A stretch of 64,000 bases of DNA from Micromonospora sp. NBC_01813 (lineage in GTDB: Bacteria > Actinomycetota > Actinomycetes > Mycobacteriales > Micromonosporaceae): positions 5,269,001-5,333,000 of the forward strand of contig NZ_CP109067.1 in the NCBI RefSeq assembly GCF_035917335.1. Direction: 5' to 3'. The translations under genes and the position numbers were made by a program. The notes under the pieces were generated by a model. It was not told the DNA's origin, did not search any database, and saw nothing but the letters and a program-made list of their open reading frames with translations. Positions 1 through 64,000 of this stretch are shown one piece after another. Position 1 is the first letter of the stretch. Each line of letters opens with the position of its first letter.

Positions 1-503
1 GGCCGCGTCACCTTCCGCAACGCGGAACCGTCGGGTGCGTGCCAGATCTCCTGCTTCCACGGAATCACCACGCTGGTGGTTTCGCCGCCTGCGGCCGAGA
101 TGTCGAGGCTCCACGCCTCGGTGTGGACGTAGGTCACCGGCCCTGCGGGCTCTGGGCCATCGTCGGTCAACCGCTCGGCAAGGTCGAGCAGGTACGGCCG
201 GGCTGACAGCGGGTTTTCCTCGTACTCGAACGCGAGCAGTGGTGGAGTAGCGGCGACGGCTCGATCCGGCTGACGCAGCGGGTCAAGGAGCACCAACACA
301 CCCACCGCGACCAAGGTCAGGGCCGTGAGACTGCCGACGAGGGTACGCCGGCCCGCCCGGCGCCTCGACACCTCGGCATCCAGCGCCGGAACCGGCGCGG
401 TCCGGGTGCAAGCCAGCGGGCTCGCGGGTGGAGTGGCAACGTCGAGATCTCTGGCCGGGTCGGCGAGCTGCATCAACTCGATGAGACTCCGCTGATCACG
501 CAT
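1..503 (-). CDS. Membrane-anchored partner of ECF sigma factor, CU044_5270-like (3' end outside window)
   Basis: Reading the minus strand from the ATG at 503 gives an open frame that runs off the left edge, so only about 167 N-terminal residues are seen. Residues 1-50 are polar and begin MRDQRSLIELMQLADP. One membrane segment follows (RTLVGSLTALTLVAVGVLVLL), then an extracytoplasmic part. The start overlaps the end of the sigma-factor gene by 8 bases, so the two are almost certainly co-translated. This layout and N-terminus match the CU044_5270-type proteins found downstream of actinobacterial ECF sigma genes, which are presumed to tether or sense for the sigma factor. That role is inferred from context; no zinc anti-sigma motif is visible. 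Confidence 0.7.
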   Translation of the reverse strand, partial: MRDQRSLIELMQLADPARDLDVATPPASPLACTRTAPVPALDAEVSRRRAGRRTLVGSLTALTLVAVGVLVLLDPLRQPDRAVAATPPLLAFEYEENPLSARPYLLDLAERLTDDGPEPAGPVTYVHTEAWSLDISAAGGETTSVVIPWKQEIWHAPDGSALRKVTR

Positions 504-1065
504 CAGACGCCACCTTCCTGACGGTCATTCTCCGGACGGGCTCAGGCTCAGCATGGTTGTCTCGCCGTTGCTTCAGCGCGGCCGAAAGACGCCGCCGAGC
601 GCGCATGAGACGGGCCGAAGCAGCAAGCCGGGAGCAGCTCAGCACGGCAGCGACCTCAGCGATCTTCAATCTTTCCCAGCCGACAAGCCGAAGGATCTCC
701 TGATCGTCGTCGCTCAGCGTGGCGAGTGCCCGCCGCAGGTCGACGACGGCTGCCACCGAATCCTCAAGCGAGTCGGGGAACGCGTTGTCAGCAAGCTCGA
801 CGAAGCCGACCGGTTCCGGCCTCCGGCGGCGAGCACGCCACTCGTTGGCGAGGAGCTTCCGCGCCACCCCGTACAACCAGGGCAGCGGATGGGCAGGCAC
901 CTCGTCTCGTCGCCGCCAGGCGACGACGAAGGCCTCCTGGGCAAGCTCCTTGGCGGCGTCCACGTCCGCCAGCCGGCGGTAGCCGTACCTGACCAGGCTG
1001 GGATAGAACGCCCGGTACGCCTCGTCGAACCACTGCTCATCGTGCCGTTGACCGTCCGCCACCAC
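496..1065 (-). CDS. RNA polymerase ECF sigma factor
   Basis: This 189-residue protein has the two sigma-70 regions of extracytoplasmic-function factors. Region 2 lies at about residues 15-85, with AAKELAQEAFVVAWRRR and then PLPWLYGVARKLLANEWRAR. Region 4 lies at about 110-165, with LSDDDQEILRLVGWERLKIA followed by a helix-turn-helix (AEVAAVLSCSRLAASARLMR). It should direct RNA polymerase to a small regulon. The overlapping downstream membrane gene is the likely signal partner. The tail after region 4 (about 25 residues, basic) is short, so this is not one of the long-tailed ECF groups. Confidence in the family is high; the regulon is unknown. Confidence 0.93.
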   Translation of the reverse strand: MVADGQRHDEQWFDEAYRAFYPSLVRYGYRRLADVDAAKELAQEAFVVAWRRRDEVPAHPLPWLYGVARKLLANEWRARRRRPEPVGFVELADNAFPDSLEDSVAAVVDLRRALATLSDDDQEILRLVGWERLKIAEVAAVLSCSRLAASARLMRARRRLSAALKQRRDNHAEPEPVRRMTVRKVASDA

Positions 1066-1197
1066 ACCTCCATCGCTGCCGACCCGGACCTCCCACCTAC
1101 GTATGTGTCATCGGAAGCCGGACCGTGACAGCCCAACGGGACAGCTGAGAGTGCATGCTGGTTGTGTTTGAAGAGTTCATACCTGGCGGAGGTGACG

Positions 1198-1419
1198 ATG
1201 ACCGTCACGCAGATCGACCTGGACGATGAGGCGTTGGCCGAGGCGATGCGTCTCGCCGGGGCCAGGAGCAAGACGGAAACCGTGAACCTCGCGTTGCGCG
1301 AGTACGCCGCCCGGCACCGTCGCATCGCGGCACTCGATCACCACGCCGCAGTCGCCCAGGGCTGGGACTACGAGGGTTGGCAGGAGCTTCGAGCAGCGGG
1401 CAAGACACCAACTGCGTGA
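1198..1419 (+). CDS. VapB-type antitoxin (orphan)
   Basis: A 73-residue protein beginning MTVTQIDLDDEALAEAMRL. It has the typical VapB pattern: a short N-terminal beta strand, a ribbon-helix-helix segment (ARSKTETVNLALREYA, about residues 23-38), then a helical toxin-binding tail ending in GWDYEGWQELRAAG. The ATG is chosen because GGAGGTG lies 3 bases upstream; an upstream in-frame GTG at 1162 lacks such a site. In this family the antitoxin normally precedes a vapC RNase gene that overlaps its stop codon. Here only a stub of vapC remains (next entry), so the gene is an orphan antitoxin. It may still act as a DNA-binding repressor. Confidence 0.8.
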   Translation: MTVTQIDLDDEALAEAMRLAGARSKTETVNLALREYAARHRRIAALDHHAAVAQGWDYEGWQELRAAGKTPTA

Positions 1420-1496
1420 TCCGGTACTGCGTGTTTCTTCTGGTATGCGCATGTGCCGCTGCCAATGGACTGGTGCCTGGCCTCATCTTCCTGTAG
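1416..1496 (+). pseudogene. Remnant of vapC toxin gene (first codons only)
   Basis: A GTG codon overlaps the antitoxin stop as GTGA, the usual vapB-vapC junction. Its first codons read VIRY, which matches the common start of VapC toxins of this type (VIRYLADTSALW). After four codons the similarity stops: the frame continues as CVFLLVCACAANG and reaches TAG at 1494. No PIN-domain acidic residues follow and the convergent DUF6879 gene begins at once. I infer that the toxin was deleted at a breakpoint near 1428. The match is short, so this call is moderate. Confidence 0.5.
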
Positions 1497-2094
1497 CCGG
1501 CTCCAGCGTGGCCACCTCGCGATCGAAGAACGTGTCCAAGGGCTCGCCCTCGTGGTAGAGCCCTTCGATGAGGCGCTGACATCGGGCGATCAGCTCCGGG
1601 TCGGTGAAGCGACGGGCCGCAGCGAGCACACCGGTGTCGTCGTAGACCGCCTCGTACATCACGTCGAGGCCGAGCGTGTAGATCTCCGGCAGCGGACCTT
1701 CCGCTTCGTAGGGCGCGACCTGCTCTGGACCGACGACGCTGGTCAGGCCGCCGTACGCGTGGCGGAGCCGGAGCAGGTGCAACTCCCATTGCAGGTACGG
1801 GATGATCGGCTTCTCGACGATCCGCACCCGCCGGTTGACGAAGCCCTGACGCGCGATCCGGCCGTAGTAGTCGGCGAAGTCGTCGCGCTGCTCGTCGATC
1901 AGCCGAAGCGACTCCTCCCACCGACTGTCGATGAAGGCGTCCCAGCTCTTGTTGCCGGGCTCCTTGAAGAACTGCTGCCGCTCAAGCTTCCAGAAGCCGA
2001 TCGACTCGATCCGCCAGAAGTGCTCGTAGAAGTCAGACCAGTAGTGATCGAGTGCCAGCACTTCACCGGCGTCACCACCGAGGATCTCATGCAT
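1483..2094 (-). CDS. DUF6879 family protein
   Basis: A 203-residue soluble protein rich in aromatic and acidic residues, with stretches such as LDHYWSDFYEHFWRIESIGF near residue 15 and VRIVEKPIIPYLQWELHLLR near 95. This is the pattern of the DUF6879 family, which occurs in many copies in actinomycetes, often next to helix-turn-helix regulators. No function is established. The ATG has GGAG 9 bases upstream. Here no regulator gene sits beside it; its neighbours are a decayed VapBC pair and a deaminase toxin, which suggests an accessory region. No membrane segment or signal peptide is present. Confidence 0.75.
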   Translation of the reverse strand: MHEILGGDAGEVLALDHYWSDFYEHFWRIESIGFWKLERQQFFKEPGNKSWDAFIDSRWEESLRLIDEQRDDFADYYGRIARQGFVNRRVRIVEKPIIPYLQWELHLLRLRHAYGGLTSVVGPEQVAPYEAEGPLPEIYTLGLDVMYEAVYDDTGVLAAARRFTDPELIARCQRLIEGLYHEGEPLDTFFDREVATLEPATGR

Positions 2095-2289
2095 CAGGCA
2101 TCTCCGCTCTTGCGACGATGATCGTCAAACGAGAATGAACGCAAGGCAACCACATGATCGACCGACGCCAACGCAGTCAAGCCTACTAGTGATTCACCAA
2201 TTGTCACCTTCCACGCCTCGCATGTAGGCAGACGACACCGTAGCATCGAGATGCTCGACCCTGAGGATCTCGGATAGCGTCCGCAACGC

Positions 2290-3084
2290 GTGCAGATTTC
2301 ATGTTCACCAGGATTCATCCGCCTGAACGGAGGTCCGGGGATCACCTCGGCAGGAGATGTCGCTAAATCGCTAGACGCAACCCGGTCTGCGCTGGTCCGC
2401 GTCGTCAAGGCTGTCTCAGCCGCCGGATCTGCCATCCATCAGCAGCAAGGGCGACTGAGCGAACTGACCCGTGGGTCGACCAATCCGGCCGCCGGTCAGG
2501 CCGTTGCTGCCGCCGCAGCGGCTGTTCAACGCCTGCACGAGGCTGCCGAACTCACCGCAGCCGCAGGTCGAGACCTGCTGGACTACACCCGTAGGATCGT
2601 CGGGGAGCCGGCGGCGGTGCCTGCGGGTGAGCCTGGCCGCGACGATGCCGTCTCGGCTGCAGCGGCCGGTGGACACCTGTCTCCTGACCAGATCGAGCAG
2701 CTGAGGGACGATCTTCCGCTCCCGGTCGAGCCAGGGACCGGGCAAAAGACACATGGGCGATGGATCGATCCGGACACGGGCGTTGTCCGCCGGGCCATCA
2801 GTGGCAAGGATGAGGACCAGAAGCGAGTGGACAGGTACCTGCGTGACGAGGGAATCCCCCGACTTCCGCAGCGCACCGGGGACATCGAGATGAAGGTCGC
2901 CATGCAGATGCGAGACCGCGGCATCCGCCACCTTGACTTGATCCTCAACAACGTGCCTTGCCGAGGCCGACTCGGCTGCGACGGGATGCTCCCAATCCTA
3001 CTTTCAGAAGGCAGCTCCATCACCGTGCATGCTCCGAACTTTCGCAAGACTTACACAGGGGGTGCCAGCCCATGGTGGCACTAG
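2290..3084 (+). CDS. SCP1.201/DddA-like deaminase toxin
   Basis: A 264-residue protein with a helical Ala-rich N-terminus (about 18-105) and a C-terminal deaminase domain (about 150-264). Markers are THGRWIDPDTG, SGKDEDQKRV, GDIEMKVAMQMRDRGIRH, NNVPCRGRLGCDGMLPILL and SSITVHAPN. These match the actinobacterial SCP1.201-like deaminases, relatives of the DNA cytidine deaminase DddA, which act as polymorphic toxins. The PCxxxxxC zinc motif is intact. The HxE position reads DIE, so Asp replaces the usual His zinc ligand. The partner immunity gene overlaps the stop codon. The start is uncertain: GTG at 2290 is the only upstream start, but an ideal GGAGGT (2329-2334) sits 6 bases before an in-frame ATC at 2341. 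Confidence 0.85.
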   Translation: MQISCSPGFIRLNGGPGITSAGDVAKSLDATRSALVRVVKAVSAAGSAIHQQQGRLSELTRGSTNPAAGQAVAAAAAAVQRLHEAAELTAAAGRDLLDYTRRIVGEPAAVPAGEPGRDDAVSAAAAGGHLSPDQIEQLRDDLPLPVEPGTGQKTHGRWIDPDTGVVRRAISGKDEDQKRVDRYLRDEGIPRLPQRTGDIEMKVAMQMRDRGIRHLDLILNNVPCRGRLGCDGMLPILLSEGSSITVHAPNFRKTYTGGASPWWH

Positions 3085-3500
3085 AAGTTTGGTTCGACCA
3101 AGTCCCGGAGAACGACTTCGGCCCCGGCGATCCGGCGATCATCGTGGGCGACCTGACCGACCTTGACAAGCTGATCGAACATGTACTGACCGCCACGGCA
3201 GATCGCCAGATCCCCTCAGTTGTTCAGGCAAACATTCTAGGCATGCCCGGCCTTCCCGTAATCGAAGCTGGGATGAGCCGCGACCGAGGCTTCATCTCAT
3301 ACACCGACCGCAGCGGCGGCTTCTATTCGGCAGGAGACACCAGCCGCAGCGGCGATTCCATATACGACTACATGGGCAACGAGCATATCGTCCCTGCCTC
3401 CGCCGAAATTCCGCTGAGTGAGGTCCGCCAGTGGCTAGCCGATTTCGTTACCACTGGCGGACCATCGGTCGCCGTCCCGCTGGTGCCCGAAGTGAGCTAG
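3072..3500 (+). CDS. Imm1-family immunity protein
   Basis: A 142-residue protein starting MVALEVWFDQVPENDFGPGD. The ATG lies inside the end of the deaminase gene (13-base overlap), which points to translational coupling of toxin and immunity. The pattern is Imm1-like: a loop of aliphatic strands, then DRGFISYTDRSGGFYSAGD near residue 75 and a late HIVPASAEIPLSEVRQWLADF segment. Imm1 proteins accompany SCP1.201-type deaminase toxins and neutralise them in the cytoplasm. The family call rests on this pattern together with the gene order, and I am fairly confident in it. Confidence 0.8.
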   Translation: MVALEVWFDQVPENDFGPGDPAIIVGDLTDLDKLIEHVLTATADRQIPSVVQANILGMPGLPVIEAGMSRDRGFISYTDRSGGFYSAGDTSRSGDSIYDYMGNEHIVPASAEIPLSEVRQWLADFVTTGGPSVAVPLVPEVS

Positions 3501-3656
3501 CGCCGAGTCAGAAGCTGGCAGCTCCAGCAGACGATCATGGGTCTCGACCTTGCACCGCCGGGTCGAACGTGTGGAGCTTGCAGGCGGTGCGCTGACGCTA
3601 CGATCACGGACGGTGTGACCGGTTTGGGCTGGCCGGCCATTGGGAAGATCCAACCG

Positions 3657-3833
3657 ATGTCTATCTGGAGCTGGTTCACGAAGAGGCGAAGCAGGAAGAT
3701 CGAGGAGCAACGCACCGCGGCCGTGGCCAGGGCGATGGCTCGTGGCGCCACCCCGGAGGAGGCAGCGGCCGCCGGACGACGCGCTGCGCGCGGTGACACC
3801 GCAACAACGGTGACGCGCATCAACAACCTCTGA
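3657..3833 (+). CDS. Small hypothetical basic protein
   Basis: A 58-residue reading frame, MSIWSWFTKRRSRKIEEQ and onward, with a Trp-rich start, a basic patch and an Ala-rich amphipathic helix containing GATPEEAAAAGRRAARG. The ATG is the best candidate start; the frame upstream to 3537 has no protein-like composition. Frames on the opposite strand are also open here, as expected at this GC content, so coding status is not certain. No function can be suggested. Confidence 0.4.
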   Translation: MSIWSWFTKRRSRKIEEQRTAAVARAMARGATPEEAAAAGRRAARGDTATTVTRINNL

Positions 3834-3856
3834 TCCGACGGCGGGGCCGCCCGAGG

Positions 3857-4540
3857 TCAGGTCAGGCCGGGGGTGAGCAGACCGCTTTCGTACGCGAGGA
3901 CGACGAGTTGGGCGCGGTCGTGCGCGTACAGCTTGGTCATGATGCGGTTGACGTGGGTCTTCGCCGTGTGGGGCGAGATGACGAGCTCCTGGGCGATCTC
4001 CTGGTTCGACCGGCCGCGCGCCACCAGCAGCAGCACCTCACGTTCCCGGTCGGTCAGCTGCCCGAGGCTCTCGGGGACCACAAGCGAGCCGCCCACCGTG
4101 GCCGGCGTCGGAGCCGGCAGCACGTACCTCTCGATGAGGCTGCGGGTCGCGGTCGGTGACAGCAGCGCGTCACCGGCGTGCACCGCGCGGACCGCGCGGA
4201 CCAGGTCCTCCGGCTCGGACCCTTTGCCGATGAAGCCGCTCGCGCCGGCGCGCAACGCCGCCACCAGGTACTCGTCCTCCTCGAAGGTGGTGAGGATCAG
4301 CACCCGGGTCTCGGCCAGCGCCGGATCGGCGCAGATAGCCGAGGTCGCGCCGATGCCGTCGAGTTCCGGCATCCGGATGTCCATCAGTACGACGTCGGGG
4401 CGCAGCGACGCGGCGAGCGCGACGGCCTGCGTACCGTTGACCGCCTCGCCGACGACGCTGATCCGGCCGTCGTCGGTCAGGATGGCCGTCACGGCCTGGC
4501 GGATCAGCGACTGGTCGTCCACCACGAGCACGGTGGTCAC
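3857..4540 (-). CDS. NarL/LuxR-type response regulator
   Basis: A 227-residue protein. The receiver domain (1-120) has the acidic pocket VVDDQ near residue 8, the phospho-acceptor Asp in VVLMDIRMPELDG near 54, and the conserved Thr and Lys in ILTTFEEDEY and GASGFIGKG. The C-terminal LuxR helix-turn-helix (about 155-220) begins LTDREREVLLLVARGRSNQE and contains SPHTAKTHVNRIMTKL. Its GTG start overlaps the stop of the histidine kinase gene as GTGA, so the two form one operon. The divergent ABC exporter is the most likely target. Confidence 0.95.
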   Translation of the reverse strand: MTTVLVVDDQSLIRQAVTAILTDDGRISVVGEAVNGTQAVALAASLRPDVVLMDIRMPELDGIGATSAICADPALAETRVLILTTFEEDEYLVAALRAGASGFIGKGSEPEDLVRAVRAVHAGDALLSPTATRSLIERYVLPAPTPATVGGSLVVPESLGQLTDREREVLLLVARGRSNQEIAQELVISPHTAKTHVNRIMTKLYAHDRAQLVVLAYESGLLTPGLT

Positions 4541-5757
4541 CGCGGCTCCTCCTTGGGCAGTGGCAGGGTGGCGGCGATCCGGTAGCCGCCGGGCGACAGC
4601 CCAGTCTCCACCACGCCGCGTACCGAGGCGACGCGTTCCCGCAGGCCGACCAGGCCGTGCCCGCCGTGCCCCTCCCGCGCGCCGCGCGCCGGGTCGGGCC
4701 GGCTGTCCGACGGCGTCATCAGCACCGGGTTGGTGACCACCACCAGTACATGCTGGTCGTCGACCTCGATCAGGATGTGGGCCCGGTGCTCGGCGCCGTG
4801 CTTGTGGGCGTTGGTGAGACCTTCCTGGATGACCCGGTACGCGACGACGTCGACCGCGCCGGTGACCGCCGAGACATCTCCATCGGTCCGCACCGAGACG
4901 CTGAGTCCCACTTCGGCGAACCCGCTGACCAGCCGGTCGAGTTGGTCGAGGCCGGGTTGCGGGGCCGTCGCCCCGTTGCCGGAGTCGTCGTCCTCGCTGC
5001 GCAGCAGCCGGAGCAGGTCGCCGATCTCGGTGAGTACGGTGCGCGCGGCGCCCCGGATGACGCCGAGGGCCTGCTGGGCCCGCTCTGGGCGGGTCTCCAA
5101 CGCAGACGAGGCCACTCCGGCGTTGAGGCTGATCACGGAGATCTGGTGGGCGACGACGTCGTGCAGGTCACGGGCGATCCGCAGCCGTTCCTCGGTGACC
5201 CGTCGGCGGGCCTCCGATTCGCGGGTCTGTTCGGCGCGTTCGGCGCGTTCGATGATGGCGAGCAGGTATTCGCGGCGGAACTGGGTGGCGTCGCCGGCGG
5301 CGGCCGCGAACGCGACCATGATGGCGAACTGGAATGCGCGGGGATCGAACAGATTCTCGATCGCCGCCAGCAGGCTGAGCAGTGCCATGGCGACGACGGC
5401 GAAGCAGGTCACGCTGAGTGTGGTCCGCCGGTCCATCCGGTTGGCGATGTGGAACATGGCGATCGACACGGCGACCACGACACCTGGGGCCAGGGTGCCG
5501 GCGGATGCCGCGACGCCGTAGATCGCGAGGCAGCCGGCGAGTACCGGGATCGGCCAGCGCCGCCGCAGCGGCAGCAGCGCGGCCGGGGCGATCACCAGGG
5601 CGGTGATGGCTGCACCGCCCGGCCGGAACACCAGCACGTCGAACGGGACGAAGGCCGCAGGAACGATGAATCCGGCGGCGGCGAGGTCGCCGATCCAGGA
5701 CGGCATCCTTGGGCGCGGATGTCTGAGGTCCACCACCCTGGCGTCCGTCGTCGTCAT
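4537..5757 (-). CDS. Two-component sensor histidine kinase (HisKA_3 type)
   Basis: A 406-residue kinase. The N-terminal half holds about five membrane helices (residues 20-165). A short coiled linker follows, then the HisKA_3 dimerisation segment with the phospho-acceptor His in RIARDLHDVVAHQISVISL (about 193-212). The ATPase domain has its N-box in YRVIQEGLTNAHKHG and a glycine-rich lid in GHGGHGLVGLRERV. It lacks a large extracellular sensor domain, as in the group of kinases that monitor membrane stress or the transporter next door. It is the first gene of the operon with the response regulator. Confidence 0.95.
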   Translation of the reverse strand: MTTTDARVVDLRHPRPRMPSWIGDLAAAGFIVPAAFVPFDVLVFRPGGAAITALVIAPAALLPLRRRWPIPVLAGCLAIYGVAASAGTLAPGVVVAVSIAMFHIANRMDRRTTLSVTCFAVVAMALLSLLAAIENLFDPRAFQFAIMVAFAAAAGDATQFRREYLLAIIERAERAEQTRESEARRRVTEERLRIARDLHDVVAHQISVISLNAGVASSALETRPERAQQALGVIRGAARTVLTEIGDLLRLLRSEDDDSGNGATAPQPGLDQLDRLVSGFAEVGLSVSVRTDGDVSAVTGAVDVVAYRVIQEGLTNAHKHGAEHRAHILIEVDDQHVLVVVTNPVLMTPSDSRPDPARGAREGHGGHGLVGLRERVASVRGVVETGLSPGGYRIAATLPLPKEEPR

Positions 5758-5821
5758 GGCCCCAGTGTGTCAACCGCCGTGACCAGGGAAGTCCACCCGG
5801 TGCGGTAATCCCCCTACCGCG

Positions 5822-5847
5822 AACGCGGTACGCGCAACGCGGTACGC
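5822..5847. repeat. Tandem 12-base repeat in kinase/exporter promoter region
   Basis: The 12-base word AACGCGGTACGC occurs at 5822-5833 and again at 5836-5847, a period of 14. It lies between the divergent histidine kinase (start 5757) and ABC exporter (start 5941). Direct repeats with near helical-turn spacing are typical of response-regulator binding sites, so this may be where the adjacent NarL-type regulator binds. That is inference from position only. Confidence 0.45.
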
Positions 5848-5940
5848 AGGTATCCGCAGCGGGGTGACGCGGCGGGGCCGATTTGCCGTGAGGATTGAGA
5901 CACCAGCCAGACGCTGGCCCGATCTGCGACAAGGAGCCTG

Positions 5941-6639
5941 ATGGAAAGCCCAGTCATCTCGGCCGTGGACGTCCGCAAGACGTACGGCCGCGGCACGAAC
6001 AGCTTCGACGCGCTGAAAGGAGTCAACTTCGACATTCATGACGGAGAGAGCGTCGCGATCCTCGGCAAGAGCGGATCCGGCAAGTCGACCCTCATGCACA
6101 TTCTTGCGTTGTTGGACGCGCCGACGTCGGGCTCGATCACGCTGGGCGGTGTCGACACCCGTACGCTGCGGGGCAAGCGACTCAACGAGACCCGTAACAA
6201 GACGTTCGGGTTCGTCTTCCAGCAATTCTTCCTCACCGCGAACACCTCTGTTCTCGACAACGTCGTCCTGCCGATGAAGATCGCCGGGGTGGGTCGCAAC
6301 GAGCGCAAACGGCGCGGCATGGCGGCTCTGGAGCAGTTGGAGCTCGACGACAAGGCGAAGAACAAGGCCGCGAACCTCTCCGGCGGGCAGAAACAACGGG
6401 CGGTGATCGCGCGGGCACTGGTGAACAATCCTCGGATCATTTTCGCCGACGAACCCACCGGCAACCTCGACTCCGCCACCGGTGCGGTGGTCGAGGACAT
6501 CCTCTTCGGCCTCAACCGCCAGAACGGCATCACTCTCATCGTCGTCACCCACGACGAGGAACTTGCCGCGCGCTGTGACCGCCGCATCCTGGTCCGGGAT
6601 GGCCACCTGGTCAGCGACTCGTTGGCGGTGCCGGCATGA
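5941..6639 (+). CDS. ABC transporter ATP-binding protein (MacB/LolD type)
   Basis: A 232-residue ABC ATPase with all motifs in order: Walker A LGKSGSGKSTL (near 41), Q-loop FGFVFQQFFLT, signature NLSGGQKQRAVIARAL, Walker B IIFADEPTGNLD and H-loop VVTHDEEL. The alignment pattern is that of the MacB/LolD/FtsE subgroup, which powers mechanotransmission through FtsX-fold permeases rather than classical import. ATGA overlap with the following permease shows coupling. It lies divergent from a two-component system that probably controls it. Confidence 0.95.
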   Translation: MESPVISAVDVRKTYGRGTNSFDALKGVNFDIHDGESVAILGKSGSGKSTLMHILALLDAPTSGSITLGGVDTRTLRGKRLNETRNKTFGFVFQQFFLTANTSVLDNVVLPMKIAGVGRNERKRRGMAALEQLELDDKAKNKAANLSGGQKQRAVIARALVNNPRIIFADEPTGNLDSATGAVVEDILFGLNRQNGITLIVVTHDEELAARCDRRILVRDGHLVSDSLAVPA

Positions 6640-7946
6640 AGATCTCCGATCTGATCGGTTCGGCCACCGCGAACACCTTCCGGTCGAAGACCCGTACGCT
6701 GCTGACAATCCTCGCCATCTTCATCGGCGCGTTCACGTTGACGCTGACCAGCGGGCTGGGCACCGGTATCAACGCGTACATCGACGACACGGTGACGGCG
6801 ATCGGCGCCTCCGACGTCATGACGGTCACGAAGAGCTCGGAGCAGGCCGACCCCTTCGGGGGCAGCGAGTCGGGGCCGGCCGAGTACGACCCGGACACCG
6901 TGTCGAGCGGGCAGCCCGGCCCGCCCGGTCAGACCGTCGTCGCGCTCACCCCGGCCGACATCGACGCGTTGGCCGACGTCGAGGGTGTGCTCGACGTGCA
7001 GGCGACCAGGTCGATCAGCGCCGACTACATCCAGGTCGGCGACGGCACGCGGTACGTGGTCGGGGTCGGCGGGCTCGTCGCCGGGCAGCAGACCCCGCTG
7101 GCGGCTGGGGCCGAGCCGGACGACACCGCCACCGACCTGCAGCTCGCGCTCCCGGCGTCGTACGTCGAGCCGCTCGGCTTCGCCGACGATTCGGCGGCGA
7201 TCGGGCAGACCATCTCGATCGCGGTCACCGACGCGCAGCGCACCCAGCAGGTGATCGAGGCGACCATCGTCGGGGTGGCTGAGGAGACCCTCGCGACCCC
7301 GGCCGGGGCCAGCATCATCCCGAACGACGCGTTGACCGATGCACTGTTCGACGCGCAGAACACCGGTCTTCCCGCCGCCGAGGCGCAGCGGTACGCCCAG
7401 GCGAGCGTCTGGTTCGACCCGGCCGCGACCGACGAGCAGATCAGCGCGCTGAAGGATCGGCTGACCGGCGCCGGCTACACCGGCACCACCGTCGCCGACC
7501 AACTCGGGGCGTTCCGGACCGTCATCGACGGCATCGTGCTGGTGCTGAACGCCTTCGCGGTCATCGCCCTGCTGGCGGCGAGCTTCGGAATCGTCAACAC
7601 CCTGTTCATGTCGGTGCAGGAACGCACCCGCGAGATCGGCCTGATGAAGGCGATGGGTATGGGCAGCGGCAAGGTGTTCGGTCTGTTCAGCCTCGAAGCC
7701 ACCTTCATTGGCTTCCTCGGCAGCGCCATCGGAGCGGTCCTGGCGATCGCGGCCGGCACCGCGATCAGCAGCGCACTGTCCGGCGGCTTCCTGTCGGACC
7801 TACCCGGACTGACGCTGATCGCCTTCGAGCCGGCCTCCATCGCGGTGATCATTCTGTTGGTCATGGCGATCGCGTTCCTGGCCGGCACGCTGCCCGCGTC
7901 GCGGGCGGCCCGAGCCGACCCGGTGAACTCGCTGCGCTACGAGTAG
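6636..7946 (+). CDS. FtsX-like ABC permease (MacB family)
   Basis: A 436-residue permease with one membrane helix near the N-terminus (TLLTILAIFIGAFTLTLTSG), a large extracytoplasmic MacB-type domain (about 45-285), and three helices at the C-terminus. The conserved FtsX signature is RTREIGLMKAMGMGSGKVFG, and the protein ends in LPASRAARADPVNSLRYE. Such permeases with a cognate ATPase export peptides, antibiotics or lipids, or sense envelope stress; the substrate here is unknown. The gene is followed by a strong terminator hairpin. Confidence 0.93.
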   Translation: MKISDLIGSATANTFRSKTRTLLTILAIFIGAFTLTLTSGLGTGINAYIDDTVTAIGASDVMTVTKSSEQADPFGGSESGPAEYDPDTVSSGQPGPPGQTVVALTPADIDALADVEGVLDVQATRSISADYIQVGDGTRYVVGVGGLVAGQQTPLAAGAEPDDTATDLQLALPASYVEPLGFADDSAAIGQTISIAVTDAQRTQQVIEATIVGVAEETLATPAGASIIPNDALTDALFDAQNTGLPAAEAQRYAQASVWFDPAATDEQISALKDRLTGAGYTGTTVADQLGAFRTVIDGIVLVLNAFAVIALLAASFGIVNTLFMSVQERTREIGLMKAMGMGSGKVFGLFSLEATFIGFLGSAIGAVLAIAAGTAISSALSGGFLSDLPGLTLIAFEPASIAVIILLVMAIAFLAGTLPASRAARADPVNSLRYE

Positions 7947-7978
7947 CAGCGGCCGGCTGGTAGGCGGCCGGCATGCAC

Positions 7979-8016
7979 GGCGGGCCTGGCGGGGAGTTCT
8001 TCCCGCCAGGCCCGCC
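7979..8016. terminator. Terminator hairpin between convergent genes
   Basis: A perfect 15-base inverted repeat (GGCGGGCCTGGCGGG at 7979-7993 with its complement at 8002-8016) has an 8-base loop. It lies between the ends of the exporter permease and the convergent secreted-protein gene, so it can serve both. No clear T-run follows, as is usual in high-GC actinobacteria. Confidence 0.8.
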
Positions 8017-8050
8017 GCCGTTCGGAGGAGTCGGCCAGGCCGACGGTGGA

Positions 8051-9271
8051 TCAGGACGGGAAGTACGAGTTGGTGGTGGCGCTGCTGTACGGGGAGTAGT
8101 TCCAGAAGTGGTACATCAGGCCGAGCTGGCCCCACTTCGACCGCACGTAGCTGCCGGTGCCGACCCAGATGCCGGAGTGATCGTCACTGGCGTACGAGAG
8201 CTTCATGTTGGAGAACCAGATGTACGGAATCTGCCAGCGGGTGTAGCTGCCATCCAGCCAGTACTGGTCGTCACCGGGGCTGTTCATCCACCGGTCGTTC
8301 GCGGTGGAGGTGCTGTACCAGGCGTACGAGTGGCAGTTGTACTTGCGCGACGCGTTGCGTTCCCGGCTGGCCGACGGATAGTTGGTCGCCACGTAGCTGT
8401 TGTAGCTGGCGATCTGGGCGCTGGTCAGTTCGGACGTCATGGTGATCACCGTGACCGCCGAGCCGTTGGGGGTGTAGACGGTGCTGTAGTAGTCCAGCGT
8501 CCCGACGTCGTCGCCGACCGGGTGCGCGACGCTGGGGTCGGCCAGGTGTGCCCGTACGGCCGCGATGGTGGTCTCCACCGCGCCCGGCCGCAGCTGCACG
8601 CCCTCGCGCAGCAGTTCCGACCCTGACCAGTCCCAGTTCTCGCGTAGCGCGAGGGTCCGGCCCAGCAGCACCGCTGTCGGTTCGAGGCCGGCCTGGCCGT
8701 ACGTCGCGGCGTCGGTCTGCTTGGCCCGGTGCACGGCGAGGCCGACGCGCAACAGCGCTTCGGACTGCGCCGCGGTCAGGGTGGCGAGCACCTGGGGCTG
8801 GGCGAGAATGGTCTCCAGTTTCCAGGCGGTGAGCGCCCGGTCGCCGGCTTCGCCAAGCGACTCACCGCTGCGGGCGGCGACGTTCAGGGTCCGGTAGCGC
8901 TTGAGCAGTTCCTGGCCGGCGTCGGGGCGGCGGAGCAGTTCCTGCAGTCCGGTGAAGCGGGCGGTGACGGTCTCGAAGCCTTGTTGGACGCTGTTGAAGG
9001 CCAGGGCGTCGGGCAGCAGCGGGTAGGCCAGAACGGCGTCGACGAGCAGGGGCGTACGCAACTGGACGGCAGTCTTGTCCGGCATCTGCGTGGCGTCGAC
9101 CATCTCCTGGTGGCTGCCGAGCGCGCGCCATTGCGCGGAGCCCGGCGTTACCTGGTACGAGAAGGGTCGATCGGCGGCCGAGGCAGGAGTGCTGGGCGCG
9201 AGTGTCGCGACGACCGCTGTGGCGACCGCCGCGACGAGGGAGCGCCGGGTGAGGCTGGCAGGACGGGTCAT
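8051..9271 (-). CDS. Secreted protein with NlpC/P60- or CHAP-like Cys/His motifs
   Basis: A 406-residue protein with an export signal: TRRSLVAAVATAVVATLA then ASA, with a twin-arginine pair that could be Tat-type. The start at 9271 places this signal at the N-terminus. Residues about 35-260 are helical and unrecognised. The C-terminal part holds KYNCHSYAWYSTST, then WMNSPGDDQYWLDGSY, and later SDDHSGIWVG. A Cys in NCHSYAW and a His in DHSGIW in this order look like the active-site Cys and His of NlpC/P60- or CHAP-type peptidases or amidases, so cell-wall or peptide hydrolysis is plausible. I did not recognise a named family, and the catalytic role is inferred. Confidence 0.65.
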   Translation of the reverse strand: MTRPASLTRRSLVAAVATAVVATLAPSTPASAADRPFSYQVTPGSAQWRALGSHQEMVDATQMPDKTAVQLRTPLLVDAVLAYPLLPDALAFNSVQQGFETVTARFTGLQELLRRPDAGQELLKRYRTLNVAARSGESLGEAGDRALTAWKLETILAQPQVLATLTAAQSEALLRVGLAVHRAKQTDAATYGQAGLEPTAVLLGRTLALRENWDWSGSELLREGVQLRPGAVETTIAAVRAHLADPSVAHPVGDDVGTLDYYSTVYTPNGSAVTVITMTSELTSAQIASYNSYVATNYPSASRERNASRKYNCHSYAWYSTSTANDRWMNSPGDDQYWLDGSYTRWQIPYIWFSNMKLSYASDDHSGIWVGTGSYVRSKWGQLGLMYHFWNYSPYSSATTNSYFPS

Positions 9272-9570
9272 CCTTGATCCTCTCGACAGAAGAATGCGGC
9301 CGGCATAATTCTCGCCCACGACGAGAATCGTGTTCGTGGCCGACCCGGGGAAGAATATCAAGATCTCTACCGTCAGGGCCGATCAGAAATCCGAGCAGAA
9401 GGCAGTCAATGTCAAGAACCCGCCACGCATTCGTCTCACCATATGGCCGAGTTGCCCATCATTATCCGATGCCCTCGGCTTCGATGACAGGTGGCCCACC
9501 CCGCGCCGGCGCACGATGCGCACAATCGGACCGGGAGCTGCATACCGGCTGGACGGTAGACCCGCCAACC

Positions 9571-9604
9571 GAGGTGCCCTGCGCCGAACGGCGCGGGGCA
9601 CCTC
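9571..9604 (-). terminator. Terminator at 3' end of the CHAT module
   Basis: Arms 9571-9585 and 9590-9604 pair over 15 bases (one G-T wobble) around a GAAC tetraloop, immediately downstream of the EcsC-like stop codon. It ends the minus-strand module. The rest of the 9272-9607 gap holds no gene I can support; its 9272-9480 part is relatively AT-rich and probably carries the promoter of the secreted-protein gene. Confidence 0.8.
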
Positions 9605-9607
9605 CGC

Positions 9608-10294
9608 TCACACCGACCTGACCAGCTGAATCTTGGCGCGGTAGTACTCTTCGGCGCTGGACATGATCGATTCGATCAGCCACACGTTGACACCGCCCGC
9701 CACGGCCGCGCCGAGCAGTGGAATCCAGCCGGCTCCCACCTTGCCGGCGAGCTTCGCGGCGAACTTGGCTCCGACCTTGGCCGCGCCCTTGCCGCCGAAC
9801 CGGCCCGCCACCAGCCATCCTGCGGAAAATAGCATCACCTTGGGCAGCCCTTTGACAAATCCCTTTCCAAATATCTTCGCACCCGCTTTGACGCCCAACT
9901 TGGCGGAGAGCTCCGCTGACACCTTGGCCACGCCCGCCGGGCTCATCAGGAAACGCACCTGCTCGTCTCCGGACCAGTACGCGAGGATCATGCCGAAGTC
10001 GTCCGTCTCGACGATGTTCCCCAGTCCGGCGTTCCTGCCCATGATCGCCCCGACACCGTATGCTGCCGTCCCCATTCGGTTGATGATGAACATGGTGTCG
10101 GCTGCCAGCGTGGCGAGGTGCAGCACCGGAATTGCCGCAGCGGCGGCCCCGCTACCTCCTACCAGGGAGAGCTGCAGCACCTTCCAGCCTCCCAGGCTGA
10201 AAGATCCGCAATTCTTGTAGATTTCCGCCGGATCTGCGGTCATGCCGTTCACGGCATCGATGATGACCTTGTTGAGGCGCTCACTCATCGACAT
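9608..10294 (-). CDS. EcsC-like membrane protein, candidate membrane effector
   Basis: A 228-residue protein. A hydrophobic stretch near 50-80 (GGSGAAAAAIPVLHLATLAA) is followed by a helical middle and a Gly/Ala/Lys repeat region (KGAAKVGAKFAAKLAGKVG). A last hydrophobic segment reads IPLLGAAVAGGVNVWLIESI, then a tail SSAEEYYRAK. The IPxxGAxxxGGxN block followed by an Ala-rich, Tyr-ending helix is the hallmark of EcsC-family proteins. These appear in predicted bacterial conflict systems as membrane-associated effectors. The ATG at 10294 has AGGAG just upstream. It is the last gene of the CHAT module, a common place for an effector. The family call is moderate; the effector role is inferred. 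Confidence 0.65.
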   Translation of the reverse strand: MSMSERLNKVIIDAVNGMTADPAEIYKNCGSFSLGGWKVLQLSLVGGSGAAAAAIPVLHLATLAADTMFIINRMGTAAYGVGAIMGRNAGLGNIVETDDFGMILAYWSGDEQVRFLMSPAGVAKVSAELSAKLGVKAGAKIFGKGFVKGLPKVMLFSAGWLVAGRFGGKGAAKVGAKFAAKLAGKVGAGWIPLLGAAVAGGVNVWLIESIMSSAEEYYRAKIQLVRSV

Positions 10295-10327
10295 GGCTTC
10301 TCCTCTCATTCATAGTGATTCGTACGG

Positions 10328-10516
10328 CTACGGATTGGTTCGGGGGATCTCGATGGACCGCTGCATGCGCCGGATGTCTCGGAGCCGCCGGTCCAGATCG
10401 GCCCGTACGTCGTCGGGATCGGCGCCGCCGGAGATCGCGACGGCCACCGCGTCGCGTAGCTCCCGCACCAGCAGTCCCTCGATGACGTCCGCTGGCTCGG
10501 ACCTGTCGCGCGCCAC
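10328..10516 (-). CDS. Small helical protein of the CHAT module
   Basis: A 62-residue protein with a GTG start one base after the stop of the dead-CHAT gene. It is nearly all helix: LLVRELRDAVAVAISGGADP, then DDVRADLDRRLRDIRRMQ. The pattern A-[DE]-P-x-x-V-x-A-D-L-D-x-R-L-R-x-x-Q is shared with the 87-residue protein encoded at 24725-24988 at the other end of the island, so the two are homologues. A small helical adaptor or inhibitor for the neighbouring caspase-fold proteins is plausible. It may correspond to the small proteins reported beside CHAT/caspase-TPR conflict systems, but I cannot confirm that without a search. Confidence 0.75.
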   Translation of the reverse strand: MARDRSEPADVIEGLLVRELRDAVAVAISGGADPDDVRADLDRRLRDIRRMQRSIEIPRTNP

Positions 10517-10517
10517 G

Positions 10518-13500
10518 TCAACGGCCTCGATACGCGAGCGCGGCCCAGAGCGACGACCGGGTCAGGTCGATCGTCGCGACCGTGTTCAGCTGCGCGCCGG
10601 TCAGAAACGGCGGCAGGCTCCGATCGGGATCGAGCATCCACCGGTGGACGGCGGCGACCGCCGACGCGGGCGGCAGACGGTAGTCGACCAGCATGAGATG
10701 GGTCATGAACAGCGCGAGCGCCGCGAACGGCGCTGGCACCGGCCACTGCCAGCCGATGACTCCCGTGAATCCCGCGTCGACGAAGACGGCGGCATCGGTC
10801 TGGAACCCGTCCGCGCCGGGTTCGGCGAGCACGACCAGTCCGCCGCCGACGACCCTGCCCAGGCTGCGGATCGCCGGTGCGGTGAGCACCTCACCGTCGG
10901 CCAGCTGCAACTCCGTACGGCCGTCTCGGCTCAGGCCACACGCCAGGTGCACCAGCGATGCGCTGGGCAGACGAGCCAGTACGTCGTTCCGCGTGCCAGC
11001 CGCTTCCGCCGGCTCCAGGGCATTTCCGAGGCAGACCGAGCTCGGGTAGAAGAGCCGGCGAAGCATCAGGACCTCGACCATCTCGGAGTCGCGGTCGCCT
11101 CGTGGGTTGACCACGAACAACGGTTCGGCGTCAACAGGTACGGCGGGTCGCGCGGCCAGCACTATCGCCTCGGCCCCGGACGACACGTGGGTGACGACGA
11201 CGTCCTGGGTCAGGAACCGGTCGCTGTCCGTTCGCACCGCCGGGAACGCGATCTGGTCGAGGCCGCCGGTCGAGGCCAGCAGGATGCTGCCGGCCGTCCA
11301 ACGGCCCATGATCGCTGGCCAGCCTGGATCGTCGCTGGCCAGCGGATCGGTCACCGGTACGTTGGCCAGCACGTCGAGGCGGTCGGTCGCGGGGTCGAGA
11401 CACAGCACTGCCGCTGTCCGGCCCGCGTCGTCGGTCGGGTGCAGGTAGAGCAGAGCGGCGGCGCCGATCTGGCGGACCGCTGAGGCGATCTCGGTCCGCG
11501 TCGGCACCTGAACCGGTGCGGCCGCCGGTGGGGCGATACCGATCACAGCGGACAGGACGTCTTCCGGCAGTGAATCAACGTCTGGCCGCTTGGACATCGC
11601 CGCGGCGGCTTCGAGGGCGGTGAACGCTTCCGCACCGCGACCCTCGGCGAGCATCCAGCCGGCGAACCGAGCCGCGCGGTCGGCGTACCGGCCGGCACCG
11701 TGCAGCGCGTGCCAACCCGCGGCGCGGCTCAGTTCGAAATCTCCGGCGTCGCCACGGCAACGGTACGCCGTCGAGAGCCGCCACCAGGTGCGGGTACGCA
11801 GGCCCTGATCGGTGACACCGTCGAGCGTCCGGCTCGCGGTGGCCAGGTGCCGGATGGCGGCGGTGACGTCGTCGCCGCCCGGGTCGGGTGCGCTGATCGC
11901 CGATTCGAGGTGGGCCGCGCCCAGGATCGCCGCTTCCCGGGCGGCCAGCCTGCCGGTGCCGGTGCCGATCGCCTCGACCGCTGCGCGCAGCGCCGCGGCG
12001 TCGCCCCGGACCAGGGCCTCGAGTAACGCGGCGAAGCCAGCTGGCGCCGTGACGGTAGACATCGCCGCGCGTACGGCGGCCGGGTCGCCCGCCCGTACGG
12101 CCACGATGAGCCGGGCATGGCCGAGCGCTGTGGCCAGCGGCCGCTGGCAGGGATGGTCCGCTGGCAGGGCGGCGACCGATGCGGCGAACGGCTCCGGGTC
12201 GAGGGTAGACCCGCTGCGGATCGCGGTGACCGTACGGCACAGTTCACCGATCGCGGTCACGGTCGTGGGCTGGGCGGTGGTCTCGTCCGCGTACCGGGCG
12301 AACGTGCCGGCGATCTCGGTGATCGGGCCGGACAGGGGGCGGGTGTCGTCCAACAGTCCGCCGAGCGCCGTGACGACCGCGGCGGCCGCCGGATGGGTCG
12401 CCGGGATCAGTGTCGCGGCCGTGTCGAGCTGCCGTGCGGCGGCGGACAGCGTTCCGCCGGCCGCGCTGTCGTCGTCGACATCGCCCCAGCCGTCGCCGTC
12501 TCGTCGCTGGCGCACGCACAGTCCGACGGCGAAGGTCAGCCGGTCCAGACCCGACTCGACTCGATCGTCCGCCGTGGCCGGGTCGGCGGGAGCTTCGTCG
12601 ACGGCGTTGGCGGCCGCACCGACGAAGGCGTCCAGGTCACCGGGCGGCACCCGCTCGGGATCGGCGTGCAGCAGTTCGACGGACTGCTCCCAGACGGGTC
12701 GGGTGGGGTCGTCGGCCAGCAGCGCCAGCCGGGCACGGGCGGCCTGTCGGGCCGTACCCGGATGTCGGGCCGTACCCGCAACAGCGGTCGACGGAGGCCG
12801 GCGGGGTGGGACGGTCGGCGCCTGGTCGGCGTCGCCCTGGATCACCACGACCGGATAGTCGATCGGGTCCATGGGGAGGCCGAGACTGAAGGGAATCGCG
12901 AAGGACGATGCCGTGCCGGGACCGGGTGCGGCGCCGGGATAACCCGGTCCGCCGTTGCGCTGCCACTGTTGCAGCACCACCATCAAATCCATCATCTTAC
13001 TGATGTCGAACCGGCCGATGTCGCCGCTCACCAAGGGCTGGATCACCTCCGTCAGGGTGAGCATGGCGCGGGCCCAGGCAGTGACCTCGACGTTCGCGGG
13101 GGCACGATCGATCACCGCTCGGAAGTAGCTGCTCGCATCATCGGCGGCGGTCTTCGCGGACTGGGGCAGTCCGCCAACGAGGCCGCCGCGCAGGGCGCCC
13201 GGGCTGATTGCGTCGGTCACGTAGCTGAGGTGCAATTGGCCGAGCATCAGATTGGCGATCGCGGCATGCATCGGCGGCAGGTCGGATGATTCGAGTGCCT
13301 CGCTGAGCGCGGCGATGCCGGTGTCCCGGTCATCCGGTCCGCTCCCCTGCACTCCGAACCGGCTAGCCAGCAGAAAGCCGAGCTGGAAGGAGACGCGTCC
13401 GCGGACCGGGTCGGTGCCACCGATCAGGCCGTACGCCTCCCGCCACGCCTCGATCGCGGCCGACAGGTCCGCGAGAGCGGCCGGCCGACCAGGCCCGGTA

Positions 13501-13610
13501 CGCCAGTAGCGCCTCGTGTGTTCCTGGCCGAGCCGGGTTAGCGTCGGCAGCCGCGCCGGCCCGCGCAGTCTGGAAAGTTCGTCCCGCAACTTGCTGATGA
13601 TCGCGTCCAT
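10518..13610 (-). CDS. CHAT-fold pseudoprotease with long helical N-terminus
   Basis: A 1030-residue protein. About the first 700 residues are helical and TPR-like in composition, with two Pro/Ala-rich linkers. The C-terminal CHAT domain aligns with the active CHAT protein encoded just upstream: SLVHLACGLSRDG replaces MLHLASHG, and GGLVVLAEPGADG replaces LGLVVLAACHTG. The catalytic His (near 892) and Cys (near 930) are therefore both missing. The fold markers after them are kept (AGFTGVIGWQWPVP, and RWMLDPDRSLPP against VWMLDADREPP). It is probably a substrate, decoy, scaffold or regulator of the live protease. The ATG at 13610 is preceded by GAGAGG at 8-13 bases; the frame further upstream is only a shadow of the next gene. 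Confidence 0.85.
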   Translation of the reverse strand: MDAIISKLRDELSRLRGPARLPTLTRLGQEHTRRYWRTGPGRPAALADLSAAIEAWREAYGLIGGTDPVRGRVSFQLGFLLASRFGVQGSGPDDRDTGIAALSEALESSDLPPMHAAIANLMLGQLHLSYVTDAISPGALRGGLVGGLPQSAKTAADDASSYFRAVIDRAPANVEVTAWARAMLTLTEVIQPLVSGDIGRFDISKMMDLMVVLQQWQRNGGPGYPGAAPGPGTASSFAIPFSLGLPMDPIDYPVVVIQGDADQAPTVPPRRPPSTAVAGTARHPGTARQAARARLALLADDPTRPVWEQSVELLHADPERVPPGDLDAFVGAAANAVDEAPADPATADDRVESGLDRLTFAVGLCVRQRRDGDGWGDVDDDSAAGGTLSAAARQLDTAATLIPATHPAAAAVVTALGGLLDDTRPLSGPITEIAGTFARYADETTAQPTTVTAIGELCRTVTAIRSGSTLDPEPFAASVAALPADHPCQRPLATALGHARLIVAVRAGDPAAVRAAMSTVTAPAGFAALLEALVRGDAAALRAAVEAIGTGTGRLAAREAAILGAAHLESAISAPDPGGDDVTAAIRHLATASRTLDGVTDQGLRTRTWWRLSTAYRCRGDAGDFELSRAAGWHALHGAGRYADRAARFAGWMLAEGRGAEAFTALEAAAAMSKRPDVDSLPEDVLSAVIGIAPPAAAPVQVPTRTEIASAVRQIGAAALLYLHPTDDAGRTAAVLCLDPATDRLDVLANVPVTDPLASDDPGWPAIMGRWTAGSILLASTGGLDQIAFPAVRTDSDRFLTQDVVVTHVSSGAEAIVLAARPAVPVDAEPLFVVNPRGDRDSEMVEVLMLRRLFYPSSVCLGNALEPAEAAGTRNDVLARLPSASLVHLACGLSRDGRTELQLADGEVLTAPAIRSLGRVVGGGLVVLAEPGADGFQTDAAVFVDAGFTGVIGWQWPVPAPFAALALFMTHLMLVDYRLPPASAVAAVHRWMLDPDRSLPPFLTGAQLNTVATIDLTRSSLWAALAYRGR

Positions 13611-13632
13611 GACATTGCCGCCTCTCGATTGC

Positions 13633-16224
13633 TTACTGGCCCCAGTGGACGAAGCCGGCCCAGGCCACCATGTGGGCGGGATCGGTGTCATCGAGCGTGC
13701 GGCGCAACGGGAGCGGCATGTGCCGTGGCGGCTCACGGTCCGCGTCCAGCATCCACACCTGCGCCCGGCGCAACGCGTCCCATGGCGGCCGGCCTTCGAC
13801 GACCAGGAAGTGGTGGAACATGTACATGAGCAGCGACGTGTCCCGGTCCGGGATGCTCCACTGAGTCGACAAAACCGACCGTGCGCCGGACGCCAGAAAC
13901 ATCGTGCCGAGGCTGTAAGCCTCGTCGTAGCCATAGATCGACCGGCCGGTGTGGCAGGCCGCGAGCACGACCAGGCCCAACTGGTGCCGGGCCGACGCGG
14001 ACATGACCCCGAGAAGTTCGTCGGCGGTGAGATCCCCACCGGCCAGCAGCAGGCGCGACGAGGCGGTTTTGGTGGCGGTCTCGACGACGCCGTGCGAGGC
14101 GAGGTGCAGCATCGACCCCATCGGCGTACTGTCGGCCCGCAGCCAGGACCGTACGTCGCCGGCCGTACCGGCACCGGAGCGGCTGACGCTGCCGTCCGGT
14201 CGGCGACCAACGTAGGTCGCGCCGGGATAGAAGACCTGATGGATCGCGTACGCCTCGAGACGCGCCGACAGCAGATCTGCCGCGCGTCCACCGGTGTCGG
14301 GGTCGGCCAGCACCAGCCCGGACGACGTCAGCTGGACCGGCTCCGCCGCGGCCGAGTCGCAGAGCATCCGGGCCGACACGGCCTGGGAGATCGCGACCCG
14401 TTGCACCAGGTGCAGACCGTCGGGGCTGCGGGCCGCCTGCCACGGCACTCTGGCCAGGTCGCCCATCGGGACAAGAATCAGACGCGGGACGCGGTCGGGT
14501 ACGCCAGCAGATGGTGCGACCAGGTACGGCTCGACGAGCGGCTTCATGGCCGCCTTCCACGCCCAGCCACACAGCGCGTCGAGGCTGTCGACGAACCGCG
14601 CCGTCGTCGACGAACCAATCTCCCGATCCGCGCCAGGTCCGGCCTTCCGATCCGCGCCGGGCTCGACGAGAGCCGCGTCCCTGGTCGCCATCGCGGCGAG
14701 GTAGCGCTCGATGTCCGACCCCTGCTCGATCGCGAGATGGGGCAGGGCGACGTAGCGCGGTGGGCCCTCGGCCGGGGCGATCACCGCCCAGCCCGGCGAC
14801 GGAAAGTCGGCGGGCACCAGGTATACCAGCGCATCCGCGTCGAGTCTGCGTAACGCGTGTTGGATCTCGCTGAGGTCGGGCGGGTCGAGCAGGTCGACGC
14901 CCTCGGACAACACCTGCAGAACGTCTTCGCGTAGGTGCGTTGATGGATGTTCGGTCGCACGCCAGCGCCGCGCCAGGTCGGCCTGTCCCGCGTCGATCAG
15001 CCGCGTGTATGGGTCGCGTAGCTCGATCGCGGCGAACAACATCAGCCCCCGCCCCGCGTCGAGGGCACGCAGCGCGTCCACTGGTGCGTGATCGACGAGG
15101 CAGCGGCGGGCGGTCGACATCGCGTCGTCGGCCGCGGTGCGGGCAATGGCACGCGCGGCCGACGCGTCGGGCTGCAACAGCACCTGCCAGACGTATCCGC
15201 GCAGCCCTTCGAGCGCGGCGAGCCGGGCCGGTAGGGCGTCGCCCCGCCGGCTGCGCAATCCGGCGAGCATCTCGTGGACGAGCGACCAGTGCGGGTGACC
15301 CGGTGTTCCGGCCAGAACCCGGGCCTGTTCCAGGATGGTGATGGCCTCGTCGACATCCTCGAGTGCACCGCTGACCTGCGCACGACGGCTGAGGGCCCCG
15401 GCGAGCGAGGCGAGGTGGATGACGTGATCGGGGTGATCGTCCGGAGTCAGGGTGATGGCCTCGCGCAGGTCGTCGATCGCGGCGTCGATCCGCGCCGGGT
15501 CCTGCTCAGCGCCGGCACCCAGCGCCAATCCACCCCCGCTAACGAGGAGGAAGGCCCGTTCCGCAGCTGGGAGGTCGAGACGCTCGGCACGGTTGCGAAT
15601 AGTCGTGAACCGCTGATCGCGCGCGGCCGAATCGGCCTCGTGCGCCCCCCCGATTTGTACCCGCAGCTCCTGCACCATGGGTGCGATTTCCTCGAACGCA
15701 CTCCGCAGCAGGTTGCCCTCAGGCAGTTCACCGGACTTCGCGATGAGGTCGGTGAGCATTGACAGGGCAGCCGTACTGTCACCCGCCTGATGCGCCTGGA
15801 TCGCGATCCTGTGCTGCGCCATCAGTTCGAGCATCGGTGCTGTCTCGGGATGATCGGCGACCATCTCGCCGAGGTTGACCAACGCCGCGTGAAGGGCACC
15901 CGGATCGCGAACAATGCCACCGTTCAGCACCATCGTGGCCTGTGTCGACGCGGCCAACACCTGAATCTGAGGATCGTCGGCGTGGTCCGCGATCAGTTTG
16001 TCCAGTTCGGCTGCTGCCGCGCGCTGATCGACCAGTTCGCGCTCGGCGGCCGCGCGCAGCAACGCCAGGATGCGGACGGCGGCCATGGTCCGGCGCCACT
16101 GCGGTGGGGCGGAGGGTCGCTCGCCGCCGCCGGATCCGACGATCTCAGTCTCGTCCGGATGCGCCATCTCGTCACGTCTCCTCGGTGAGGTGTCGCTCTT
16201 TTCTGACGGACGGTTGGTGGTCAC
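13633..16224 (-). CDS. CHAT domain protease with TPR-like N-terminus
   Basis: An 863-residue protein. Residues 50-420 are helical repeats of TPR/alpha-solenoid type, for example DAAIDDLREAITLTPDDHPD and EDVDEAITILEQARVLAGTP. The CHAT domain occupies about 470-863. Its catalytic His lies in MLHLASHGV (near 711) and its Cys in VVLAACHTG (near 757), with the usual downstream GARSVLSTQWSIPD block. CHAT proteases are caspase-clan (clan CD) enzymes that cleave partner proteins when a bound sensor is triggered. The GTG start overlaps the sigma-like gene stop as GTGA. An ATG at 16167 with GAGGAG 10 bases upstream is an alternative that removes 19 residues. Substrate candidates are the dead CHAT and the other neighbours. 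Confidence 0.92.
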   Translation of the reverse strand: MTTNRPSEKSDTSPRRRDEMAHPDETEIVGSGGGERPSAPPQWRRTMAAVRILALLRAAAERELVDQRAAAAELDKLIADHADDPQIQVLAASTQATMVLNGGIVRDPGALHAALVNLGEMVADHPETAPMLELMAQHRIAIQAHQAGDSTAALSMLTDLIAKSGELPEGNLLRSAFEEIAPMVQELRVQIGGAHEADSAARDQRFTTIRNRAERLDLPAAERAFLLVSGGGLALGAGAEQDPARIDAAIDDLREAITLTPDDHPDHVIHLASLAGALSRRAQVSGALEDVDEAITILEQARVLAGTPGHPHWSLVHEMLAGLRSRRGDALPARLAALEGLRGYVWQVLLQPDASAARAIARTAADDAMSTARRCLVDHAPVDALRALDAGRGLMLFAAIELRDPYTRLIDAGQADLARRWRATEHPSTHLREDVLQVLSEGVDLLDPPDLSEIQHALRRLDADALVYLVPADFPSPGWAVIAPAEGPPRYVALPHLAIEQGSDIERYLAAMATRDAALVEPGADRKAGPGADREIGSSTTARFVDSLDALCGWAWKAAMKPLVEPYLVAPSAGVPDRVPRLILVPMGDLARVPWQAARSPDGLHLVQRVAISQAVSARMLCDSAAAEPVQLTSSGLVLADPDTGGRAADLLSARLEAYAIHQVFYPGATYVGRRPDGSVSRSGAGTAGDVRSWLRADSTPMGSMLHLASHGVVETATKTASSRLLLAGGDLTADELLGVMSASARHQLGLVVLAACHTGRSIYGYDEAYSLGTMFLASGARSVLSTQWSIPDRDTSLLMYMFHHFLVVEGRPPWDALRRAQVWMLDADREPPRHMPLPLRRTLDDTDPAHMVAWAGFVHWGQ

Positions 16225-17243
16225 CGACGACGACGTTCGTCGAGCAGGTCGATGACCGTCGCGACGACGCGGTCCAGCCGTTTCGGGTCGCCGATCAGGT
16301 CGGCGGCCAGGTTGAGCCCGCCCGGGTCCTCGCCCGGCATCTGCTCCAGGTCACCGGCGGCGGGCAGGGTGCCGAACACGACCGCCAGCACCTCGGGCAC
16401 GACGTGGCGGAGCTCCTCGCCACGCTCGGCCCGCCGGGTGATGACGTCGATCGCCCGCGCGGCCAACTCCTGCAGCAGCGCCTCGTCCCGGTCGTACGGC
16501 GTGACGAGGGCGAGTGGCTCCGGATCGGCGTGTCCACCATCGACGCCACGGGACGGGAACCAGACCGGAGCCTGCTTTCTCCCCAGCGGCCGTTCCACGT
16601 ACTTGTCGTGCCAGGCGGGACGGTGCCGCATCGCGGCCAGCACCATCTCGATCTCGGCGGCGACCACCGATTCACCGGCGGTGTGATCGCCGGTGACGAT
16701 GCCGCGCTGCTCGGTCCACGCGGCCAGCGGCCACAGCGAAGCGCCGGCCGTCGCGTCGGTGCCAACCCAGTCGAGGATCGCCTTGGCCAGAGCGACGAGC
16801 CAGACGTCCCGGTCGAGCGCCTGGGCGAGCCAGGTCGCGACGCGGGGCCGCTGCGGCGCACCGCGTTCGCCACGGCGACGCCGGTGACCATCCACGGTGG
16901 CCTGACGCAGCCGTACGGTGAGCCAACCCTCGAGGTTGTCGACCGGCGCGGTGGCGTATGCGAACAGGTACCGCACCGCGGCTTCGACGTCGTCGTGGAA
17001 CCGGTCCAGGCAGTCGGACGCCAGCCGCTGTACGCCGGCCGCGCACTGGTGGTGGCCCCGATTGCGTTCGACCTGCCGGGTGACCCGGAGGAACACCAGC
17101 GGCCAGACGATCTCCGTCGCTCCCGCCCACAGGCGACGTCGTTCCTCCCCTGACGCCTTTTCGAAGTAGTTCACCAACTCGCCTTCGCCAGTCAGTCGAC
17201 GTACGTGATCCGCTGCGCGAGACGGGTTTTCGTTATCGGCCAC
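16221..17243 (-). CDS. Sigma-region-2-like protein, copy B
   Basis: A 340-residue protein with no known name. Residues 80-125 look like sigma-factor region 2: DCLDRFHDDVEAAVRYLF, then NLEGWLTVRL and ATVDGHRRRRG. This resembles the D-x-E-x-x-V, N-x-x-x-W and D-x-x-R-R-R pattern of region 2.1-2.3. No region 4 helix-turn-helix follows. Instead come QRPRVATWLAQALDRDVWLV, a helical middle, KYVERPLGRKQAP near 220 and a C-terminal helical part. Copy A at 23346-24368 is a paralogue of the same length. The GTG start at 17243 is chosen for GGAGGAG 6 bases upstream. It could be an anti-sigma-like adaptor, a decoy or a divergent RNA polymerase binder; this is inferred. Confidence 0.8.
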   Translation of the reverse strand: MADNENPSRAADHVRRLTGEGELVNYFEKASGEERRRLWAGATEIVWPLVFLRVTRQVERNRGHHQCAAGVQRLASDCLDRFHDDVEAAVRYLFAYATAPVDNLEGWLTVRLRQATVDGHRRRRGERGAPQRPRVATWLAQALDRDVWLVALAKAILDWVGTDATAGASLWPLAAWTEQRGIVTGDHTAGESVVAAEIEMVLAAMRHRPAWHDKYVERPLGRKQAPVWFPSRGVDGGHADPEPLALVTPYDRDEALLQELAARAIDVITRRAERGEELRHVVPEVLAVVFGTLPAAGDLEQMPGEDPGGLNLAADLIGDPKRLDRVVATVIDLLDERRRR

Positions 17244-17468
17244 CGCAAACTCCTCCGGGTCGACGCTGCTCGTCGACGCACCTTCCCGAGGGCACGCCGC
17301 GATCGCGCGGCATTGACACCGCGCCAATCGGGCAATCACCGGGAGCTGATCGGGTGCGCTTGTCGACGACTGCATCGATCGTCATTCGTGGGAGGAGGCC
17401 ACGCCAAGCGTCACGGGAGAAGATACCGAGAACTACGTAAGCGCCCCGTCGGCCGGGAGAATACGTAC

Positions 17469-17497
17469 GGGCCGGGTTCCGTATCGGAACCCGGCCC
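17469..17497 (-). terminator. Terminator separating the two modules
   Basis: A perfect 13-base stem (arms 17469-17481 and 17485-17497) with a 3-base loop lies just after the stop of the small protein gene. It splits the minus-strand island into a caspase module upstream and a CHAT module downstream. The 17244-17468 stretch between this hairpin and the sigma-like copy B start has no gene and should hold the second module's promoter. Confidence 0.8.
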
Positions 17498-17512
17498 GCT
17501 GCCTCACCAGCG

Positions 17513-17737
17513 TCAGGACATCTCGCTGGGGCGCGGCCCCGGGTCGAAGTCGAGGACGACGGCGGAGGTGGCCGCACCGTTGAGGAAGACGGTGACGCGG
17601 CGCCCGGCGGCGTCGTAGAGCTTCAGCTCCACCGACGTACGGTTGGTCATCGCCTCTCGGACCAGCCGGACCACGTCCGGCGCGTCGGCGTCGGCGATGC
17701 TCCACGTCGACTGGCCGATGCTGAGTTTCTTGGTCAT
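17513..17737 (-). CDS. Small hypothetical protein of the caspase module
   Basis: A 74-residue protein beginning MTKKLSIGQSTWSIADADA. It alternates beta-prone and helical segments: a VVRLVREAMTNR helix, then SVELKLYDAAGRRVTVFLNG and SAVVLDFDPG. This suggests a compact alpha/beta fold. GGGAG precedes the ATG at 17737 by about 6 bases; an in-frame GTG at 17755 would add MEREFE. I do not recognise the family. It is last in the caspase transcription unit, directly before the terminator, so it may be a partner, substrate or inhibitor of the caspase. Confidence 0.75.
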   Translation of the reverse strand: MTKKLSIGQSTWSIADADAPDVVRLVREAMTNRTSVELKLYDAAGRRVTVFLNGAATSAVVLDFDPGPRPSEMS

Positions 17738-17811
17738 TTCAAACTCCCTTTCCACAGATGTACCCGCGAACGAGTAGTTCCGACATGCGTGCCCGACCGT
17801 CTCGGTGGTGC

Positions 17812-20334
17812 TCAGGCCACTTCGTCGATCGAGAACGTGAACGAGAAATCCTGCGGCTGCCGCACGTGGCGGCCGATCCCGTACTGTTCCTGAGCCAGCA
17901 GGGAGGTGCGATACAGGCCGATGCTCGAACCCACGGCCTTGCTCAACAGTTCGTAGGCCGTATTGACCAGCACCGCGCCGGCACCGACGGCCGCCACCGC
18001 GGCGGCCGCCTGTGGCGCGGCCACCGCGAGGCCGACCAGCTGGGTGCCGGCCGCCTGCACCAGCGGGTTGGTCAGTTTCTCCTGCAGCAGTTCGCCAAGG
18101 GCGAGACTGCCGGTCGTGTCACGCGACACCCAGACCGCGATGTCGAGATAGTCCACCACCGGACCGTGGTAGATCAGCACGTTGTCGATCGGGAGCCGCT
18201 CACCGTCACCGATCTTGCTGCACCGGATGGTCTCCGCGCGGTAGGCCGGCTGGTCGGCGGCTCCGCCGGTGAGCACGACCGCGTCCACCCGGATGTCGGC
18301 GTTGCCGAAGGCGCGGTTGCGGTGCACAGTCAGCTCCGCGATCCGCACGGCGACCCTGGTCGGTGTCACGCTGCGGGTGGACAGCAACCGCACCTGCCGC
18401 TGCGGCCGGTCGTCGACCAGGAACTCCGCCCGCTCGGCGGTCGGCGGCGCGGTCGGACTCACCATGAAGTCGATCGGCGCCACGGCGAACCGAACGTCTG
18501 CGGCCGGCGCGGCACCGACCTCGCGGCTCGCCCCGGTCGCGATCTGGCTCAACAGGCGTCCCAGACTCGACCCGTCACCGAAGCGACGAGGCACGTCGCG
18601 GACACCACGCTGCTGCAGCACCCCGACGTCGACCGGCTTGTCGCTGATCAGCGCGAGGACGGTCTCCGGGCGCACGACGGTGGCGTCGATTCCCTCCGGC
18701 CACGTCACCTCGACACCGGTCAGCCGCTGCTGGTCGTGGTTCCAGCCGTAGGTGTACGACGCGCCAGGAGTGAGCCGGACACCGCCGTGATCGGCGGCGG
18801 TCAGCACCGCGATACGCGACGAGATGCCGATGTCGACAAGTGAGGCGTACACCGTCTGCTGGCCGTCGTTGCGCAGCCGGACGTAGATGCGCTCCGCGTC
18901 GTCGGCGAACAGCAGCTCGCCCGACCGGGCAAGTGGCTCCGGCTGGCCGTCGCGTACCCGCCCCCACTCGAGCACCACGTCGTGGAACAGCGGGCGGTCC
19001 GGATCGCCCTGCAGCTGGCGCAACGCGGTCGCCTGGGCGATCCGCTGCAGGTTGGCGGTGATCGAGGTGATCCCGAGGGGGGTCGCCGGGTACGGCTCGT
19101 GCAGCGGTCCGCTCTCGTCCCGTACCACCAGTTTGTGGTCGGCGTCGACGACGACCTCGACGGTGGCCGCCCCGTCCGTGTCCGGGTCTGCTGGCCGCAG
19201 CAGCGGCCGCAACGACATGGCGTCGATCAGCCCTGCGGTCACCGGCGAGTCCGCTGGCAGCCGGACCGGCAGCGCCGGCGCTGCCGCGTGGGTGCGGTAC
19301 GCCCGGGCATCGGGCGGCAGCGACCGTCCCGCGATCGCCGGACGCACCTGCGCCGACGCCATCGTGGGCAGGAGCCGGTCGACGGTCGCGGTGCCGATCG
19401 CCGGGCCGTCCTGCGGGCCGGCGACGTCACTCGGCATGATCGCGAACTCGTCGCCGATCCCGACGCCGAGTAGCGGCGCACCGAGCAGTTCGATGCGCTC
19501 CGGTGCGGTCACCACAATCGGCAGACTGTCCAGCAGGTCCAGATCGGTGGTCTCGAAGGGCTGCCGGCTGGACGGCCCTTGCGCCTCCGGCCGCTGGGCG
19601 GGCTCGAAGTTCTGCACCTCGCGGCGCACCGCGTCGAGCAGCGTCGACCAGTTCACCCGCAGCCCCACCGTGTCCCGGATCGCCCGGGTCAACGCGTCGG
19701 TGAACAGTCCCATCTGCACGCTGTCGCGGTTGGCGGTCTCGTAGGCGGACTCCCACGGCGCGCAGGCGACCACGCGGACCGCGTGCGGGTTGGCGACCAG
19801 CGGGCGCCGGTGCACCGGCAGTCCGGCGGCCACCAGCCGGGCATCGTGCTCGCGGACGGTCTCGTACGTCGGCCGCCAGCGCTGCGGCACCGGCCGGATC
19901 AACCCCTTGACCTGAGCGCCGGTACGGGACATGTGCGCGGCGTGGCAGCAGTCGTGGATGACCGTGACGTTGCAGGTGACGTCAGTCAGCCGCTTGAGCA
20001 GCACGGACTGTTCGACGCCGGTGACACCGCGAAAGTCGTCCTCGACGGAGGTGTCGTAGTCGTCCGGCACTATGAACTGCAGGTCCGGTCCGTCTGGCGT
20101 CAGCAGTCGGCCGCCGTGTCCGCTGAAGTAGACGACGACGGCGTCGTCGGGCTTGGCGTCCGTGATCAACTTCTCGTACGCGTCGAGGATTCGCGCCCGG
20201 GTGGCGTCCGGCGTGACCAGCCGTTCGATCAGGAAGCCACGCTGCGCCAGGGCCAACCCCATCGCCGTGACGTCGTTGAGCACACCGCTCAGGCCGTTGG
20301 TCTGGGCACCGATCAAAAGAGCCTTCCGCGTCAT
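17812..20334 (-). CDS. Caspase-like (peptidase C14/metacaspase) protein
   Basis: An 840-residue protein. The N-terminal 1-240 region is a caspase fold starting MTRKALLIGAQTNGLSG. The catalytic His73 lies in VVVYFSGHGGRL and the catalytic Cys130 in VTVIHDCCHAAH. Residues 250-700 are mainly beta-rich with no family I can name. Near the C-terminus an Ala/Val-rich stretch (LVGLAVAAPQAAAAVAAVGA, from about 764) could insert in a membrane or pack as a helical hairpin. The protein ends with SIGLYRTSLLAQEQYGIGRH. Bacterial caspase homologues of this kind cleave after basic or acidic residues to trigger cell death. The ATG at 20334 is chosen because the fold begins there; longer upstream sequence is a shadow. 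It lies 32 bases after the LuxR-ATPase gene. Confidence 0.9.
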   Translation of the reverse strand: MTRKALLIGAQTNGLSGVLNDVTAMGLALAQRGFLIERLVTPDATRARILDAYEKLITDAKPDDAVVVYFSGHGGRLLTPDGPDLQFIVPDDYDTSVEDDFRGVTGVEQSVLLKRLTDVTCNVTVIHDCCHAAHMSRTGAQVKGLIRPVPQRWRPTYETVREHDARLVAAGLPVHRRPLVANPHAVRVVACAPWESAYETANRDSVQMGLFTDALTRAIRDTVGLRVNWSTLLDAVRREVQNFEPAQRPEAQGPSSRQPFETTDLDLLDSLPIVVTAPERIELLGAPLLGVGIGDEFAIMPSDVAGPQDGPAIGTATVDRLLPTMASAQVRPAIAGRSLPPDARAYRTHAAAPALPVRLPADSPVTAGLIDAMSLRPLLRPADPDTDGAATVEVVVDADHKLVVRDESGPLHEPYPATPLGITSITANLQRIAQATALRQLQGDPDRPLFHDVVLEWGRVRDGQPEPLARSGELLFADDAERIYVRLRNDGQQTVYASLVDIGISSRIAVLTAADHGGVRLTPGASYTYGWNHDQQRLTGVEVTWPEGIDATVVRPETVLALISDKPVDVGVLQQRGVRDVPRRFGDGSSLGRLLSQIATGASREVGAAPAADVRFAVAPIDFMVSPTAPPTAERAEFLVDDRPQRQVRLLSTRSVTPTRVAVRIAELTVHRNRAFGNADIRVDAVVLTGGAADQPAYRAETIRCSKIGDGERLPIDNVLIYHGPVVDYLDIAVWVSRDTTGSLALGELLQEKLTNPLVQAAGTQLVGLAVAAPQAAAAVAAVGAGAVLVNTAYELLSKAVGSSIGLYRTSLLAQEQYGIGRHVRQPQDFSFTFSIDEVA

Positions 20335-20366
20335 GCTCGTCTCTGACGGACGAACGCGCGATGGGC

Positions 20367-23303
20367 TCAGTCGAAGAGACGCTCCCGGTTGGCAAGGGCG
20401 ACCGCCTCGACCGAGGAATGGACGCCGAGTTTGCGGTACACACTGCCGAGCTGCGTCTGCACGGTCCGGATCACCACCGTGCGGGCGGCGGCGATCCGGG
20501 CAGGGCCGTACCCCTCGCACAGCAGGCGCAGGGTGTCCAACTCGGCCGGGGTCAGGTCGTACGGGTACTTGGTCGCCGCCGGTCGATCGGCCAGGTCCAG
20601 GTCCAGTTTGCGCGCCAACTCGACCACCACGTCGCACAGTGGCCCGGCCCCCAGCGACTTCGCCACCAGGTACGCCTCCCGGGCCCGCTGGCGGGCCGCG
20701 TCTCGATCACCGGCGGCGTGCGCGGCGACGGCTTGCCGCCACCGGGCGTACGCCGCTGGGTACGGCCGGTCCAGCTTCACCCAGCCCGCGGCGACCTCGC
20801 CCCACACCGTGGCGCTGTCGGCGGCCCGCAGGCGCCGCCGTTCCGCCTTGCACAGTCGAACGAGCTGCACCACCTCGCCGCCCGCCGGCCCAGCCACCGA
20901 CGACTGCGACTGCGACTGCTCAGCCTGTCGAGCCAGCAGGGCGAGCCGGTCGCCGACGGTGATCGCGACCGCCCGGTACGCATCGGACGCCGCCGCCCGA
21001 TCGGCCGCGCACCGCAGGCCCAGCACACACAGCCGCAGCACTTCCAGTCCGTTCTCCCCGTCCTGTACCGCCGCCAGCCCGCGCTCGACCTCCTCGGCCG
21101 CGCCGGCGAAATCGTCCTGCCAGAGCGCCAACTCCGCCCGTACGGCGTGCAGCGGCCCGAGAAAACGGGGATCCTTGCCGTGTTCGACATTGTCGATCGA
21201 GACAAGAAGCTCCCGGGCCTGTGCGTGTTCCCCCCGCGCCACTTTGATCTCGGCGAGGGTGAGGCGCGGGTAGAGGCTCTCCTCCGGCCGCCGATCCGAC
21301 GACACCTCGGTGACGATCTTCTCGGCTTCCTCCCACTCGCCCAACAGCAGCAGCGCCGCGCTGGCGTTGTTGGCCAACACGCCACCTTGCCGGGTGTTCG
21401 CCAGGTGGAGCTTGCGTGCCTCCGCCAGCCCACTCATCGCGGCGCTCGCCGATTCCCGGGTCCGGCCGGCGTGCTCCAGGACAAGCCCGAGGTTGCCGTA
21501 CGCCCGCAGCAGGTCCTCGATGTGGTCGACCGACCGGGCGATCTCCAGCGCGGCGCGCAGCCTGACCTCACCCTCCGGGTCGCCCAGCATGCCGAGGGCG
21601 AGGCCGGAGATGTTCAGCGCCCGGCCCTCCTCGGCGCGCGCACCGACGTCCCTCGCCATGGTCAGCGCCGCAGCGGCCATGTGGTGGCCGTCCGCGTACC
21701 GGCCGGCCTGCAGGTGGGCCAGGGCGAACCCAGCCAGGACCCGCGCTTTGACCGCCGACGCCGGCCCAGCCTCGAGCAACGCGGACGCCTGCCGCAACGC
21801 CGCGACCGAATCGGCCCGCCGCCCGACCTCCCACAGATAGGTGCCACGCCGTTCGTACAACTCGCCGAGCCGGCCCGGATCGGTGCCGTCACCGACCTCC
21901 GCGATGGCCTGCCGGATGTGTGCCAGGGCCCGGTCGACGTGACCGGTCCAGCGGGCCGCCTCGGCCGCCCACAGGAGCACCTGGTCCCGGGACATGCCCG
22001 CCTGCAGCTGCGGATCCGCGACCCGCTGCCACAGCTTCAACGCCCGGGTGAACTGAACCTCCGCCGACGCGAACGCCAGGGTGCGAGCCGCGGTCTCCCC
22101 GGCTTGGACGGCGAAGGAGAGCGCCTGCGGCCACATCCCCGCCTGATACCAGTGACTGGCCTGTTCGGCTACGGCGGAACCCTCGGCGAGGCAGAGTCGC
22201 GAGTCCTCGGCCAGTGCCTGCGCCATGGCCATGTGCAGGTCGACCCGAGTGTCGCGGACCGTCATCTGATACACCACCTCGCGCAGCAACGCGTGCCGGA
22301 ACCGGTACACGTCCTCCTCGTGGCCGGTGACGAGCATCTGCCGGTCGAAGCACTCCTGCAGCGCGTCTCGTAGGGCCTCGCCCGGCAGGCCGCTGACCGT
22401 ACGCAACAGTCGGCGGCTCATCGCCCGACCGGCGACCGCGGCGACCCGGAGGACCCGCAGCGCGTCCTTTCCCAGACCGCCCAACCGGGCGAGGACCACC
22501 GAACTGATGTCGGCCGGCAGCCGGACGTCTTCCGGATTGTCCAGGACGCCGGTCGCCATCAACTGTTCCGCGTAGAACGGAATCCCGTCGGACCATTCCA
22601 GACAACGCTCGATCAGCTCCGGATCGACAGCTTCGTTGGCTGCCGAATTGATGAACCGACGCAGTTCCGGGAGAGTGAAGGCCGGCAGCTCGAGACGTTC
22701 GGTCCGACGCAGGAACGTCGGGCTCGCCAACAGTTGCCACAGCGGGTCGTCCCGGACCAGACCGCCGGAGCGGAAGCTGGCGACCAGCAGCAGTCGCCGG
22801 TTCTCGGCTCGGGTCTGGCCCAGGTGCCGGACCAGGTCGAGCGTGGACGGGTCGGCCCAGTGCAGGTCCTCCAGGATCAGCACCACGGGCGCGTCGGCGG
22901 CGATGCCGTCGAGCATCCGGCGGACGGCAAGAAAGACCTGCTGTGGGGCGGTCATCGAGTCCGCACCGAGCTCGAAGAAGGCGATCAACCGCTCGTACGC
23001 GTCGCCACCGAGAACGGCCGCCCGGCTCTCGCCGTACTCGCGGCCGAACGAGTCCAGCACCTCGAGCAGCGGCCCGTACGGCATGGGATCGCCGAAGTGC
23101 TCCTCGCCCGCGCCGGACAACACGTGAGCGCCGGCGGCCCGGGCCGACTCGGCGAACCGGCTCAACAGCCGGCTCTTGCCGATGCCGGCCTCACCGCCGA
23201 TCAGCACCGTCCGCGCGTGGCCCTGCCGGGCGTCGGTCAGGCGCCGCGCCAGCAGCTCCAACTGATCCGTACGGCCGATGAACTCCGCCTCTGCGGGCAC
23301 CAC
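20367..23303 (-). CDS. Large ATPase-LuxR regulator (MalT/STAND-like)
   Basis: A 978-residue protein. The N-terminal AAA/STAND ATPase begins EAEFIGRTDQLELLARRL, with Walker A LIGGEAGIGKSRLL near 36 and Walker B VVLILEDLHWADPS near 146. A long helical TPR-type sensor region spans about 350-890. The C-terminal LuxR helix-turn-helix (about 913-975) runs from LTPAELDTLRLLCEGYGPAR to VQTQLGSVYRKLGVHSSVEA. Such proteins bind a ligand, oligomerise with ATP and activate transcription. It lies between sigma-like copy A and the caspase gene in the same direction (gaps of 42 and 32 bases), so it may be the dedicated switch for the island. It could also be a neighbour kept for general regulation. Confidence 0.9.
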   Translation of the reverse strand: MVPAEAEFIGRTDQLELLARRLTDARQGHARTVLIGGEAGIGKSRLLSRFAESARAAGAHVLSGAGEEHFGDPMPYGPLLEVLDSFGREYGESRAAVLGGDAYERLIAFFELGADSMTAPQQVFLAVRRMLDGIAADAPVVLILEDLHWADPSTLDLVRHLGQTRAENRRLLLVASFRSGGLVRDDPLWQLLASPTFLRRTERLELPAFTLPELRRFINSAANEAVDPELIERCLEWSDGIPFYAEQLMATGVLDNPEDVRLPADISSVVLARLGGLGKDALRVLRVAAVAGRAMSRRLLRTVSGLPGEALRDALQECFDRQMLVTGHEEDVYRFRHALLREVVYQMTVRDTRVDLHMAMAQALAEDSRLCLAEGSAVAEQASHWYQAGMWPQALSFAVQAGETAARTLAFASAEVQFTRALKLWQRVADPQLQAGMSRDQVLLWAAEAARWTGHVDRALAHIRQAIAEVGDGTDPGRLGELYERRGTYLWEVGRRADSVAALRQASALLEAGPASAVKARVLAGFALAHLQAGRYADGHHMAAAALTMARDVGARAEEGRALNISGLALGMLGDPEGEVRLRAALEIARSVDHIEDLLRAYGNLGLVLEHAGRTRESASAAMSGLAEARKLHLANTRQGGVLANNASAALLLLGEWEEAEKIVTEVSSDRRPEESLYPRLTLAEIKVARGEHAQARELLVSIDNVEHGKDPRFLGPLHAVRAELALWQDDFAGAAEEVERGLAAVQDGENGLEVLRLCVLGLRCAADRAAASDAYRAVAITVGDRLALLARQAEQSQSQSSVAGPAGGEVVQLVRLCKAERRRLRAADSATVWGEVAAGWVKLDRPYPAAYARWRQAVAAHAAGDRDAARQRAREAYLVAKSLGAGPLCDVVVELARKLDLDLADRPAATKYPYDLTPAELDTLRLLCEGYGPARIAAARTVVIRTVQTQLGSVYRKLGVHSSVEAVALANRERLFD

Positions 23304-23345
23304 ACCACCACCTCATCACCTACCGCGGATCGGAGTCCAGTTCGA

Positions 23346-24368
23346 TCATGTCGCCGAGGTGCCGCTGTGGACACCGAGGATGTCGAGGATCGTCGCGACG
23401 AGCCGGTCGAGCTCGGTGGCGTCGCGCAGCACCCGGTCGAGACGATCGTCGTACGCCCGGCCGCCCGCCCCGTGCGGGTCCGTCGTGGCCCCGACATCGG
23501 CGCCGAACACCACGCTCAGCACCTCGACGACGACGGCCCGGGCCGGTTCCCCCCGGGCCAACCTGGCGTTGATGAGCGCGACCGCGTCATGAGCCAACGC
23601 GGTGAGGACCTGCTCCTGCGCGGAGAACACGTCGGTCGGGGTGGGCGGATGGGCGCCGTCGCGATCATCGAGCCGCGCTGCCGCGACCACCGGTGCCTGC
23701 TTGCGGCCGAGTGGCGTCTCCACGTACCTCTCGTACCACTGTGGCCGGCGGTTCATCGCGTCGAGTACGACCCGGATGTCGGCTCGCACGTCGGCCTCAC
23801 CGTAGGCCGACCAGTCGCCGTGGCGCTCGCAGCGCAGTGCGGCCCAGGCCTGGGTCGGCCACAGGTCGTAGCCCGCGGTGCTGGGAACGCCCACCCAGAC
23901 CAGGATCTGGGTAGCCAGATCGATCAGCCAGGGGTCGCCACCCAGTTGCTTCGCGAGCCAGCCCGGTACGCGGGGACGTTGCAGCGCGCCGTCGGCACCT
24001 CGCCGTCGGCGGTGGCCGTCGACGGTGGCCGGGACGAGGCGACTGACGATCCATCCCTCAAGGTTCTCGATCCGCGATCCGGCCCGGCGAATCACGTCGT
24101 CCACGACAGCTTCGACGTCGTTCTGGAACCGGTCGAGGCAGTCGGCGGCCAGCCGACTGATCGACGTCGCGCAGGTGAGATGGCCACGCCGCATTTCGAT
24201 CTTGCGGGTGAGTCCTCGATACACCACGGGCCAGACGATCGAATACGTCGCTCCGGTCAACCGCACTCGGTATGGCCCCGACGCTGTGCCGATCGTGGCC
24301 GCCAGCAGTCCACTGCGTGCGAGGTCACGCACCTCGTCGACGCCATCGGTCTGGGACGATCCGAGCAC
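23346..24368 (-). CDS. Sigma-region-2-like protein, copy A
   Basis: A 340-residue paralogue of the protein encoded at 16221-17243. Shared blocks, in order, are AADCLDRFQNDVEAVVDD, ENLEGWIVSRL, ATVDGHRRRRG, QRPRVPGWLAKQL, DLATQILVWVG, LWPTQAW and YVETPLGRKQAPV. The first three mirror sigma region 2 (core-binding and -10 recognition helices), but no region 4 follows. The GTG start has AGGGGGG at a good distance. It opens the caspase module, while its paralogue opens the CHAT module, so each protease has its own copy. The function is unknown; an adaptor that senses transcription (for example a phage-altered RNA polymerase) is one idea and remains inference. Confidence 0.8.
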   Translation of the reverse strand: MLGSSQTDGVDEVRDLARSGLLAATIGTASGPYRVRLTGATYSIVWPVVYRGLTRKIEMRRGHLTCATSISRLAADCLDRFQNDVEAVVDDVIRRAGSRIENLEGWIVSRLVPATVDGHRRRRGADGALQRPRVPGWLAKQLGGDPWLIDLATQILVWVGVPSTAGYDLWPTQAWAALRCERHGDWSAYGEADVRADIRVVLDAMNRRPQWYERYVETPLGRKQAPVVAAARLDDRDGAHPPTPTDVFSAQEQVLTALAHDAVALINARLARGEPARAVVVEVLSVVFGADVGATTDPHGAGGRAYDDRLDRVLRDATELDRLVATILDILGVHSGTSAT

Positions 24369-24724
24369 CAGGCCCCCCTTTTGGATTGAGCCGCCGAAGC
24401 GGATCTAGCTTGGCCTATCGGGAGTTGCGCCGTAAATGACAGGACGAATCGTCTCGGCCTCCGGTCAGACGGGACGACGAGCGTCTACGTTGGCTCGACA
24501 CGGCGACTCGGTCTACACCGGAGGCGGGTCGGTTGCCCGGACCGGATGAACGATGTAGCCGACAGCAGCGGGTTCGGCAGCAGCGTGTCACCCCTTCGGC
24601 CGAACCCGGTCCGAGCGCGCGGCGTCGTCGTCGAGGATCCAGTGCACGGGGTACCGACCCGTCGACGGTCCGACCAGGCATGCTGGCAGGTAGAACGATC
24701 ACGACTACCCGACGGACGGTCCGC
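24369..24724. promoter_or_regulatory. Divergent intergenic region of the caspase/CHAT island
   Basis: 356 bases separate the start of sigma-like copy A (minus) from the small helical protein (plus). Short open frames here have no protein-like character. The part near 24400-24440 is the most AT-rich and probably holds the minus-strand promoter. No convincing inverted repeat or -35/-10 pair could be fixed by eye. Confidence 0.4.
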
Positions 24725-24988
24725 ATGCCCGACGCCGCAGTGCCACCCACCGAGCCGCCCCACGCGCCGGTCGAGGAGCTGACCGGATACCTGCTGGCGG
24801 AGTTGCGCGCGGCGGGGTCGACAGCCGTACGAGCCGGAGCCGAACCCGCCGCGGTGACCGCCGACCTCGACGAGCGGCTGCGCCGGGTCCAGGCGATGTT
24901 GGCGGCGGTCGAGGACGCCACGCCAGCCGTCGCCCCGGACGGACCACCGCTCTGGCATGATCACCCCGATGCAGTCCCCCCGCGTTGA
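24725..24988 (+). CDS. Small helical protein, homologue of the CHAT-module small protein
   Basis: An 87-residue protein with a Pro-rich start (MPDAAVPPTEPPHAPVEEL), a helical core YLLAELRAAGSTAVRAGAEP, then AAVTADLDERLRRVQAMLAA and a Pro/His-rich tail. The core matches the 62-residue protein encoded at 10328-10516 (GADPDDVRADLDRRLRDIRR). It lies divergent from sigma-like copy A and so probably belongs to the caspase module. Its 3' end overlaps the next gene by 32 bases. The start is a choice between the ATG at 24725 and an in-frame ATG at 24680; neither has a strong ribosome site. Confidence 0.65.
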   Translation: MPDAAVPPTEPPHAPVEELTGYLLAELRAAGSTAVRAGAEPAAVTADLDERLRRVQAMLAAVEDATPAVAPDGPPLWHDHPDAVPPR

Positions 24989-25496
24989 GCTGCTGCGCTG
25001 GCAGTTCGATCTGACCTGGTCGCTGTTCGAGTACCACTTGGAGCGACTGGCCCCGGGTGACTTCCTCGCCGAGCCGGCACCGGTCTGCTGGACGCTTCGG
25101 CAAGCGGACGACGGCAGTTGGGTGCCGGACTGGGCCGACGCCGAGCCGGATCCGGTCCCGGTGCCGACGATCGCCTGGCTCAGCTGGCACATCGGCTGGT
25201 GGTGGACCGTCGCGATCGACCATGTCGAAGGACGAACGCCACCTGACCGTACGGACATCCGCTGGCCGGGCGGTGGCGAGCCGACCGTCAATTGGCTTCG
25301 GGAGCTGCGTACGCGCTGGACGGCGCTGCTGGGCCGGCTCACCGACGCCGACCTGGACCGGCCCGTTGCCTATCCATGGCCCGCCGAGGCCGGGCTGAGC
25401 CTCGCCCACCTGGCCGGCTGGGTCAACGCGGAGCTGATGAAGAACGCCGCGGAGATCGGCCAGCTCCGCATGATCCGGGCGGCGGGCTCGCCCTAA
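24957..25496 (+). CDS. DinB-like putative metal-dependent protein
   Basis: A 179-residue helical-bundle protein. Likely metal ligands are His78 in AWLSWHIGWWW, His89 in AIDHVEGR and His151 in LAHLAGWVNAEL, the three-His arrangement of DinB/DUF664 proteins. The first helix RVELLRWQFDLTWSLFEYHL is also typical. Members act as thiol-dependent transferases or are of unknown function. The gene overlaps the small helical protein's 3' end by 32 bases in another frame, so the two are probably co-transcribed, though no functional link to the island is evident. Confidence 0.8.
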   Translation: MITPMQSPRVELLRWQFDLTWSLFEYHLERLAPGDFLAEPAPVCWTLRQADDGSWVPDWADAEPDPVPVPTIAWLSWHIGWWWTVAIDHVEGRTPPDRTDIRWPGGGEPTVNWLRELRTRWTALLGRLTDADLDRPVAYPWPAEAGLSLAHLAGWVNAELMKNAAEIGQLRMIRAAGSP

Positions 25497-25672
25497 CCAG
25501 TTTCTGACCGGCACGGGACATCACCCCGCCAGACAACTGTCTGCATTGTTTTTCAGATAGGTGATTGTCTAAGTAATTTTGCCGTGATAGCGCTTGCATC
25601 AACATCGACAAGCAACAAAACTGTCAATGATCTAGCAAGCCTGCGATTCCCAGTCCCATTCAGGAGGGAACA

Positions 25673-26539
25673 GTGCGGATCCGTAGCATCTCGAGCAGGT
25701 CGACGCGGCTGCTCGCAGTAGCAGTCGGCGCGATCACCGCCGGCGTACTCGCCCTGCCACCCGCTGGGGCAGCCGCTCCCGCGGTCTACACCGCCAACGA
25801 ACTCGCCACGGTCAGCGACCTGGTGGAAGCCTCCGGCGTCGAAGGCATCGCCTGGTACGTCGACAGTGCCTCCGGCCGCGTCGTGGTGACCGCCGACAGC
25901 AGCGTCTCGCGGGCCGAACTCGCGAAGGTCAGGCTGGCCGCTCGCGGGATGGCCGGCGCGATCCGGGTGGAGCGCACCTCCGGCGTGTTCACAACACTGG
26001 TCTCGTCCGGCGACCCGATCTACGGCAGCGGCGGCCGTTGCTCGCTCGGATTCAACGTCGTCAGCGGCAGCACCTACTACTTCCTCACCGCCGGGCACTG
26101 CGGCGAGGTGGTCAGCACCTGGTACAGCAACTCCGCGCAGAGCACCCTGATCGGCCCGACCGTCGACTACAGCTTCCCCGGCGACGACTACGGCCTGGTC
26201 CGCTACGACAACCCGGCGCAGAGCCACCCGGGCGGCTTCACCGTCGGCGACGCCTCCGTCGGACAGTCGGTGACCCGCACCGGCTCGACGACCGGCACCC
26301 ACACCGGTTCGGTGACCGGCCTCAACGCCCGGGTCCGCTACCTGGGCAGCGGGGTCGTACGCGGTCTGATCCAGACCAACGTGTGCGCCGAGCCGGGTGA
26401 CTCCGGTGGCCCGCTCTACTCCGGCTCCACCGCGCTCGGCCTCACCTCTGGCGGCAGCGGCAACTGCCGGACCGGCGGCACGACCTTCTACCAGCCGGTC
26501 CGTGAGGCGGCCGACGCGTACGACGTCACCATCTACTGA
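25673..26539 (+). CDS. Secreted S1 family serine protease (streptogrisin/alpha-lytic type)
   Basis: A 288-residue protease with a signal peptide ([20 protein letters not shown]), a short pro-region (about 36-110) and a chymotrypsin-fold domain. The triad is visible: His142 in LTAGHCGE, Asp172 in DDYGLVRY and Ser244 in [14 protein letters not shown]. Cysteine pairs flank His and Ser, as in streptogrisins. The GTG start is preceded by AGGAGGG. It acts outside the cell as a digestive or processing protease. The pro-region is shorter than in many relatives. The preceding 170 bases are AT-rich and likely hold the promoter. Confidence 0.95.
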
Positions 26540-26554
26540 CGATCCGCCAGAGCG

Positions 26555-27721
26555 CTAAGGACCATCAGCGACAGCGCCGGTCGGTGGGCTGCTCAGCCCG
26601 CCGACCGGCGTTCGCCGGTCGGCGAGCGCATCGACCACGACGCCGACCTGCCGGTAGAAGACCCGAGGAAGCTCCGGCGAGGCGGCGCCGTAGCGGTCCA
26701 GCGCCTGGCTCAGAACACGGGCCTGCAGCGCCGCCGACGTCACCCCTTGGAAGGAGGTCGGGTTGACGCTGCGGATGGCGTCGCCGAGCACCAGGAAACC
26801 GGACGGGATCCGGTCCAGCCGCTCCACATGGCGGCGCTGGTCGGTGGGTATCCGATAGGTCCGCACCGGGCTCAGCGGTTCGGCTCGGGCGAGGACCTCG
26901 GCGATCGTGGGCGACGGAAGCGAACGGGCGAAGGCCCCGTACTCCGCCGGATCGCTCGGCGGCACCTCACCGTCGCAGGAGCCCAGGGTGATCATCCACC
27001 GTTCGCCCTCGATCGGCACCATGATGCCCAGCCGATGGCTATCGGACGGGTCGCCGAGCATGACCGCGGCCGTGCCGACCAGACCGTTCGGGTCGCGACG
27101 AACCACCTGCGACGCGTACGCCAGGTCGACGTGCACCGCCGAGGCATCCGGCGCGGGAAAGCCCAACCTGGCCAGCTGATCCAGAAACTGGGTGTTGCGC
27201 CCCGGGCAGGCGACGACCAGGTCCGCGTGGTGCGTGACGGCGTCGACCCGGACACCGGTGACCCGGCCGGCCGCGACGACGAGACCGTCCACCGCTGTCC
27301 GGTCGACGATGGAGACGTTGGTCCGCTGCCGCAGCAGGCACTGCCGGATGGCGCCCTCCAGCAGCGGCTGGCTCATCGACATGGCGGGCCGGCCGAGGTC
27401 GAGGCGCATCCGGTCGTCGCCGGCCGGCTGCCACGCCAGGTCGGCGGCGGGCAGCGGGACCGCGCCGGCCGCCGCCAGTGCCCCGGCGAGCCTGGGGAAC
27501 CAGCCGTCAAGAAGTCGCTGACCGGCTGCGAGCAGCAGATGGCTGTGCCGGGCCTGCGGCGCGCCGCGGCGCGCGACCGCGTCGTCGGGCAGCCGGTCCC
27601 GTTCCAGGATCGTCACCCGATCGACGTGGTCGCTGAGCACCCGGGCGGTGACCAGGCCGGCGATGCCGGACCCGATCACGATCGCGCTGGTGCCGTCTTT
27701 CGTGCCTGTCGACTGGCCCAC
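26555..27721 (-). CDS. FAD-dependent oxidoreductase/monooxygenase-like protein
   Basis: A 388-residue flavoprotein. The N-terminal Rossmann motif is IVIGSGIAGLVTARVLSDHV with the ribose-binding acid in ILERD. The second FAD motif is FLVLGDAIRSVNPTSFQGVT near residue 330. The layout is that of the group A aromatic hydroxylase superfamily (geranylgeranyl reductase/styrene monooxygenase-like), with the substrate domain between the two motifs. The substrate is unknown. It lies 15 bases after the ferric-reductase-like gene on the same strand, which suggests that the two redox proteins are co-expressed. Confidence 0.85.
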   Translation of the reverse strand: MGQSTGTKDGTSAIVIGSGIAGLVTARVLSDHVDRVTILERDRLPDDAVARRGAPQARHSHLLLAAGQRLLDGWFPRLAGALAAAGAVPLPAADLAWQPAGDDRMRLDLGRPAMSMSQPLLEGAIRQCLLRQRTNVSIVDRTAVDGLVVAAGRVTGVRVDAVTHHADLVVACPGRNTQFLDQLARLGFPAPDASAVHVDLAYASQVVRRDPNGLVGTAAVMLGDPSDSHRLGIMVPIEGERWMITLGSCDGEVPPSDPAEYGAFARSLPSPTIAEVLARAEPLSPVRTYRIPTDQRRHVERLDRIPSGFLVLGDAIRSVNPTSFQGVTSAALQARVLSQALDRYGAASPELPRVFYRQVGVVVDALADRRTPVGGLSSPPTGAVADGP

Positions 27722-27736
27722 TGAGCGCTGGACCGG

Positions 27737-29119
27737 TCAGCCCAGGCCGAAGCGTTCGGCGTGGATCTGCGCGTTGGGCACCCCGATGGCCCGTACGCTG
27801 TCGACCACGGCCGAGGTCAACGCCGGTGGCCCGCAGACGAACACCTCACGTTCGGTGATGTCCGGCACCAGCGCGTGCAGGTTCGCCGGGTCGAACGGCC
27901 GGTTCGGCGGCGAGCCCGCCCCGGTACGGCCGGTCAGCAGGTGCAGTTGGGCACCCCGGTCGGCCGCCAGCCCCTGCAGTTCGCCGAGCAGTACGGCGTC
28001 GGCCTCCTTGGCCGCCCGGTAGAGCACCACTGTGGAGCCGGTGGCTTCCTCCAGCAGGGCCCGGATCGGGGTGACGCCGACGCCGCCGGCGACCAGCAGC
28101 GTCTTGTCCAGTTTGCGGTGCAGGTTGGTGAAGGCGCCGTACGGCCCTTCGATGAAGACCCGGTTGCCGACCTTCAGGTGCCGCAGCCCGGCGCTGGTCT
28201 TACCGGAGGCCTTCGCGGTCAACCGCAGCGAACGCCCGTCGGGCGCCGACGACAACGAGAACGGGTTCGCCTGCCACCAGCGGTTGTGGCCGGGGAAACG
28301 CCAGATGCAGAACTGGCCGGCGCGGGCCGGCAGCCGGTCCAGGTGCCGCCCGGTGACGTGCACCGACACCACGTTGTCGGCCTCGGGGACCACCGCGGCC
28401 ACCCGGAACTGGTGGTACGCGTTGCGCCACAACGGCATGACGGCCCGGTTGACGATCAGGGAGCCGATCACCAGCGCCCACAGCGTCCACCAGTAGATGG
28501 TGGCCGGGGTGGACGAGAAGGTGGTGGCTTCCATGAACTGGTGGACCAGGCCGGCCAGCAGCGCCAGGTAGATGAGTACGTGCAGCGCGTGCCAGGCCTC
28601 GTACGGCAGGCGTCGGCGCACGTACCGGATGGAGACGCCGACCACGACGATCATGATGCCGGCGGCGATCATCCCGAGCAGGGACGCGAGCACCCCGGCC
28701 AGGCTGAGGAACGTCTCGCCGAAGCCCATGTCGTAGAGGGTGGCGTAGCCGGTGATGACCGAGGTCGCGTGCAGCATCACGGTCCAGAACAGGCCGAACC
28801 CGAGCCAGCGGTGCCAGGCGGTGAGCCGGTCCATCCCGAGTCGCCGGTCCAGCCAGGGGATCCGGGCGACCAGCGTCAACTGCAGCATCATGATCATGGC
28901 CGCGTGCAGGCCGAAGAACTTGGCGATCGTCAGCACCGAGTTCTTTCCCTGGCCGTACGCGAAGAAGGAGATTTCGAGAATCAACAGGTTGACCAGCACC
29001 ACGCCGACCAGCGTCCAGCGCGCCAGTGTCATCGGTGGGATGCCGGTCGGGGGGGTCGGGGGGGTGGTCGCCGCCATCGAGCGTCTCGCTCGGGTCGGAT
29101 CGCCGTACAACCGGCTCAC
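27737..29119 (-). CDS. Membrane flavocytochrome, ferric-reductase-like oxidoreductase
   Basis: A 460-residue protein. An N-terminal Pro-rich lead is followed by six membrane helices (about 30-225) with paired histidines on two helices (TAWHRWLGFGLFWTVMLH and YEAWHALHVLIYLALLAGLV) that would bind two hemes. A cytosolic reductase part follows: FAD binding at QANPFSLSSAPD, NAD binding at KTLLVAGGVGVTPIRALLEE and the terminal FVCGPPALTSAV. Electrons pass from NAD(P)H via FAD and heme across the membrane. The GTG start at 29119 has AGGGAG 8 bases before it. The acceptor (ferric iron, oxygen or a partner) cannot be told. Confidence 0.9.
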   Translation of the reverse strand: MSRLYGDPTRARRSMAATTPPTPPTGIPPMTLARWTLVGVVLVNLLILEISFFAYGQGKNSVLTIAKFFGLHAAMIMMLQLTLVARIPWLDRRLGMDRLTAWHRWLGFGLFWTVMLHATSVITGYATLYDMGFGETFLSLAGVLASLLGMIAAGIMIVVVGVSIRYVRRRLPYEAWHALHVLIYLALLAGLVHQFMEATTFSSTPATIYWWTLWALVIGSLIVNRAVMPLWRNAYHQFRVAAVVPEADNVVSVHVTGRHLDRLPARAGQFCIWRFPGHNRWWQANPFSLSSAPDGRSLRLTAKASGKTSAGLRHLKVGNRVFIEGPYGAFTNLHRKLDKTLLVAGGVGVTPIRALLEEATGSTVVLYRAAKEADAVLLGELQGLAADRGAQLHLLTGRTGAGSPPNRPFDPANLHALVPDITEREVFVCGPPALTSAVVDSVRAIGVPNAQIHAERFGLG

Positions 29120-29363
29120 TGCCTTGCTCCCTGCTATCCGCTACTATCGATCAAGTTCGAAAAGGTGTCCCGCCGTCGGCATTGGTGGTAGCCGACCGGC
29201 ATCCGGGACCGGATCGATCATCGAGCGGGCAGCGCGGCCACACTTGGTGGAACTCTGAGGATTTGCTGAGGAATCAGCATGCGGGCGCACCGCAGGCATG
29301 CCCAAGAACGGACAACGCCTGCGACGCGCTCACCCGGGGCGAAATCAGACAATGTGCTCCGAA

Positions 29364-30719
<1,356 letters not shown>

Positions 30720-30778
30720 CTAACAAGGGTCACGATCCTGGTGGACGTGGCCGCGAGGATCAGCAGGAGGCGGCGACG

Positions 30779-31831
30779 GTGTACGACGTGGTGCTGCTGA
30801 CGCTCGGCAGTCAGCCGGACGCGGGCTGCGACGGCATCTGCGGCGCCGGCTGCGGCCCGGCCGCCGATGCGAGCAAGCCCAACCGCCCCGAGCCGGACTC
30901 CGCAGGCCCGGCCGCCTGCGCCGAACCGGTCCGGGTGCCGGTGCTGGCCTGCCGGGACGCGCTGGTCGCGGCCGGTGCCCGGGTCGAGACGGTCACCGCC
31001 CGCTCGGACCGGGAGATCGACGAGGTGATCGCCCGACTGGACGGACCGGCCCGCCCGGACGGCCTGACCTGGCCGGACGACGACGGCAAGACCCGGCTGA
31101 TCGTCGCCGCCGCGACCGATGGGCAGCTGCGGGCCGTGCTGCGCCGGATGGTACGTCGCTATTCCCCACCGCCGAGCCGACGACCGGCCGACCTGGCCGG
31201 CAACCGGACCCTGCCGGACCTGCCGGCGCTCGGGATCCTGCCACTCGACCCGGCGGGTCTGCGCGGTACGACGAGGTCGGCGGCGGACGCCGGGAACACC
31301 CCGGCCACCGATCTGGTCGGCCGGCTCGGGCTGCCCCGGGAGCCGGCCGCCGTCGCCGCCGCGGTCGTCGACGGACGGGTACGGCGGCTGGATCTCCTGC
31401 GTACCGATGGGGGTTCGGTGACCTTGGACGGCGCGTTGCTGGGCGGCGCCGACGAGCGCAACCACCCGCTACCCTGGCGCGGGCGGATCGAAGTCGATGA
31501 CGCCGTGTTGAGCGCCGGCAACGACCCGCTGCTGGCCTGCGTGGTGGCCAACGCCGACGGGTACGCCCGACTGGCCGAGGTCGAGTTGGTGACCCGGGCG
31601 GACCCGTCCGACGGGATACTGGAGGTGGCGGTCGCGGTGCCGGTGGTGACCAGGTCGTGGTGGCGTCGCGACCGGATGCGCATCGAGGTACGCCGGGCCA
31701 GGGGTCGGGCGGCGGCGGTCACGCCGCGCGATGGCGAACTACCGTTCGTCGACGACGGGGTAACGGGCTCATTGACCCGGAAACGGTCCTGGTGGGTGGA
31801 ACCGGGTGCCTGGGCCGTGTACACGCATTGA
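30779..31831 (+). CDS. Diacylglycerol kinase-like protein (degenerate)
   Basis: A 350-residue protein that starts VYDVVLLTLGSQPDAG at a GTG with GGAGG upstream. The C-terminal half (about 190-350) resembles the DAG/lipid-kinase accessory domain: VRRLDLL, a VVANADGYARLAEVEL strand pair, SDGILEVAVAVPVV, and FVDDGVTGSL before the end. The N-terminal half keeps an alpha/beta pattern, but I do not see the GGDGT nucleotide loop of active lipid kinases. The catalytic activity is therefore doubtful. It sits divergent from purA, an arrangement I recall from related actinomycetes. Confidence 0.6.
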   Translation: MYDVVLLTLGSQPDAGCDGICGAGCGPAADASKPNRPEPDSAGPAACAEPVRVPVLACRDALVAAGARVETVTARSDREIDEVIARLDGPARPDGLTWPDDDGKTRLIVAAATDGQLRAVLRRMVRRYSPPPSRRPADLAGNRTLPDLPALGILPLDPAGLRGTTRSAADAGNTPATDLVGRLGLPREPAAVAAAVVDGRVRRLDLLRTDGGSVTLDGALLGGADERNHPLPWRGRIEVDDAVLSAGNDPLLACVVANADGYARLAEVELVTRADPSDGILEVAVAVPVVTRSWWRRDRMRIEVRRARGRAAAVTPRDGELPFVDDGVTGSLTRKRSWWVEPGAWAVYTH

Positions 31832-31905
31832 CCTGGTATGCGACGCTAAGTAGCGACTGACCTGCACATCCTCGGGCGAGCGCGGGGGCGAGGAGGGGAG
31901 TAGCA

Positions 31906-33987
31906 GTGCACGAGCAGACCGATCCGGCGCGGATGACCGGCAACGGGGGCGCGACGGCCGAGGAACCGTTCTGGCCGCCGGACGAGATCGTCGCCACTTC
32001 CCACAGTGACCGGACGATCGCGGTGCCACTCGTGCCGCCGCCACCGCCGGTGGCGGCGGGTGCCGGACCGGCCGCGCCGGCAGCGCCGGGCGGACCGAGC
32101 GGGCCGACCGCGCCAGGCGCGCCACCGGCCGAGGTACGGGCGGCCGACCGCGACCCCGAGTTGCCGCAGTCGCCGGTCTCCCCCTGGGCGCAGCCGCCAC
32201 GTCGACTGGCGACCCGCCCCCCGGGCACCCCCGACGACGGGCCGGACCAACGAGGCGCGCTGGCCCCGGCGCCACGCCGCTCGCCGGAGCAGCCGGCACC
32301 GGCCGCCGATCCGGTAGCGATGGAGCCGGCCGCCGATCCGGTGGCGGCGGAGGCCGCTGGTCGGCCTCATCCGACGCCGCCCCGCCCGGGGCCGACCCAT
32401 CCCAGTTCGCCGCATCCTGGGCCGAACCGGCCGGCTCCCCCGCCGGGCCAGACCCCGACACCACCGCCACCACCGCCACCGGGTCCCGGCCGGCCGACCC
32501 GGCCCGCTGACGTCATCCCGGGTCAGCCCGGCGACGTGGCATCGGTGCAGCCTGCCGATCCGTGGGCCCCGCCGGCCGACTCCGGGCCGCCCCCGCCAGC
32601 GACCGGCTGGGACGACTGGACGCCGACGGATGACGGTGGCTGGTCGCCGCCGCAGCCCGCGCCGGCACCGCACCAGCAGGCTGGGACGTACCAGCAGATC
32701 GGTCCGGGCGTCACCGAGCTACCTCGGCAACCGTACGAGGAAGTGCCCGGCGTGCACCGGATGCCGGCACCACCCACGCCTGCCGTTCCCGGCTCGGCAT
32801 ACCCGGTGCCACCGGGTGTGCTGGGCTCGGCCGCCGACCACGCTCCGTACCAACCGGCGCCGTACCAGCAACCGACGCCGCCGCCGTCCTACCAGCAACC
32901 GGCACCGCCAGCGCAACCGCCGTCCTACCAGCCGGCGTCGTACCCGCCGCCTGGGCCGCTGCCCCCGCACCCGGCCGGTCACGTCCCCTACCCGGCCGGC
33001 CCGACGCCGTACGCCGCCGGGCCGGATGCGCCAGCCGGCTGGCCCGACGACTCGTTCGTGCCGACCGCGGAGGAGTTCGCACAGCGGCGCGCGACCAAAC
33101 CGGCGAACCCACTCGCGTCGATGGGTATGCGGGCCGCGCTCAACCGCACCACGCTCGGCCTGGTGAAGCTGCCACCCGCGCAGTACGAGCAGGAGATCCG
33201 TCGGGACATCGAGATGGTGCGGCGCAACTTCGGTGGGCTGCGGCAGGTGACCGTGGTCAACCCGAAGGGCGGTGCCGGCAAGACGGTCGCCATCCTGATG
33301 CTGGCCATGACGTTCGGGCAGAAGCGCGGCGGCTACGTGCTCGCCTGGGACAACAACGAGACGCAGGGCACCCTGGGCATGCGCGCCCAGCAGGACTTCC
33401 ACTCCCGCACCGTGCGCGACATGCTCCGCGACCTGCGCCAGTTCCAGGGGGCCCACGGCCGGGTCGGTGACCTGTCGCAGTACGTCCGGGCGCAGGGCGA
33501 GGGCATGTTCGACGTACTCGCCTCGGACGAGTCGGCCACCGCCGGTGAGATGCTCACCGCCGCTGCCTTCGCCGAGATCCGCGAGGTCGTCAGCCGCTTC
33601 TACAAGTTGATCTTCGTGGACACCGGCAACAACGTCCGCGCCCAGAACTGGCAGGCGGCGATCGACGCCACCGACCAGCTCGTGGTGACCATGTCCGCGC
33701 GCAACGACTCCGCCGAGCCGGCTGCCCGGATGCTCGATCACCTGGAGCAGACCGGCCGGCAACGGCTGGTCCGGCAGGCGGTCACGGTGATCTCCATGCC
33801 GCCGTCGCGCCGGGAGATCGACCTGGAGCCGATCCAGCGACACTTCGCCGCCCGGACCCGCACGGTCCTGCTCGCACCGTACGAGCGGATCATCGACAGC
33901 GGCGAACCGATCCGGTACGGGCAGCTGTCGTCGACCTTCCGTCAGTCCTGGCTCAAGATCGGTGCCGCGGTGTCGGAAGGGCTGTGA
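31906..33987 (+). CDS. MinD/ParA-like ATPase with Pro-rich N-terminus (EspI-like)
   Basis: A 693-residue protein. Residues 1-380 are disordered and very rich in Pro, with repeated short motifs such as SYQQPAPPAQPPSYQPASYP. The remaining part is a MinD-type ATPase with a deviant Walker A (VVNPKGGAGKTVAILML), a switch region WDNNETQGTLGMR and Walker B LIFVDTGNNVRAQ. The same plan occurs in EspI/type VII secretion-linked MinD proteins of actinobacteria. It could position or regulate a membrane machine. No ESX genes lie in the window. The GTG start has GGGGAG upstream. Confidence 0.85.
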   Translation: MHEQTDPARMTGNGGATAEEPFWPPDEIVATSHSDRTIAVPLVPPPPPVAAGAGPAAPAAPGGPSGPTAPGAPPAEVRAADRDPELPQSPVSPWAQPPRRLATRPPGTPDDGPDQRGALAPAPRRSPEQPAPAADPVAMEPAADPVAAEAAGRPHPTPPRPGPTHPSSPHPGPNRPAPPPGQTPTPPPPPPPGPGRPTRPADVIPGQPGDVASVQPADPWAPPADSGPPPPATGWDDWTPTDDGGWSPPQPAPAPHQQAGTYQQIGPGVTELPRQPYEEVPGVHRMPAPPTPAVPGSAYPVPPGVLGSAADHAPYQPAPYQQPTPPPSYQQPAPPAQPPSYQPASYPPPGPLPPHPAGHVPYPAGPTPYAAGPDAPAGWPDDSFVPTAEEFAQRRATKPANPLASMGMRAALNRTTLGLVKLPPAQYEQEIRRDIEMVRRNFGGLRQVTVVNPKGGAGKTVAILMLAMTFGQKRGGYVLAWDNNETQGTLGMRAQQDFHSRTVRDMLRDLRQFQGAHGRVGDLSQYVRAQGEGMFDVLASDESATAGEMLTAAAFAEIREVVSRFYKLIFVDTGNNVRAQNWQAAIDATDQLVVTMSARNDSAEPAARMLDHLEQTGRQRLVRQAVTVISMPPSRREIDLEPIQRHFAARTRTVLLAPYERIIDSGEPIRYGQLSSTFRQSWLKIGAAVSEGL

Positions 33988-34059
33988 CCCGGCCGGGCAG
34001 CAGGGTTGTGACCCGGCCGGGCAGCGCCTCGGCCGGGTCGGATCGGGCGGATCGAAGGC

Positions 34060-34497
34060 TCAGCTGCCGGCCAGGGCGTCCCCGGCTGCCGGGTCGCAGT
34101 CGCGCAGGAACTGCGCGCACCGCGCCGCCTCGTCGGACTCGCCGATTTCCCCGGCCGCCCGCGACAGCAGGTGCAGGCAGGCAAGGAAACCCTGGTTGGG
34201 CCGGTGGGACCAGGGCACCGGGCCGTGACCCTTCCAGCCACTGCGACGCAGCTGGTCCAGCCCACGGTGATACCCGGTACGCGCGTACGCGTACGCGGTG
34301 ACGACCGCGCCCTTGGCGAACGCACGCTGGGCAAGCACCGCCCACGCCCGACTGTAGGTGGGGTGACGACCGGTGGCGGCGGCGTACGCCTCCTCGGTAT
34401 CCACCTGGGCGGCCTCGGCGAGTGCCGCCTCGGCCTGCTCGTCGCCGGGAAGCAAAGTGGCCGGCGGCTCGGGCAACAGGTTCTGCATTTGGCCCAT
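34060..34497 (-). CDS. DUF3151 family protein
   Basis: A 145-residue, mostly helical protein: MQNLLPEPPATLLPGDEQAE, then YSRAWAVLAQRAFAKGAVVT, GYHRGLDQLRRSGWKGHGPV and WSHRPNQGFLACLHLL. This is the invariant pattern of the actinobacterial DUF3151 family. The gene is conserved and single-copy but has no known function. It converges on the EspI-like ATPase gene; between them lies a direct repeat of TGTGACCCGGCCGGGCAGC (33985-34003 and 34006-34024). Confidence 0.9.
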   Translation of the reverse strand: MGQMQNLLPEPPATLLPGDEQAEAALAEAAQVDTEEAYAAATGRHPTYSRAWAVLAQRAFAKGAVVTAYAYARTGYHRGLDQLRRSGWKGHGPVPWSHRPNQGFLACLHLLSRAAGEIGESDEAARCAQFLRDCDPAAGDALAGS

Positions 34498-34625
34498 TCA
34501 ACCCGGATTTGCCGCAGCATGGTGACTGAACGGATGAGTCCTTCGTCACGCGTGTGGCGGGTGTGCGACAAGCGCTACTCGACTAGAAATAGAGGTCCGG
34601 AGCCTCCCCAGGACCCGGTTTGGAA

Positions 34626-34650
34626 GCCCGGTGGCCTCGCGCCACCGGGC
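34626..34650. terminator. Perfect hairpin upstream of LOG-family gene
   Basis: A 10-base perfect stem (34626-34635 with 34641-34650) encloses a 5-base loop and is followed by TTCG. It lies in the 260-base gap between the DUF3151 start and the LOG gene. Both flanking genes point away from it, so it is either an attenuator in the LOG leader or the terminator of an unseen short transcript that may begin near 34520-34580. No gene is visible in the rest of the gap. Confidence 0.5.
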
Positions 34651-34653
34651 TTC

Positions 34654-34703
34654 GCTATGTCCAGGGCCGGGGTGCCGAGCTATGTCCAGGGCCGGGGTGC
34701 CGA
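34654..34703. repeat. Exact tandem duplication of 25 bases
   Basis: The 25-base unit starting GCTATGTCCAGGG occurs twice in direct tandem (34654-34678 and 34679-34703) without mismatch. It lies in the leader of the LOG-family gene, right after the hairpin, and a partial related word TGTCCAGG recurs at 34751-34758 at the start codon. Exact identity points to a recent slip duplication. Confidence 0.75.
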
Positions 34704-34757
34704 CCAAGAAACCAAACGGCCACTCAGCCATTGGCGGCGATAGGAGAAAATGTCCAG

Positions 34758-36020
34758 GTGCCCACGCCACCCCCCGCAGAACTACTCGAACCGCACGACA
34801 CGACGCCGTACGAAGTGGAGTCCCGCGCCGAACTGGACCGCCACCTGGCCGCCGGCAGCCTCGCCGGGCTGACCGTGCAGGGCCTGCAGTTCGACGTGCC
34901 ACCGGTGCCCGACCTGAGCGACGTCGACCTCGCCGACACGCTCTTCCTCGGCTGCTCGTTCCCGTCCGCGCAGGCCGAAGCCGACCTGGTCCGGCGCGGC
35001 GCGCACGTGGTGCCACCGTTCGCCGCACTGCCGTACCCGAGCCACCCGCCCCGGCTCTACACCCCCGCGGACCTCGCCGCCGGGTTCACCGAGCACGGCC
35101 CCGACGGCATGTACGACAACCTGGTCTACCAGCACTTCCGGCAACACGGCGGTGCCCTGCCGGAGATCCGGGAGGCGCTGGCCCAACGGCTGCACGACCA
35201 CGCCATCGACAACGCGCTCGCCGACACCACCCGGGCCTGGATCGACGCGTACGGGCCGTCCTCGGTGATCGGGGTGATGGGCGGGCACGCCGTGCTGCGC
35301 GGCACCTCGGCGTACCGGCTGGCCGCCATGCTCGGCTGGGAGCTGACCCGGGCCGGACGCCTGGTCGTCACCGGCGGCGGGCCGGGCGTGATGGAGGCCG
35401 CCAACCTCGGCGCCTACCTGAGCGGGTACGACGCCGAGGACCTGGCCGCCGCCATCGACCTGCTCGCCACCGCACCGGACTACGCCGACCAGCGGCCGTA
35501 CACCGCTGCGGCGCTGACGGTCCGCGACCGCTATGGCGCCGACCCCTACGCCGAGTCCGCCGCCGGCAGCGGGACCGGTGACGGGCTCGACTGGGCGCGG
35601 GCCGGCGGGCTGGCCATCCCCACCTGGCTGTACGGGCACGAACCAGCGAATCTGTTCGCCGGCCGGATCGCCAAGTACTTCTGCAACGCCGTCCGGGAGG
35701 ACACCATCCTGCGGCTGGCCCGGGGCGGCATCGTCTTCGCTCCCGGCCGCGCCGGCACCGTGCAGGAGGTCTTCCAGGCGGCGACGAAGACGTTCTACGG
35801 CACCGACGGCGCCAGCGGCCCGTACGTCTTCCTCGACCGTGCCTTCTGGACCGAGACGCTACCGGTGCAGACCGTGCTGGGGCCGCTGCTGGCACTGTCC
35901 CCGGCCGGCGACCTGTCCCCGCTGATCCGGCTCACCGACGACGTCCACGAGGCGGTCGAACTGCTCACCGCCACCCCGCTACCGCCGGTCGTGCCCGCCC
36001 AGGCCACCCGGTCCGGCTGA
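34758..36020 (+). CDS. LOG family/Rossmann-fold nucleotide-binding protein
   Basis: A 420-residue protein with LOG-family signatures: VVTGGGPGVMEAANLGAYLS near residue 210 and the late FAPGRAGTVQEVFQAATKTF near 333. LOG enzymes release active cytokinins or nucleobases from nucleotides. This one is about twice the usual LOG length (about 190 residues), with an extra N-terminal region of about 150 residues that looks like the longer actinobacterial subgroup. The GTG start has AGGAG 11 bases upstream. It overlaps the convergent MerR-PP2C gene by 42 bases. Confidence 0.8.
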   Translation: MPTPPPAELLEPHDTTPYEVESRAELDRHLAAGSLAGLTVQGLQFDVPPVPDLSDVDLADTLFLGCSFPSAQAEADLVRRGAHVVPPFAALPYPSHPPRLYTPADLAAGFTEHGPDGMYDNLVYQHFRQHGGALPEIREALAQRLHDHAIDNALADTTRAWIDAYGPSSVIGVMGGHAVLRGTSAYRLAAMLGWELTRAGRLVVTGGGPGVMEAANLGAYLSGYDAEDLAAAIDLLATAPDYADQRPYTAAALTVRDRYGADPYAESAAGSGTGDGLDWARAGGLAIPTWLYGHEPANLFAGRIAKYFCNAVREDTILRLARGGIVFAPGRAGTVQEVFQAATKTFYGTDGASGPYVFLDRAFWTETLPVQTVLGPLLALSPAGDLSPLIRLTDDVHEAVELLTATPLPPVVPAQATRSG

Positions 36021-37082
36021 GCGCGGCACGACCTCGACGACCGCGCAGGCGACGTTGTCCGGGGCACCCGCCCGGTACGCGAGGTCGATCACCGTGCGTA
36101 CCGTCTGCGCCGGGTCGTGCCCGGCGCCGACGGCGGTGGCCAGGACGGCGTCCGGCACGACCGCCCAGACACCGTCCGAGCAGAGCAGATACCGGTCGTA
36201 CGCGACCAGCGGATGCGTCGCGTACGCCGGCCGGACGCCGCCGGTGCCGTCCAGCGCCTGGGTCAGCAGCGCCCGCTGCCGATGGGCCTGGGCGAGCGCC
36301 GGATCGAGCCGACCCTCGTCGACAAGCGCCTGCACGTAGCTGTCGTCGCGGGTGAGCTGGACCAGTTCACCACCCCGGCACCGGTACGCCCGGGTGTCGC
36401 CGACATGCACCAGTTCGAACCGGTCGCCGACAGCCAGCAACGCGGTCAGGGTGCTGACCGGTGCCTTACCTGTCTGAGCCCGCACCTGGCCTACCGCGTC
36501 GTCGGCCGCACGGGCCAACGCAGCACCGGTCACCTGGGCCGGATCGGTGCCGAGCCGCGCCAGCGCCCTGATCACGGCGGCGCTCGCCGCGGCCCCGCCC
36601 GGCCCGGCGGCACCGTCGGCGACGGCCACCAACCGGCCTGCGGCGTACGCCTGGTCCTCGTTGCTGGTCCGCACCCTGCCGATGTCGGTCCGGGCGGCGC
36701 TGTGCAGCTCGAACCCGGATTGTTGATCGATCATCGTCGCTCTCCTCGTCTGGAGTTCGTCGACGAGGCTGGTCACGAGTCGTTGCCTGGCCGCCACATC
36801 GGCCTGGGTGGCCGACCACCAGTCGGATATCTCCCCGGCGACGGTCGCCGGGCCGTCCGGCCAGTGCGCGCAGACCTGCCTGATCCGGCGTAGCGGCATG
36901 CCGCTACGCCGCAACGTGGCCACCAACCTGGCCAACTCCAACTGCTCCGGGTCGTAGTACCGGTAGCCGGAGTCCGGGTCGACCGCCGCCGGTCGCAGCA
37001 GTCCCAGGTCGGCGTAGATCCGCAGGGCCTTGACGGTCAGTCCGGCCGCTCGGGCGAACGCACCGATGGTGAGCAGCCGCAT
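35979..37082 (-). CDS. MerR regulator fused to PP2C phosphatase
   Basis: A 367-residue fusion. Residues 1-75 form a MerR DNA-binding domain (LLTIGAFARAAGLTVKALRI, then YRYYDPEQLELARLVATL), followed by a short coiled segment. Residues 125-355 form a PP2C Ser/Thr phosphatase with RTSNEDQAYA, VADGAAGPGG, VHVGDTRAYRCRGG, LLCSDGVWAVV and APDNVACAVVEV, so the metal-binding aspartates are kept. The usual glycine-rich DGMGG is changed to DGAAG. Such a fusion could tie promoter binding to a phosphorylation signal. The ATG has GAGGAGGGG upstream. Confidence 0.9.
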   Translation of the reverse strand: MRLLTIGAFARAAGLTVKALRIYADLGLLRPAAVDPDSGYRYYDPEQLELARLVATLRRSGMPLRRIRQVCAHWPDGPATVAGEISDWWSATQADVAARQRLVTSLVDELQTRRATMIDQQSGFELHSAARTDIGRVRTSNEDQAYAAGRLVAVADGAAGPGGAAASAAVIRALARLGTDPAQVTGAALARAADDAVGQVRAQTGKAPVSTLTALLAVGDRFELVHVGDTRAYRCRGGELVQLTRDDSYVQALVDEGRLDPALAQAHRQRALLTQALDGTGGVRPAYATHPLVAYDRYLLCSDGVWAVVPDAVLATAVGAGHDPAQTVRTVIDLAYRAGAPDNVACAVVEVVPRSAGPGGLGGHDRR

Positions 37083-37241
37083 CGTGCCCCTCCTCGTGCC
37101 GGCCGTCGTCGACCGGCACGACCCATGCTGCGGCCGGCCCCAAGGTCCGGGTCAAGCCGTCGAGCGGTCCGTCGACCGACGGGTATCAGCTGAGCGCGTA
37201 AGTCGTTGCACCCGGGCCGTGGCACGACGCAGGCTGAGCCG

Positions 37242-38000
37242 ATGCGGATCGCGGTCCTGTCCGACATCCACGGAGTGCTTCCGGCGTTGGAGGCCGTGCT
37301 CGCCGAGCCAGACGTCCGGTCAGCCGACCAGATCGTGCTCGTCGGCGACCTGGCGGCCGGTCCGCAGCCGGTCGAGACTCTGGACGCCCTGACCGCCCTC
37401 GGCGACCGGGCCGTCTGGGTGCGCGGCAACGCCGACCGCGAGCTGGTCACCGCCCGGCGCGGCGGCGGATCGACCATCCCGGACCCGGTCGCGCCCTGGG
37501 CTGCCGGGCAGCTCCGGCCGGATCAGGTGGACCTGTTGGCCGCGCTGCCCCTGACCGTCACCCTCGACCTGCCGGTACGCGGGCCCACCCTGTTCTGCCA
37601 CGCCACTCCCCGCGACGACGAGGAGGTGGTGCTGGTGGACAGCCGGCCACAGCGCTGGGCGGAGGTCTTCGCCGGGCTGGACGACAGTGTTCGAACCGTG
37701 GTCTGTGGGCACACGCACATGCCGTTCGTCCGGCTCGTCGACCGCCGCACGGTGGTCAATCCGGGCAGCGTCGGGATGCCGTACGGCGGTCCGGGCGCAT
37801 TCTGGGCGCTACTCGAAGCCGACGGTGGGGTGACCCTGCGGGTAACCGGCTTCGACGTCGATGCCGGCTGCGCCCGAGTGGCCGCCGAGTCGACCTATCC
37901 ACAGGCCGCGACCTGGGCCGACTACTACCTACGGTCGAAGGCTTCCGATCTGGAGGCGCTGCGGGTGTTCGGCCCCCGCGACGGACGACCCGACCAATGA
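37242..38000 (+). CDS. Calcineurin-like metallophosphoesterase
   Basis: A 252-residue protein with the metallophosphoesterase motif series: LSDIHGVLPALEAVL, GDLAAGPQP, VRGNADREL, FCHATP and VVCGHTHMPFVRL, and a late NPGSVGMPYGG. This is the YfcE/MJ0936-like class of phosphodiesterases. The ATG at 37242 gives the standard MRIAVLSDIHG start. The physiological substrate is unknown. It stands alone, divergent from the MerR-PP2C gene. Confidence 0.93.
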   Translation: MRIAVLSDIHGVLPALEAVLAEPDVRSADQIVLVGDLAAGPQPVETLDALTALGDRAVWVRGNADRELVTARRGGGSTIPDPVAPWAAGQLRPDQVDLLAALPLTVTLDLPVRGPTLFCHATPRDDEEVVLVDSRPQRWAEVFAGLDDSVRTVVCGHTHMPFVRLVDRRTVVNPGSVGMPYGGPGAFWALLEADGGVTLRVTGFDVDAGCARVAAESTYPQAATWADYYLRSKASDLEALRVFGPRDGRPDQ

Positions 38001-38057
38001 GCGACGCCGGTCAAGTCCGCAGGGGCGGCCAGGCGGCGGGCGTCCGTCAGGCGGGCG

Positions 38058-38588
38058 TCAGGCGACCCGGCGGCGGCGCCAGGCGACGATCGGCAACTCG
38101 ACGTCGGGCTCGGCCGACAGCCCGTTCTCATCCAGGGCGTTGAGCACGGACAACCGGGCGTCGTCGAAGAGGAACTCGACCGCCTGCAGCACGTGCGGGC
38201 GCCAATGGGACGGCATGATCCGCTCGATCACGTTGACCGCCCGCAGTGGACGGCCACGGGCCGGCAGCGGTGCCGGATGCCGGTCGCTGCGCCAGTCCAG
38301 GCGCAGCCCCGACAGGTCCGGCGGCATCGACATGTCTACCTGGTTCCAGGTGATCGCGCACTCGTCGAACTTGCGGTGCGTCACCTCGACGTTGACGTCG
38401 CCGAAGCCCAGGATCACCGGGCCGTTGGCGTACCAGGTGTCCAGGTCGAGATCCCACATCAACCAGGTGTCGATCAGCGGCCGGCCGATCAACCGGGTGA
38501 ACCGGGCCCGGTGGGCGGCGGCCAACGTGGCGGCGTCGTGACACCACTGCGGCTCGTACCCATCGATGCCGAGCACGACGACCTCCAC
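38058..38588 (-). CDS. Hypothetical conserved protein
   Basis: A 176-residue soluble protein starting (GTG) VEVVVLGIDGYEPQWCHDAA. It has a mixed alpha/beta pattern with several Trp residues (LIDTWLMWDLDLDTWYANG, ITWNQVDMSMPPDL, RIMPSHWRPHVLQAVEFLF). There is no signal peptide, membrane segment or motif I recognise. It lies between the phosphoesterase and fba, on the same strand as fba but beyond fba's terminator, so it has its own transcript. Coding status is likely from its composition and frame. Confidence 0.65.
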   Translation of the reverse strand: MEVVVLGIDGYEPQWCHDAATLAAAHRARFTRLIGRPLIDTWLMWDLDLDTWYANGPVILGFGDVNVEVTHRKFDECAITWNQVDMSMPPDLSGLRLDWRSDRHPAPLPARGRPLRAVNVIERIMPSHWRPHVLQAVEFLFDDARLSVLNALDENGLSAEPDVELPIVAWRRRRVA

Positions 38589-38640
38589 AGCGGACCTGCT
38601 GGATCGGGTGATCTTACCGGTCCGCCCCGACCAGCGACGA

Positions 38641-38677
38641 CGCGCGGCCGGCCCGAAGGTGCCGGGCCGGCCGCGCG
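38641..38677 (-). terminator. Terminator downstream of fba
   Basis: A perfect 14-base stem (38641-38654 with 38664-38677) and 9-base loop lie 20 bases after the fba stop codon. This is a strong GC hairpin typical of actinobacterial termination. Confidence 0.85.
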
Positions 38678-38696
38678 CTGCGAGCGTTGGAGGGAG

Positions 38697-39722
<1,026 letters not shown>

Positions 39723-39870
39723 TTCGAACGCTCCTTTGAACCGATTCGGCCGCCGGACGGGCCGGTTGTCGTGCTCGTCTTTTTTTCTGCGCTGGACCGC
39801 GCTGTCCTCAGCTGGCAGTATCCCGCAGCGGCGTTGCCGCGACGACATCGGCCCTGTCCGGTCGAACCGG

Positions 39871-40254
39871 TCAGCGCTTGTCGTACTTGTCCGGGATGAC
39901 CAGGCTGATCAGCCAGCCGACGATGGCCACCACGATCGCTCCCCAGAAGGCGGGCCAGAAGCCGTCGACGGAGAACGGAAGATCCAACTGTTGGGCCAGC
40001 CAGTCGGTCAGCAGGAACAGTAGTGCGTTGACGACCAGGGCGAACAGGCCGAGCGTGAGCACGTAGAAGAGGCAGCCGATCACCTTGATGACCGGCTTGA
40101 GCACCGCGTTGACCAGACCGAAGATCAACGCCACGACGACGATCGTCAGTACGTTGGTGGTCGCCGTGTCACCGGCGACGTCGATTCCGGGCACGATCAG
40201 CGTGGTGATCCAGAGTGCGACCGCGGTGACCGCGAGTCTGATCACGAATCCCAT
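39871..40254 (-). CDS. Phage holin family 4 / YvlD-like membrane protein
   Basis: A 127-residue protein with four hydrophobic helices (FVIRLAVTAVALWITTLIVP, VLTIVVVALIFGLVNAVL, FYVLTLGLFALVVNALLFLL and FWGAIVVAIVGWLISLVIP) joined by short loops. The NAVLKPVIKV block between helices two and three is the mark of this family, which is widespread in bacterial chromosomes. It is not evidence of a prophage. The ATG at 40254 is the common start (MGFVIRLAV). Confidence 0.9.
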   Translation of the reverse strand: MGFVIRLAVTAVALWITTLIVPGIDVAGDTATTNVLTIVVVALIFGLVNAVLKPVIKVIGCLFYVLTLGLFALVVNALLFLLTDWLAQQLDLPFSVDGFWPAFWGAIVVAIVGWLISLVIPDKYDKR

Positions 40255-40409
40255 GCGGCCATCCTGCCATCTGAAGTAAACCACCCACCCACAGAAGCGG
40301 GCATTCAGCTTATTCTGGACAGCAGTCTGCGGAGTACCCGATCAGCCCGTAGCGTGGATCGGGCAGCAGACAGACCGTGGCAGCGACCGACCAACGGACG
40401 GAGACGACA

Positions 40410-40622
40410 GTGACGTACCCGGACGAGGACCTCGCCCCGGCCGACCACCTCGCCCCCGACGAACGCGACATCGAGGCACCCACCGACGACGCCGTCGAGC
40501 AGTCCGTCGCGGCCAACCCGGTCGACCAGGAGCCCGAGATCCACCGCGGCCTGGAGGTCGACGACTGGGACGCGGTCGAGCAGTCCCGGATCGTCGACCT
40601 CGACGACGACGGCTACCGCTGA
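40410..40622 (+). CDS. Small acidic hypothetical protein
   Basis: A 70-residue, strongly acidic protein (VTYPDEDLAPADHLAPDERD to RIVDLDDDGYR). The GTG start at 40410 has GGAG 6 bases upstream; an in-frame GTG at 40377 would add MAATDQRTETT. Similar short acidic proteins with a DDW and terminal DDGYR motif occur in actinomycetes, but I know no function. It is likely disordered. The stop codon lies within a tandem repeat (next entry). Confidence 0.6.
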   Translation: MTYPDEDLAPADHLAPDERDIEAPTDDAVEQSVAANPVDQEPEIHRGLEVDDWDAVEQSRIVDLDDDGYR

Positions 40623-40673
40623 CCCTCGGGCAAGAGCCGCTGACCCTCGGCAAGGACCGCTGACACCCAGCGG
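40616..40673 (+). repeat. Imperfect tandem repeat over a stop codon
   Basis: Units beginning CCGCTGACCCTCGG occur at 40616 and 40637, and a third, shorter unit CCGCTGACACCC at 40657, a period of about 20-21 bases. The first unit contains the stop codon of the acidic protein. The rest of the gap to 40718 shows nothing more except ACCGCTGTCGGCGGG, which can fold weakly. Confidence 0.6.
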
Positions 40674-40718
40674 ATAACCGCTGTCGGCGGGTAGCCGACG
40701 GCTGGCACGATCAAGCCC

Positions 40719-42218
40719 GTGCTGTTGACCGTGACGACCACCCACCAGCCCGCCACCGACCTCGGCTACCTGCTGGTCAAGCATCCCGACCGGATGCAGT
40801 CGTTCGACGTGCCCACCGGCACCGCGCACGTGTTCTATCCGGAGGCGACCGAACAGCGCTGCACCGCCGCGCTGCTGCTCGACGTCGACCCGGGTCGGCT
40901 CGCCGCCGCGCGGGGCCGCCGCCGCGGCCGGCGCACCGCCGCGATGCCAGAGAGCTTCACCCTCGGCCAGTACGTCAACGACCGGCCGTACGCCGCGTCC
41001 AGCCTGCTCGCCGCCGCCCTCGCCAAGGTGTTCCGGTCGGCGCTGCGCGGTGAGAGCCGCGACCGACCGGAGCTGCCCGGCACCGCCCTGCCGCTGATCA
41101 TCCGGGTCCCGGTGCTGCGCTGCCGGGGCGGCGCGGCGCTCGCCGAACGCCTCTTCACCCCGCTCGGCTGGGCGGTGACCGCCCAGCCGATCCCGCTCGA
41201 CGAACGCTTCCCGCAGTGGGGCGACAGCCGCTACGTCGACCTCACCCTCACCGGCACGTCACGGGTCGCCGACGCGCTCAACCACCTGTACGTGCTGCTG
41301 CCGGTCCTCGACGACGCCAAGCATTACTGGATCGCCCCGGACGAGCTCGACAAGCTGCTGCGCGCCGGCGAAGGCTGGCTGGTCGGCCACCCGGAACGTC
41401 GGCTGATCACCCGGCGCTACCTGGCCCACCGTCGGGTGCTGGCGCAGCGCGCCGAGGACAAGCTCGCCGAGGCACGGGCCGCCGAGTTGCGGCTGGCCGA
41501 CGCGGCGGTCGAACCCGACAGCATCGACACCGAGAACCCAGAGCCGGGCGGTGACGAGCTGGCCGGTAGCGGGCTAGTCACGCCTCGTCCGTTGGCCGCG
41601 ACCCGGCGGGCCGCCGTACTCGCCGCGCTCACCGAGGCCGGTGCCCGCCGAGTCCTCGACCTCGGCTGCGGTGGCGGCGCGCTGCTCACCGAACTGCTCG
41701 CCCAGCCGCAGTTCACCGAGATCGTCGGCACCGACGTGTCGGCGCGGGCGCTGGAGTTGGCCGCCCGCCGGCTGCGGCTGGACCGGCTGCCGGACCGCCA
41801 GCAGCAGCGGATCCGGCTCTGGCAGTCGGCGTTGACCTACCGCGACGACCGGCTGCGCGGCTACGACGCCGCCGTGCTGATGGAGGTCGTCGAACACCTC
41901 GACCCGCCCCGGCTGCCGGCGCTGGCCCAGTCCGTCTTCGGGCACGCCCGCCCCGACACCGTCCTGGTGACCACCCCCAACGTGGAGTACAACGTGCGCT
42001 ACGACGGCATGCCGGCCGGTGCCCTGCGCCACCCGGACCACCGCTTCGAATGGACCCGCGCCCAGTTCGCCGACTGGGCCGGCTCCGTCGCCGCCGCGTA
42101 CGGCTACCGGGTCGCGTACCAGCCGGTGGGGGAGGTGGATCCGCAGCTCGGACCACCGACCCAGCTGGCCGTCTTCAGCCGCGACGGCGTGACCGGCGCT
42201 GCGGGCGGTGCCCGATGA
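40719..42218 (+). CDS. hen1: 3'-terminal RNA ribose 2'-O-methyltransferase Hen1
   Basis: A 499-residue protein. The N-terminal half is the Hen1-specific domain (MLLTVTTTHQPATDLGYLLV, FTLGQYVNDRPYAASSLLAA, FTPLGWAVTA, HYWIAPDELDKLLRAG). The C-terminal half is a SAM methyltransferase with VLDLGCGGGALLTELL and the Mn-binding VLMEVVEHLDPPRL. Bacterial Hen1 marks the 3' end at a cleaved RNA with a 2'-O-methyl before ligation by Pnkp, so the repaired RNA resists re-cutting by the same nuclease. Its stop overlaps the pnkp start (ATGA). The pair is a known RNA repair cassette. Confidence 0.97.
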   Translation: MLLTVTTTHQPATDLGYLLVKHPDRMQSFDVPTGTAHVFYPEATEQRCTAALLLDVDPGRLAAARGRRRGRRTAAMPESFTLGQYVNDRPYAASSLLAAALAKVFRSALRGESRDRPELPGTALPLIIRVPVLRCRGGAALAERLFTPLGWAVTAQPIPLDERFPQWGDSRYVDLTLTGTSRVADALNHLYVLLPVLDDAKHYWIAPDELDKLLRAGEGWLVGHPERRLITRRYLAHRRVLAQRAEDKLAEARAAELRLADAAVEPDSIDTENPEPGGDELAGSGLVTPRPLAATRRAAVLAALTEAGARRVLDLGCGGGALLTELLAQPQFTEIVGTDVSARALELAARRLRLDRLPDRQQQRIRLWQSALTYRDDRLRGYDAAVLMEVVEHLDPPRLPALAQSVFGHARPDTVLVTTPNVEYNVRYDGMPAGALRHPDHRFEWTRAQFADWAGSVAAAYGYRVAYQPVGEVDPQLGPPTQLAVFSRDGVTGAAGGAR

Positions 42219-44812
42219 CCGCGCTGGAGATCCCCGAGCTGGCGCTGGTGGCACTGGTCGGTGCCTCCGGATCGGGCAAGTCGACCTTCGCCCGCCGGCA
42301 CTTCGCCGCCACCCAGGTGCTCTCCTCGGACACCTTCCGGGGGTTGGTCGCCGACGACGAGAACGACCAGTCGGCGTCCGGCGACGCCTTCGACGCGCTG
42401 CACTACGTCGCCGGCAAACGGCTGCGGGCCGGCCGGCTGACCGTGGTCGACGCCACCAACCTGCAGGAACACGCCCGCGCCGGACTGGTCGCGCTGGCCC
42501 GGGAGCACGACGTGCTGCCGGTCGCGGTGGTGCTCGACGTGCCGGAGCAGATCTGCTGGGAGCGGACCCAGGGCCGGGCCGACCGCACCTTCGGCCGGCA
42601 CGTGCTGGTCCGGATGCAGCGCGACCTGCGCCGCTCGGTCGGGCACCTGGCCCGGGAGGGCTTCCGCAAGGTGCACGTGCTGCGCGGCGTCGACGAGATC
42701 GACGCCGCCCAGGTGCGGCTCACCAAGCTGTTCAACGACCGCCGCGAGTTGACCGGGCCGTTCGACATCATCGGTGACGTGCACGGCTGCCGCGCCGAGC
42801 TGGAGCAGTTGCTGACCACCCTGGGTTGGGCGATCGACCGCGACGACACCCGTCGGCCGGTCGGTGCCCGGCATCCACAGGGGCGTACCGCCGTCTTCGT
42901 CGGTGACCTGGTGGACCGCGGCCCGGACTCCCCCGGGGTGCTCCGCCTGGTCATGGGGATGGTGCAGGCCGGCACCGCGCTCTGCGTCGCCGGCAACCAC
43001 GAACAGAAACTGCTGCACAAGCTGCGCGGACGCAAGGTGACCGTGGCACACGGGCTGGCCGAGACCCTGGAGCAGCTGGCCGCCGAGCCGGCCGAGTTCA
43101 CCGACGAGGCGGCCGGGTTCATCGACGGCCTGATCAGCCACTACCGGCTGGACGGGGGCGCGCTGGTGGTGGCGCACGCCGGGCTCAAGGCCGAATATCA
43201 GGGCCGGGCCTCCGGGCGGGTGCGCAGCTTCGCCCTGTACGGGGAGACCACCGGCGAAACCGACGAGTACGGCCTGCCGGTGCGCTACCCGTGGGCCCGC
43301 GACTACCGGGGAGCGGCCACTGTGGTCTACGGGCACACCCCGACGCCGCGCCCGGAGTGGGTCAACAACACGATCTGCGTCGACACCGGCTGCGTCTTCG
43401 GCGGCGAGCTGACCGCGCTGCGCTACCCGTCGCGGGAACTCGTCTCGGTGCCGGCCGCCCACGAGTACTACGCGCCGGTGAAGCCGCTGCTGGCGCCGCC
43501 GGCCGACGGCACCGGCCCGAGCGGGTCGGACCGGCCCGGCGACGGCCTCGACCTCGGTGACGTCACCGGCCGACGGCACATCGACTACGGATACGGCACC
43601 GCGACGATCGCCGCCGAGAACGCCGCCGCCGCGTTGGAGGTGATGAGCCGCTTCGCGGTCGATCCCCGCTGGCTGGTCTGGCTGCCGCCGACGATGGCGC
43701 CCTGCTCGACGTCGGCGCAGGAGGGCTTCCTGGAGCATCCGGTGGAGGCGTTCGCCGACTACCGGGCCGCCGGCGTGGACCGGGTGGTCTGCCAGGAGAA
43801 GCACATGGGTTCCCGGGCGGTGGTGCTGGTCTGCCGCGACCCGGCCGGGGATCCCCGGTTCGGGCCCGGCGGCGGGGTGATCCACACCCGGACCGGCCGG
43901 CCGTTCTTCACCGCCGACGGGCAGACCGAGGCGCTGCTGGCTCGGGTCCGGGCGGCGGCCGACGCCGCCGGGTTGTGGCAGCGGCTGGCCACCGACGCCG
44001 GCCCGGCCAGCTGGCTGCTGCTCGACTGCGAGCTGCTGCCCTGGTCGGCGAAGGCGCTCGGGCTGATCCGCGACCAGTACGCGAGCGTCGCCGCCGCCGG
44101 CCGCGCCGCGCTGCCCGCCGCGTTGGACGCTCTCGACGCGGCGGCGGCCCGTGGACTGCCGGTCGGGGCGCTGCGGGACCGGTTGGCCCGCCGGTCCGCC
44201 GACGTCGACCGGTACGCCGACGCCTACCGGGGGTACGTCGGGGACGCCGAGGCGGTGACGCTGGCGCCGTTCGCGGTGCTGGCCAGCGACGGCCGCTCCT
44301 ACGCCGACCGCGACCACGGCTGGCATCTGGACTGCGTCGATCTGCTGGTGGCCGCCGATCCGCAGGTGTTCACTCCGACCCGACGGGTGGTGGTCGACCT
44401 GGCCGACGAGGCTGCGGTGGCGGCGGCCACGCAGTGGTGGCTGGAGCTGACCGCCGCCGGCGGCGAGGGCATGGTGGTCAAGCCGTACGCCGGCCCGGCT
44501 GCCCGGCACAGTGCGGCTCCCGGCAGTGCGGCTCGGGGCGGCGGCGCGGGCCGGCTGCTGCAGCCGGGCGTCAAGTGTCGCGGCCGGGAGTACCTGCGGA
44601 TCATCTACGGTCCGGAGTACACCGAGCCGGAGCAGTTGGCTGCCTTGCGGCGCCGCTCGTTGGGGCGCAAGCGGGCGATGGCGCTGCGTGAGCACGGTCT
44701 CGGTCTGGCGGCGCTGGACCTGCTTGCCGTCGATGCTCCGCTGTGGCGTCGCCACGAGCTCGTGTTCGCGGTACTCGCCTGCGAGTCCGAGCCGGTCGAC
44801 CCGCGACTGTGA
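42215..44812 (+). CDS. pnkp: Polynucleotide kinase-phosphatase-ligase Pnkp
   Basis: An 865-residue three-domain RNA repair enzyme. The kinase domain has P-loop VALVGASGSGKSTFA near residue 12. The central metallophosphatase has FDIIGDVHGCRAELE, VGDLVDRGPDSPGV and VAGNHEQKLLHKL. The C-terminal adenylyltransferase has motif I VVCQEKHMGSRAVVL and later LDCELLPWSAKA. It heals 5'-OH and 2',3'-cyclic phosphate ends and works with Hen1 to seal them. The start overlaps the hen1 stop by 4 bases. It probably answers tRNA-cutting ribotoxins. Confidence 0.97.
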   Translation: MTALEIPELALVALVGASGSGKSTFARRHFAATQVLSSDTFRGLVADDENDQSASGDAFDALHYVAGKRLRAGRLTVVDATNLQEHARAGLVALAREHDVLPVAVVLDVPEQICWERTQGRADRTFGRHVLVRMQRDLRRSVGHLAREGFRKVHVLRGVDEIDAAQVRLTKLFNDRRELTGPFDIIGDVHGCRAELEQLLTTLGWAIDRDDTRRPVGARHPQGRTAVFVGDLVDRGPDSPGVLRLVMGMVQAGTALCVAGNHEQKLLHKLRGRKVTVAHGLAETLEQLAAEPAEFTDEAAGFIDGLISHYRLDGGALVVAHAGLKAEYQGRASGRVRSFALYGETTGETDEYGLPVRYPWARDYRGAATVVYGHTPTPRPEWVNNTICVDTGCVFGGELTALRYPSRELVSVPAAHEYYAPVKPLLAPPADGTGPSGSDRPGDGLDLGDVTGRRHIDYGYGTATIAAENAAAALEVMSRFAVDPRWLVWLPPTMAPCSTSAQEGFLEHPVEAFADYRAAGVDRVVCQEKHMGSRAVVLVCRDPAGDPRFGPGGGVIHTRTGRPFFTADGQTEALLARVRAAADAAGLWQRLATDAGPASWLLLDCELLPWSAKALGLIRDQYASVAAAGRAALPAALDALDAAAARGLPVGALRDRLARRSADVDRYADAYRGYVGDAEAVTLAPFAVLASDGRSYADRDHGWHLDCVDLLVAADPQVFTPTRRVVVDLADEAAVAAATQWWLELTAAGGEGMVVKPYAGPAARHSAAPGSAARGGGAGRLLQPGVKCRGREYLRIIYGPEYTEPEQLAALRRRSLGRKRAMALREHGLGLAALDLLAVDAPLWRRHELVFAVLACESEPVDPRL

Positions 44813-44825
44813 ACGTTGGCCCGGT

Positions 44826-45776
44826 ATGGTTCTGCAAATGTCGGTACGCGAACGGGTCGGCCACGTCTTCCGTGGCGCGGCGATCGGGGTGGCAGAGGCG
44901 ATCCCAGGTGTCAGCGGTGGGACGATCGCGCTGGTCACCGGCGTGTACGAACGGCTCATCGCCTCCGCCGGTCACCTGATCAACACGGTCCGGTACGCGG
45001 TCAGCGACGTGCCGCGCGGGCAGGGCTGGACCCGCAGCGGGGAACAGTTCCGCCAGGTCCACTGGGGAGTCATCCTCCCGCTGGCGCTCGGCATGCTGCC
45101 CGGTCTGCTGCTCGCCGCCGCGCTGCTGGAGCCGATGCTGGAGGAGTACCCGGAGCAGACCCGAGGGCTGTTCTTCGGCCTGGTGCTGGCATCGGTGCTG
45201 GTGCCGATCTCGATGATCGGCAAGCCGTGGCGCGGCCGGGACGTCTTCGCGGTCGTCGCCGCCACGATCGCGGCGTTCGTGCTGACCGGTCTGCCGTCGG
45301 CGTCGATCGACCCGAACCCGCTGATCGTGCTGGTCGCCGCCTCGGTCGCGGTCTGTGCGTTGGTGCTGCCCGGGGTGTCCGGGTCGTTCCTGCTGCTGAC
45401 GGTCGGCCTGTACGAGCCGACCATCGAGGCGGTCAACAACCGGGACTTCGGCTACCTGGGGGTCTTCGCCGCCGGCATGCTGATCGGGTTGACGCTGTTC
45501 GTGAAGCTGCTGCAGTACCTGCTGGAACACCACCGGCGGGTCACCCTGGCGGTGATGACCGGGGTGATCGTCGGTAGCCTGCGGGCGCTGTGGCCGTGGC
45601 AGACCGAGGATCGCGGGCTGCTCGCCCCGGGCGGCAACGCGCTGTCGGTGGTGCTGTTCCTGCTGCTGGGCGTCGCGGTGGTCACCGTGATGGTGATCAT
45701 CGAGCAGCGCCGGCTGCGCCGGGCCGCCGTCGACGTTACCCAGGAGGAGTCACCGGAGTTGCGCAGCCACCACTGA
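44826..45776 (+). CDS. DUF368 family membrane protein
   Basis: A 316-residue integral membrane protein with about eight helices. The family's two conserved loops are visible: AIPGVSGGTIALVTGVYERL near 24 and VLPGVSGSFLLLTVGLYEP near 180. Some DUF368 proteins have been linked to recycling of undecaprenyl phosphate across the membrane. That role is known for relatives and not shown here. The ATG at 44826 is used; ATG at 44838 would remove four residues. It begins 13 bases after pnkp and may be read through from it. Confidence 0.88.
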   Translation: MVLQMSVRERVGHVFRGAAIGVAEAIPGVSGGTIALVTGVYERLIASAGHLINTVRYAVSDVPRGQGWTRSGEQFRQVHWGVILPLALGMLPGLLLAAALLEPMLEEYPEQTRGLFFGLVLASVLVPISMIGKPWRGRDVFAVVAATIAAFVLTGLPSASIDPNPLIVLVAASVAVCALVLPGVSGSFLLLTVGLYEPTIEAVNNRDFGYLGVFAAGMLIGLTLFVKLLQYLLEHHRRVTLAVMTGVIVGSLRALWPWQTEDRGLLAPGGNALSVVLFLLLGVAVVTVMVIIEQRRLRRAAVDVTQEESPELRSHH

Positions 45777-45826
45777 TTCTCGGCTGGCCGCGCCCCCAGA
45801 GAGCGCCGCTCGGCACCCGGTCGGCC

Positions 45827-46609
45827 TCAGATGGTGCCGTGGTCCGGGTCGGGCAGTCGGTCGAGGTAGTCGGCCGGCAACGGGGTCAACTCGTCGAGCC
45901 GACCGACGGCCAGCGCCCGGTAGGTGAGCCGGGCCGCCTCTTCCAGGTTGACGGCGCGCTTGTGTGCCAGCTCGACCGTGCCGGCCAACACCGAACAGCC
46001 GTGCCGGGACAGGATCAGGCAGTTGGTGCCGTCGGCGGCCGCGTCCGCGGCCGACTGGGCCAGCCGCTGACCGCCGGGCGGCGCGAACGGCACGGTGACG
46101 ACGCGCCGCAGGTAGAAGGCGTGGTCCGTGCTCACCAACCGGATGGGTACGCCGATCGCGTCCAGCAACAGCATGCTCTGCGGATGCAGGTGAACGACGG
46201 CGGACACGTCCGGCCGGGCACGGTAGACCGCCAGGTGCAGCGCCAACTCACTGGTCGGCGGTAACGGCCGATCAGTCTGTTGGTGGTGCGGCGGGCCCGC
46301 CTGCTGGCCGTGCGGCGCAGCATCCAACGCGGTACCGGCCAACCCGAGGTCGGGCAGCCCGGCACCGGCCGGCTCGGGATCGGGTGACGGCCCGCCGGGC
46401 AGCGGGCAGCCGTCCGCGATCCGCACCCGGACGAACGACGCACGGTCGAGCCGGTCGAGCCAGGTGCCGGAGCCGGTCACCCAGCAGTCGTCACCATCGG
46501 GCAACCGAGCGGACAGGTTTCCGCCGGAGCCCACGACAAGACCGGCGCGCACGACGTCGCGCCCGAGGTAGGCAAGCTGGTCCCGCAGGTCGCCAGCAAC
46601 GTAGGTCAC
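45827..46609 (-). CDS. Class II aldolase/adducin family protein
   Basis: A 260-residue protein of the AraD/FucA class. Signature blocks are GLVVGSGGNLSARLP, then VTGSGTWLDRLD, the zinc-binding VVHLHPQSMLLLD and CLILSRHGCSVLAG. An insertion of about 35 residues rich in Pro, Gly and His (near 85-120) is unusual for the family. The GTG start at 46609 is preferred because GAAGGG precedes it. The substrate is probably a sugar phosphate or a related small molecule and cannot be told from the sequence. Confidence 0.88.
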   Translation of the reverse strand: MTYVAGDLRDQLAYLGRDVVRAGLVVGSGGNLSARLPDGDDCWVTGSGTWLDRLDRASFVRVRIADGCPLPGGPSPDPEPAGAGLPDLGLAGTALDAAPHGQQAGPPHHQQTDRPLPPTSELALHLAVYRARPDVSAVVHLHPQSMLLLDAIGVPIRLVSTDHAFYLRRVVTVPFAPPGGQRLAQSAADAAADGTNCLILSRHGCSVLAGTVELAHKRAVNLEEAARLTYRALAVGRLDELTPLPADYLDRLPDPDHGTI

Positions 46610-46630
46610 CGGTGTCCCTTCGAGGCCTTG

Positions 46631-46681
46631 GGCACCTTGCCTGGCAGCTCCCGCCTCCGCGAGTGAACCAGGCAAGGTGCC
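46631..46681 (-). terminator. Hairpin between arsR-type gene and class II aldolase
   Basis: Perfect 14-base arms (46631-46644 and 46668-46681) with a 23-base loop lie 6 bases after the ArsR stop codon and 21 bases before the aldolase start. It can terminate the regulator transcript or act in the leader of the aldolase gene. Confidence 0.75.
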
Positions 46682-46687
46682 GTCAGG

Positions 46688-47035
46688 TCAGCGAGCCTTC
46701 TTGGTGGCTCGCTTACGCGGCGGGGTCAGCAGATCCGCGATCGTGGCGATCGCGGACGGCACCAGCCGGTAGTAAGCCCACACGCCACGCTTCTCCCGTT
46801 CCAGCAAGCCGGCTTCGGTGAGGATACGCAGATGGTGGCTCACGGTCGGCTGGGAGAGCCCGAGCGGAGCGGTGAGGTCGCAGACGCAGGCCTCGCCTTC
46901 CGGTGCCGACTGGATCAGGCTGAGCAGCCTGAGTCGGGCCGGGTCGGCGAGCGCCTTGAGGACTCCTGCGAGTCGCTCAGCGTCTGCTCGTTCGATCGGC
47001 TCGCCGTTGAGCGGCGAGATTTGAGGCATGGTCAT
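46688..47035 (-). CDS. ArsR/SmtB family metal-responsive repressor
   Basis: A 115-residue winged-helix repressor: LAGVLKALADPARLRLLSLI, then EACVCDLTAPLGLSQPTVSH with the recognition helix and HLRILTEAGLLEREKRGVWA. The CVCD pair of cysteines at the start of the sensor helix is the As(III)/Sb(III) type metal site. It should leave DNA when metal binds. Start choice is uncertain; ATG at 47035 (MTMPQIS) is taken, while ATG at 47065 has GGAAGG adjoining it. No arsenic transport gene is next to it, so the target is elsewhere or the repressor is repurposed. Confidence 0.9.
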   Translation of the reverse strand: MTMPQISPLNGEPIERADAERLAGVLKALADPARLRLLSLIQSAPEGEACVCDLTAPLGLSQPTVSHHLRILTEAGLLEREKRGVWAYYRLVPSAIATIADLLTPPRKRATKKAR

Positions 47036-47123
47036 TTCAGCCAACGCAGTTCCCACGAAACCCATCCTTCCACCAAACAGCATCGATCCGCCTGCATATC
47101 AGCAGATCCGAATCGGCAAACTT

Positions 47124-47663
47124 TTAGGCCAGAAGGCCGAGGTCAGCCAACGTATAGGCGGCCTGGTAGGCCAGTCCGGCTGCCCGAACCGCGTCACCGG
47201 CCCCTCGATCGACGATCACCGCCACGCCGACCACCTCTGCCCCTGCCTCTTGTAGCGCCTCGACTGCAGTCAGTACACTGCCCCCGGTCGTCGAGGTGTC
47301 CTCCACCGCAAGTACACGGCGCCCGACCACATCCGGCCCTTCGATCCGTCGCTGGAGTCCATGCGTCTTCTCGGCCTTACGCACCACGAAGGCATCCAGT
47401 CGACGCTGCCGTTGTGCGGCAGCATGCAACATGGACAACGCCACCGGGTCCGCTCCCAACGTCAGGCCACCGACCGCGTCGTACTCCCAGTCCGCGGTGA
47501 GATCGAGCAACACCCGGCCCACCAACGGAGCGGCGGCATGGTGCAGCGTCACGCGCCGCAGATCGACGTACCAATCAGCTTCGCGACCTGAAGACAGCAC
47601 CACCTTGCCGTGTACAACGGCCAGGTCAGTGATGAATTTACGCAGGTCGTCATGGTCCCCCAT
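47124..47663 (-). CDS. pyrE: Orotate phosphoribosyltransferase
   Basis: A 179-residue enzyme of pyrimidine synthesis that makes OMP from orotate and PRPP. Markers are DWYVDLRRVTLHHAAA, the GLTLGADPVA block, FVVRKAEKTHGLQRRIEG and the PRPP loop VLAVEDTSTTGGSVLTAVEA. The ATG at 47663 gives the standard MGDHDDLRKFI start. The gene stands alone with the ArsR gene 88 bases downstream. Confidence 0.97.
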   Translation of the reverse strand: MGDHDDLRKFITDLAVVHGKVVLSSGREADWYVDLRRVTLHHAAAPLVGRVLLDLTADWEYDAVGGLTLGADPVALSMLHAAAQRQRRLDAFVVRKAEKTHGLQRRIEGPDVVGRRVLAVEDTSTTGGSVLTAVEALQEAGAEVVGVAVIVDRGAGDAVRAAGLAYQAAYTLADLGLLA

Positions 47664-47817
47664 GCCGCAAAGCGTACTGCGCGTCACTGAGTCTCCCGCC
47701 GCCGGCCCGGCAACTCGCCGATAACGCCATCCACGTCGCTAGCTGCCCATACACCACAAAACCCCAGGTGGCGGCGGTGGCCGCCGAATCCCAGCCCACG
47801 CTGGTACGCTCGCCGAC

Positions 47818-48612
47818 TCACTCGCCGCCGCCGGGCCGGCCGACCGCTCGGCGCAGCAGCCCATGCGGAGCGTGACGCACCACAGTGGCGAGGACCTTGT
47901 ACCGCCAGTCGGGCACGCTCACCGCCTTGCCCCGCCGCAGGTCCGCGAGCCCGTCGGAGACCACGTCGTCGGCCTGCAGCCAGAGCCAACCCGGCGATCC
48001 GTCGGTACGAATCCCGGCCCGTTCATGGAACTCGGTACGGACGTAGCCGGGGCACAGCGCCATCACCCGTACGCCGCGATGGCGGACCGACTGGTCCACC
48101 GACTCGCTGAAGTTCGTCACCCACGCCTTGCTCGCCGAATAGGTCGAACCGGCCGCTACCGGACCAAAGCCGGCAACAGACGAGACGTTAATCACTCTTC
48201 CCTGCCGGCGTTGCACCATGCCGGGCAGCACCGCGTGGGTCAGCCGCAGCACCGCCTCCACGTTGAGCCGCAGCAGACGCAACTCGTCCGCCTCGTCGGT
48301 CCGCAGAAACTGCTGCCTCAAGCCGATGCCGGCGTTGTTGACCAGCAGATCGACCGGTGAATCGGCGGCGCGCAGCCGGGACGCCACCACGCCGACCCCG
48401 CTCTCGGTGGCGAGATCGGCGTCGAGCGCCTCGGCCTTGGTGCCGTGCCGCTCAGCCAACTCGCCCGCGAGCTCGACCAGCCGCTCGCGATCCCTGGCGA
48501 CCAGCACCAACTGGTATCCGTCGGCGGCCAACCGGCGGGCGAACGCCGCACCGAGGCCGGCGGTGGCACCGGTGACCAGGGCGGTCTGGACCATGGACGA
48601 CGGTGCCACCAC
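47818..48612 (-). CDS. Short-chain dehydrogenase/reductase
   Basis: A 264-residue SDR: nucleotide motif ALVTGATAGLGAAFA near residue 12, DLLVNNAGIG near 88, catalytic Ser in VINVSSVAGFG and the YSASKAW pair of Tyr and Lys near 156. The C-terminal extension (residues 215-264) with a basic segment may anchor it at the membrane. The GTG at 48612 is preferred because GGAGGT lies 6 bases before it. The substrate is unknown; the long C-terminus resembles the SDR group that includes keto-acyl reductases. Confidence 0.9.
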   Translation of the reverse strand: MVAPSSMVQTALVTGATAGLGAAFARRLAADGYQLVLVARDRERLVELAGELAERHGTKAEALDADLATESGVGVVASRLRAADSPVDLLVNNAGIGLRQQFLRTDEADELRLLRLNVEAVLRLTHAVLPGMVQRRQGRVINVSSVAGFGPVAAGSTYSASKAWVTNFSESVDQSVRHRGVRVMALCPGYVRTEFHERAGIRTDGSPGWLWLQADDVVSDGLADLRRGKAVSVPDWRYKVLATVVRHAPHGLLRRAVGRPGGGE

Positions 48613-48645
48613 GACATGACCTCCAACGAAGGGAAGGACTGCCCG

Positions 48646-49458
48646 TCAGCTGCCCGCAGGGGGTGGGTTGCCGGGCGGGTTCTCCGGCGGGTTGCCGGCG
48701 GCCGGCGGGCTGCCTGGACCAGGCGGCGTGCCGGGTGCCGGCAGCGTACCGGGAGCCGGCGGGTAACCCGGCGCGGGCGGATAGCCCGGAGTCGACGGGT
48801 AACCCGGCACCGACGGGGTGCCCGGGTAGGCGGCACCCGGCATCGGCGGCGTTCCGTAGCCGCCACCCGGCACCGGCGGCTCCCACGCGACGGGCTGCTT
48901 GCGGAAGAAGTCGTTCGACGGCGGCAGGGCCAGCAGGATCAGCGCCGCCAGCAGTGCCAGCAGGCCGACCACGCTGATCAGCGTGCTGACCGGCTCGTAC
49001 CAGCCGGGCAGCGCCGCCGCTACCTCCCGCTCCACCTGCGCCATGTCGGGCATGTTGGGATCGGTGCTGGTGGTGGTGGGCAGCAGACCGCCGGCCGCGC
49101 CGAGCGCCAACCCTCCACCGGAGCAGCAGAGGAAGAGCCCGCCGAGCACCCAGGTGACGATCCGGGCCGGGTTCTTACCCCGGTTGTTGAGCAGTGCGAG
49201 CACCACCAGACCTGCGGCGACCAGCAACCCGAGGATCGCCGCACCGATCAGACTGATCGTGGTGAAGGCTTCGATACCCTCCATGTCCGTGCCGTCGAAG
49301 TTGTCGCGGTAGACCTGCTCCATCGTGCCGATCGTGGGCAACATGGCGATCAACCCGATCACCTGTAGTGCGGCGATCAGGTACAGCAGGTAACTCGAAA
49401 TGGTGACGGTGCTCGGCCGCGCCTTGACCGGCGGCGCGGCCGGATACGGATCCGACAC
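48646..49458 (-). CDS. Membrane protein with Pro/Gly-rich repeat tail
   Basis: A 270-residue protein with four membrane helices in the first 190 residues (for example TISSYLLYLIAALQVIGLIA and STLISVVGLLALLAALILLA). The cytoplasmic tail consists of repeated Pro-Gly-Tyr-Pro words (PGYPSTPGYPPAPGYPPAPG). The lead MSDPYPAAPPVKARPS is also Pro-rich. I do not recognise the family. Tails of this kind are common in actinobacterial membrane proteins. It is followed within 40 bases by the SDR gene on the same strand. Confidence 0.75.
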   Translation of the reverse strand: MSDPYPAAPPVKARPSTVTISSYLLYLIAALQVIGLIAMLPTIGTMEQVYRDNFDGTDMEGIEAFTTISLIGAAILGLLVAAGLVVLALLNNRGKNPARIVTWVLGGLFLCCSGGGLALGAAGGLLPTTTSTDPNMPDMAQVEREVAAALPGWYEPVSTLISVVGLLALLAALILLALPPSNDFFRKQPVAWEPPVPGGGYGTPPMPGAAYPGTPSVPGYPSTPGYPPAPGYPPAPGTLPAPGTPPGPGSPPAAGNPPENPPGNPPPAGS

Positions 49459-49531
49459 GGCACTCCTCTCCTGAGCTTTGGAAGATCACGGTAGCGGTAC
49501 CCCGCCAGCGGCAATGCGCAAACGACGCCGG

Positions 49532-52123
49532 TCAGCCGGCCCGCACCGCCAGCGCGTCCTTGTCGTCGGAGAGCTCCACCCGCACCGTGTCGCCGTCGCG
49601 GATCTCGCCGGCGAGCAGCCCCTTGGCCAACTGGTCGCCGATCGCCGACTGGACCAGTCGACGCAGCGGCCGGGCCCCGTAGATCGGGTCGTAGCCGTGC
49701 TCGGCCAGCCAGGTCCGGGCGGCGTCGTCGACGTCCATGGTCAGCCGCCGGTCGGCCAGTCGTCGACGCATCCGGTCCAGCTGGATGTCCACGATCGAGC
49801 GCAGCTCGTCGCCGCTGAGCATCGCGAAGACCACGATGTCGTCGAGCCGGTTGAGGAACTCCGGCTTGAAATGCGACCGGACCACGGCCAGCACCGCGTC
49901 GCGGCGCTGCTCGTCGGTCAACGTCGGGTCGCTGATCAGCGACGAGCCGAGGTTGGCGGTGAGGATCAGGATGGCGTTGCGGAAGTCGACCGTACGGCCC
50001 TGTCCGTCGGTGAGCCGGCCGTCGTCGAGCACCTGCAGCAGCACGTCGAAGACGTCCGGGTGGGCCTTCTCGACCTCGTCGAGCAGGATCACCGAGTACG
50101 GCCGGCGGCGCACCGCCTCGGTCAGCTGCCCCCCCTCCTCGTAGCCGACGTAGCCGGGCGGGGCGCCGACCAGCCGGGCGACCGAGTGCTTCTCGGCGTA
50201 CTCGCTCATGTCGATGCGAACCATGGCCCGCTCGTCGTCGAAGAGGAACTCGGCCAACGCCTTGCCCAGCTCGGTCTTGCCGACCCCGGTCGGGCCGAGG
50301 AAGAGGAAGCTGCCGGTCGGGCGGTCCGGGTCGGCGACGCCGGCCCGAGCCCGGCGTACCGCGTCGGAGACCGCACCCACCGCCTGTGCCTGGCCGACCA
50401 CCCTGGCCCCCAGCGACGACTCCATCCGCAGCAGCTTGGCGGTCTCGCCCTCCATCAGCCGGCCGGCCGGGATGCCGGTCCAGGCGGCGACCACGGCGGC
50501 GATGTCGTCCGCGCCGATCTCCTCCTTGAGCATCGCGCCGTCGGCCTGCAACGCGGCCAGCTCGGTCTCGGCGCGGGCCAGCTCGCCCTGCAGCGCCGGA
50601 ATCCGGCCGTACCGCAGCTCAGCGGCCCGCTCCAGTTCGCCGTCCCGCTCGGCCCGCTCGGCCTCGCCGCCGAGGCGCTCCAGCTCCTCGCGGGCGGTGG
50701 AGATCCGGGTGATGTGCCCCTTCTCCAGCTGCCAGCGCTCGCTCAACGCGGTCAGCTGCTCGCGCTTGTCGGCCAGCTCGCGACGCAACCGCGCCAGGCG
50801 CTGCGCCGAGCCGGGGTCCGGCTCCTTGGCCAGCGCCATCTCTTCGATCTCCAGCCGGCGCACGGCCCGCTCGATCTCGTCGACCTCGACCGGCCGCGAG
50901 TCGATCTCCATCCGCAGCCGGGACGCCGACTCGTCGACCAGGTCGATCGCCTTGTCCGGCAGGAACCGGTCGGTGATGTAGCGGTCGGACAGGCCGGCGG
51001 CGGCGACCAGCGCGGCGTCGGTGATCCGTACGCCGTGGTGCACCTCGTAGCGTTCCTTGAGCCCGCGCAGGATGCCGATGGTGTCCTCGACGGTCGGCTC
51101 GCCGACCAGCACCGGCTGGAAGCGGCGCTCCAGCGCCGGGTCCTTCTCGATGTGCTCGCGGTACTCGTCGAGGGTGGTGGCGCCGACCATCCGCAGCTCG
51201 CCCCGGGCCAGCATCGGCTTGAGCATGTTGCCGGCGTCCATCGAGCCCTCGCCCTTGCCGGCACCGACCACGGTGTGCAGCTCGTCGAGGAAGGTGATCA
51301 CCTGGCCGTTGGAGCCCTTGATCTCCTCCAGCACCGACTTGAGCCGCTCCTCGAACTGGCCGCGGTACTGCGCGCCGGCGACCATGGCGCCGAGGTCGAG
51401 CGAAACGAGTCGCTTGTCGCGCAGCGACTCGGGGATGTCACCGGCGACGATCCGCTGGGCGAGGCCTTCGACGATCGCGGTCTTGCCGACGCCGGGTTCG
51501 CCGATCAGCACCGGGTTGTTCTTGGTACGCCGGGACAGCACCTGGATCACCCGGCGGATCTCGGCGTCCCGGCCGATCACCGGGTCGATCTTGCCGTCGC
51601 GGGCGCTGGTGGTCAGGTCGACGCCGTACTTCTCCAGCGCCTGGTAGGTCTGCTCCGGGTCGGCGGTGGTGACCCGGCGGTCCCCGCCGCGCACCGACGG
51701 GAACGCGGCGACCAGGTTCTCCTCGGTGGCGCCGGCGGACTTCAGCAGCCCGGCGACGGCGCCGCCGACCCGGGCCAGCCCGGCCAGCAGATGCTCGGTG
51801 GAGGTGTACTCGTCGCCGAGCGGGCGGGCGATCTGCTCGGCCGCGCCGATCGCGTTGGCGAACTCGCGGGACAGGCTCGGCTCGGCGACGCTGGAGCCCC
51901 GGGCGGCGGGCAGGTTCTCGACGGTGCGGATGGCGGTGCGGCGGATCTCGGCCGGGTTGGCGCCGACGGCCCGCAGCAGGCCGGCGGCGGTGGATCCGCC
52001 GGTGTCCAGCAGCGAGAGCAGCAGATGCCACGGCTCGACCGTGGCGTGCCCGCGCTGGTTCGCGACGGCGACCGCCGCGGTGATGACTTCGCGACTCTTG
52101 GTGGTCAGTCGTTCGGCGTTCAT
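49532..52123 (-). CDS. clpB: ATP-dependent chaperone ClpB
   Basis: An 863-residue disaggregase. It has the N-domain (1-145), the first AAA domain with Walker [21 protein letters not shown], the coiled middle domain (about 400-520) and the second AAA domain with [20 protein letters not shown] and a C-terminal AAA lid. It works with DnaK, DnaJ and GrpE to dissolve aggregates. The start is the ATG at 52123 ([14 protein letters not shown]). A HAIR operator 50 bases upstream shows HspR control, matching the dnaK operon in this window. Confidence 0.98.
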
Positions 52124-52172
52124 CTGCTCCCCTGTACGGCAGGTTTGGTCCACTGATGAGGACGTCCCCAGA

Positions 52173-52193
52173 CTTGAGTCTATTCCACTCAAC
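52173..52193. promoter_or_regulatory. HAIR operator of clpB (HspR site)
   Basis: CTTGAGT and ACTCAAC flank 7 bases, matching the HAIR consensus CTTGAGT-N7-ACTCAAG except for the last base. It lies 50 bases upstream of the clpB start, between clpB and the lipoprotein gene. HspR, encoded at 58767, represses heat shock genes at such sites. Confidence 0.92.
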
Positions 52194-52254
52194 TCCGATC
52201 GACGACCCGACCAGCCGAGCCGAGCAGCGGACCACAATCACGCCAGGGCTGTCG

Positions 52255-53409
52255 TCAGGAGGGCGCCCAGGAGATCTGCACCCACCCGGCACCCGACGGC
52301 TGCGCCGGGCCGAGCAGTACCCCGCCGTCCCGACTCGCCAGCACCGTCCCGTCCCGCAGCCGGGTGAGGTAGGCACCACCGCGCACCGGCCAGTAGATCG
52401 GCTCGAGTCGGCCGTCCGCACCAACCGCCCACGCACCGGTACGGGTGGTGACCAGCAACCGCCCGTCGTCGGGCAGCACCGATACCACCCCGGTCGGTGG
52501 GTCACCGACTGGCAGGTGCTCCAACTGCGTCCCGTTGATCCGCCAGACCAGCGGGAACTCGCCTCGCTCCCGTTCGGCGATCAGCCAGCGCTCACCCGAC
52601 GGGGCGACCTGCACAACCACCCGACGGATCTGGTCCGGTTCAGCGATGGCGATCGCATCGGTCTGCCACTGCCAGCCTGTCTCGAACACCCCACGATCGT
52701 CGGGTGTGGCCACCAGTGCGCCGAACGCCACGTGCAGGCGGCCCTCATGCAGCCCGGCGACCGTCAGCTTGCCGCCGAGGTGCCCAATGGTCTGCACCAC
52801 CGGGATCTGCGGCTGCTCCGCCAACGGGACCATCCCCTGCTCGGTCGCCTCGACGACCTTCGGCACGGGGTCGGTCTGGCAGCACACCTGGTACGGCCCG
52901 TCCACCATGGCGAACTCCGGCGGCATCGACCCGTCCGAGCCGGCCGACCGGGTGAACGTCGAGGCCCCGTCGAGCGACCGGTACCAGTCGTCGCCAGCGG
53001 ACAGCACCACGCTGCCGTAGCCGACCAGCATCGAGTGCTCCGCCACGTACGGCGCCGGATGCTCCCGTTGCTGCCAGGACTCGCCGCCGTCGAAGGTGGC
53101 AAACAGCAGCGGCGGGCAAACGACCGAATCCCCGGCGGCCGGCGGCGACGACAGGCACCCGGCGAACAACGCGTACCCGTGGTTGGCGTTGTCGAACTCG
53201 ATGTATGGGGTGTCGTAGTACGCCGGGACCGGGACCCGCATCGGGCGGCGATCGACGGCGCCGGGCCCGCTGGTCGGCACCGCCGCGTCGGTCGGCTGGA
53301 CTGCCCGCTCCGGCGGGGTACGCCGGATGTCGCCGATCGAGCAACCGGCGAGGACCAGCACCGCCGGCAGGCCGGCCAGTACCGCGAGACCGGCAATCCG
53401 AGGTCGCAT
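52255..53409 (-). CDS. Secreted lipoprotein with sialidase-like (BNR) repeats
   Basis: A 384-residue protein with a lipoprotein signal (GLPAVLVLAGCSIGD, lipobox LAGC). The mature part looks like a beta-propeller with Asp-box-type motifs such as TFDGGESWQQRE and RSLDGASTFTR. No catalytic residues of a sialidase are evident, so a binding or structural role on the outer face of the membrane is likelier. It lies upstream of clpB on the same strand, with clpB's own HAIR site between, so it is a separate unit. Confidence 0.75.
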   Translation of the reverse strand: MRPRIAGLAVLAGLPAVLVLAGCSIGDIRRTPPERAVQPTDAAVPTSGPGAVDRRPMRVPVPAYYDTPYIEFDNANHGYALFAGCLSSPPAAGDSVVCPPLLFATFDGGESWQQREHPAPYVAEHSMLVGYGSVVLSAGDDWYRSLDGASTFTRSAGSDGSMPPEFAMVDGPYQVCCQTDPVPKVVEATEQGMVPLAEQPQIPVVQTIGHLGGKLTVAGLHEGRLHVAFGALVATPDDRGVFETGWQWQTDAIAIAEPDQIRRVVVQVAPSGERWLIAERERGEFPLVWRINGTQLEHLPVGDPPTGVVSVLPDDGRLLVTTRTGAWAVGADGRLEPIYWPVRGGAYLTRLRDGTVLASRDGGVLLGPAQPSGAGWVQISWAPS

Positions 53410-53500
53410 CCGTCGCCTCCCGTCAGGTGAACATCGTGACTACCAGTCTGGCGGGGATGCGCCAGAACCGTTGGCCCGACGGCGGCGTAGCGTGGGTGGT

Positions 53501-54001
53501 GTGCGAGCACGTGTGGAGCAGGTCGACCTACCCGGCATCGGGGTACGCCACGACCTGCTCACTGAATCGGGTCGACGGATCGGCGTGGTGAGCCACCGGT
53601 CCGGGCGGCGGGACCTCGTTCTCTACGACGAGGACGATCCGGACGCCAGCGACGCCGACATCCCACTGACCGACGCCGAGGCGGAGGCGCTCGCCGACAT
53701 CCTCGGCGCGTCGCTGATGCTCAGCCAACTCGCCGGCCTGCGCGACCAGGCGGCCGGGCTGCTCACCGAACAGGTGGCCATCTCGGCCGGTTCCCCGTTC
53801 GTCGGGCGGACCCTCGGCGACACCAAGGCGCGGACCCGCACCGGTGCATCGATCGTCGCGGTGCTGCGCGACCGCGAGGTACTGGCCTCGCCCGGCCCGG
53901 CGTTCCGGTTCACCGCCGGCGACGTGGTGGTCGTGGTCGGCACCCGGGCCGGCCTGGACGGGGTTGGCGGAATCCTGGCCAACGACGAACCCACCGGCTG
54001 A
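53501..54001 (+). CDS. TrkA-C domain regulatory subunit of cation/proton antiporter
   Basis: A 166-residue cytoplasmic protein. Residues 1-60 form a small regulatory N-terminal region with VRHDLLTESGRRIGVVSHRS, and residues 90-160 the TrkA-C fold (SPFVGRTLGDTKARTRTGAS and FTAGDVVVVVGTRAGLDGVG). Subunits of this type bind a nucleotide or ion and gate the membrane antiporter encoded 7 bases downstream. The GTG at 53501 follows GGGTGGT, which is a weak site. Confidence 0.85.
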   Translation: MRARVEQVDLPGIGVRHDLLTESGRRIGVVSHRSGRRDLVLYDEDDPDASDADIPLTDAEAEALADILGASLMLSQLAGLRDQAAGLLTEQVAISAGSPFVGRTLGDTKARTRTGASIVAVLRDREVLASPGPAFRFTAGDVVVVVGTRAGLDGVGGILANDEPTG

Positions 54002-54008
54002 ACCGGCG

Positions 54009-55205
54009 ATGCACGACAGCGCGCTGCTACTGATCGAACTCGGCGCACTGCTGCTGCTCCTCGGCCTGCTCAGCCGGCTGTCCCGGCGCTACGGACTCTC
54101 GCCCATCCCGCTCTATCTGTTGGCCGGTCTGCTCTTCGGGCACGGCGGGCTACTCCCGCTGGAGGACATCCAGGACTTCTTCGCCGTCGGCGCGGAGATC
54201 GGCGTGGTGCTGCTGCTGGTCATGCTCGGGCTGGAGTACTCGGCCGACGAACTGATCGGCAACCTGCGCCGCGCCGCCCCCGCCGGCCTGATCGACGCGC
54301 TACTCAACGCGCTGCCCGGGGCGGCGTTCGCGCTGCTGCTCGGCTGGGGACCGGTCGCGGCGCTGGTGCTGGGCGGGATCACCTGGGTCTCCTCCTCCGG
54401 GGTGATCGCCAAGCTGCTGGGCGACCTCGGCCGGCTCGGCAACCGGGAGACGCCGGTCATCCTGTCGATCCTGGTGGTCGAGGATCTGGCGATGGCGTTC
54501 TACCTGCCGGTGCTCAGCGCGGTGCTGATCGGCGCGGGGCTCGTCGCCGGCAGCGTCGCGGTCGCGGTCGCCGTCACCACGGTCACCGTCGTGCTGCTGG
54601 TCGCGGTCCGGTTCGGCCATCGGATCTCCGCCCTGCTGTCGGTACGCGACCCGGAGGCGTTGCTGCTCGGCGTACTCGGGTTGACGTTGCTGGTCGCCGG
54701 TCTCGCCGCCGAGTTGCAGGTCTCCGCCGCGGTCGGCGCGTTCCTGGTCGGCATCGCCCTGTCCGGGCCGGTGGCGCACAGCGCCACCGAGCTGTTGACA
54801 CCGTTGCGGGACGTGTTCGCCGCCGTCTTCTTCGTCTTCTTCGGGCTGGTCACCGACCCTCGGGACATTCCGCCGGTGCTGCTGCCGGCGCTGGCGCTGG
54901 CCGTGACGACCATGGCCACCAAGGTCCTCACCGGCTACCTGGCCGCCCGGCGGGCCGGCATCGCCGCTCCCGGTCGGTGGCGGGCCGGGCTGGCGTTGAT
55001 GCCACGGGGTGAGTTCTCTGTCGTGATCGCCGGGCTGGCGGTGGCCAGCTCCGCTGTCGAGCCGGCGCTCGCTCCGCTGGCGACCGCGTACGTGTTGATA
55101 ACGGTGGTGACCGGGCCGGTGCTGGCGAGGATTCCGGACACCCAGTGGTTCAAGCGGCGGGTGCGCCGCCGCCGCCAACCCGTGACGCCGCCGGTCATCG
55201 CCTAG
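54009..55205 (+). CDS. CPA2-family monovalent cation/proton antiporter (KefB-like)
   Basis: A 398-residue protein with about 12 membrane helices. Family marks are PIPLYLLAGLLFGHGGLLPL, GVVLLLVMLGLEYSADELIG, VVEDLAMAFYLPVL and AAVGAFLVGIALSGPVAHSA, and RGEFSVVIAGLAV near 335. It exchanges K+ or Na+ for H+. It is shorter than KefB because it lacks a fused C-terminal RCK domain; that role falls to the separate TrkA-C protein encoded upstream. Confidence 0.93.
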   Translation: MHDSALLLIELGALLLLLGLLSRLSRRYGLSPIPLYLLAGLLFGHGGLLPLEDIQDFFAVGAEIGVVLLLVMLGLEYSADELIGNLRRAAPAGLIDALLNALPGAAFALLLGWGPVAALVLGGITWVSSSGVIAKLLGDLGRLGNRETPVILSILVVEDLAMAFYLPVLSAVLIGAGLVAGSVAVAVAVTTVTVVLLVAVRFGHRISALLSVRDPEALLLGVLGLTLLVAGLAAELQVSAAVGAFLVGIALSGPVAHSATELLTPLRDVFAAVFFVFFGLVTDPRDIPPVLLPALALAVTTMATKVLTGYLAARRAGIAAPGRWRAGLALMPRGEFSVVIAGLAVASSAVEPALAPLATAYVLITVVTGPVLARIPDTQWFKRRVRRRRQPVTPPVIA

Positions 55206-55380
55206 GCGATGCCCCAGGCGGATGACGACCCAGCGGTGATCAACATGTAGCACCCTCATGAATGGCACGCAGGAGGACTTCCCCGATCACCCTCCGACAC
55301 GCTACCGTGGCCCGGCAGTAGCAAGTGGTAAGGCCTGGGGCTGACAACGCCTCGTTGGCCGCGAACGGGAGGATCCCCCG

Positions 55381-55812
55381 TTGAGCGTGCAAGAGTCGGC
55401 GTTCCGCGGCTTCGCCAATCCGGTGGACCCGTCGCCCGGCGAGCTGCGTACCTGGGCGTACCAACCGGATTCGGTTCCGCTGCAGTCGATGCCGCAGGAC
55501 TGGGATCTGCTCGTCTCCGGCGACCGGTTGATCCCCACGCTGTTCGATCTCGCCATGGACCCCTCGTGCCCGGCCCGCCGGTTCGCGTTGCACTGTCTCT
55601 ACATCTACGCGGCGGACGGGATCCGCACCAACTTCCGCGCGCACCCCAAGCGCCGGCTGCGCAAGCTGGTCGAGCAGGCCGAGCAGCACGGCGACGAGCT
55701 GATGCTCGCCTGGGCGCACAACACCCGCGTACTGCTGGCCAAGCCGCAGCTGTTCGACTACCACGACTGGTGCGAGGGCGGCCTGGTCCGTAAGTCCCGC
55801 CGGTTGAGCTGA
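55381..55812 (+). CDS. Hypothetical conserved actinobacterial protein
   Basis: A 143-residue protein with a TTG start preceded by GGGAGG at 8 bases. It reads MSVQESAFRGFANPVDPSPG, then LRTWAYQPDSVPLQSMPQDW, SGDRLIPTLFDLAMDPSCPA, and a basic tail with FRAHPKRRLRKLVEQAEQHG. It has regular helix-like spacing and a conserved look, but I know no function. It sits between the CPA2 antiporter and the TetR gene. No signal or membrane segment is visible. Confidence 0.75.
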   Translation: MSVQESAFRGFANPVDPSPGELRTWAYQPDSVPLQSMPQDWDLLVSGDRLIPTLFDLAMDPSCPARRFALHCLYIYAADGIRTNFRAHPKRRLRKLVEQAEQHGDELMLAWAHNTRVLLAKPQLFDYHDWCEGGLVRKSRRLS

Positions 55813-55839
55813 CGGCCGGACGCGCCCGGCCGCTGCTGG

Positions 55840-56496
55840 TCAGCGCGGCGCGGGCTGGTCGCCGACGGCGGCGAGCCCGGCGACCGCGACCGCCATCCCC
55901 CGGCGCAGTTCGGCGACCAGATGGTCCTGATCGACCAGGATCGCCTGCTCCGGGTCGGGCACTTCGGCGAACAGCTGCATCACCACCGCGACCATCGCAC
56001 CGATGAAGGCGCCGACCATCGCTGCGGCGATCACCTCGTCAAGTTCGTCGGCGAACGTTTCGTGCAGCCCTCGAGCCAACTCCGTCTGCCCACTGAGCAG
56101 CAACCGCAGGGCATAGCCCTGTAGTGCCGGGTTACCCAGGATCAACCGGACCCGCAGTGGCGCGAGCCGGACGAACAGCTCGCTGGCGAAGGTGTCGGTG
56201 GTGAGGACCTGCTGGGCGGTGCGGGTCAACACGTCGACCGGGCGCTCGCCGGGCAACCGTTGGCGGACCGCCGCCTGGGCGATGCGCAGCCGTTCGGCGT
56301 TGTCGACGAAGAGCACTTCCTCCTTGGTCCGGAAGTAGCTGAAGAAGGTGCGGGTGGAGACATCAGCGGCGGCGGCGATCTCGGCGACTGTCGTCTCGTC
56401 GTAGCCCTTGCGGCCGAACAGGTCGGCGGCGGCCTCGATCAGCGCGGCCCGGGTGCGTTCCTTCTTGCGCTCCCGCAGTCCCGGCTCGGTCGACAT
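55840..56496 (-). CDS. TetR family transcriptional regulator
   Basis: A 218-residue regulator. The N-terminal TetR domain has KKERTRAALIEAAADLFGRK, then YDETTVAEIAAAADVSTRTF and FSYFRTKEEVLFVDN. The remaining residues form the ligand-binding helical domain. It faces a divergent MMPL transporter gene with a palindrome in between, so it most likely represses itself and the transporter until a ligand binds. The ATG at 56496 is used. Confidence 0.95.
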   Translation of the reverse strand: MSTEPGLRERKKERTRAALIEAAADLFGRKGYDETTVAEIAAAADVSTRTFFSYFRTKEEVLFVDNAERLRIAQAAVRQRLPGERPVDVLTRTAQQVLTTDTFASELFVRLAPLRVRLILGNPALQGYALRLLLSGQTELARGLHETFADELDEVIAAAMVGAFIGAMVAVVMQLFAEVPDPEQAILVDQDHLVAELRRGMAVAVAGLAAVGDQPAPR

Positions 56497-56526
56497 GCGG
56501 ACACTTTACGCGAGCCTCGACTCATG

Positions 56527-56558
56527 CTGCACTCGTTGCAATTTTGCAGTGAGTGCAG
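56527..56558. promoter_or_regulatory. Nested palindromic TetR operator
   Basis: Outer arms CTGCACTC (56527-56534) and GAGTGCAG (56551-56558) match perfectly. An inner pair TGCAA (56537-56541) and TTGCA (56544-56548) shares exactly the same centre. Only three positions per half fail to pair. It sits between the divergent TetR and MMPL starts, as expected for a TetR operator that controls both genes. Confidence 0.85.
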
Positions 56559-56572
56559 TCATGATGGTTGGC

Positions 56573-58735
56573 ATGGAACGCTCCCTGGAACGACTCGGCC
56601 GGGCCTGCGCCGCCCGGCCCTGGCACACCATCGCCGCCTGGCTGGTGCTCGCCGCGGCCGTCATCGGCATCGGCCAGCTCACCGGCGGCAGCTTCGTCAA
56701 CGACTTCCGAGTGCCCGGTGCCGAGTCGCAGCGGGCCGCCGACCTGATCCAGCGTCACTTCCCCGCGTACGGGGCCGACAGTGCCGAGATCGTCTGGCAC
56801 GCCACCGACGGCGACCTGCGGGATCCCCAGCGGTCGGCGGCGCTCACCGCGACCGTCGCGGCGATCCGCCAGCAGCCGCACGTCGTCGAGGCCGGCAACC
56901 CGCTGCCCGATCCGGCCGAGCCGGGGACCGGCGGACTCATCAGCGACGACGGGCGGACCGCCACCAGCACGGTGCGCTACGACCGGCACGCCGGTGACCT
57001 CGGCCCGCAGGCGTACCAGCGGCTCGACGAGGCCGCTGCCGCCGCCCGCGCGGCCGGCATCGACGTCGACTTCCGAGGCCTGGTCGTCGACGTGGCCTTC
57101 GAGCCGACCACCGGCACCGCCGAACTCATCGGACTCGCCGCCGCCGCAGTGGTGCTGCTGCTCTCCTTCGGCTCGGTGGTCGCCGCCGGACTGCCGATCC
57201 TGGTCGCGCTGGTCGGGCTCGCCAGCGGCACCGCGCTGGTGCTGATCGCCGCCGTGGCCGTCGACATCCCCACCTCGGCACCGATCGTCGCGGTGATGCT
57301 CGGCCTCGGGGCCGGCATCGACTACGCGCTGTTCGTCGTCACCCGGTTCCGCACGGCACTGGCCGAGACCGCTGCCGACCGGGCGACCGCCGATCCGGTC
57401 GCTGCAGCCGGCCGGGCGACCGCCACCGCCGGGCACGCGGTGCTCTTCGCCGGTGGCACCGTGGTGGTGGCGATCCTCGGCCTGCTGTTCACCGGCATCC
57501 CGTTCGTCGGAGCCATGGGCCTGGCCGGCGCGCTGACCGTGACCGCCACGATGGCGGCCGCGTTGACCCTGCTGCCGGCGGTGCTCGGGCTGCTCGGTCA
57601 CCGGGTGGACGCCGGGCGGCTGCGTCGGCGGCGCGGCACCGGCGACAGCGGTGGGGCCGCCGAGACTGCCGCCTCCCGCTGGCCCCGGTGGGGTCGCCAC
57701 GTCGAGCGGCACCGGCTGGCCTACGCCGTCGGTGCCACCGGTCTGCTGCTGCTGATCACTGCCCCGGTGCTCACCCTGCGGTTGGGCACCCCGGACGACG
57801 GCAACCAGCCCGCGCACTGGCCGCAACGCCAGGCGTACGACCGGGTGGCTGCCGAGTTCGGGCCGGGCTGGAACGGACCGCTGGTGCTCGCCGTACCGCT
57901 GCCGGCGGGGCAACCGGCGACGCGGGCCGAGGCCATGCTCGGTGAGCTCACCCGGCGGCTGGCGGACGACCCGGCGGTCGAGACGGTCAGCCCGGCGCAA
58001 CCCAGCCCGGACGGCCAGGTCGCGCTGCTCACCGTGATCCCCCGGTACGCGCCGCAGGACGATCGGGTGGCCGACCTGGTGCACCGGATCCGGTCGGACA
58101 TCGGGCCGGCGACGCTGACGCCGTACGGCACGTACGCACTGATCGCCGGCACCACCGCGTACATGATCGACATAGCGGACGCGGTCGCCGACCGGCTGCC
58201 CTGGGTGGTGTTCGCCGTCGTTCTCGCGGCCGGGTTACTGCTGGTGGCGATGTTCCGGGCACCGCTGATCGCGATCAAGGCCGCCGTGATGGCGCTGCTG
58301 TCCATCGGTGTCGCGTACGGCGTGCTGGTGGTGGTCTTCCAGTGGGGGTGGGGCCTGGGCCTGATCGGCGTCGACCAGCCGGTGCCGATCATGTCGGTGG
58401 TGCCGATGCTGCTCTTCGCGGTGCTGTTCGGGCTGTCGATGGACTACGAGGTGTTCCTGCTGTCCGCGATCCGCGAGCAGTACCGGCGCACCGGGGACGC
58501 GGGCGCGGCGGTGGTGACCGGGCTGGCCGCCACCGGCCGGGTGATCACCGCTGCGGCGACCATCATGGCGGCGGTCTTCCTCAGTTTCGTGTTGATCGAC
58601 GACACCCTGGTGAAGATGATCGGCGTCGGGCTGGCGACCGCCGTGATCATCGACGCGACGGTGATCCGGGTGGTGCTGGCCCCGGCGGTGCTCAGCCTGC
58701 TCGGTCACCGGGCCTGGTGGCCACGGCGCCGATAG
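56573..58735 (+). CDS. MMPL/RND-type membrane transporter
   Basis: A 720-residue transporter with two halves. Each has an extracytoplasmic domain and a group of six helices; TVTATMAAALTLLPAVLGLL ends the first set. The second set holds FGLSMDYEVFLLSAIREQY, the conserved MMPL motif with the proton-path Asp-Tyr pair, mirrored in the first half by LGAGIDYALFVVTRFRTALA. It exports lipids, siderophores or drugs. The ATG at 56573 gives MERSLERLGRACAARPWHT. It is controlled by the divergent TetR. Confidence 0.95.
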   Translation: MERSLERLGRACAARPWHTIAAWLVLAAAVIGIGQLTGGSFVNDFRVPGAESQRAADLIQRHFPAYGADSAEIVWHATDGDLRDPQRSAALTATVAAIRQQPHVVEAGNPLPDPAEPGTGGLISDDGRTATSTVRYDRHAGDLGPQAYQRLDEAAAAARAAGIDVDFRGLVVDVAFEPTTGTAELIGLAAAAVVLLLSFGSVVAAGLPILVALVGLASGTALVLIAAVAVDIPTSAPIVAVMLGLGAGIDYALFVVTRFRTALAETAADRATADPVAAAGRATATAGHAVLFAGGTVVVAILGLLFTGIPFVGAMGLAGALTVTATMAAALTLLPAVLGLLGHRVDAGRLRRRRGTGDSGGAAETAASRWPRWGRHVERHRLAYAVGATGLLLLITAPVLTLRLGTPDDGNQPAHWPQRQAYDRVAAEFGPGWNGPLVLAVPLPAGQPATRAEAMLGELTRRLADDPAVETVSPAQPSPDGQVALLTVIPRYAPQDDRVADLVHRIRSDIGPATLTPYGTYALIAGTTAYMIDIADAVADRLPWVVFAVVLAAGLLLVAMFRAPLIAIKAAVMALLSIGVAYGVLVVVFQWGWGLGLIGVDQPVPIMSVVPMLLFAVLFGLSMDYEVFLLSAIREQYRRTGDAGAAVVTGLAATGRVITAAATIMAAVFLSFVLIDDTLVKMIGVGLATAVIIDATVIRVVLAPAVLSLLGHRAWWPRRR

Positions 58736-58766
58736 GCCGCCGTGGCTTCGGTGGCCCGCCGTGGCG

Positions 58767-59234
58767 TCAGCCGGGTTGTCCCGGGGCCGTGCGGCCCGGC
58801 CGGTCGCCGCGGTTGGGCCGCCACACCACCAGCGCGGTCGAGGTCCGGCTGGTCGGCACCAGGTCGCGACGTGGGTACGGCCCGAGCGCCTCCAGCTCAG
58901 CGATCCGCTGGTACGCGGCGGCCAGCTCGGCCTGGAGCCCGTCGACCCGGCGTTGCAGCTCACCGGCGAACTGCTCCAGCCCGATGATCCGCTTGATGCC
59001 GGCCAGGTTGACCCCGTCGTCCTGGCTCAGTCGCTGCACCTCGCGCAGCAGCACGACGTCACGGATGCTGTACCGGCGACCGCCCCCGGTGGCCCGACCG
59101 GCCTGTACCAGGCCCAACCGGTCGTACTGGCGCAGTGTCTGCGGATGCATGCCGGCCATCCGCGCCGCCACCGAGATGATCAACACCTTGGCGTCGGAGG
59201 CGGCTTCGAAGGAGATCGTCAGCTCGTCGTCCAC
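58767..59234 (-). CDS. hspR: Heat shock repressor HspR
   Basis: A 155-residue MerR-type repressor. The DNA-binding part has VLIISVAARMAGMHPQTLRQ, YDRLGLVQAGRATGGGRRYS and DVVLLREVQRLSQDDGVNLA. A coiled-coil region follows (about 75-115), then a basic tail. HspR binds HAIR sites with DnaK as co-repressor and shuts down the dnaK operon and clpB. It begins 6 bases after dnaJ, the typical last position of the operon. The GTG start at 59234 fits the family. Confidence 0.95.
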   Translation of the reverse strand: MDDELTISFEAASDAKVLIISVAARMAGMHPQTLRQYDRLGLVQAGRATGGGRRYSIRDVVLLREVQRLSQDDGVNLAGIKRIIGLEQFAGELQRRVDGLQAELAAAYQRIAELEALGPYPRRDLVPTSRTSTALVVWRPNRGDRPGRTAPGQPG

Positions 59235-59240
59235 CCTCGC

Positions 59241-60473
59241 TCACCTCTTGTCCGTACCCTGTCGCGGCCCGGCCGACTGCTCCTCGTTGCGACGCAGCCG
59301 GGCGGTGAAGCGTTCCCGGTCGGCGGCCGGGGTGTTCGCCGCGAGGGTACGCAGCGCGGCCTGGGCCGACTCGTCAACGGTAGCCGGCACGACGACCTCT
59401 ACGGTGACCAGGAGATCACCGGCGGTACCGTCCCGGCGGGAGACACCTTTGCCCCGCGCCCGCAAGGTGCGCCCACTCGGAGTGCCGGGCTGCACCCTGA
59501 GCGTGACGGATCCATCCATTGTCGGCACTCGCAGGTCGGTGCCGAGCACCGCCTCGGTGATGGTGATCGGCACGGTCAACGTCAGGTCGTCGCCGCTGCG
59601 GCCGAACAGCTCGTCGCTGCGCACCTTGACCAGCACGAACAGGTCACCGGCCGGACCTCCCCGGTCACCCGGCTCGCCACGGCCGGCCAACCGGATCCGC
59701 TGCCCGTCGGCGACACCGGACGGGAACCGGACGTTCAACGTCCGAGTCTTCGTCACCCCGCCGGAGCCGTGACACTCCGGACATTTCTCGTCGACGATCG
59801 TGCCCACGCCCTGGCAGTCCTTGCACGGCTCGGAGAAGCTGAACGACCCCTGATTGCGGGTGGTCAGCCCGGCACCCGAGCAGGTGGGGCAGGTCCGGGG
59901 CACCGTACCCGGCTTGGCGCCGTTGCCCTGGCAGGTGTCGCAGACCCCGGGAGCCCGCAGGCTCAGTGGCAGGGTGGTGCCGCGAACGGCCGCTGCGAAG
60001 TCCAGCACCACCTCGGCCTCGACGTCGCGCCCTCGGGCCGGGCCCCGGGCGCGTGTCCCGCCCGGGCCGCCGGAGAAGATCGAGCTGAAGATGTCCGAGA
60101 ATCCGGCACCGCCGAACCGGCGGTCCCCGGCACTACCACCCGCGCCACCGCCAGCGGCACCACCGAAGCCGCCGAACAGGTCGGACGGGTCGAAACCGCC
60201 GCCCGGCGCGCGCGCACCCCGGCGGAACGCGCCCGAGCCGAACAGCGAGCGCATCTCGTCGTACTCCTTGCGCTTGCGGTCGTCGGCGAGCACGTTGTAC
60301 GCCTCGGAGACCGCCTTGAACCGCTCTTCCGCAGCGTGGTTGCCGGGGTTGTGGTCGGGATGCAACTCGCGGGCGAGCTTGCGGTACGCCTTCTTGATGT
60401 CGTCGGTGGGGGCCGCCTTGGGCACCCCCAGTACGGCGTAGAAGTCCTTCTCCAGCCAGTCCTTGGAACTCAC
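59241..60473 (-). CDS. dnaJ: Molecular chaperone DnaJ (type I)
   Basis: A 410-residue protein. The J-domain (8-75) has the HPD motif in ARELHPDHNPGN. A Gly/Phe-rich stretch (about 90-150) is followed by the zinc domain with four CxxCxGxG units: CDTCQGNG, CPTCSGAG, CKDCQGVG and CPECHGSG. The substrate-binding domain ends the protein. The GTG at 60473 gives VSSKDWLEKDFYAVLG with GAGAGGGA upstream. DnaJ delivers unfolded proteins to DnaK. Confidence 0.97.
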   Translation of the reverse strand: MSSKDWLEKDFYAVLGVPKAAPTDDIKKAYRKLARELHPDHNPGNHAAEERFKAVSEAYNVLADDRKRKEYDEMRSLFGSGAFRRGARAPGGGFDPSDLFGGFGGAAGGGAGGSAGDRRFGGAGFSDIFSSIFSGGPGGTRARGPARGRDVEAEVVLDFAAAVRGTTLPLSLRAPGVCDTCQGNGAKPGTVPRTCPTCSGAGLTTRNQGSFSFSEPCKDCQGVGTIVDEKCPECHGSGGVTKTRTLNVRFPSGVADGQRIRLAGRGEPGDRGGPAGDLFVLVKVRSDELFGRSGDDLTLTVPITITEAVLGTDLRVPTMDGSVTLRVQPGTPSGRTLRARGKGVSRRDGTAGDLLVTVEVVVPATVDESAQAALRTLAANTPAADRERFTARLRRNEEQSAGPRQGTDKR

Positions 60474-60508
60474 GCTGTCCCTCTCCCGCACGTCGCCGAA
60501 CCGCCGCC

Positions 60509-60572
60509 ATCGCCCCAACCACCGGCAAAATCGCCCAACTACCGGCAATCGCCCCAACTACCGGCAATCGCC
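60509..60572. repeat. Tandem repeat in grpE-dnaJ gap
   Basis: A unit of 18-21 bases, ATCGCCC(C)AACTACCGGCA, occurs three times at 60509-60529, 60530-60547 and 60548-60566, with a fourth partial copy to 60572. It lies in the 215-base gap before dnaJ, where no gene is seen. Confidence 0.75.
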
Positions 60573-60607
60573 GGACCGCACGTCGCCGGGTGCGGCCGTC
60601 GGTCGGT

Positions 60608-60630
60608 GTCCCGCCGTCCGGCGGCGGGAC
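60608..60630 (-). terminator. Hairpin in grpE-dnaJ gap
   Basis: GTCCCGCCG (60608-60616) pairs perfectly with CGGCGGGAC (60622-60630) around a 5-base loop. A second GTCCCGCCGCCGGG at 60640 can compete for the same arm. In the direction of the operon it follows grpE and could reduce read-through or set different levels for dnaJ and hspR. Confidence 0.55.
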
Positions 60631-60688
60631 GCTGACTGCGTCCCGCCGCCGGGAAAACGGTGCTCGACCATCGGCCACCCGGCGCCTG

Positions 60689-61699
60689 TCATTCCGGGTC
60701 GGCGACCGCCACCAGTGCGGCCCGCAGCAGCCGGTCGCCGAGCAGGTAGCCCCGCCGCATCACGTCGACACAGGTCGGCTCGGTGACCTCGGCGGACGTC
60801 AGGTGCGCGACCGCCTCGTGCCGGGTGGGATCGAACGGGTCACCCTTCTCGCCGAACGGCGTCAGCCCGAACTTGCCGAGCGCCGCGCTGAGTTGCTCGG
60901 CGACGGTGCCGAACGGACCGACCAGATCGCCGTGCTCCCGGGCCCGGTCCAGATCATCGAGGATCGGCAGCAACGCGGCCAGTACCGCGCCGGTGGCCTG
61001 CTCGGACGACAGCCCCTTGTCCCGGTCGACCCGTTTGCGGTAGTTGGCGTACTCGGCGGTCACCCGCTGCAGGTCACGGGTGCGTTCGTCGAGCTCGGAC
61101 CGCAACGCCGCCAACTCGGCGCCGAGCGGTGCGGTGCCGGGCGCGGACTCCGTCGGCTCCCGCCCGTCGGGCACCTCGGCGGACTCGACCACCTCGCCGA
61201 CGACCGGCTCGTCGACCACGGCCGGGTCTGCCGTGTCCGGCTCGCTGGTCGATCCGGTGGCACCAGACCTGGCCGATCCGGTGGCACCAGACGCGGTCGC
61301 ACGGCCGGATGCGGTCGCACGGCCGGACGCCGTGGCGCCGCCGGACGCCGTGGCGCCAGACGCGGTCGCGGCTGGCTCAGGCGTTGGCTGTGCCGACGCC
61401 TCCGGGTCGGGCTGTGCCGACGCGTCCGAACTGGTGCCGGCCGACCCGCCAGCGGTGTTGCCATCGGCTTGCGCGCTCACTGGCTCCTCCTCCGGGCCTC
61501 CCTGGCCCGATCGGGCGTGCCGCCCGACCGGGCGTTGCTCGGTGGCAGTTGCCGCATCAGCCGGGTCGGTCGCCGCATGACGAGCGGCCCGGGTGCGAGT
61601 CCCGGTCGGATCGATCCGGCGCTTGTCCCGGATCACCAGACGCTCGGTCCCCGGCGATTCCGCCGGGTCACGGTCGGTGGCCCGTGGCTTGCTCGTCAT
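60689..61699 (-). CDS. grpE: Nucleotide exchange factor GrpE with long low-complexity lead
   Basis: A 336-residue protein, much longer than the usual 180-230. The GrpE core occupies about 185-336: LDERTRDLQRVTAEYANYRK, KGLSSEQATGAVLAALLPIL, DDLDRAREHGDLVGPFGTVA and the terminal DVMRRGYLLGDRLLRAALVA. The lead (1-180) is charged and then Ala/Thr/Ser/Gly-rich with repeated ATASG words (about 105-140), encoded by repeated DNA. The ATG at 61699 follows GGTTTTCGC; a weak site. It releases ADP from DnaK. The lead is probably disordered. Confidence 0.93.
   Translation of the reverse strand: MTSKPRATDRDPAESPGTERLVIRDKRRIDPTGTRTRAARHAATDPADAATATEQRPVGRHARSGQGGPEEEPVSAQADGNTAGGSAGTSSDASAQPDPEASAQPTPEPAATASGATASGGATASGRATASGRATASGATGSARSGATGSTSEPDTADPAVVDEPVVGEVVESAEVPDGREPTESAPGTAPLGAELAALRSELDERTRDLQRVTAEYANYRKRVDRDKGLSSEQATGAVLAALLPILDDLDRAREHGDLVGPFGTVAEQLSAALGKFGLTPFGEKGDPFDPTRHEAVAHLTSAEVTEPTCVDVMRRGYLLGDRLLRAALVAVADPE
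61290..61375 (-). repeat. Coding tandem repeat within grpE
   Basis: Units of 18 bases start GACGCGGTCGCACGGCCG (61290), followed by copies at 61308, 61326, a 15-base copy at 61344 and a partial copy at 61359. They encode the ATASG-type repeats of the GrpE lead. Unit lengths are multiples of 3, so the frame is kept. Confidence 0.8.
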
Positions 61700-61766
61700 G
61701 CGAAAACCTCGCTCCGTGCTGCGGTTCGAGGGAAGATCATCACTGGTCCTCGGCCTCGACGGGGAC

Positions 61767-63692
61767 TCACTTCTTGTCGTCCTCGATGATCTCCGCGTCG
61801 ACCACGTCATCGGTACCGCCGGCAGCACCAGCGGTGCCCGGCCCGGCAGTGCCCGGCCCGGAACCGCCCGGTCCAGCGGCGCCCGGCCCGCCGAAGCCCG
61901 GGTCACCGGCGCCGCCCGGCTGCCCCTGCTGCTCGGCCTGCTGTGCGTACAGTGCCGATCCGGCCTGCTGCGACACCTGAGCCAGCTTCTCGTGCGCCGA
62001 CTTGATCTTCTCGATGTCGCTGCCGGCCAACGCACCGCGCAGCTCGCCGAGCGCCTCGTTCATCTGGTCCCGGGAGTCCGAGGAGAGCTTGTCGCCGCTC
62101 TCCGCCAGGAACTTCTCGGTCTGCCACTGCAGCTGCTCGGCCAGGTTGCGGGTCTCGGCGTCCTCCCGACGCCGCTTGTCCTCGTCGGCGTGGTCCTGCG
62201 CGTCGCGCATCATCCGCTCGATGTCGTCCTTCGGCAGCGCCGAGCCGCCGGTGATCGTCATCGACTGCTCCTTGCCGGTGCCCAGGTCCTTGGCGTTGAC
62301 GTGGACGATGCCGTTGGCGTCGATGTCGAAGGTCACCTCGACCTGCGGCACGCCGCGCGGGGCCGGCGGCAGCCCGGTGAGCTCGAAGGTGCCGAGCTTC
62401 TTGTTGTAGGCCGCGATGTCCCGCTCACCCTGGAAGACCTGGATCAACACGGACGGCTGGTTGTCGTCCGCCGTGGTGAAGACCTCGGAGCGCTTGGTCG
62501 GGATGGTGGTGTTGCGCTCGATCAGCTTGGTAAAGATGCCGCCCTTGGTCTCGATGCCCAGGCTCAGCGGGGTGACGTCGAGCAGCAGGACGTCCTTGAC
62601 CTCGCCCTTGAGGACACCGGCCTGCAGCGCCGCACCCACCGCGACGACCTCGTCCGGGTTGACGCCCTTGTTCGGCTCCCGCCCGGTGAGCTGCTTGACC
62701 AGCTCGGAGACGGCCGGCATCCGGGTGGAGCCACCGACCAGGATCACGTGGTCGACGTTGGCGAGCTTGACCCCGGCATCCTTGATCGCCTGCTCGAACG
62801 GACCCTTGCAGCGGTCCAGCAGGTCCTGGGTCATCCGCTGGAACTCGGCCCGGGTCAGGGTGACGTCCAGGTGCAGCGGCGCCGACGGGGCACCGTCCGC
62901 GCCGGCCGGACCGGCGGTGATGTACGGCAGGTTGATGCTGGTGGTGGTCGCCGCGGACAGCTCGATCTTGGCCTTCTCGGCGGCTTCCCGCAGCCGCTGC
63001 ATGGCCATCTTGTCCTGGGCCAGGTCGACGCCGTGCTGGCCACGGAAGGTCTTCACCAGGTGGTCGATGACCCGCTGGTCCCAGTCGTCGCCACCGAGCA
63101 GGTTGTCACCGCTGGTGGACTTGACCTCGATGACGCCTTCGCCGAGCTCCAGCAGCGAGACGTCGAAGGTGCCACCGCCGAGGTCGAAGACCAGGACGGT
63201 CTGCTCCTTGGAGCCCTTGTCCAGGCCGTAGGCGAGCGCGGCGGCGGTCGGCTCGTTGACGATCCGCAGTACGTTGAACCCGGCGATCTCGCCGGCTTCC
63301 TTGGTGGCCTGGCGCTGGGCGTCGTTGAAGTACGCCGGAACGGTGATCACCGCGTCGGTGATCCGCTCACCGAGGTACGCCTCGGCGTCGCGCTTGAGCT
63401 TCATCAGGGTACGGGCGGAGATCTCCTGCGGCGTGTACTTCTTGCCGTCGATGTCGACGGTCCAGTTGGTGCCGACCTCCCGCTTGACCGACCGGATGGT
63501 CCGGTCCGGGTTCGTCACCGCCTGCCGCTTGGCGACCTCACCGACGAGCACCTCGCCGTTGCGGGCGAACGCGACGATGGAAGGAGTGGTACGCGAGCCC
63601 TCCGCGTTGGCGATGACGGTAGGCTCACCACCCTCCAGCACACTGACGCAGGAGTTCGTCGTGCCCAGGTCGATACCGACCGCACGTGCCAT
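61767..63692 (-). CDS. dnaK: Molecular chaperone DnaK
   Basis: A 641-residue Hsp70. The start is [20 protein letters not shown]. ATPase signatures are [19 protein letters not shown] and [20 protein letters not shown]. The peptide-binding domain and helical lid follow, and the tail ends with [17 protein letters not shown] after a Gly/Pro-rich spacer typical of actinobacteria. It heads the dnaK-grpE-dnaJ-hspR operon behind a HAIR operator. It also serves as co-repressor for HspR. Confidence 0.99.
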
Positions 63693-63759
63693 AGTCGCTT
63701 CCTCGCTTCGTTCGTAGAGCAGGTGCCGGGGCACCGCCCCGCCGTACACCCACCGTAAG

Positions 63760-63778
63760 TTGAGTGGACTTGACTCAA
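63760..63778. promoter_or_regulatory. HAIR operator of the dnaK operon (HspR site)
   Basis: TTGAGT (63760-63765) and ACTCAA (63773-63778) flank 7 bases, the HAIR core. It lies about 68 bases upstream of dnaK. Another half-site TTGAGT occurs at 63812-63817 with a less matching partner. HspR with DnaK is expected to repress here until heat stress. Confidence 0.93.
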
Positions 63779-63945
63779 TACTGCCACGATAGTCGGCTCC
63801 GTCAAGTCAGGTTGAGTCAGGGACACGCAACTACCGCCCTCAGCTGCACCAACAGCCCACCCAGGCCAGGGAGACCCATGCCGCGCCGAGCCACGCCGGA
63901 CCCGTTCAGGTTGTCTGACATGCATAGATCAGGCACGCTCTACCC

Positions 63946-64000
63946 GTGACCACGCAGGGCGGACCGGCCGCGCCCAGCCACGGCGCACCGGCGCTGCCCG
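63946..64000 (+). CDS. Start of an unidentified plus-strand gene (cut by window end)
   Basis: A GTG at 63946 opens a frame reading VTTQGGPAAPSHGAPALP to the window edge. The composition suits a disordered N-terminus, but 18 residues are too few to identify it. The region just before holds TTGTCT (63911) and TAGATC-like words that could be a promoter close to the start, possibly giving a leaderless or short-leader transcript. It is divergent from dnaK. Confidence 0.45.
   Translation, partial: MTTQGGPAAPSHGAPALP

Follow-up and report, generated by a model that had tools for sequence, protein, structure and literature searches.

A block of ∼15.5 kb with ten genes, all of them located, is inserted in the chromosome of Micromonospora sp. 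NBC_01813 at a site where it is either wholly present or wholly absent. Of six congeneric genomes, five do not have the block there, which supports its assignment as a conflict-type accessory island. Our preferred reading, offered tentatively as a real but far from settled possibility, is that the island has spread horizontally among filamentous actinomycetes and serves in conflict or programmed death, and that in it proteolysis would be coupled to a sigma-like switch resembling CASP-sigma without CRISPR. In the window (the whole stretch of 64,000 nucleotides that was analysed), homology to the five congeners ended near 9294 and restarted at 24952 or further right. Visual inspection suggests that the left edge could be near 9420. 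The gene content, order, strands and coordinates of the original prediction were borne out (Table 1). Base composition of the block was ordinary, and third-position GC was 0.80-0.93 in the ten island products vs. 0.87-0.90 in three flanking genes. An Rfam search of the island gave no match, and PHROGs (E ≤0.01) gave none for nine of the ten products. Two promoter-like sites were found against 0.6 expected, and three terminator-like sites against 3.5 expected.

Table 1. Features of the island, in window positions.
Feature	Position	Strand	Evidence
Island	9295..24952	.	Stretch missing at the same site in five congeners
EcsC-like membrane protein, 228 aa	9608..10294	-	Pfam EcsC E 0.024 (under cut-off); PADLOC PDC-S29 6.3e-4
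sh2, small helical protein, 62 aa	10328..10516	-	One family with sh1
Dead CHAT protein (P0008), 1030 aa	10518..13610	-	CHAT 5.9e-12; without catalytic His and Cys
Active TPR-CHAT protease (P0007), 844 aa	13633..16167	-	CHAT 1.2e-47; His and Cys present
Sigma-like B, 340 aa	16221..17243	-	Weak fold-search and family evidence
Conserved box TACGTAGTTCTCGGTAT, upstream of sigma-like B	17423..17439	-	Alignment of eight related gaps
14-bp perfect hairpin 3' of the 74-aa gene	17468..17498	-	Probable terminator or attenuator, no T-run
74-aa protein, weakly DUF3107-like, conserved PRPSEMS-like tail	17513..17737	-	
Caspase-family protease, 840 aa, long C-terminal part	17812..20334	-	Peptidase_C14 7.9e-17
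AAA_16 ATPase, weak TPR matches, LuxR-type HTH, 978 aa	20367..23303	-	Pfam
Sigma-like A, 340 aa	23346..24368	-	48% identity to sigma-like B
sh1, small helical protein, 87 aa, divergent from sigma-like A	24725..24988	+	Sequence family with sh2

HMM searches recognised the ATPase, the caspase and both CHAT proteins, whereas the EcsC match stayed under the cut-off and sigma-like A and B, sh1 and sh2 had no significant match. The ATPase is a LuxR-type large ATPase regulator, combining AAA_16 (6.7e-29) with a C-terminal GerE HTH (4.5e-07). The caspase has a Peptidase C14 domain with the GHG His and DxC Cys; profile comparison pointed to metacaspases, and fold search to metacaspase and MALT1 folds. 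Its catalytic His and Cys were kept in 31/31 aligned rows of the family (row L106 repeats L035). The active CHAT protein has the domain of a CHAT protease together with His and Cys, which were kept in 18 of 20 family rows, the other two being gapped at those positions. Its TPR matches all fell under the Pfam cut-offs, and its match to the Csx29 model was weak (24.1 bits, cut-off 300). In the dead-CHAT family (17 rows) the catalytic His was gone in all 11 rows with letters there, one of which (L090) retained the Cys. The catalytic residues, kept in one protein and missing in the other, thus confirm the predicted pair of an active and a dead CHAT protein.

The identity of sigma-like A and B extends across B residues 10-335. 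Sigma-70 proteins headed two fold searches of the sigma-like protein (best E 0.48 in the PDB, 0.031 among viral models), but no match was significant alone and none had E <0.001; these results lend the label "sigma-like" weak but consistent support. Pfam gave no match for sigma-like A and a chance-level match (0.48) for sigma-like B. The commonest Pfam match of the family was a weak one to Sigma70_r2 (4/68 members, best E 0.023), absent from A and B themselves, and the confident recognition of region 2 that marks the Sigma-70 family was not obtained. A sequence-profile search of the PDB with the family returned nothing sigma-like, its matches being at chance level and mostly to ribosomal S8 (best E 0.065). 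Aligned by hhalign with 30 sigma factors encoded in this genome, the family scored 29.3 (P 0.0056, probability 6.5%), compared with a maximum of 19.0 in 60 column shuffles and with 27.4 over 27 columns for the caspase profile. A comparison with two locus clusters taken for ECF sigma factors gave hhalign P values of 0.28 and 0.025, the latter out of register, and was discarded. The phage and plasmid records searched held no relatives of sigma-like B. One sigma-like relative (L088) appears by eye to end in a TetR-type-HTH-like stretch, for which there was no Pfam match. In Amycolatopsis some sigma-like frames are very long (L051, L052, L054, L063); these look like over-extended gene calls across a divergent neighbour rather than fusions and were left out of the fusion count.

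The small helical proteins sh1 and sh2 proved by sequence comparison to be members of one family, as predicted, with one copy in each of the two gene sets; Pfam gave no match for sh2 and a chance-level one (0.83) for sh1. A mirror-tree comparison of sigma-like and helical proteins gave r 0.66 over 40 pairs, a value reached by 0 of 2000 permutations. Among distant pairs r was 0.24, and shared descent may therefore account for the signal. The EcsC-like protein has two hydrophobic segments; its only relative among 71 regions is in L070, in one open frame with an sh2 relative. In the 74-aa family, 7 of 15 members matched DUF3107 (best E 0.0029).

These properties bear on a different role, which we consider possible but rather unlikely: the sigma-like proteins could be scaffolds or RNA-polymerase decoys of sigma-derived fold, not initiators, which proteolysis would free to jam transcription or gather proteases, with the helical proteins as effector adaptors. 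The scarcity of Sigma70_r2 matches is in keeping with this, and so are the LWP motif (W171 and P172 invariant) and the conserved stretch HRRRRGERGALQRPR, neither of which is familiar to us as a sigma-factor feature. The L070 frame, if it is a true fusion, would suit an adaptor. The lead of sigma-70 proteins in the two fold searches argues against such a role, as does the HTH-like end seen in L088.

The hosts that carry names are actinomycetes, which we take to be filamentous. The TTA codon, associated with development in Streptomyces, occurs once in CHAT, once in dead CHAT and in no other island product. Both observations would agree with a regulon for development or stress in mycelial actinomycetes, with proteases that serve in regulated hyphal death and not against invaders. 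We think this unlikely, since the presence or absence of the block between congeners at one site and the decayed copies found elsewhere (CHAT in G105; LuxR and caspase in G079) fit an accessory conflict system better.

Other genomes likewise group the genes for the LuxR-ATPase, the caspase, the 74-aa protein, a sigma-like protein, CHAT and dead CHAT. Counts were made over 70 regions including the window, after removal of short loci (L001-L032) and duplicate regions (L080, L091, L092, L100) before gene calling and of L106, which overlaps L035, before counting; L067 has a match, with no sigma-like gene called there. The regions span at most ∼21 kb, so more distant genes went unseen. The LuxR-ATPase gene was followed by the long caspase gene for 17/17 long caspases, and the latter by the 74-aa gene for 16/17, while 13 of 20 CHAT genes were followed by a dead-CHAT-family gene. 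The order LuxR, caspase, 74-aa, sigma-like, CHAT, dead CHAT repeats in five loci (the window, L034, L035, L070 and L071). The parts also work apart, because in 37 of the 70 sigma-like regions these LuxR, caspase and CHAT families were all missing and 8 of the 17 long-caspase regions had no active CHAT (3 of these 8 carry a dead-CHAT gene); seven regions had CHAT without LuxR-ATPase.

Among 150 genomes of the taxonomic family, 32 had a sigma-like gene, and the 29 strong ones were counted (weak G007, G026 and G083 and the short-caspase-only G044 and G068 were left out of the Fisher tests). Sigma-like genes accompanied the long caspase in 14/15 genomes (p 6e-11), CHAT in 16/22 (p 2e-9) and the small helical family in 24/24 (p 3e-23). 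The association elsewhere, set beforehand as the test that could refute the original prediction, therefore held. The long caspase and sigma-like genes were 0.4-3.4 kb apart in 13/15 genomes. In a phylum-wide sample, with five candidates scored per genome, at least 2 of 396 genomes were positive (its own and G003). That two unrelated operons came side by side by chance in a hot spot is very improbable: the long-caspase regions without active CHAT and the CHAT regions without LuxR-ATPase would allow it, but the full order kept in five loci and the CHAT gene in 12 of 15 long-caspase genomes (p 1.4e-9) speak against it.

The island had also been described as two parallel sets, duplicated and diverged, and this did not hold. 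The two sets have no more than the sigma-like and small helical families in common, so neither is a parallel copy of the other; the LuxR-ATPase and the 74-aa protein are confined to set 1, and caspase and CHAT belong to separate families. In the tree, sigma-like A and B were placed in distinct clades, each from several genera (A, 5 rows, support 100/100; B, 8 rows, genes 3' of the 74-aa gene, support 97/100). Family content and tree thus rule out duplication of the whole block.

A terminator with a 13-base stem had been placed at 17469. A hairpin is indeed present, but it starts at 17468, has a 14-bp stem with loop ATA, and has no T-run; it is probably a terminator or attenuator of that kind. 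Perfect stems of at least 13 bp occur three more times within the first 40 kb of the window, which is GC-rich, and by itself the stem is therefore nothing unusual. The gap 3' of the 74-aa gene had a stem of at least 9 bp in 10 of the 17 regions having that gene. The TACGTA box TACGTAGTTCTCGGTAT was derived by positional alignment of eight gaps separating the 74-aa gene from sigma-like B and so rests on a small set; a second TACGTA lies at 17462-17467. The box itself was the only exact match to its pattern in the genome, with one further site at two mismatches, and a genome-wide regulon was not seen. Motif discovery upstream of sigma-like genes yielded mostly apparent ribosome-binding sites and sequence common to Amycolatopsis loci.

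Under the preferred reading of a conflict island with a protease-coupled switch, a trigger would be sensed by the LuxR-type ATPase via its repeats, with ATP-driven oligomerisation. The ATPase may then activate the adjoining caspase and, acting at the conserved boxes that precede sigma-like B, switch on the second operon. Together with the TPR-CHAT protease, which would be paired with the pseudo-protease, the caspase would cleave a partner holding the sigma-like protein, the small helical protein and the dead CHAT being candidates. Once released, the sigma-like protein would bring RNA polymerase to stress or effector genes, e.g., that of the EcsC-like membrane protein, and growth arrest or death could be the outcome. 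In favour of this reading are the co-occurrence across genomes, the kept gene order, the empty site in five congeners, the pattern of catalytic residues, the lead of sigma-70 proteins in the fold searches, the hhalign score above all shuffles, and the conserved hairpin and TACGTA boxes; the weakness of each sigma match taken singly, the regions in which the parts stand apart, the lack of sigma-like B relatives in the phage and plasmid records searched and the ordinary base composition weigh against it. In a broader version, which we regard as doubtful, actinomycetes would have a modular switch for immunity or death whose invariant centre is the sigma-like protein with its helical partner, and to which caspase, CHAT/pseudo-CHAT, LuxR-ATPase, Crp-like or vWA parts are joined; in the present island a two-step caspase-CHAT cascade would free the sigma-like proteins, as in the CASP-sigma switch but with no CRISPR.

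In type III-E, Csx30 is cut by the CHAT protease Csx29, which is proposed to release CASP-sigma, and an EcsC-like gene is among those predicted to be upregulated by CASP-sigma (PMC10028731). The island likewise encodes a TPR-CHAT protease with a sigma-like protein, plus an EcsC-like gene. Unlike type III-E, it adds a caspase, an ATPase and a pseudo-CHAT, and its sigma-like family stands well apart from ECF sigma factors. No match named Cas7-11, Csx30 or Csx31 was found among the ten products, in libraries that may not hold Csx30/Csx31 models, and positions 5000-30000 of the window contain no direct-repeat family as would mark a CRISPR array. Like the EACC1-caspase systems, which PMC7159879 places in multicellular actinobacteria, the island has a caspase as its constant part. 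However, its caspase scored 39.8 bits against NF047832, far under the cut-off of 140, and the ten products gave no EACC1 match; the main text of that source does not use the term "sigma factor". An EACC2-caspase system with a DUF1822 TPR protein, a predicted conflict system in PMC8195603, similarly has a caspase adjoining a sigma factor gene. That gene encodes an ECF sigma factor, whereas the island has a different sigma-like family, a helical partner, CHAT and pseudo-CHAT. Neighbours of sigma-like genes recall two further systems of multicellular bacteria treated in PMC7159879, vWA-MoxR (a vWA gene in L077, which was tested; family also in L075 and L076) and GAP1 (a GAP1 gene in L069, which was tested; family also in L062). 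Unlike these systems, the ten island products have no vWA, MoxR or GAP1 match in Pfam.

To our knowledge, the substrates and outputs of bacterial caspase-like and CHAT proteases are mostly not known, and the island names candidate protease substrates. If caspase and CHAT are coupled to the sigma-like family, this would point to protease-gated transcription, reported for one CRISPR type, as a wider answer of multicellular bacteria to invasion or stress.

The island carries the ten genes of the original prediction, of which nine are encoded on the minus strand; the tenth is divergent. The transcription order is sigma-like A, LuxR-type ATPase, caspase and 74-aa protein (set 1), a hairpin, and then sigma-like B, TPR-CHAT, dead CHAT (a CHAT-domain protein without the catalytic His and Cys), the small helical protein sh2 and an EcsC-like protein (set 2). 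The gene for the second small helical protein, sh1, is divergent from sigma-like A. The 74-aa family has a conserved PRPSEMS-like C-terminal tail that may serve for docking or as a cleavage site. Coordinates of individual features are listed in the table.

Coordinates of features in the window and in loci carrying sigma-like relatives
Feature	Location	Coordinates
Sigma-like B	window	16221-17243
74-aa protein	window	17513-17737
Probable trypsin-like protease	window	25673-26539
CHAT copy of G105	L070	7870-9540
Split LuxR-ATPase of G079	L077	10974-12295
Sigma-like protein with C-terminal extension	L088	8845-10389
Member of the ~322-aa family	L059	8799-9764

We searched six other genomes of the genus for homology to the window, which comes from a genome of 7.6 Mb. 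In five of them (G034, G060, G079, G093 and G114) the left homology ends at 9291-9294. In G060 and G114 the right homology restarts at 24952-24953; in G034, G079 and G093 it does so farther to the right, at 25065-25530, and there the next gene to the right of the island (DinB-like by eye) was matched partly or not at all. A spacer of 148 to 339 bp separates the two homology blocks in the five relatives, and the insertion thus defined coincides almost exactly with the block originally delimited. The sixth congener, G105, contains the island, with a right flank like that of the window and a different left flank. A related LuxR/sigma-like set is present at another place in G079, G093 and G114, in the latter two as a complete set that includes the caspase and the 74-aa gene, and our claim is therefore one of an empty site, not of the absence of all relatives. 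The island has an ordinary base composition by coding statistics, its two ends have no 11-mer in common, and a family search found no integrase among its ten products. It is consistent with an accessory block exchanged by recombination. A gene whose product is probably a secreted trypsin-like protease (by eye) adjoins the island in the window and in G105; the DinB-like gene between the two is absent from G105. At the G079 locus the LuxR-ATPase is split in two pieces, caspase and 74-aa genes were not called, and sigma-like and vWA genes are retained.

The two sets had been read as products of duplication and divergence. A tree of 81 sequences places sigma-like A and B in separate clades. The B clade (support 97/100) holds seven other genes, all following a 74-aa gene, from Micromonospora, Asanoa, Nucisporomicrobium, Actinoplanes and other hosts. 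The A clade (100/100) comprises the A genes of L070 (in G105) and L034 plus the sigma-like genes of L087 and L090, both of which lack a neighboring long caspase. A gene's position does not determine its clade in every case: at least three label changes on the tree are needed for the 10 genes upstream of LuxR-ATPase, and at least three for the 15 near a 74-aa gene. As judged from the tree, the island joins two older sigma-like lineages and did not arise by a recent duplication.

The family is taken to be Micromonosporaceae, since its genome sample includes regions identical to named Dactylosporangium, Amorphoplanes and Catelliglobosispora records. Of 150 genomes in this sample, 32 have a relative of sigma-like B, 29 of them a strong one, with no more than 14 candidates scored in each genome. 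Relatives were also detected at 37 named loci, including ones from Micromonospora, Actinoplanes, Asanoa, Amycolatopsis and Catenulispora. Genes were called in 71 regions, among them the first 40 kb of the window; counts use 70. LuxR-ATPase precedes all 17 long caspases and the 74-aa gene follows 16, and a dead-CHAT-family gene comes after 13 of 20 CHAT genes (two lie at region edges). The full order from LuxR-ATPase to dead CHAT occurs in five loci: L034 of M. tulbaghiae, L035 of Asanoa siamensis, L070, L071 and the window. Per genome, the association of the sigma-like family with the island partners is strong, in statistics where related genomes are not independent and at most six caspase and CHAT candidates were scored per genome. 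Counting against it, 37 of the 70 regions have no LuxR, caspase, CHAT or dead-CHAT gene, and active CHAT is absent from 8 of the 17 long-caspase regions. At four loci (L037, L041, L048 and L060) the sigma-like gene is accompanied by a Crp-like regulator (Pfam match of one representative), a short caspase and a ~418-aa protein that resembles a nucleotide cyclase by eye and has no Pfam match, possibly a second type of system. A ~322-aa family with an HTH by eye and no Pfam match above cut-off is present in 22 regions, divergent from the sigma-like gene where inspected.

An iterated profile seeded with sh1 and sh2 matched members of the small helical family at E < 1e-8 in 49 of 70 regions. The match lies within 700 bp of the sigma-like gene in 39 regions; these nearby matches make up 45 rows, a few proteins contributing two each, and 41 of the rows lie on the opposite strand. 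All 24 of the 150 genomes with a match below 1e-8 have a sigma-like gene, an outcome favored by a profile built from sigma-like regions. At least two strong copies, in G148 (~223.4 kb, contig 21) and G009 (~2.607 Mb, contig 2), are remote from the listed sigma-like genes. The helical gene follows dead CHAT on the same strand in the window, L034, L071, L079 and L085; in L070 a single open frame spans it and the EcsC-like protein, and this may reflect a fusion or a lost stop.

The AlphaFold model of the sigma-like protein (68 sequences) was confident, with mean pLDDT 88.2 and pTM 0.63. In the PDB fold search the top nine of 72 matches were RNA-polymerase complex or holoenzyme chains, at E-values of only 0.48 to 2.4; their letters and lengths suggest the sigma subunit. 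Against viral models, sigma-70 factors held the first two ranks, at a best E of 0.031 and a probability of 0.90, as well as ranks 4, 6 and 9; two unnamed proteins stood in between. When aligned by profile with 30 sigma factors encoded in its own genome, the sigma-like protein scored 29.3 over residues 31-159 (maximum of 60 column shuffles, 19.0), at a P of only 0.0056 and with the caspase profile scoring 27.4 over 27 columns; we read the register of the alignment as putative sigma region 2. Sigma70_r2 was matched by 4 of 68 members (best E 0.023), and the sigma-like protein is not one of the 42 Sigma70_r2 matches found genome-wide. We name it sigma-like rather than a sigma factor. Within residues 64-78 of sigma-like B, Cys67 and Cys78 are invariant and His64 nearly so, which suggests a metal or redox site. 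The extension of the L088 protein looks like a TetR-type HTH by eye and has no Pfam match.

The caspase model (mean pLDDT 75.9) matched metacaspases and MALT1 by fold, and the sequence match to metacaspases covers approximately the first 250-270 residues. The long form, found only with LuxR-ATPase in these regions, adds from residue ~630 strands and then a helical stretch (746-801) of low model confidence; the most hydrophobic 19-residue segment, 766-784, lies within it, and a membrane role is a guess. The G105 CHAT copy is decayed, since its matches are limited to query residues 15-441 and 797-844 and the middle with His and Cys is missing. Dead CHAT is full length there.

Judged by their listings, none of the papers returned by a literature search, mostly of open-access text and including PMC7159879, PMC8195603 and PMC10028731, seems to describe this island. 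PMC8195603 describes a predicted conflict system with a caspase and an ECF sigma factor. In type III-E CRISPR systems, according to PMC10028731, the TPR-CHAT protease Csx29 cuts Csx30, an inhibitor of CASP-sigma, and one gene of the locus that is predicted to be upregulated has EcsC homology. Parts of these kinds occur in the island, whose own EcsC match is below the Pfam cut-off; unlike type III-E, it has no CRISPR genes.

The perfect hairpin after the 74-aa gene varies in its letters by locus and retains its pairing, with a stem of at least 9 bp in 10 of 17 regions. An alignment of eight gaps preceding sigma-like B shows TACGTA at the box in six, CGGTAT after the box in five, and both in four; the exact, zero-mismatch box pattern occurs once in the genome. 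From these features we infer that set 2 would have a preceding terminator and its own regulated promoter. All mechanistic steps past gene content are likewise putative, and the LuxR-type HTH would be a natural binding candidate.
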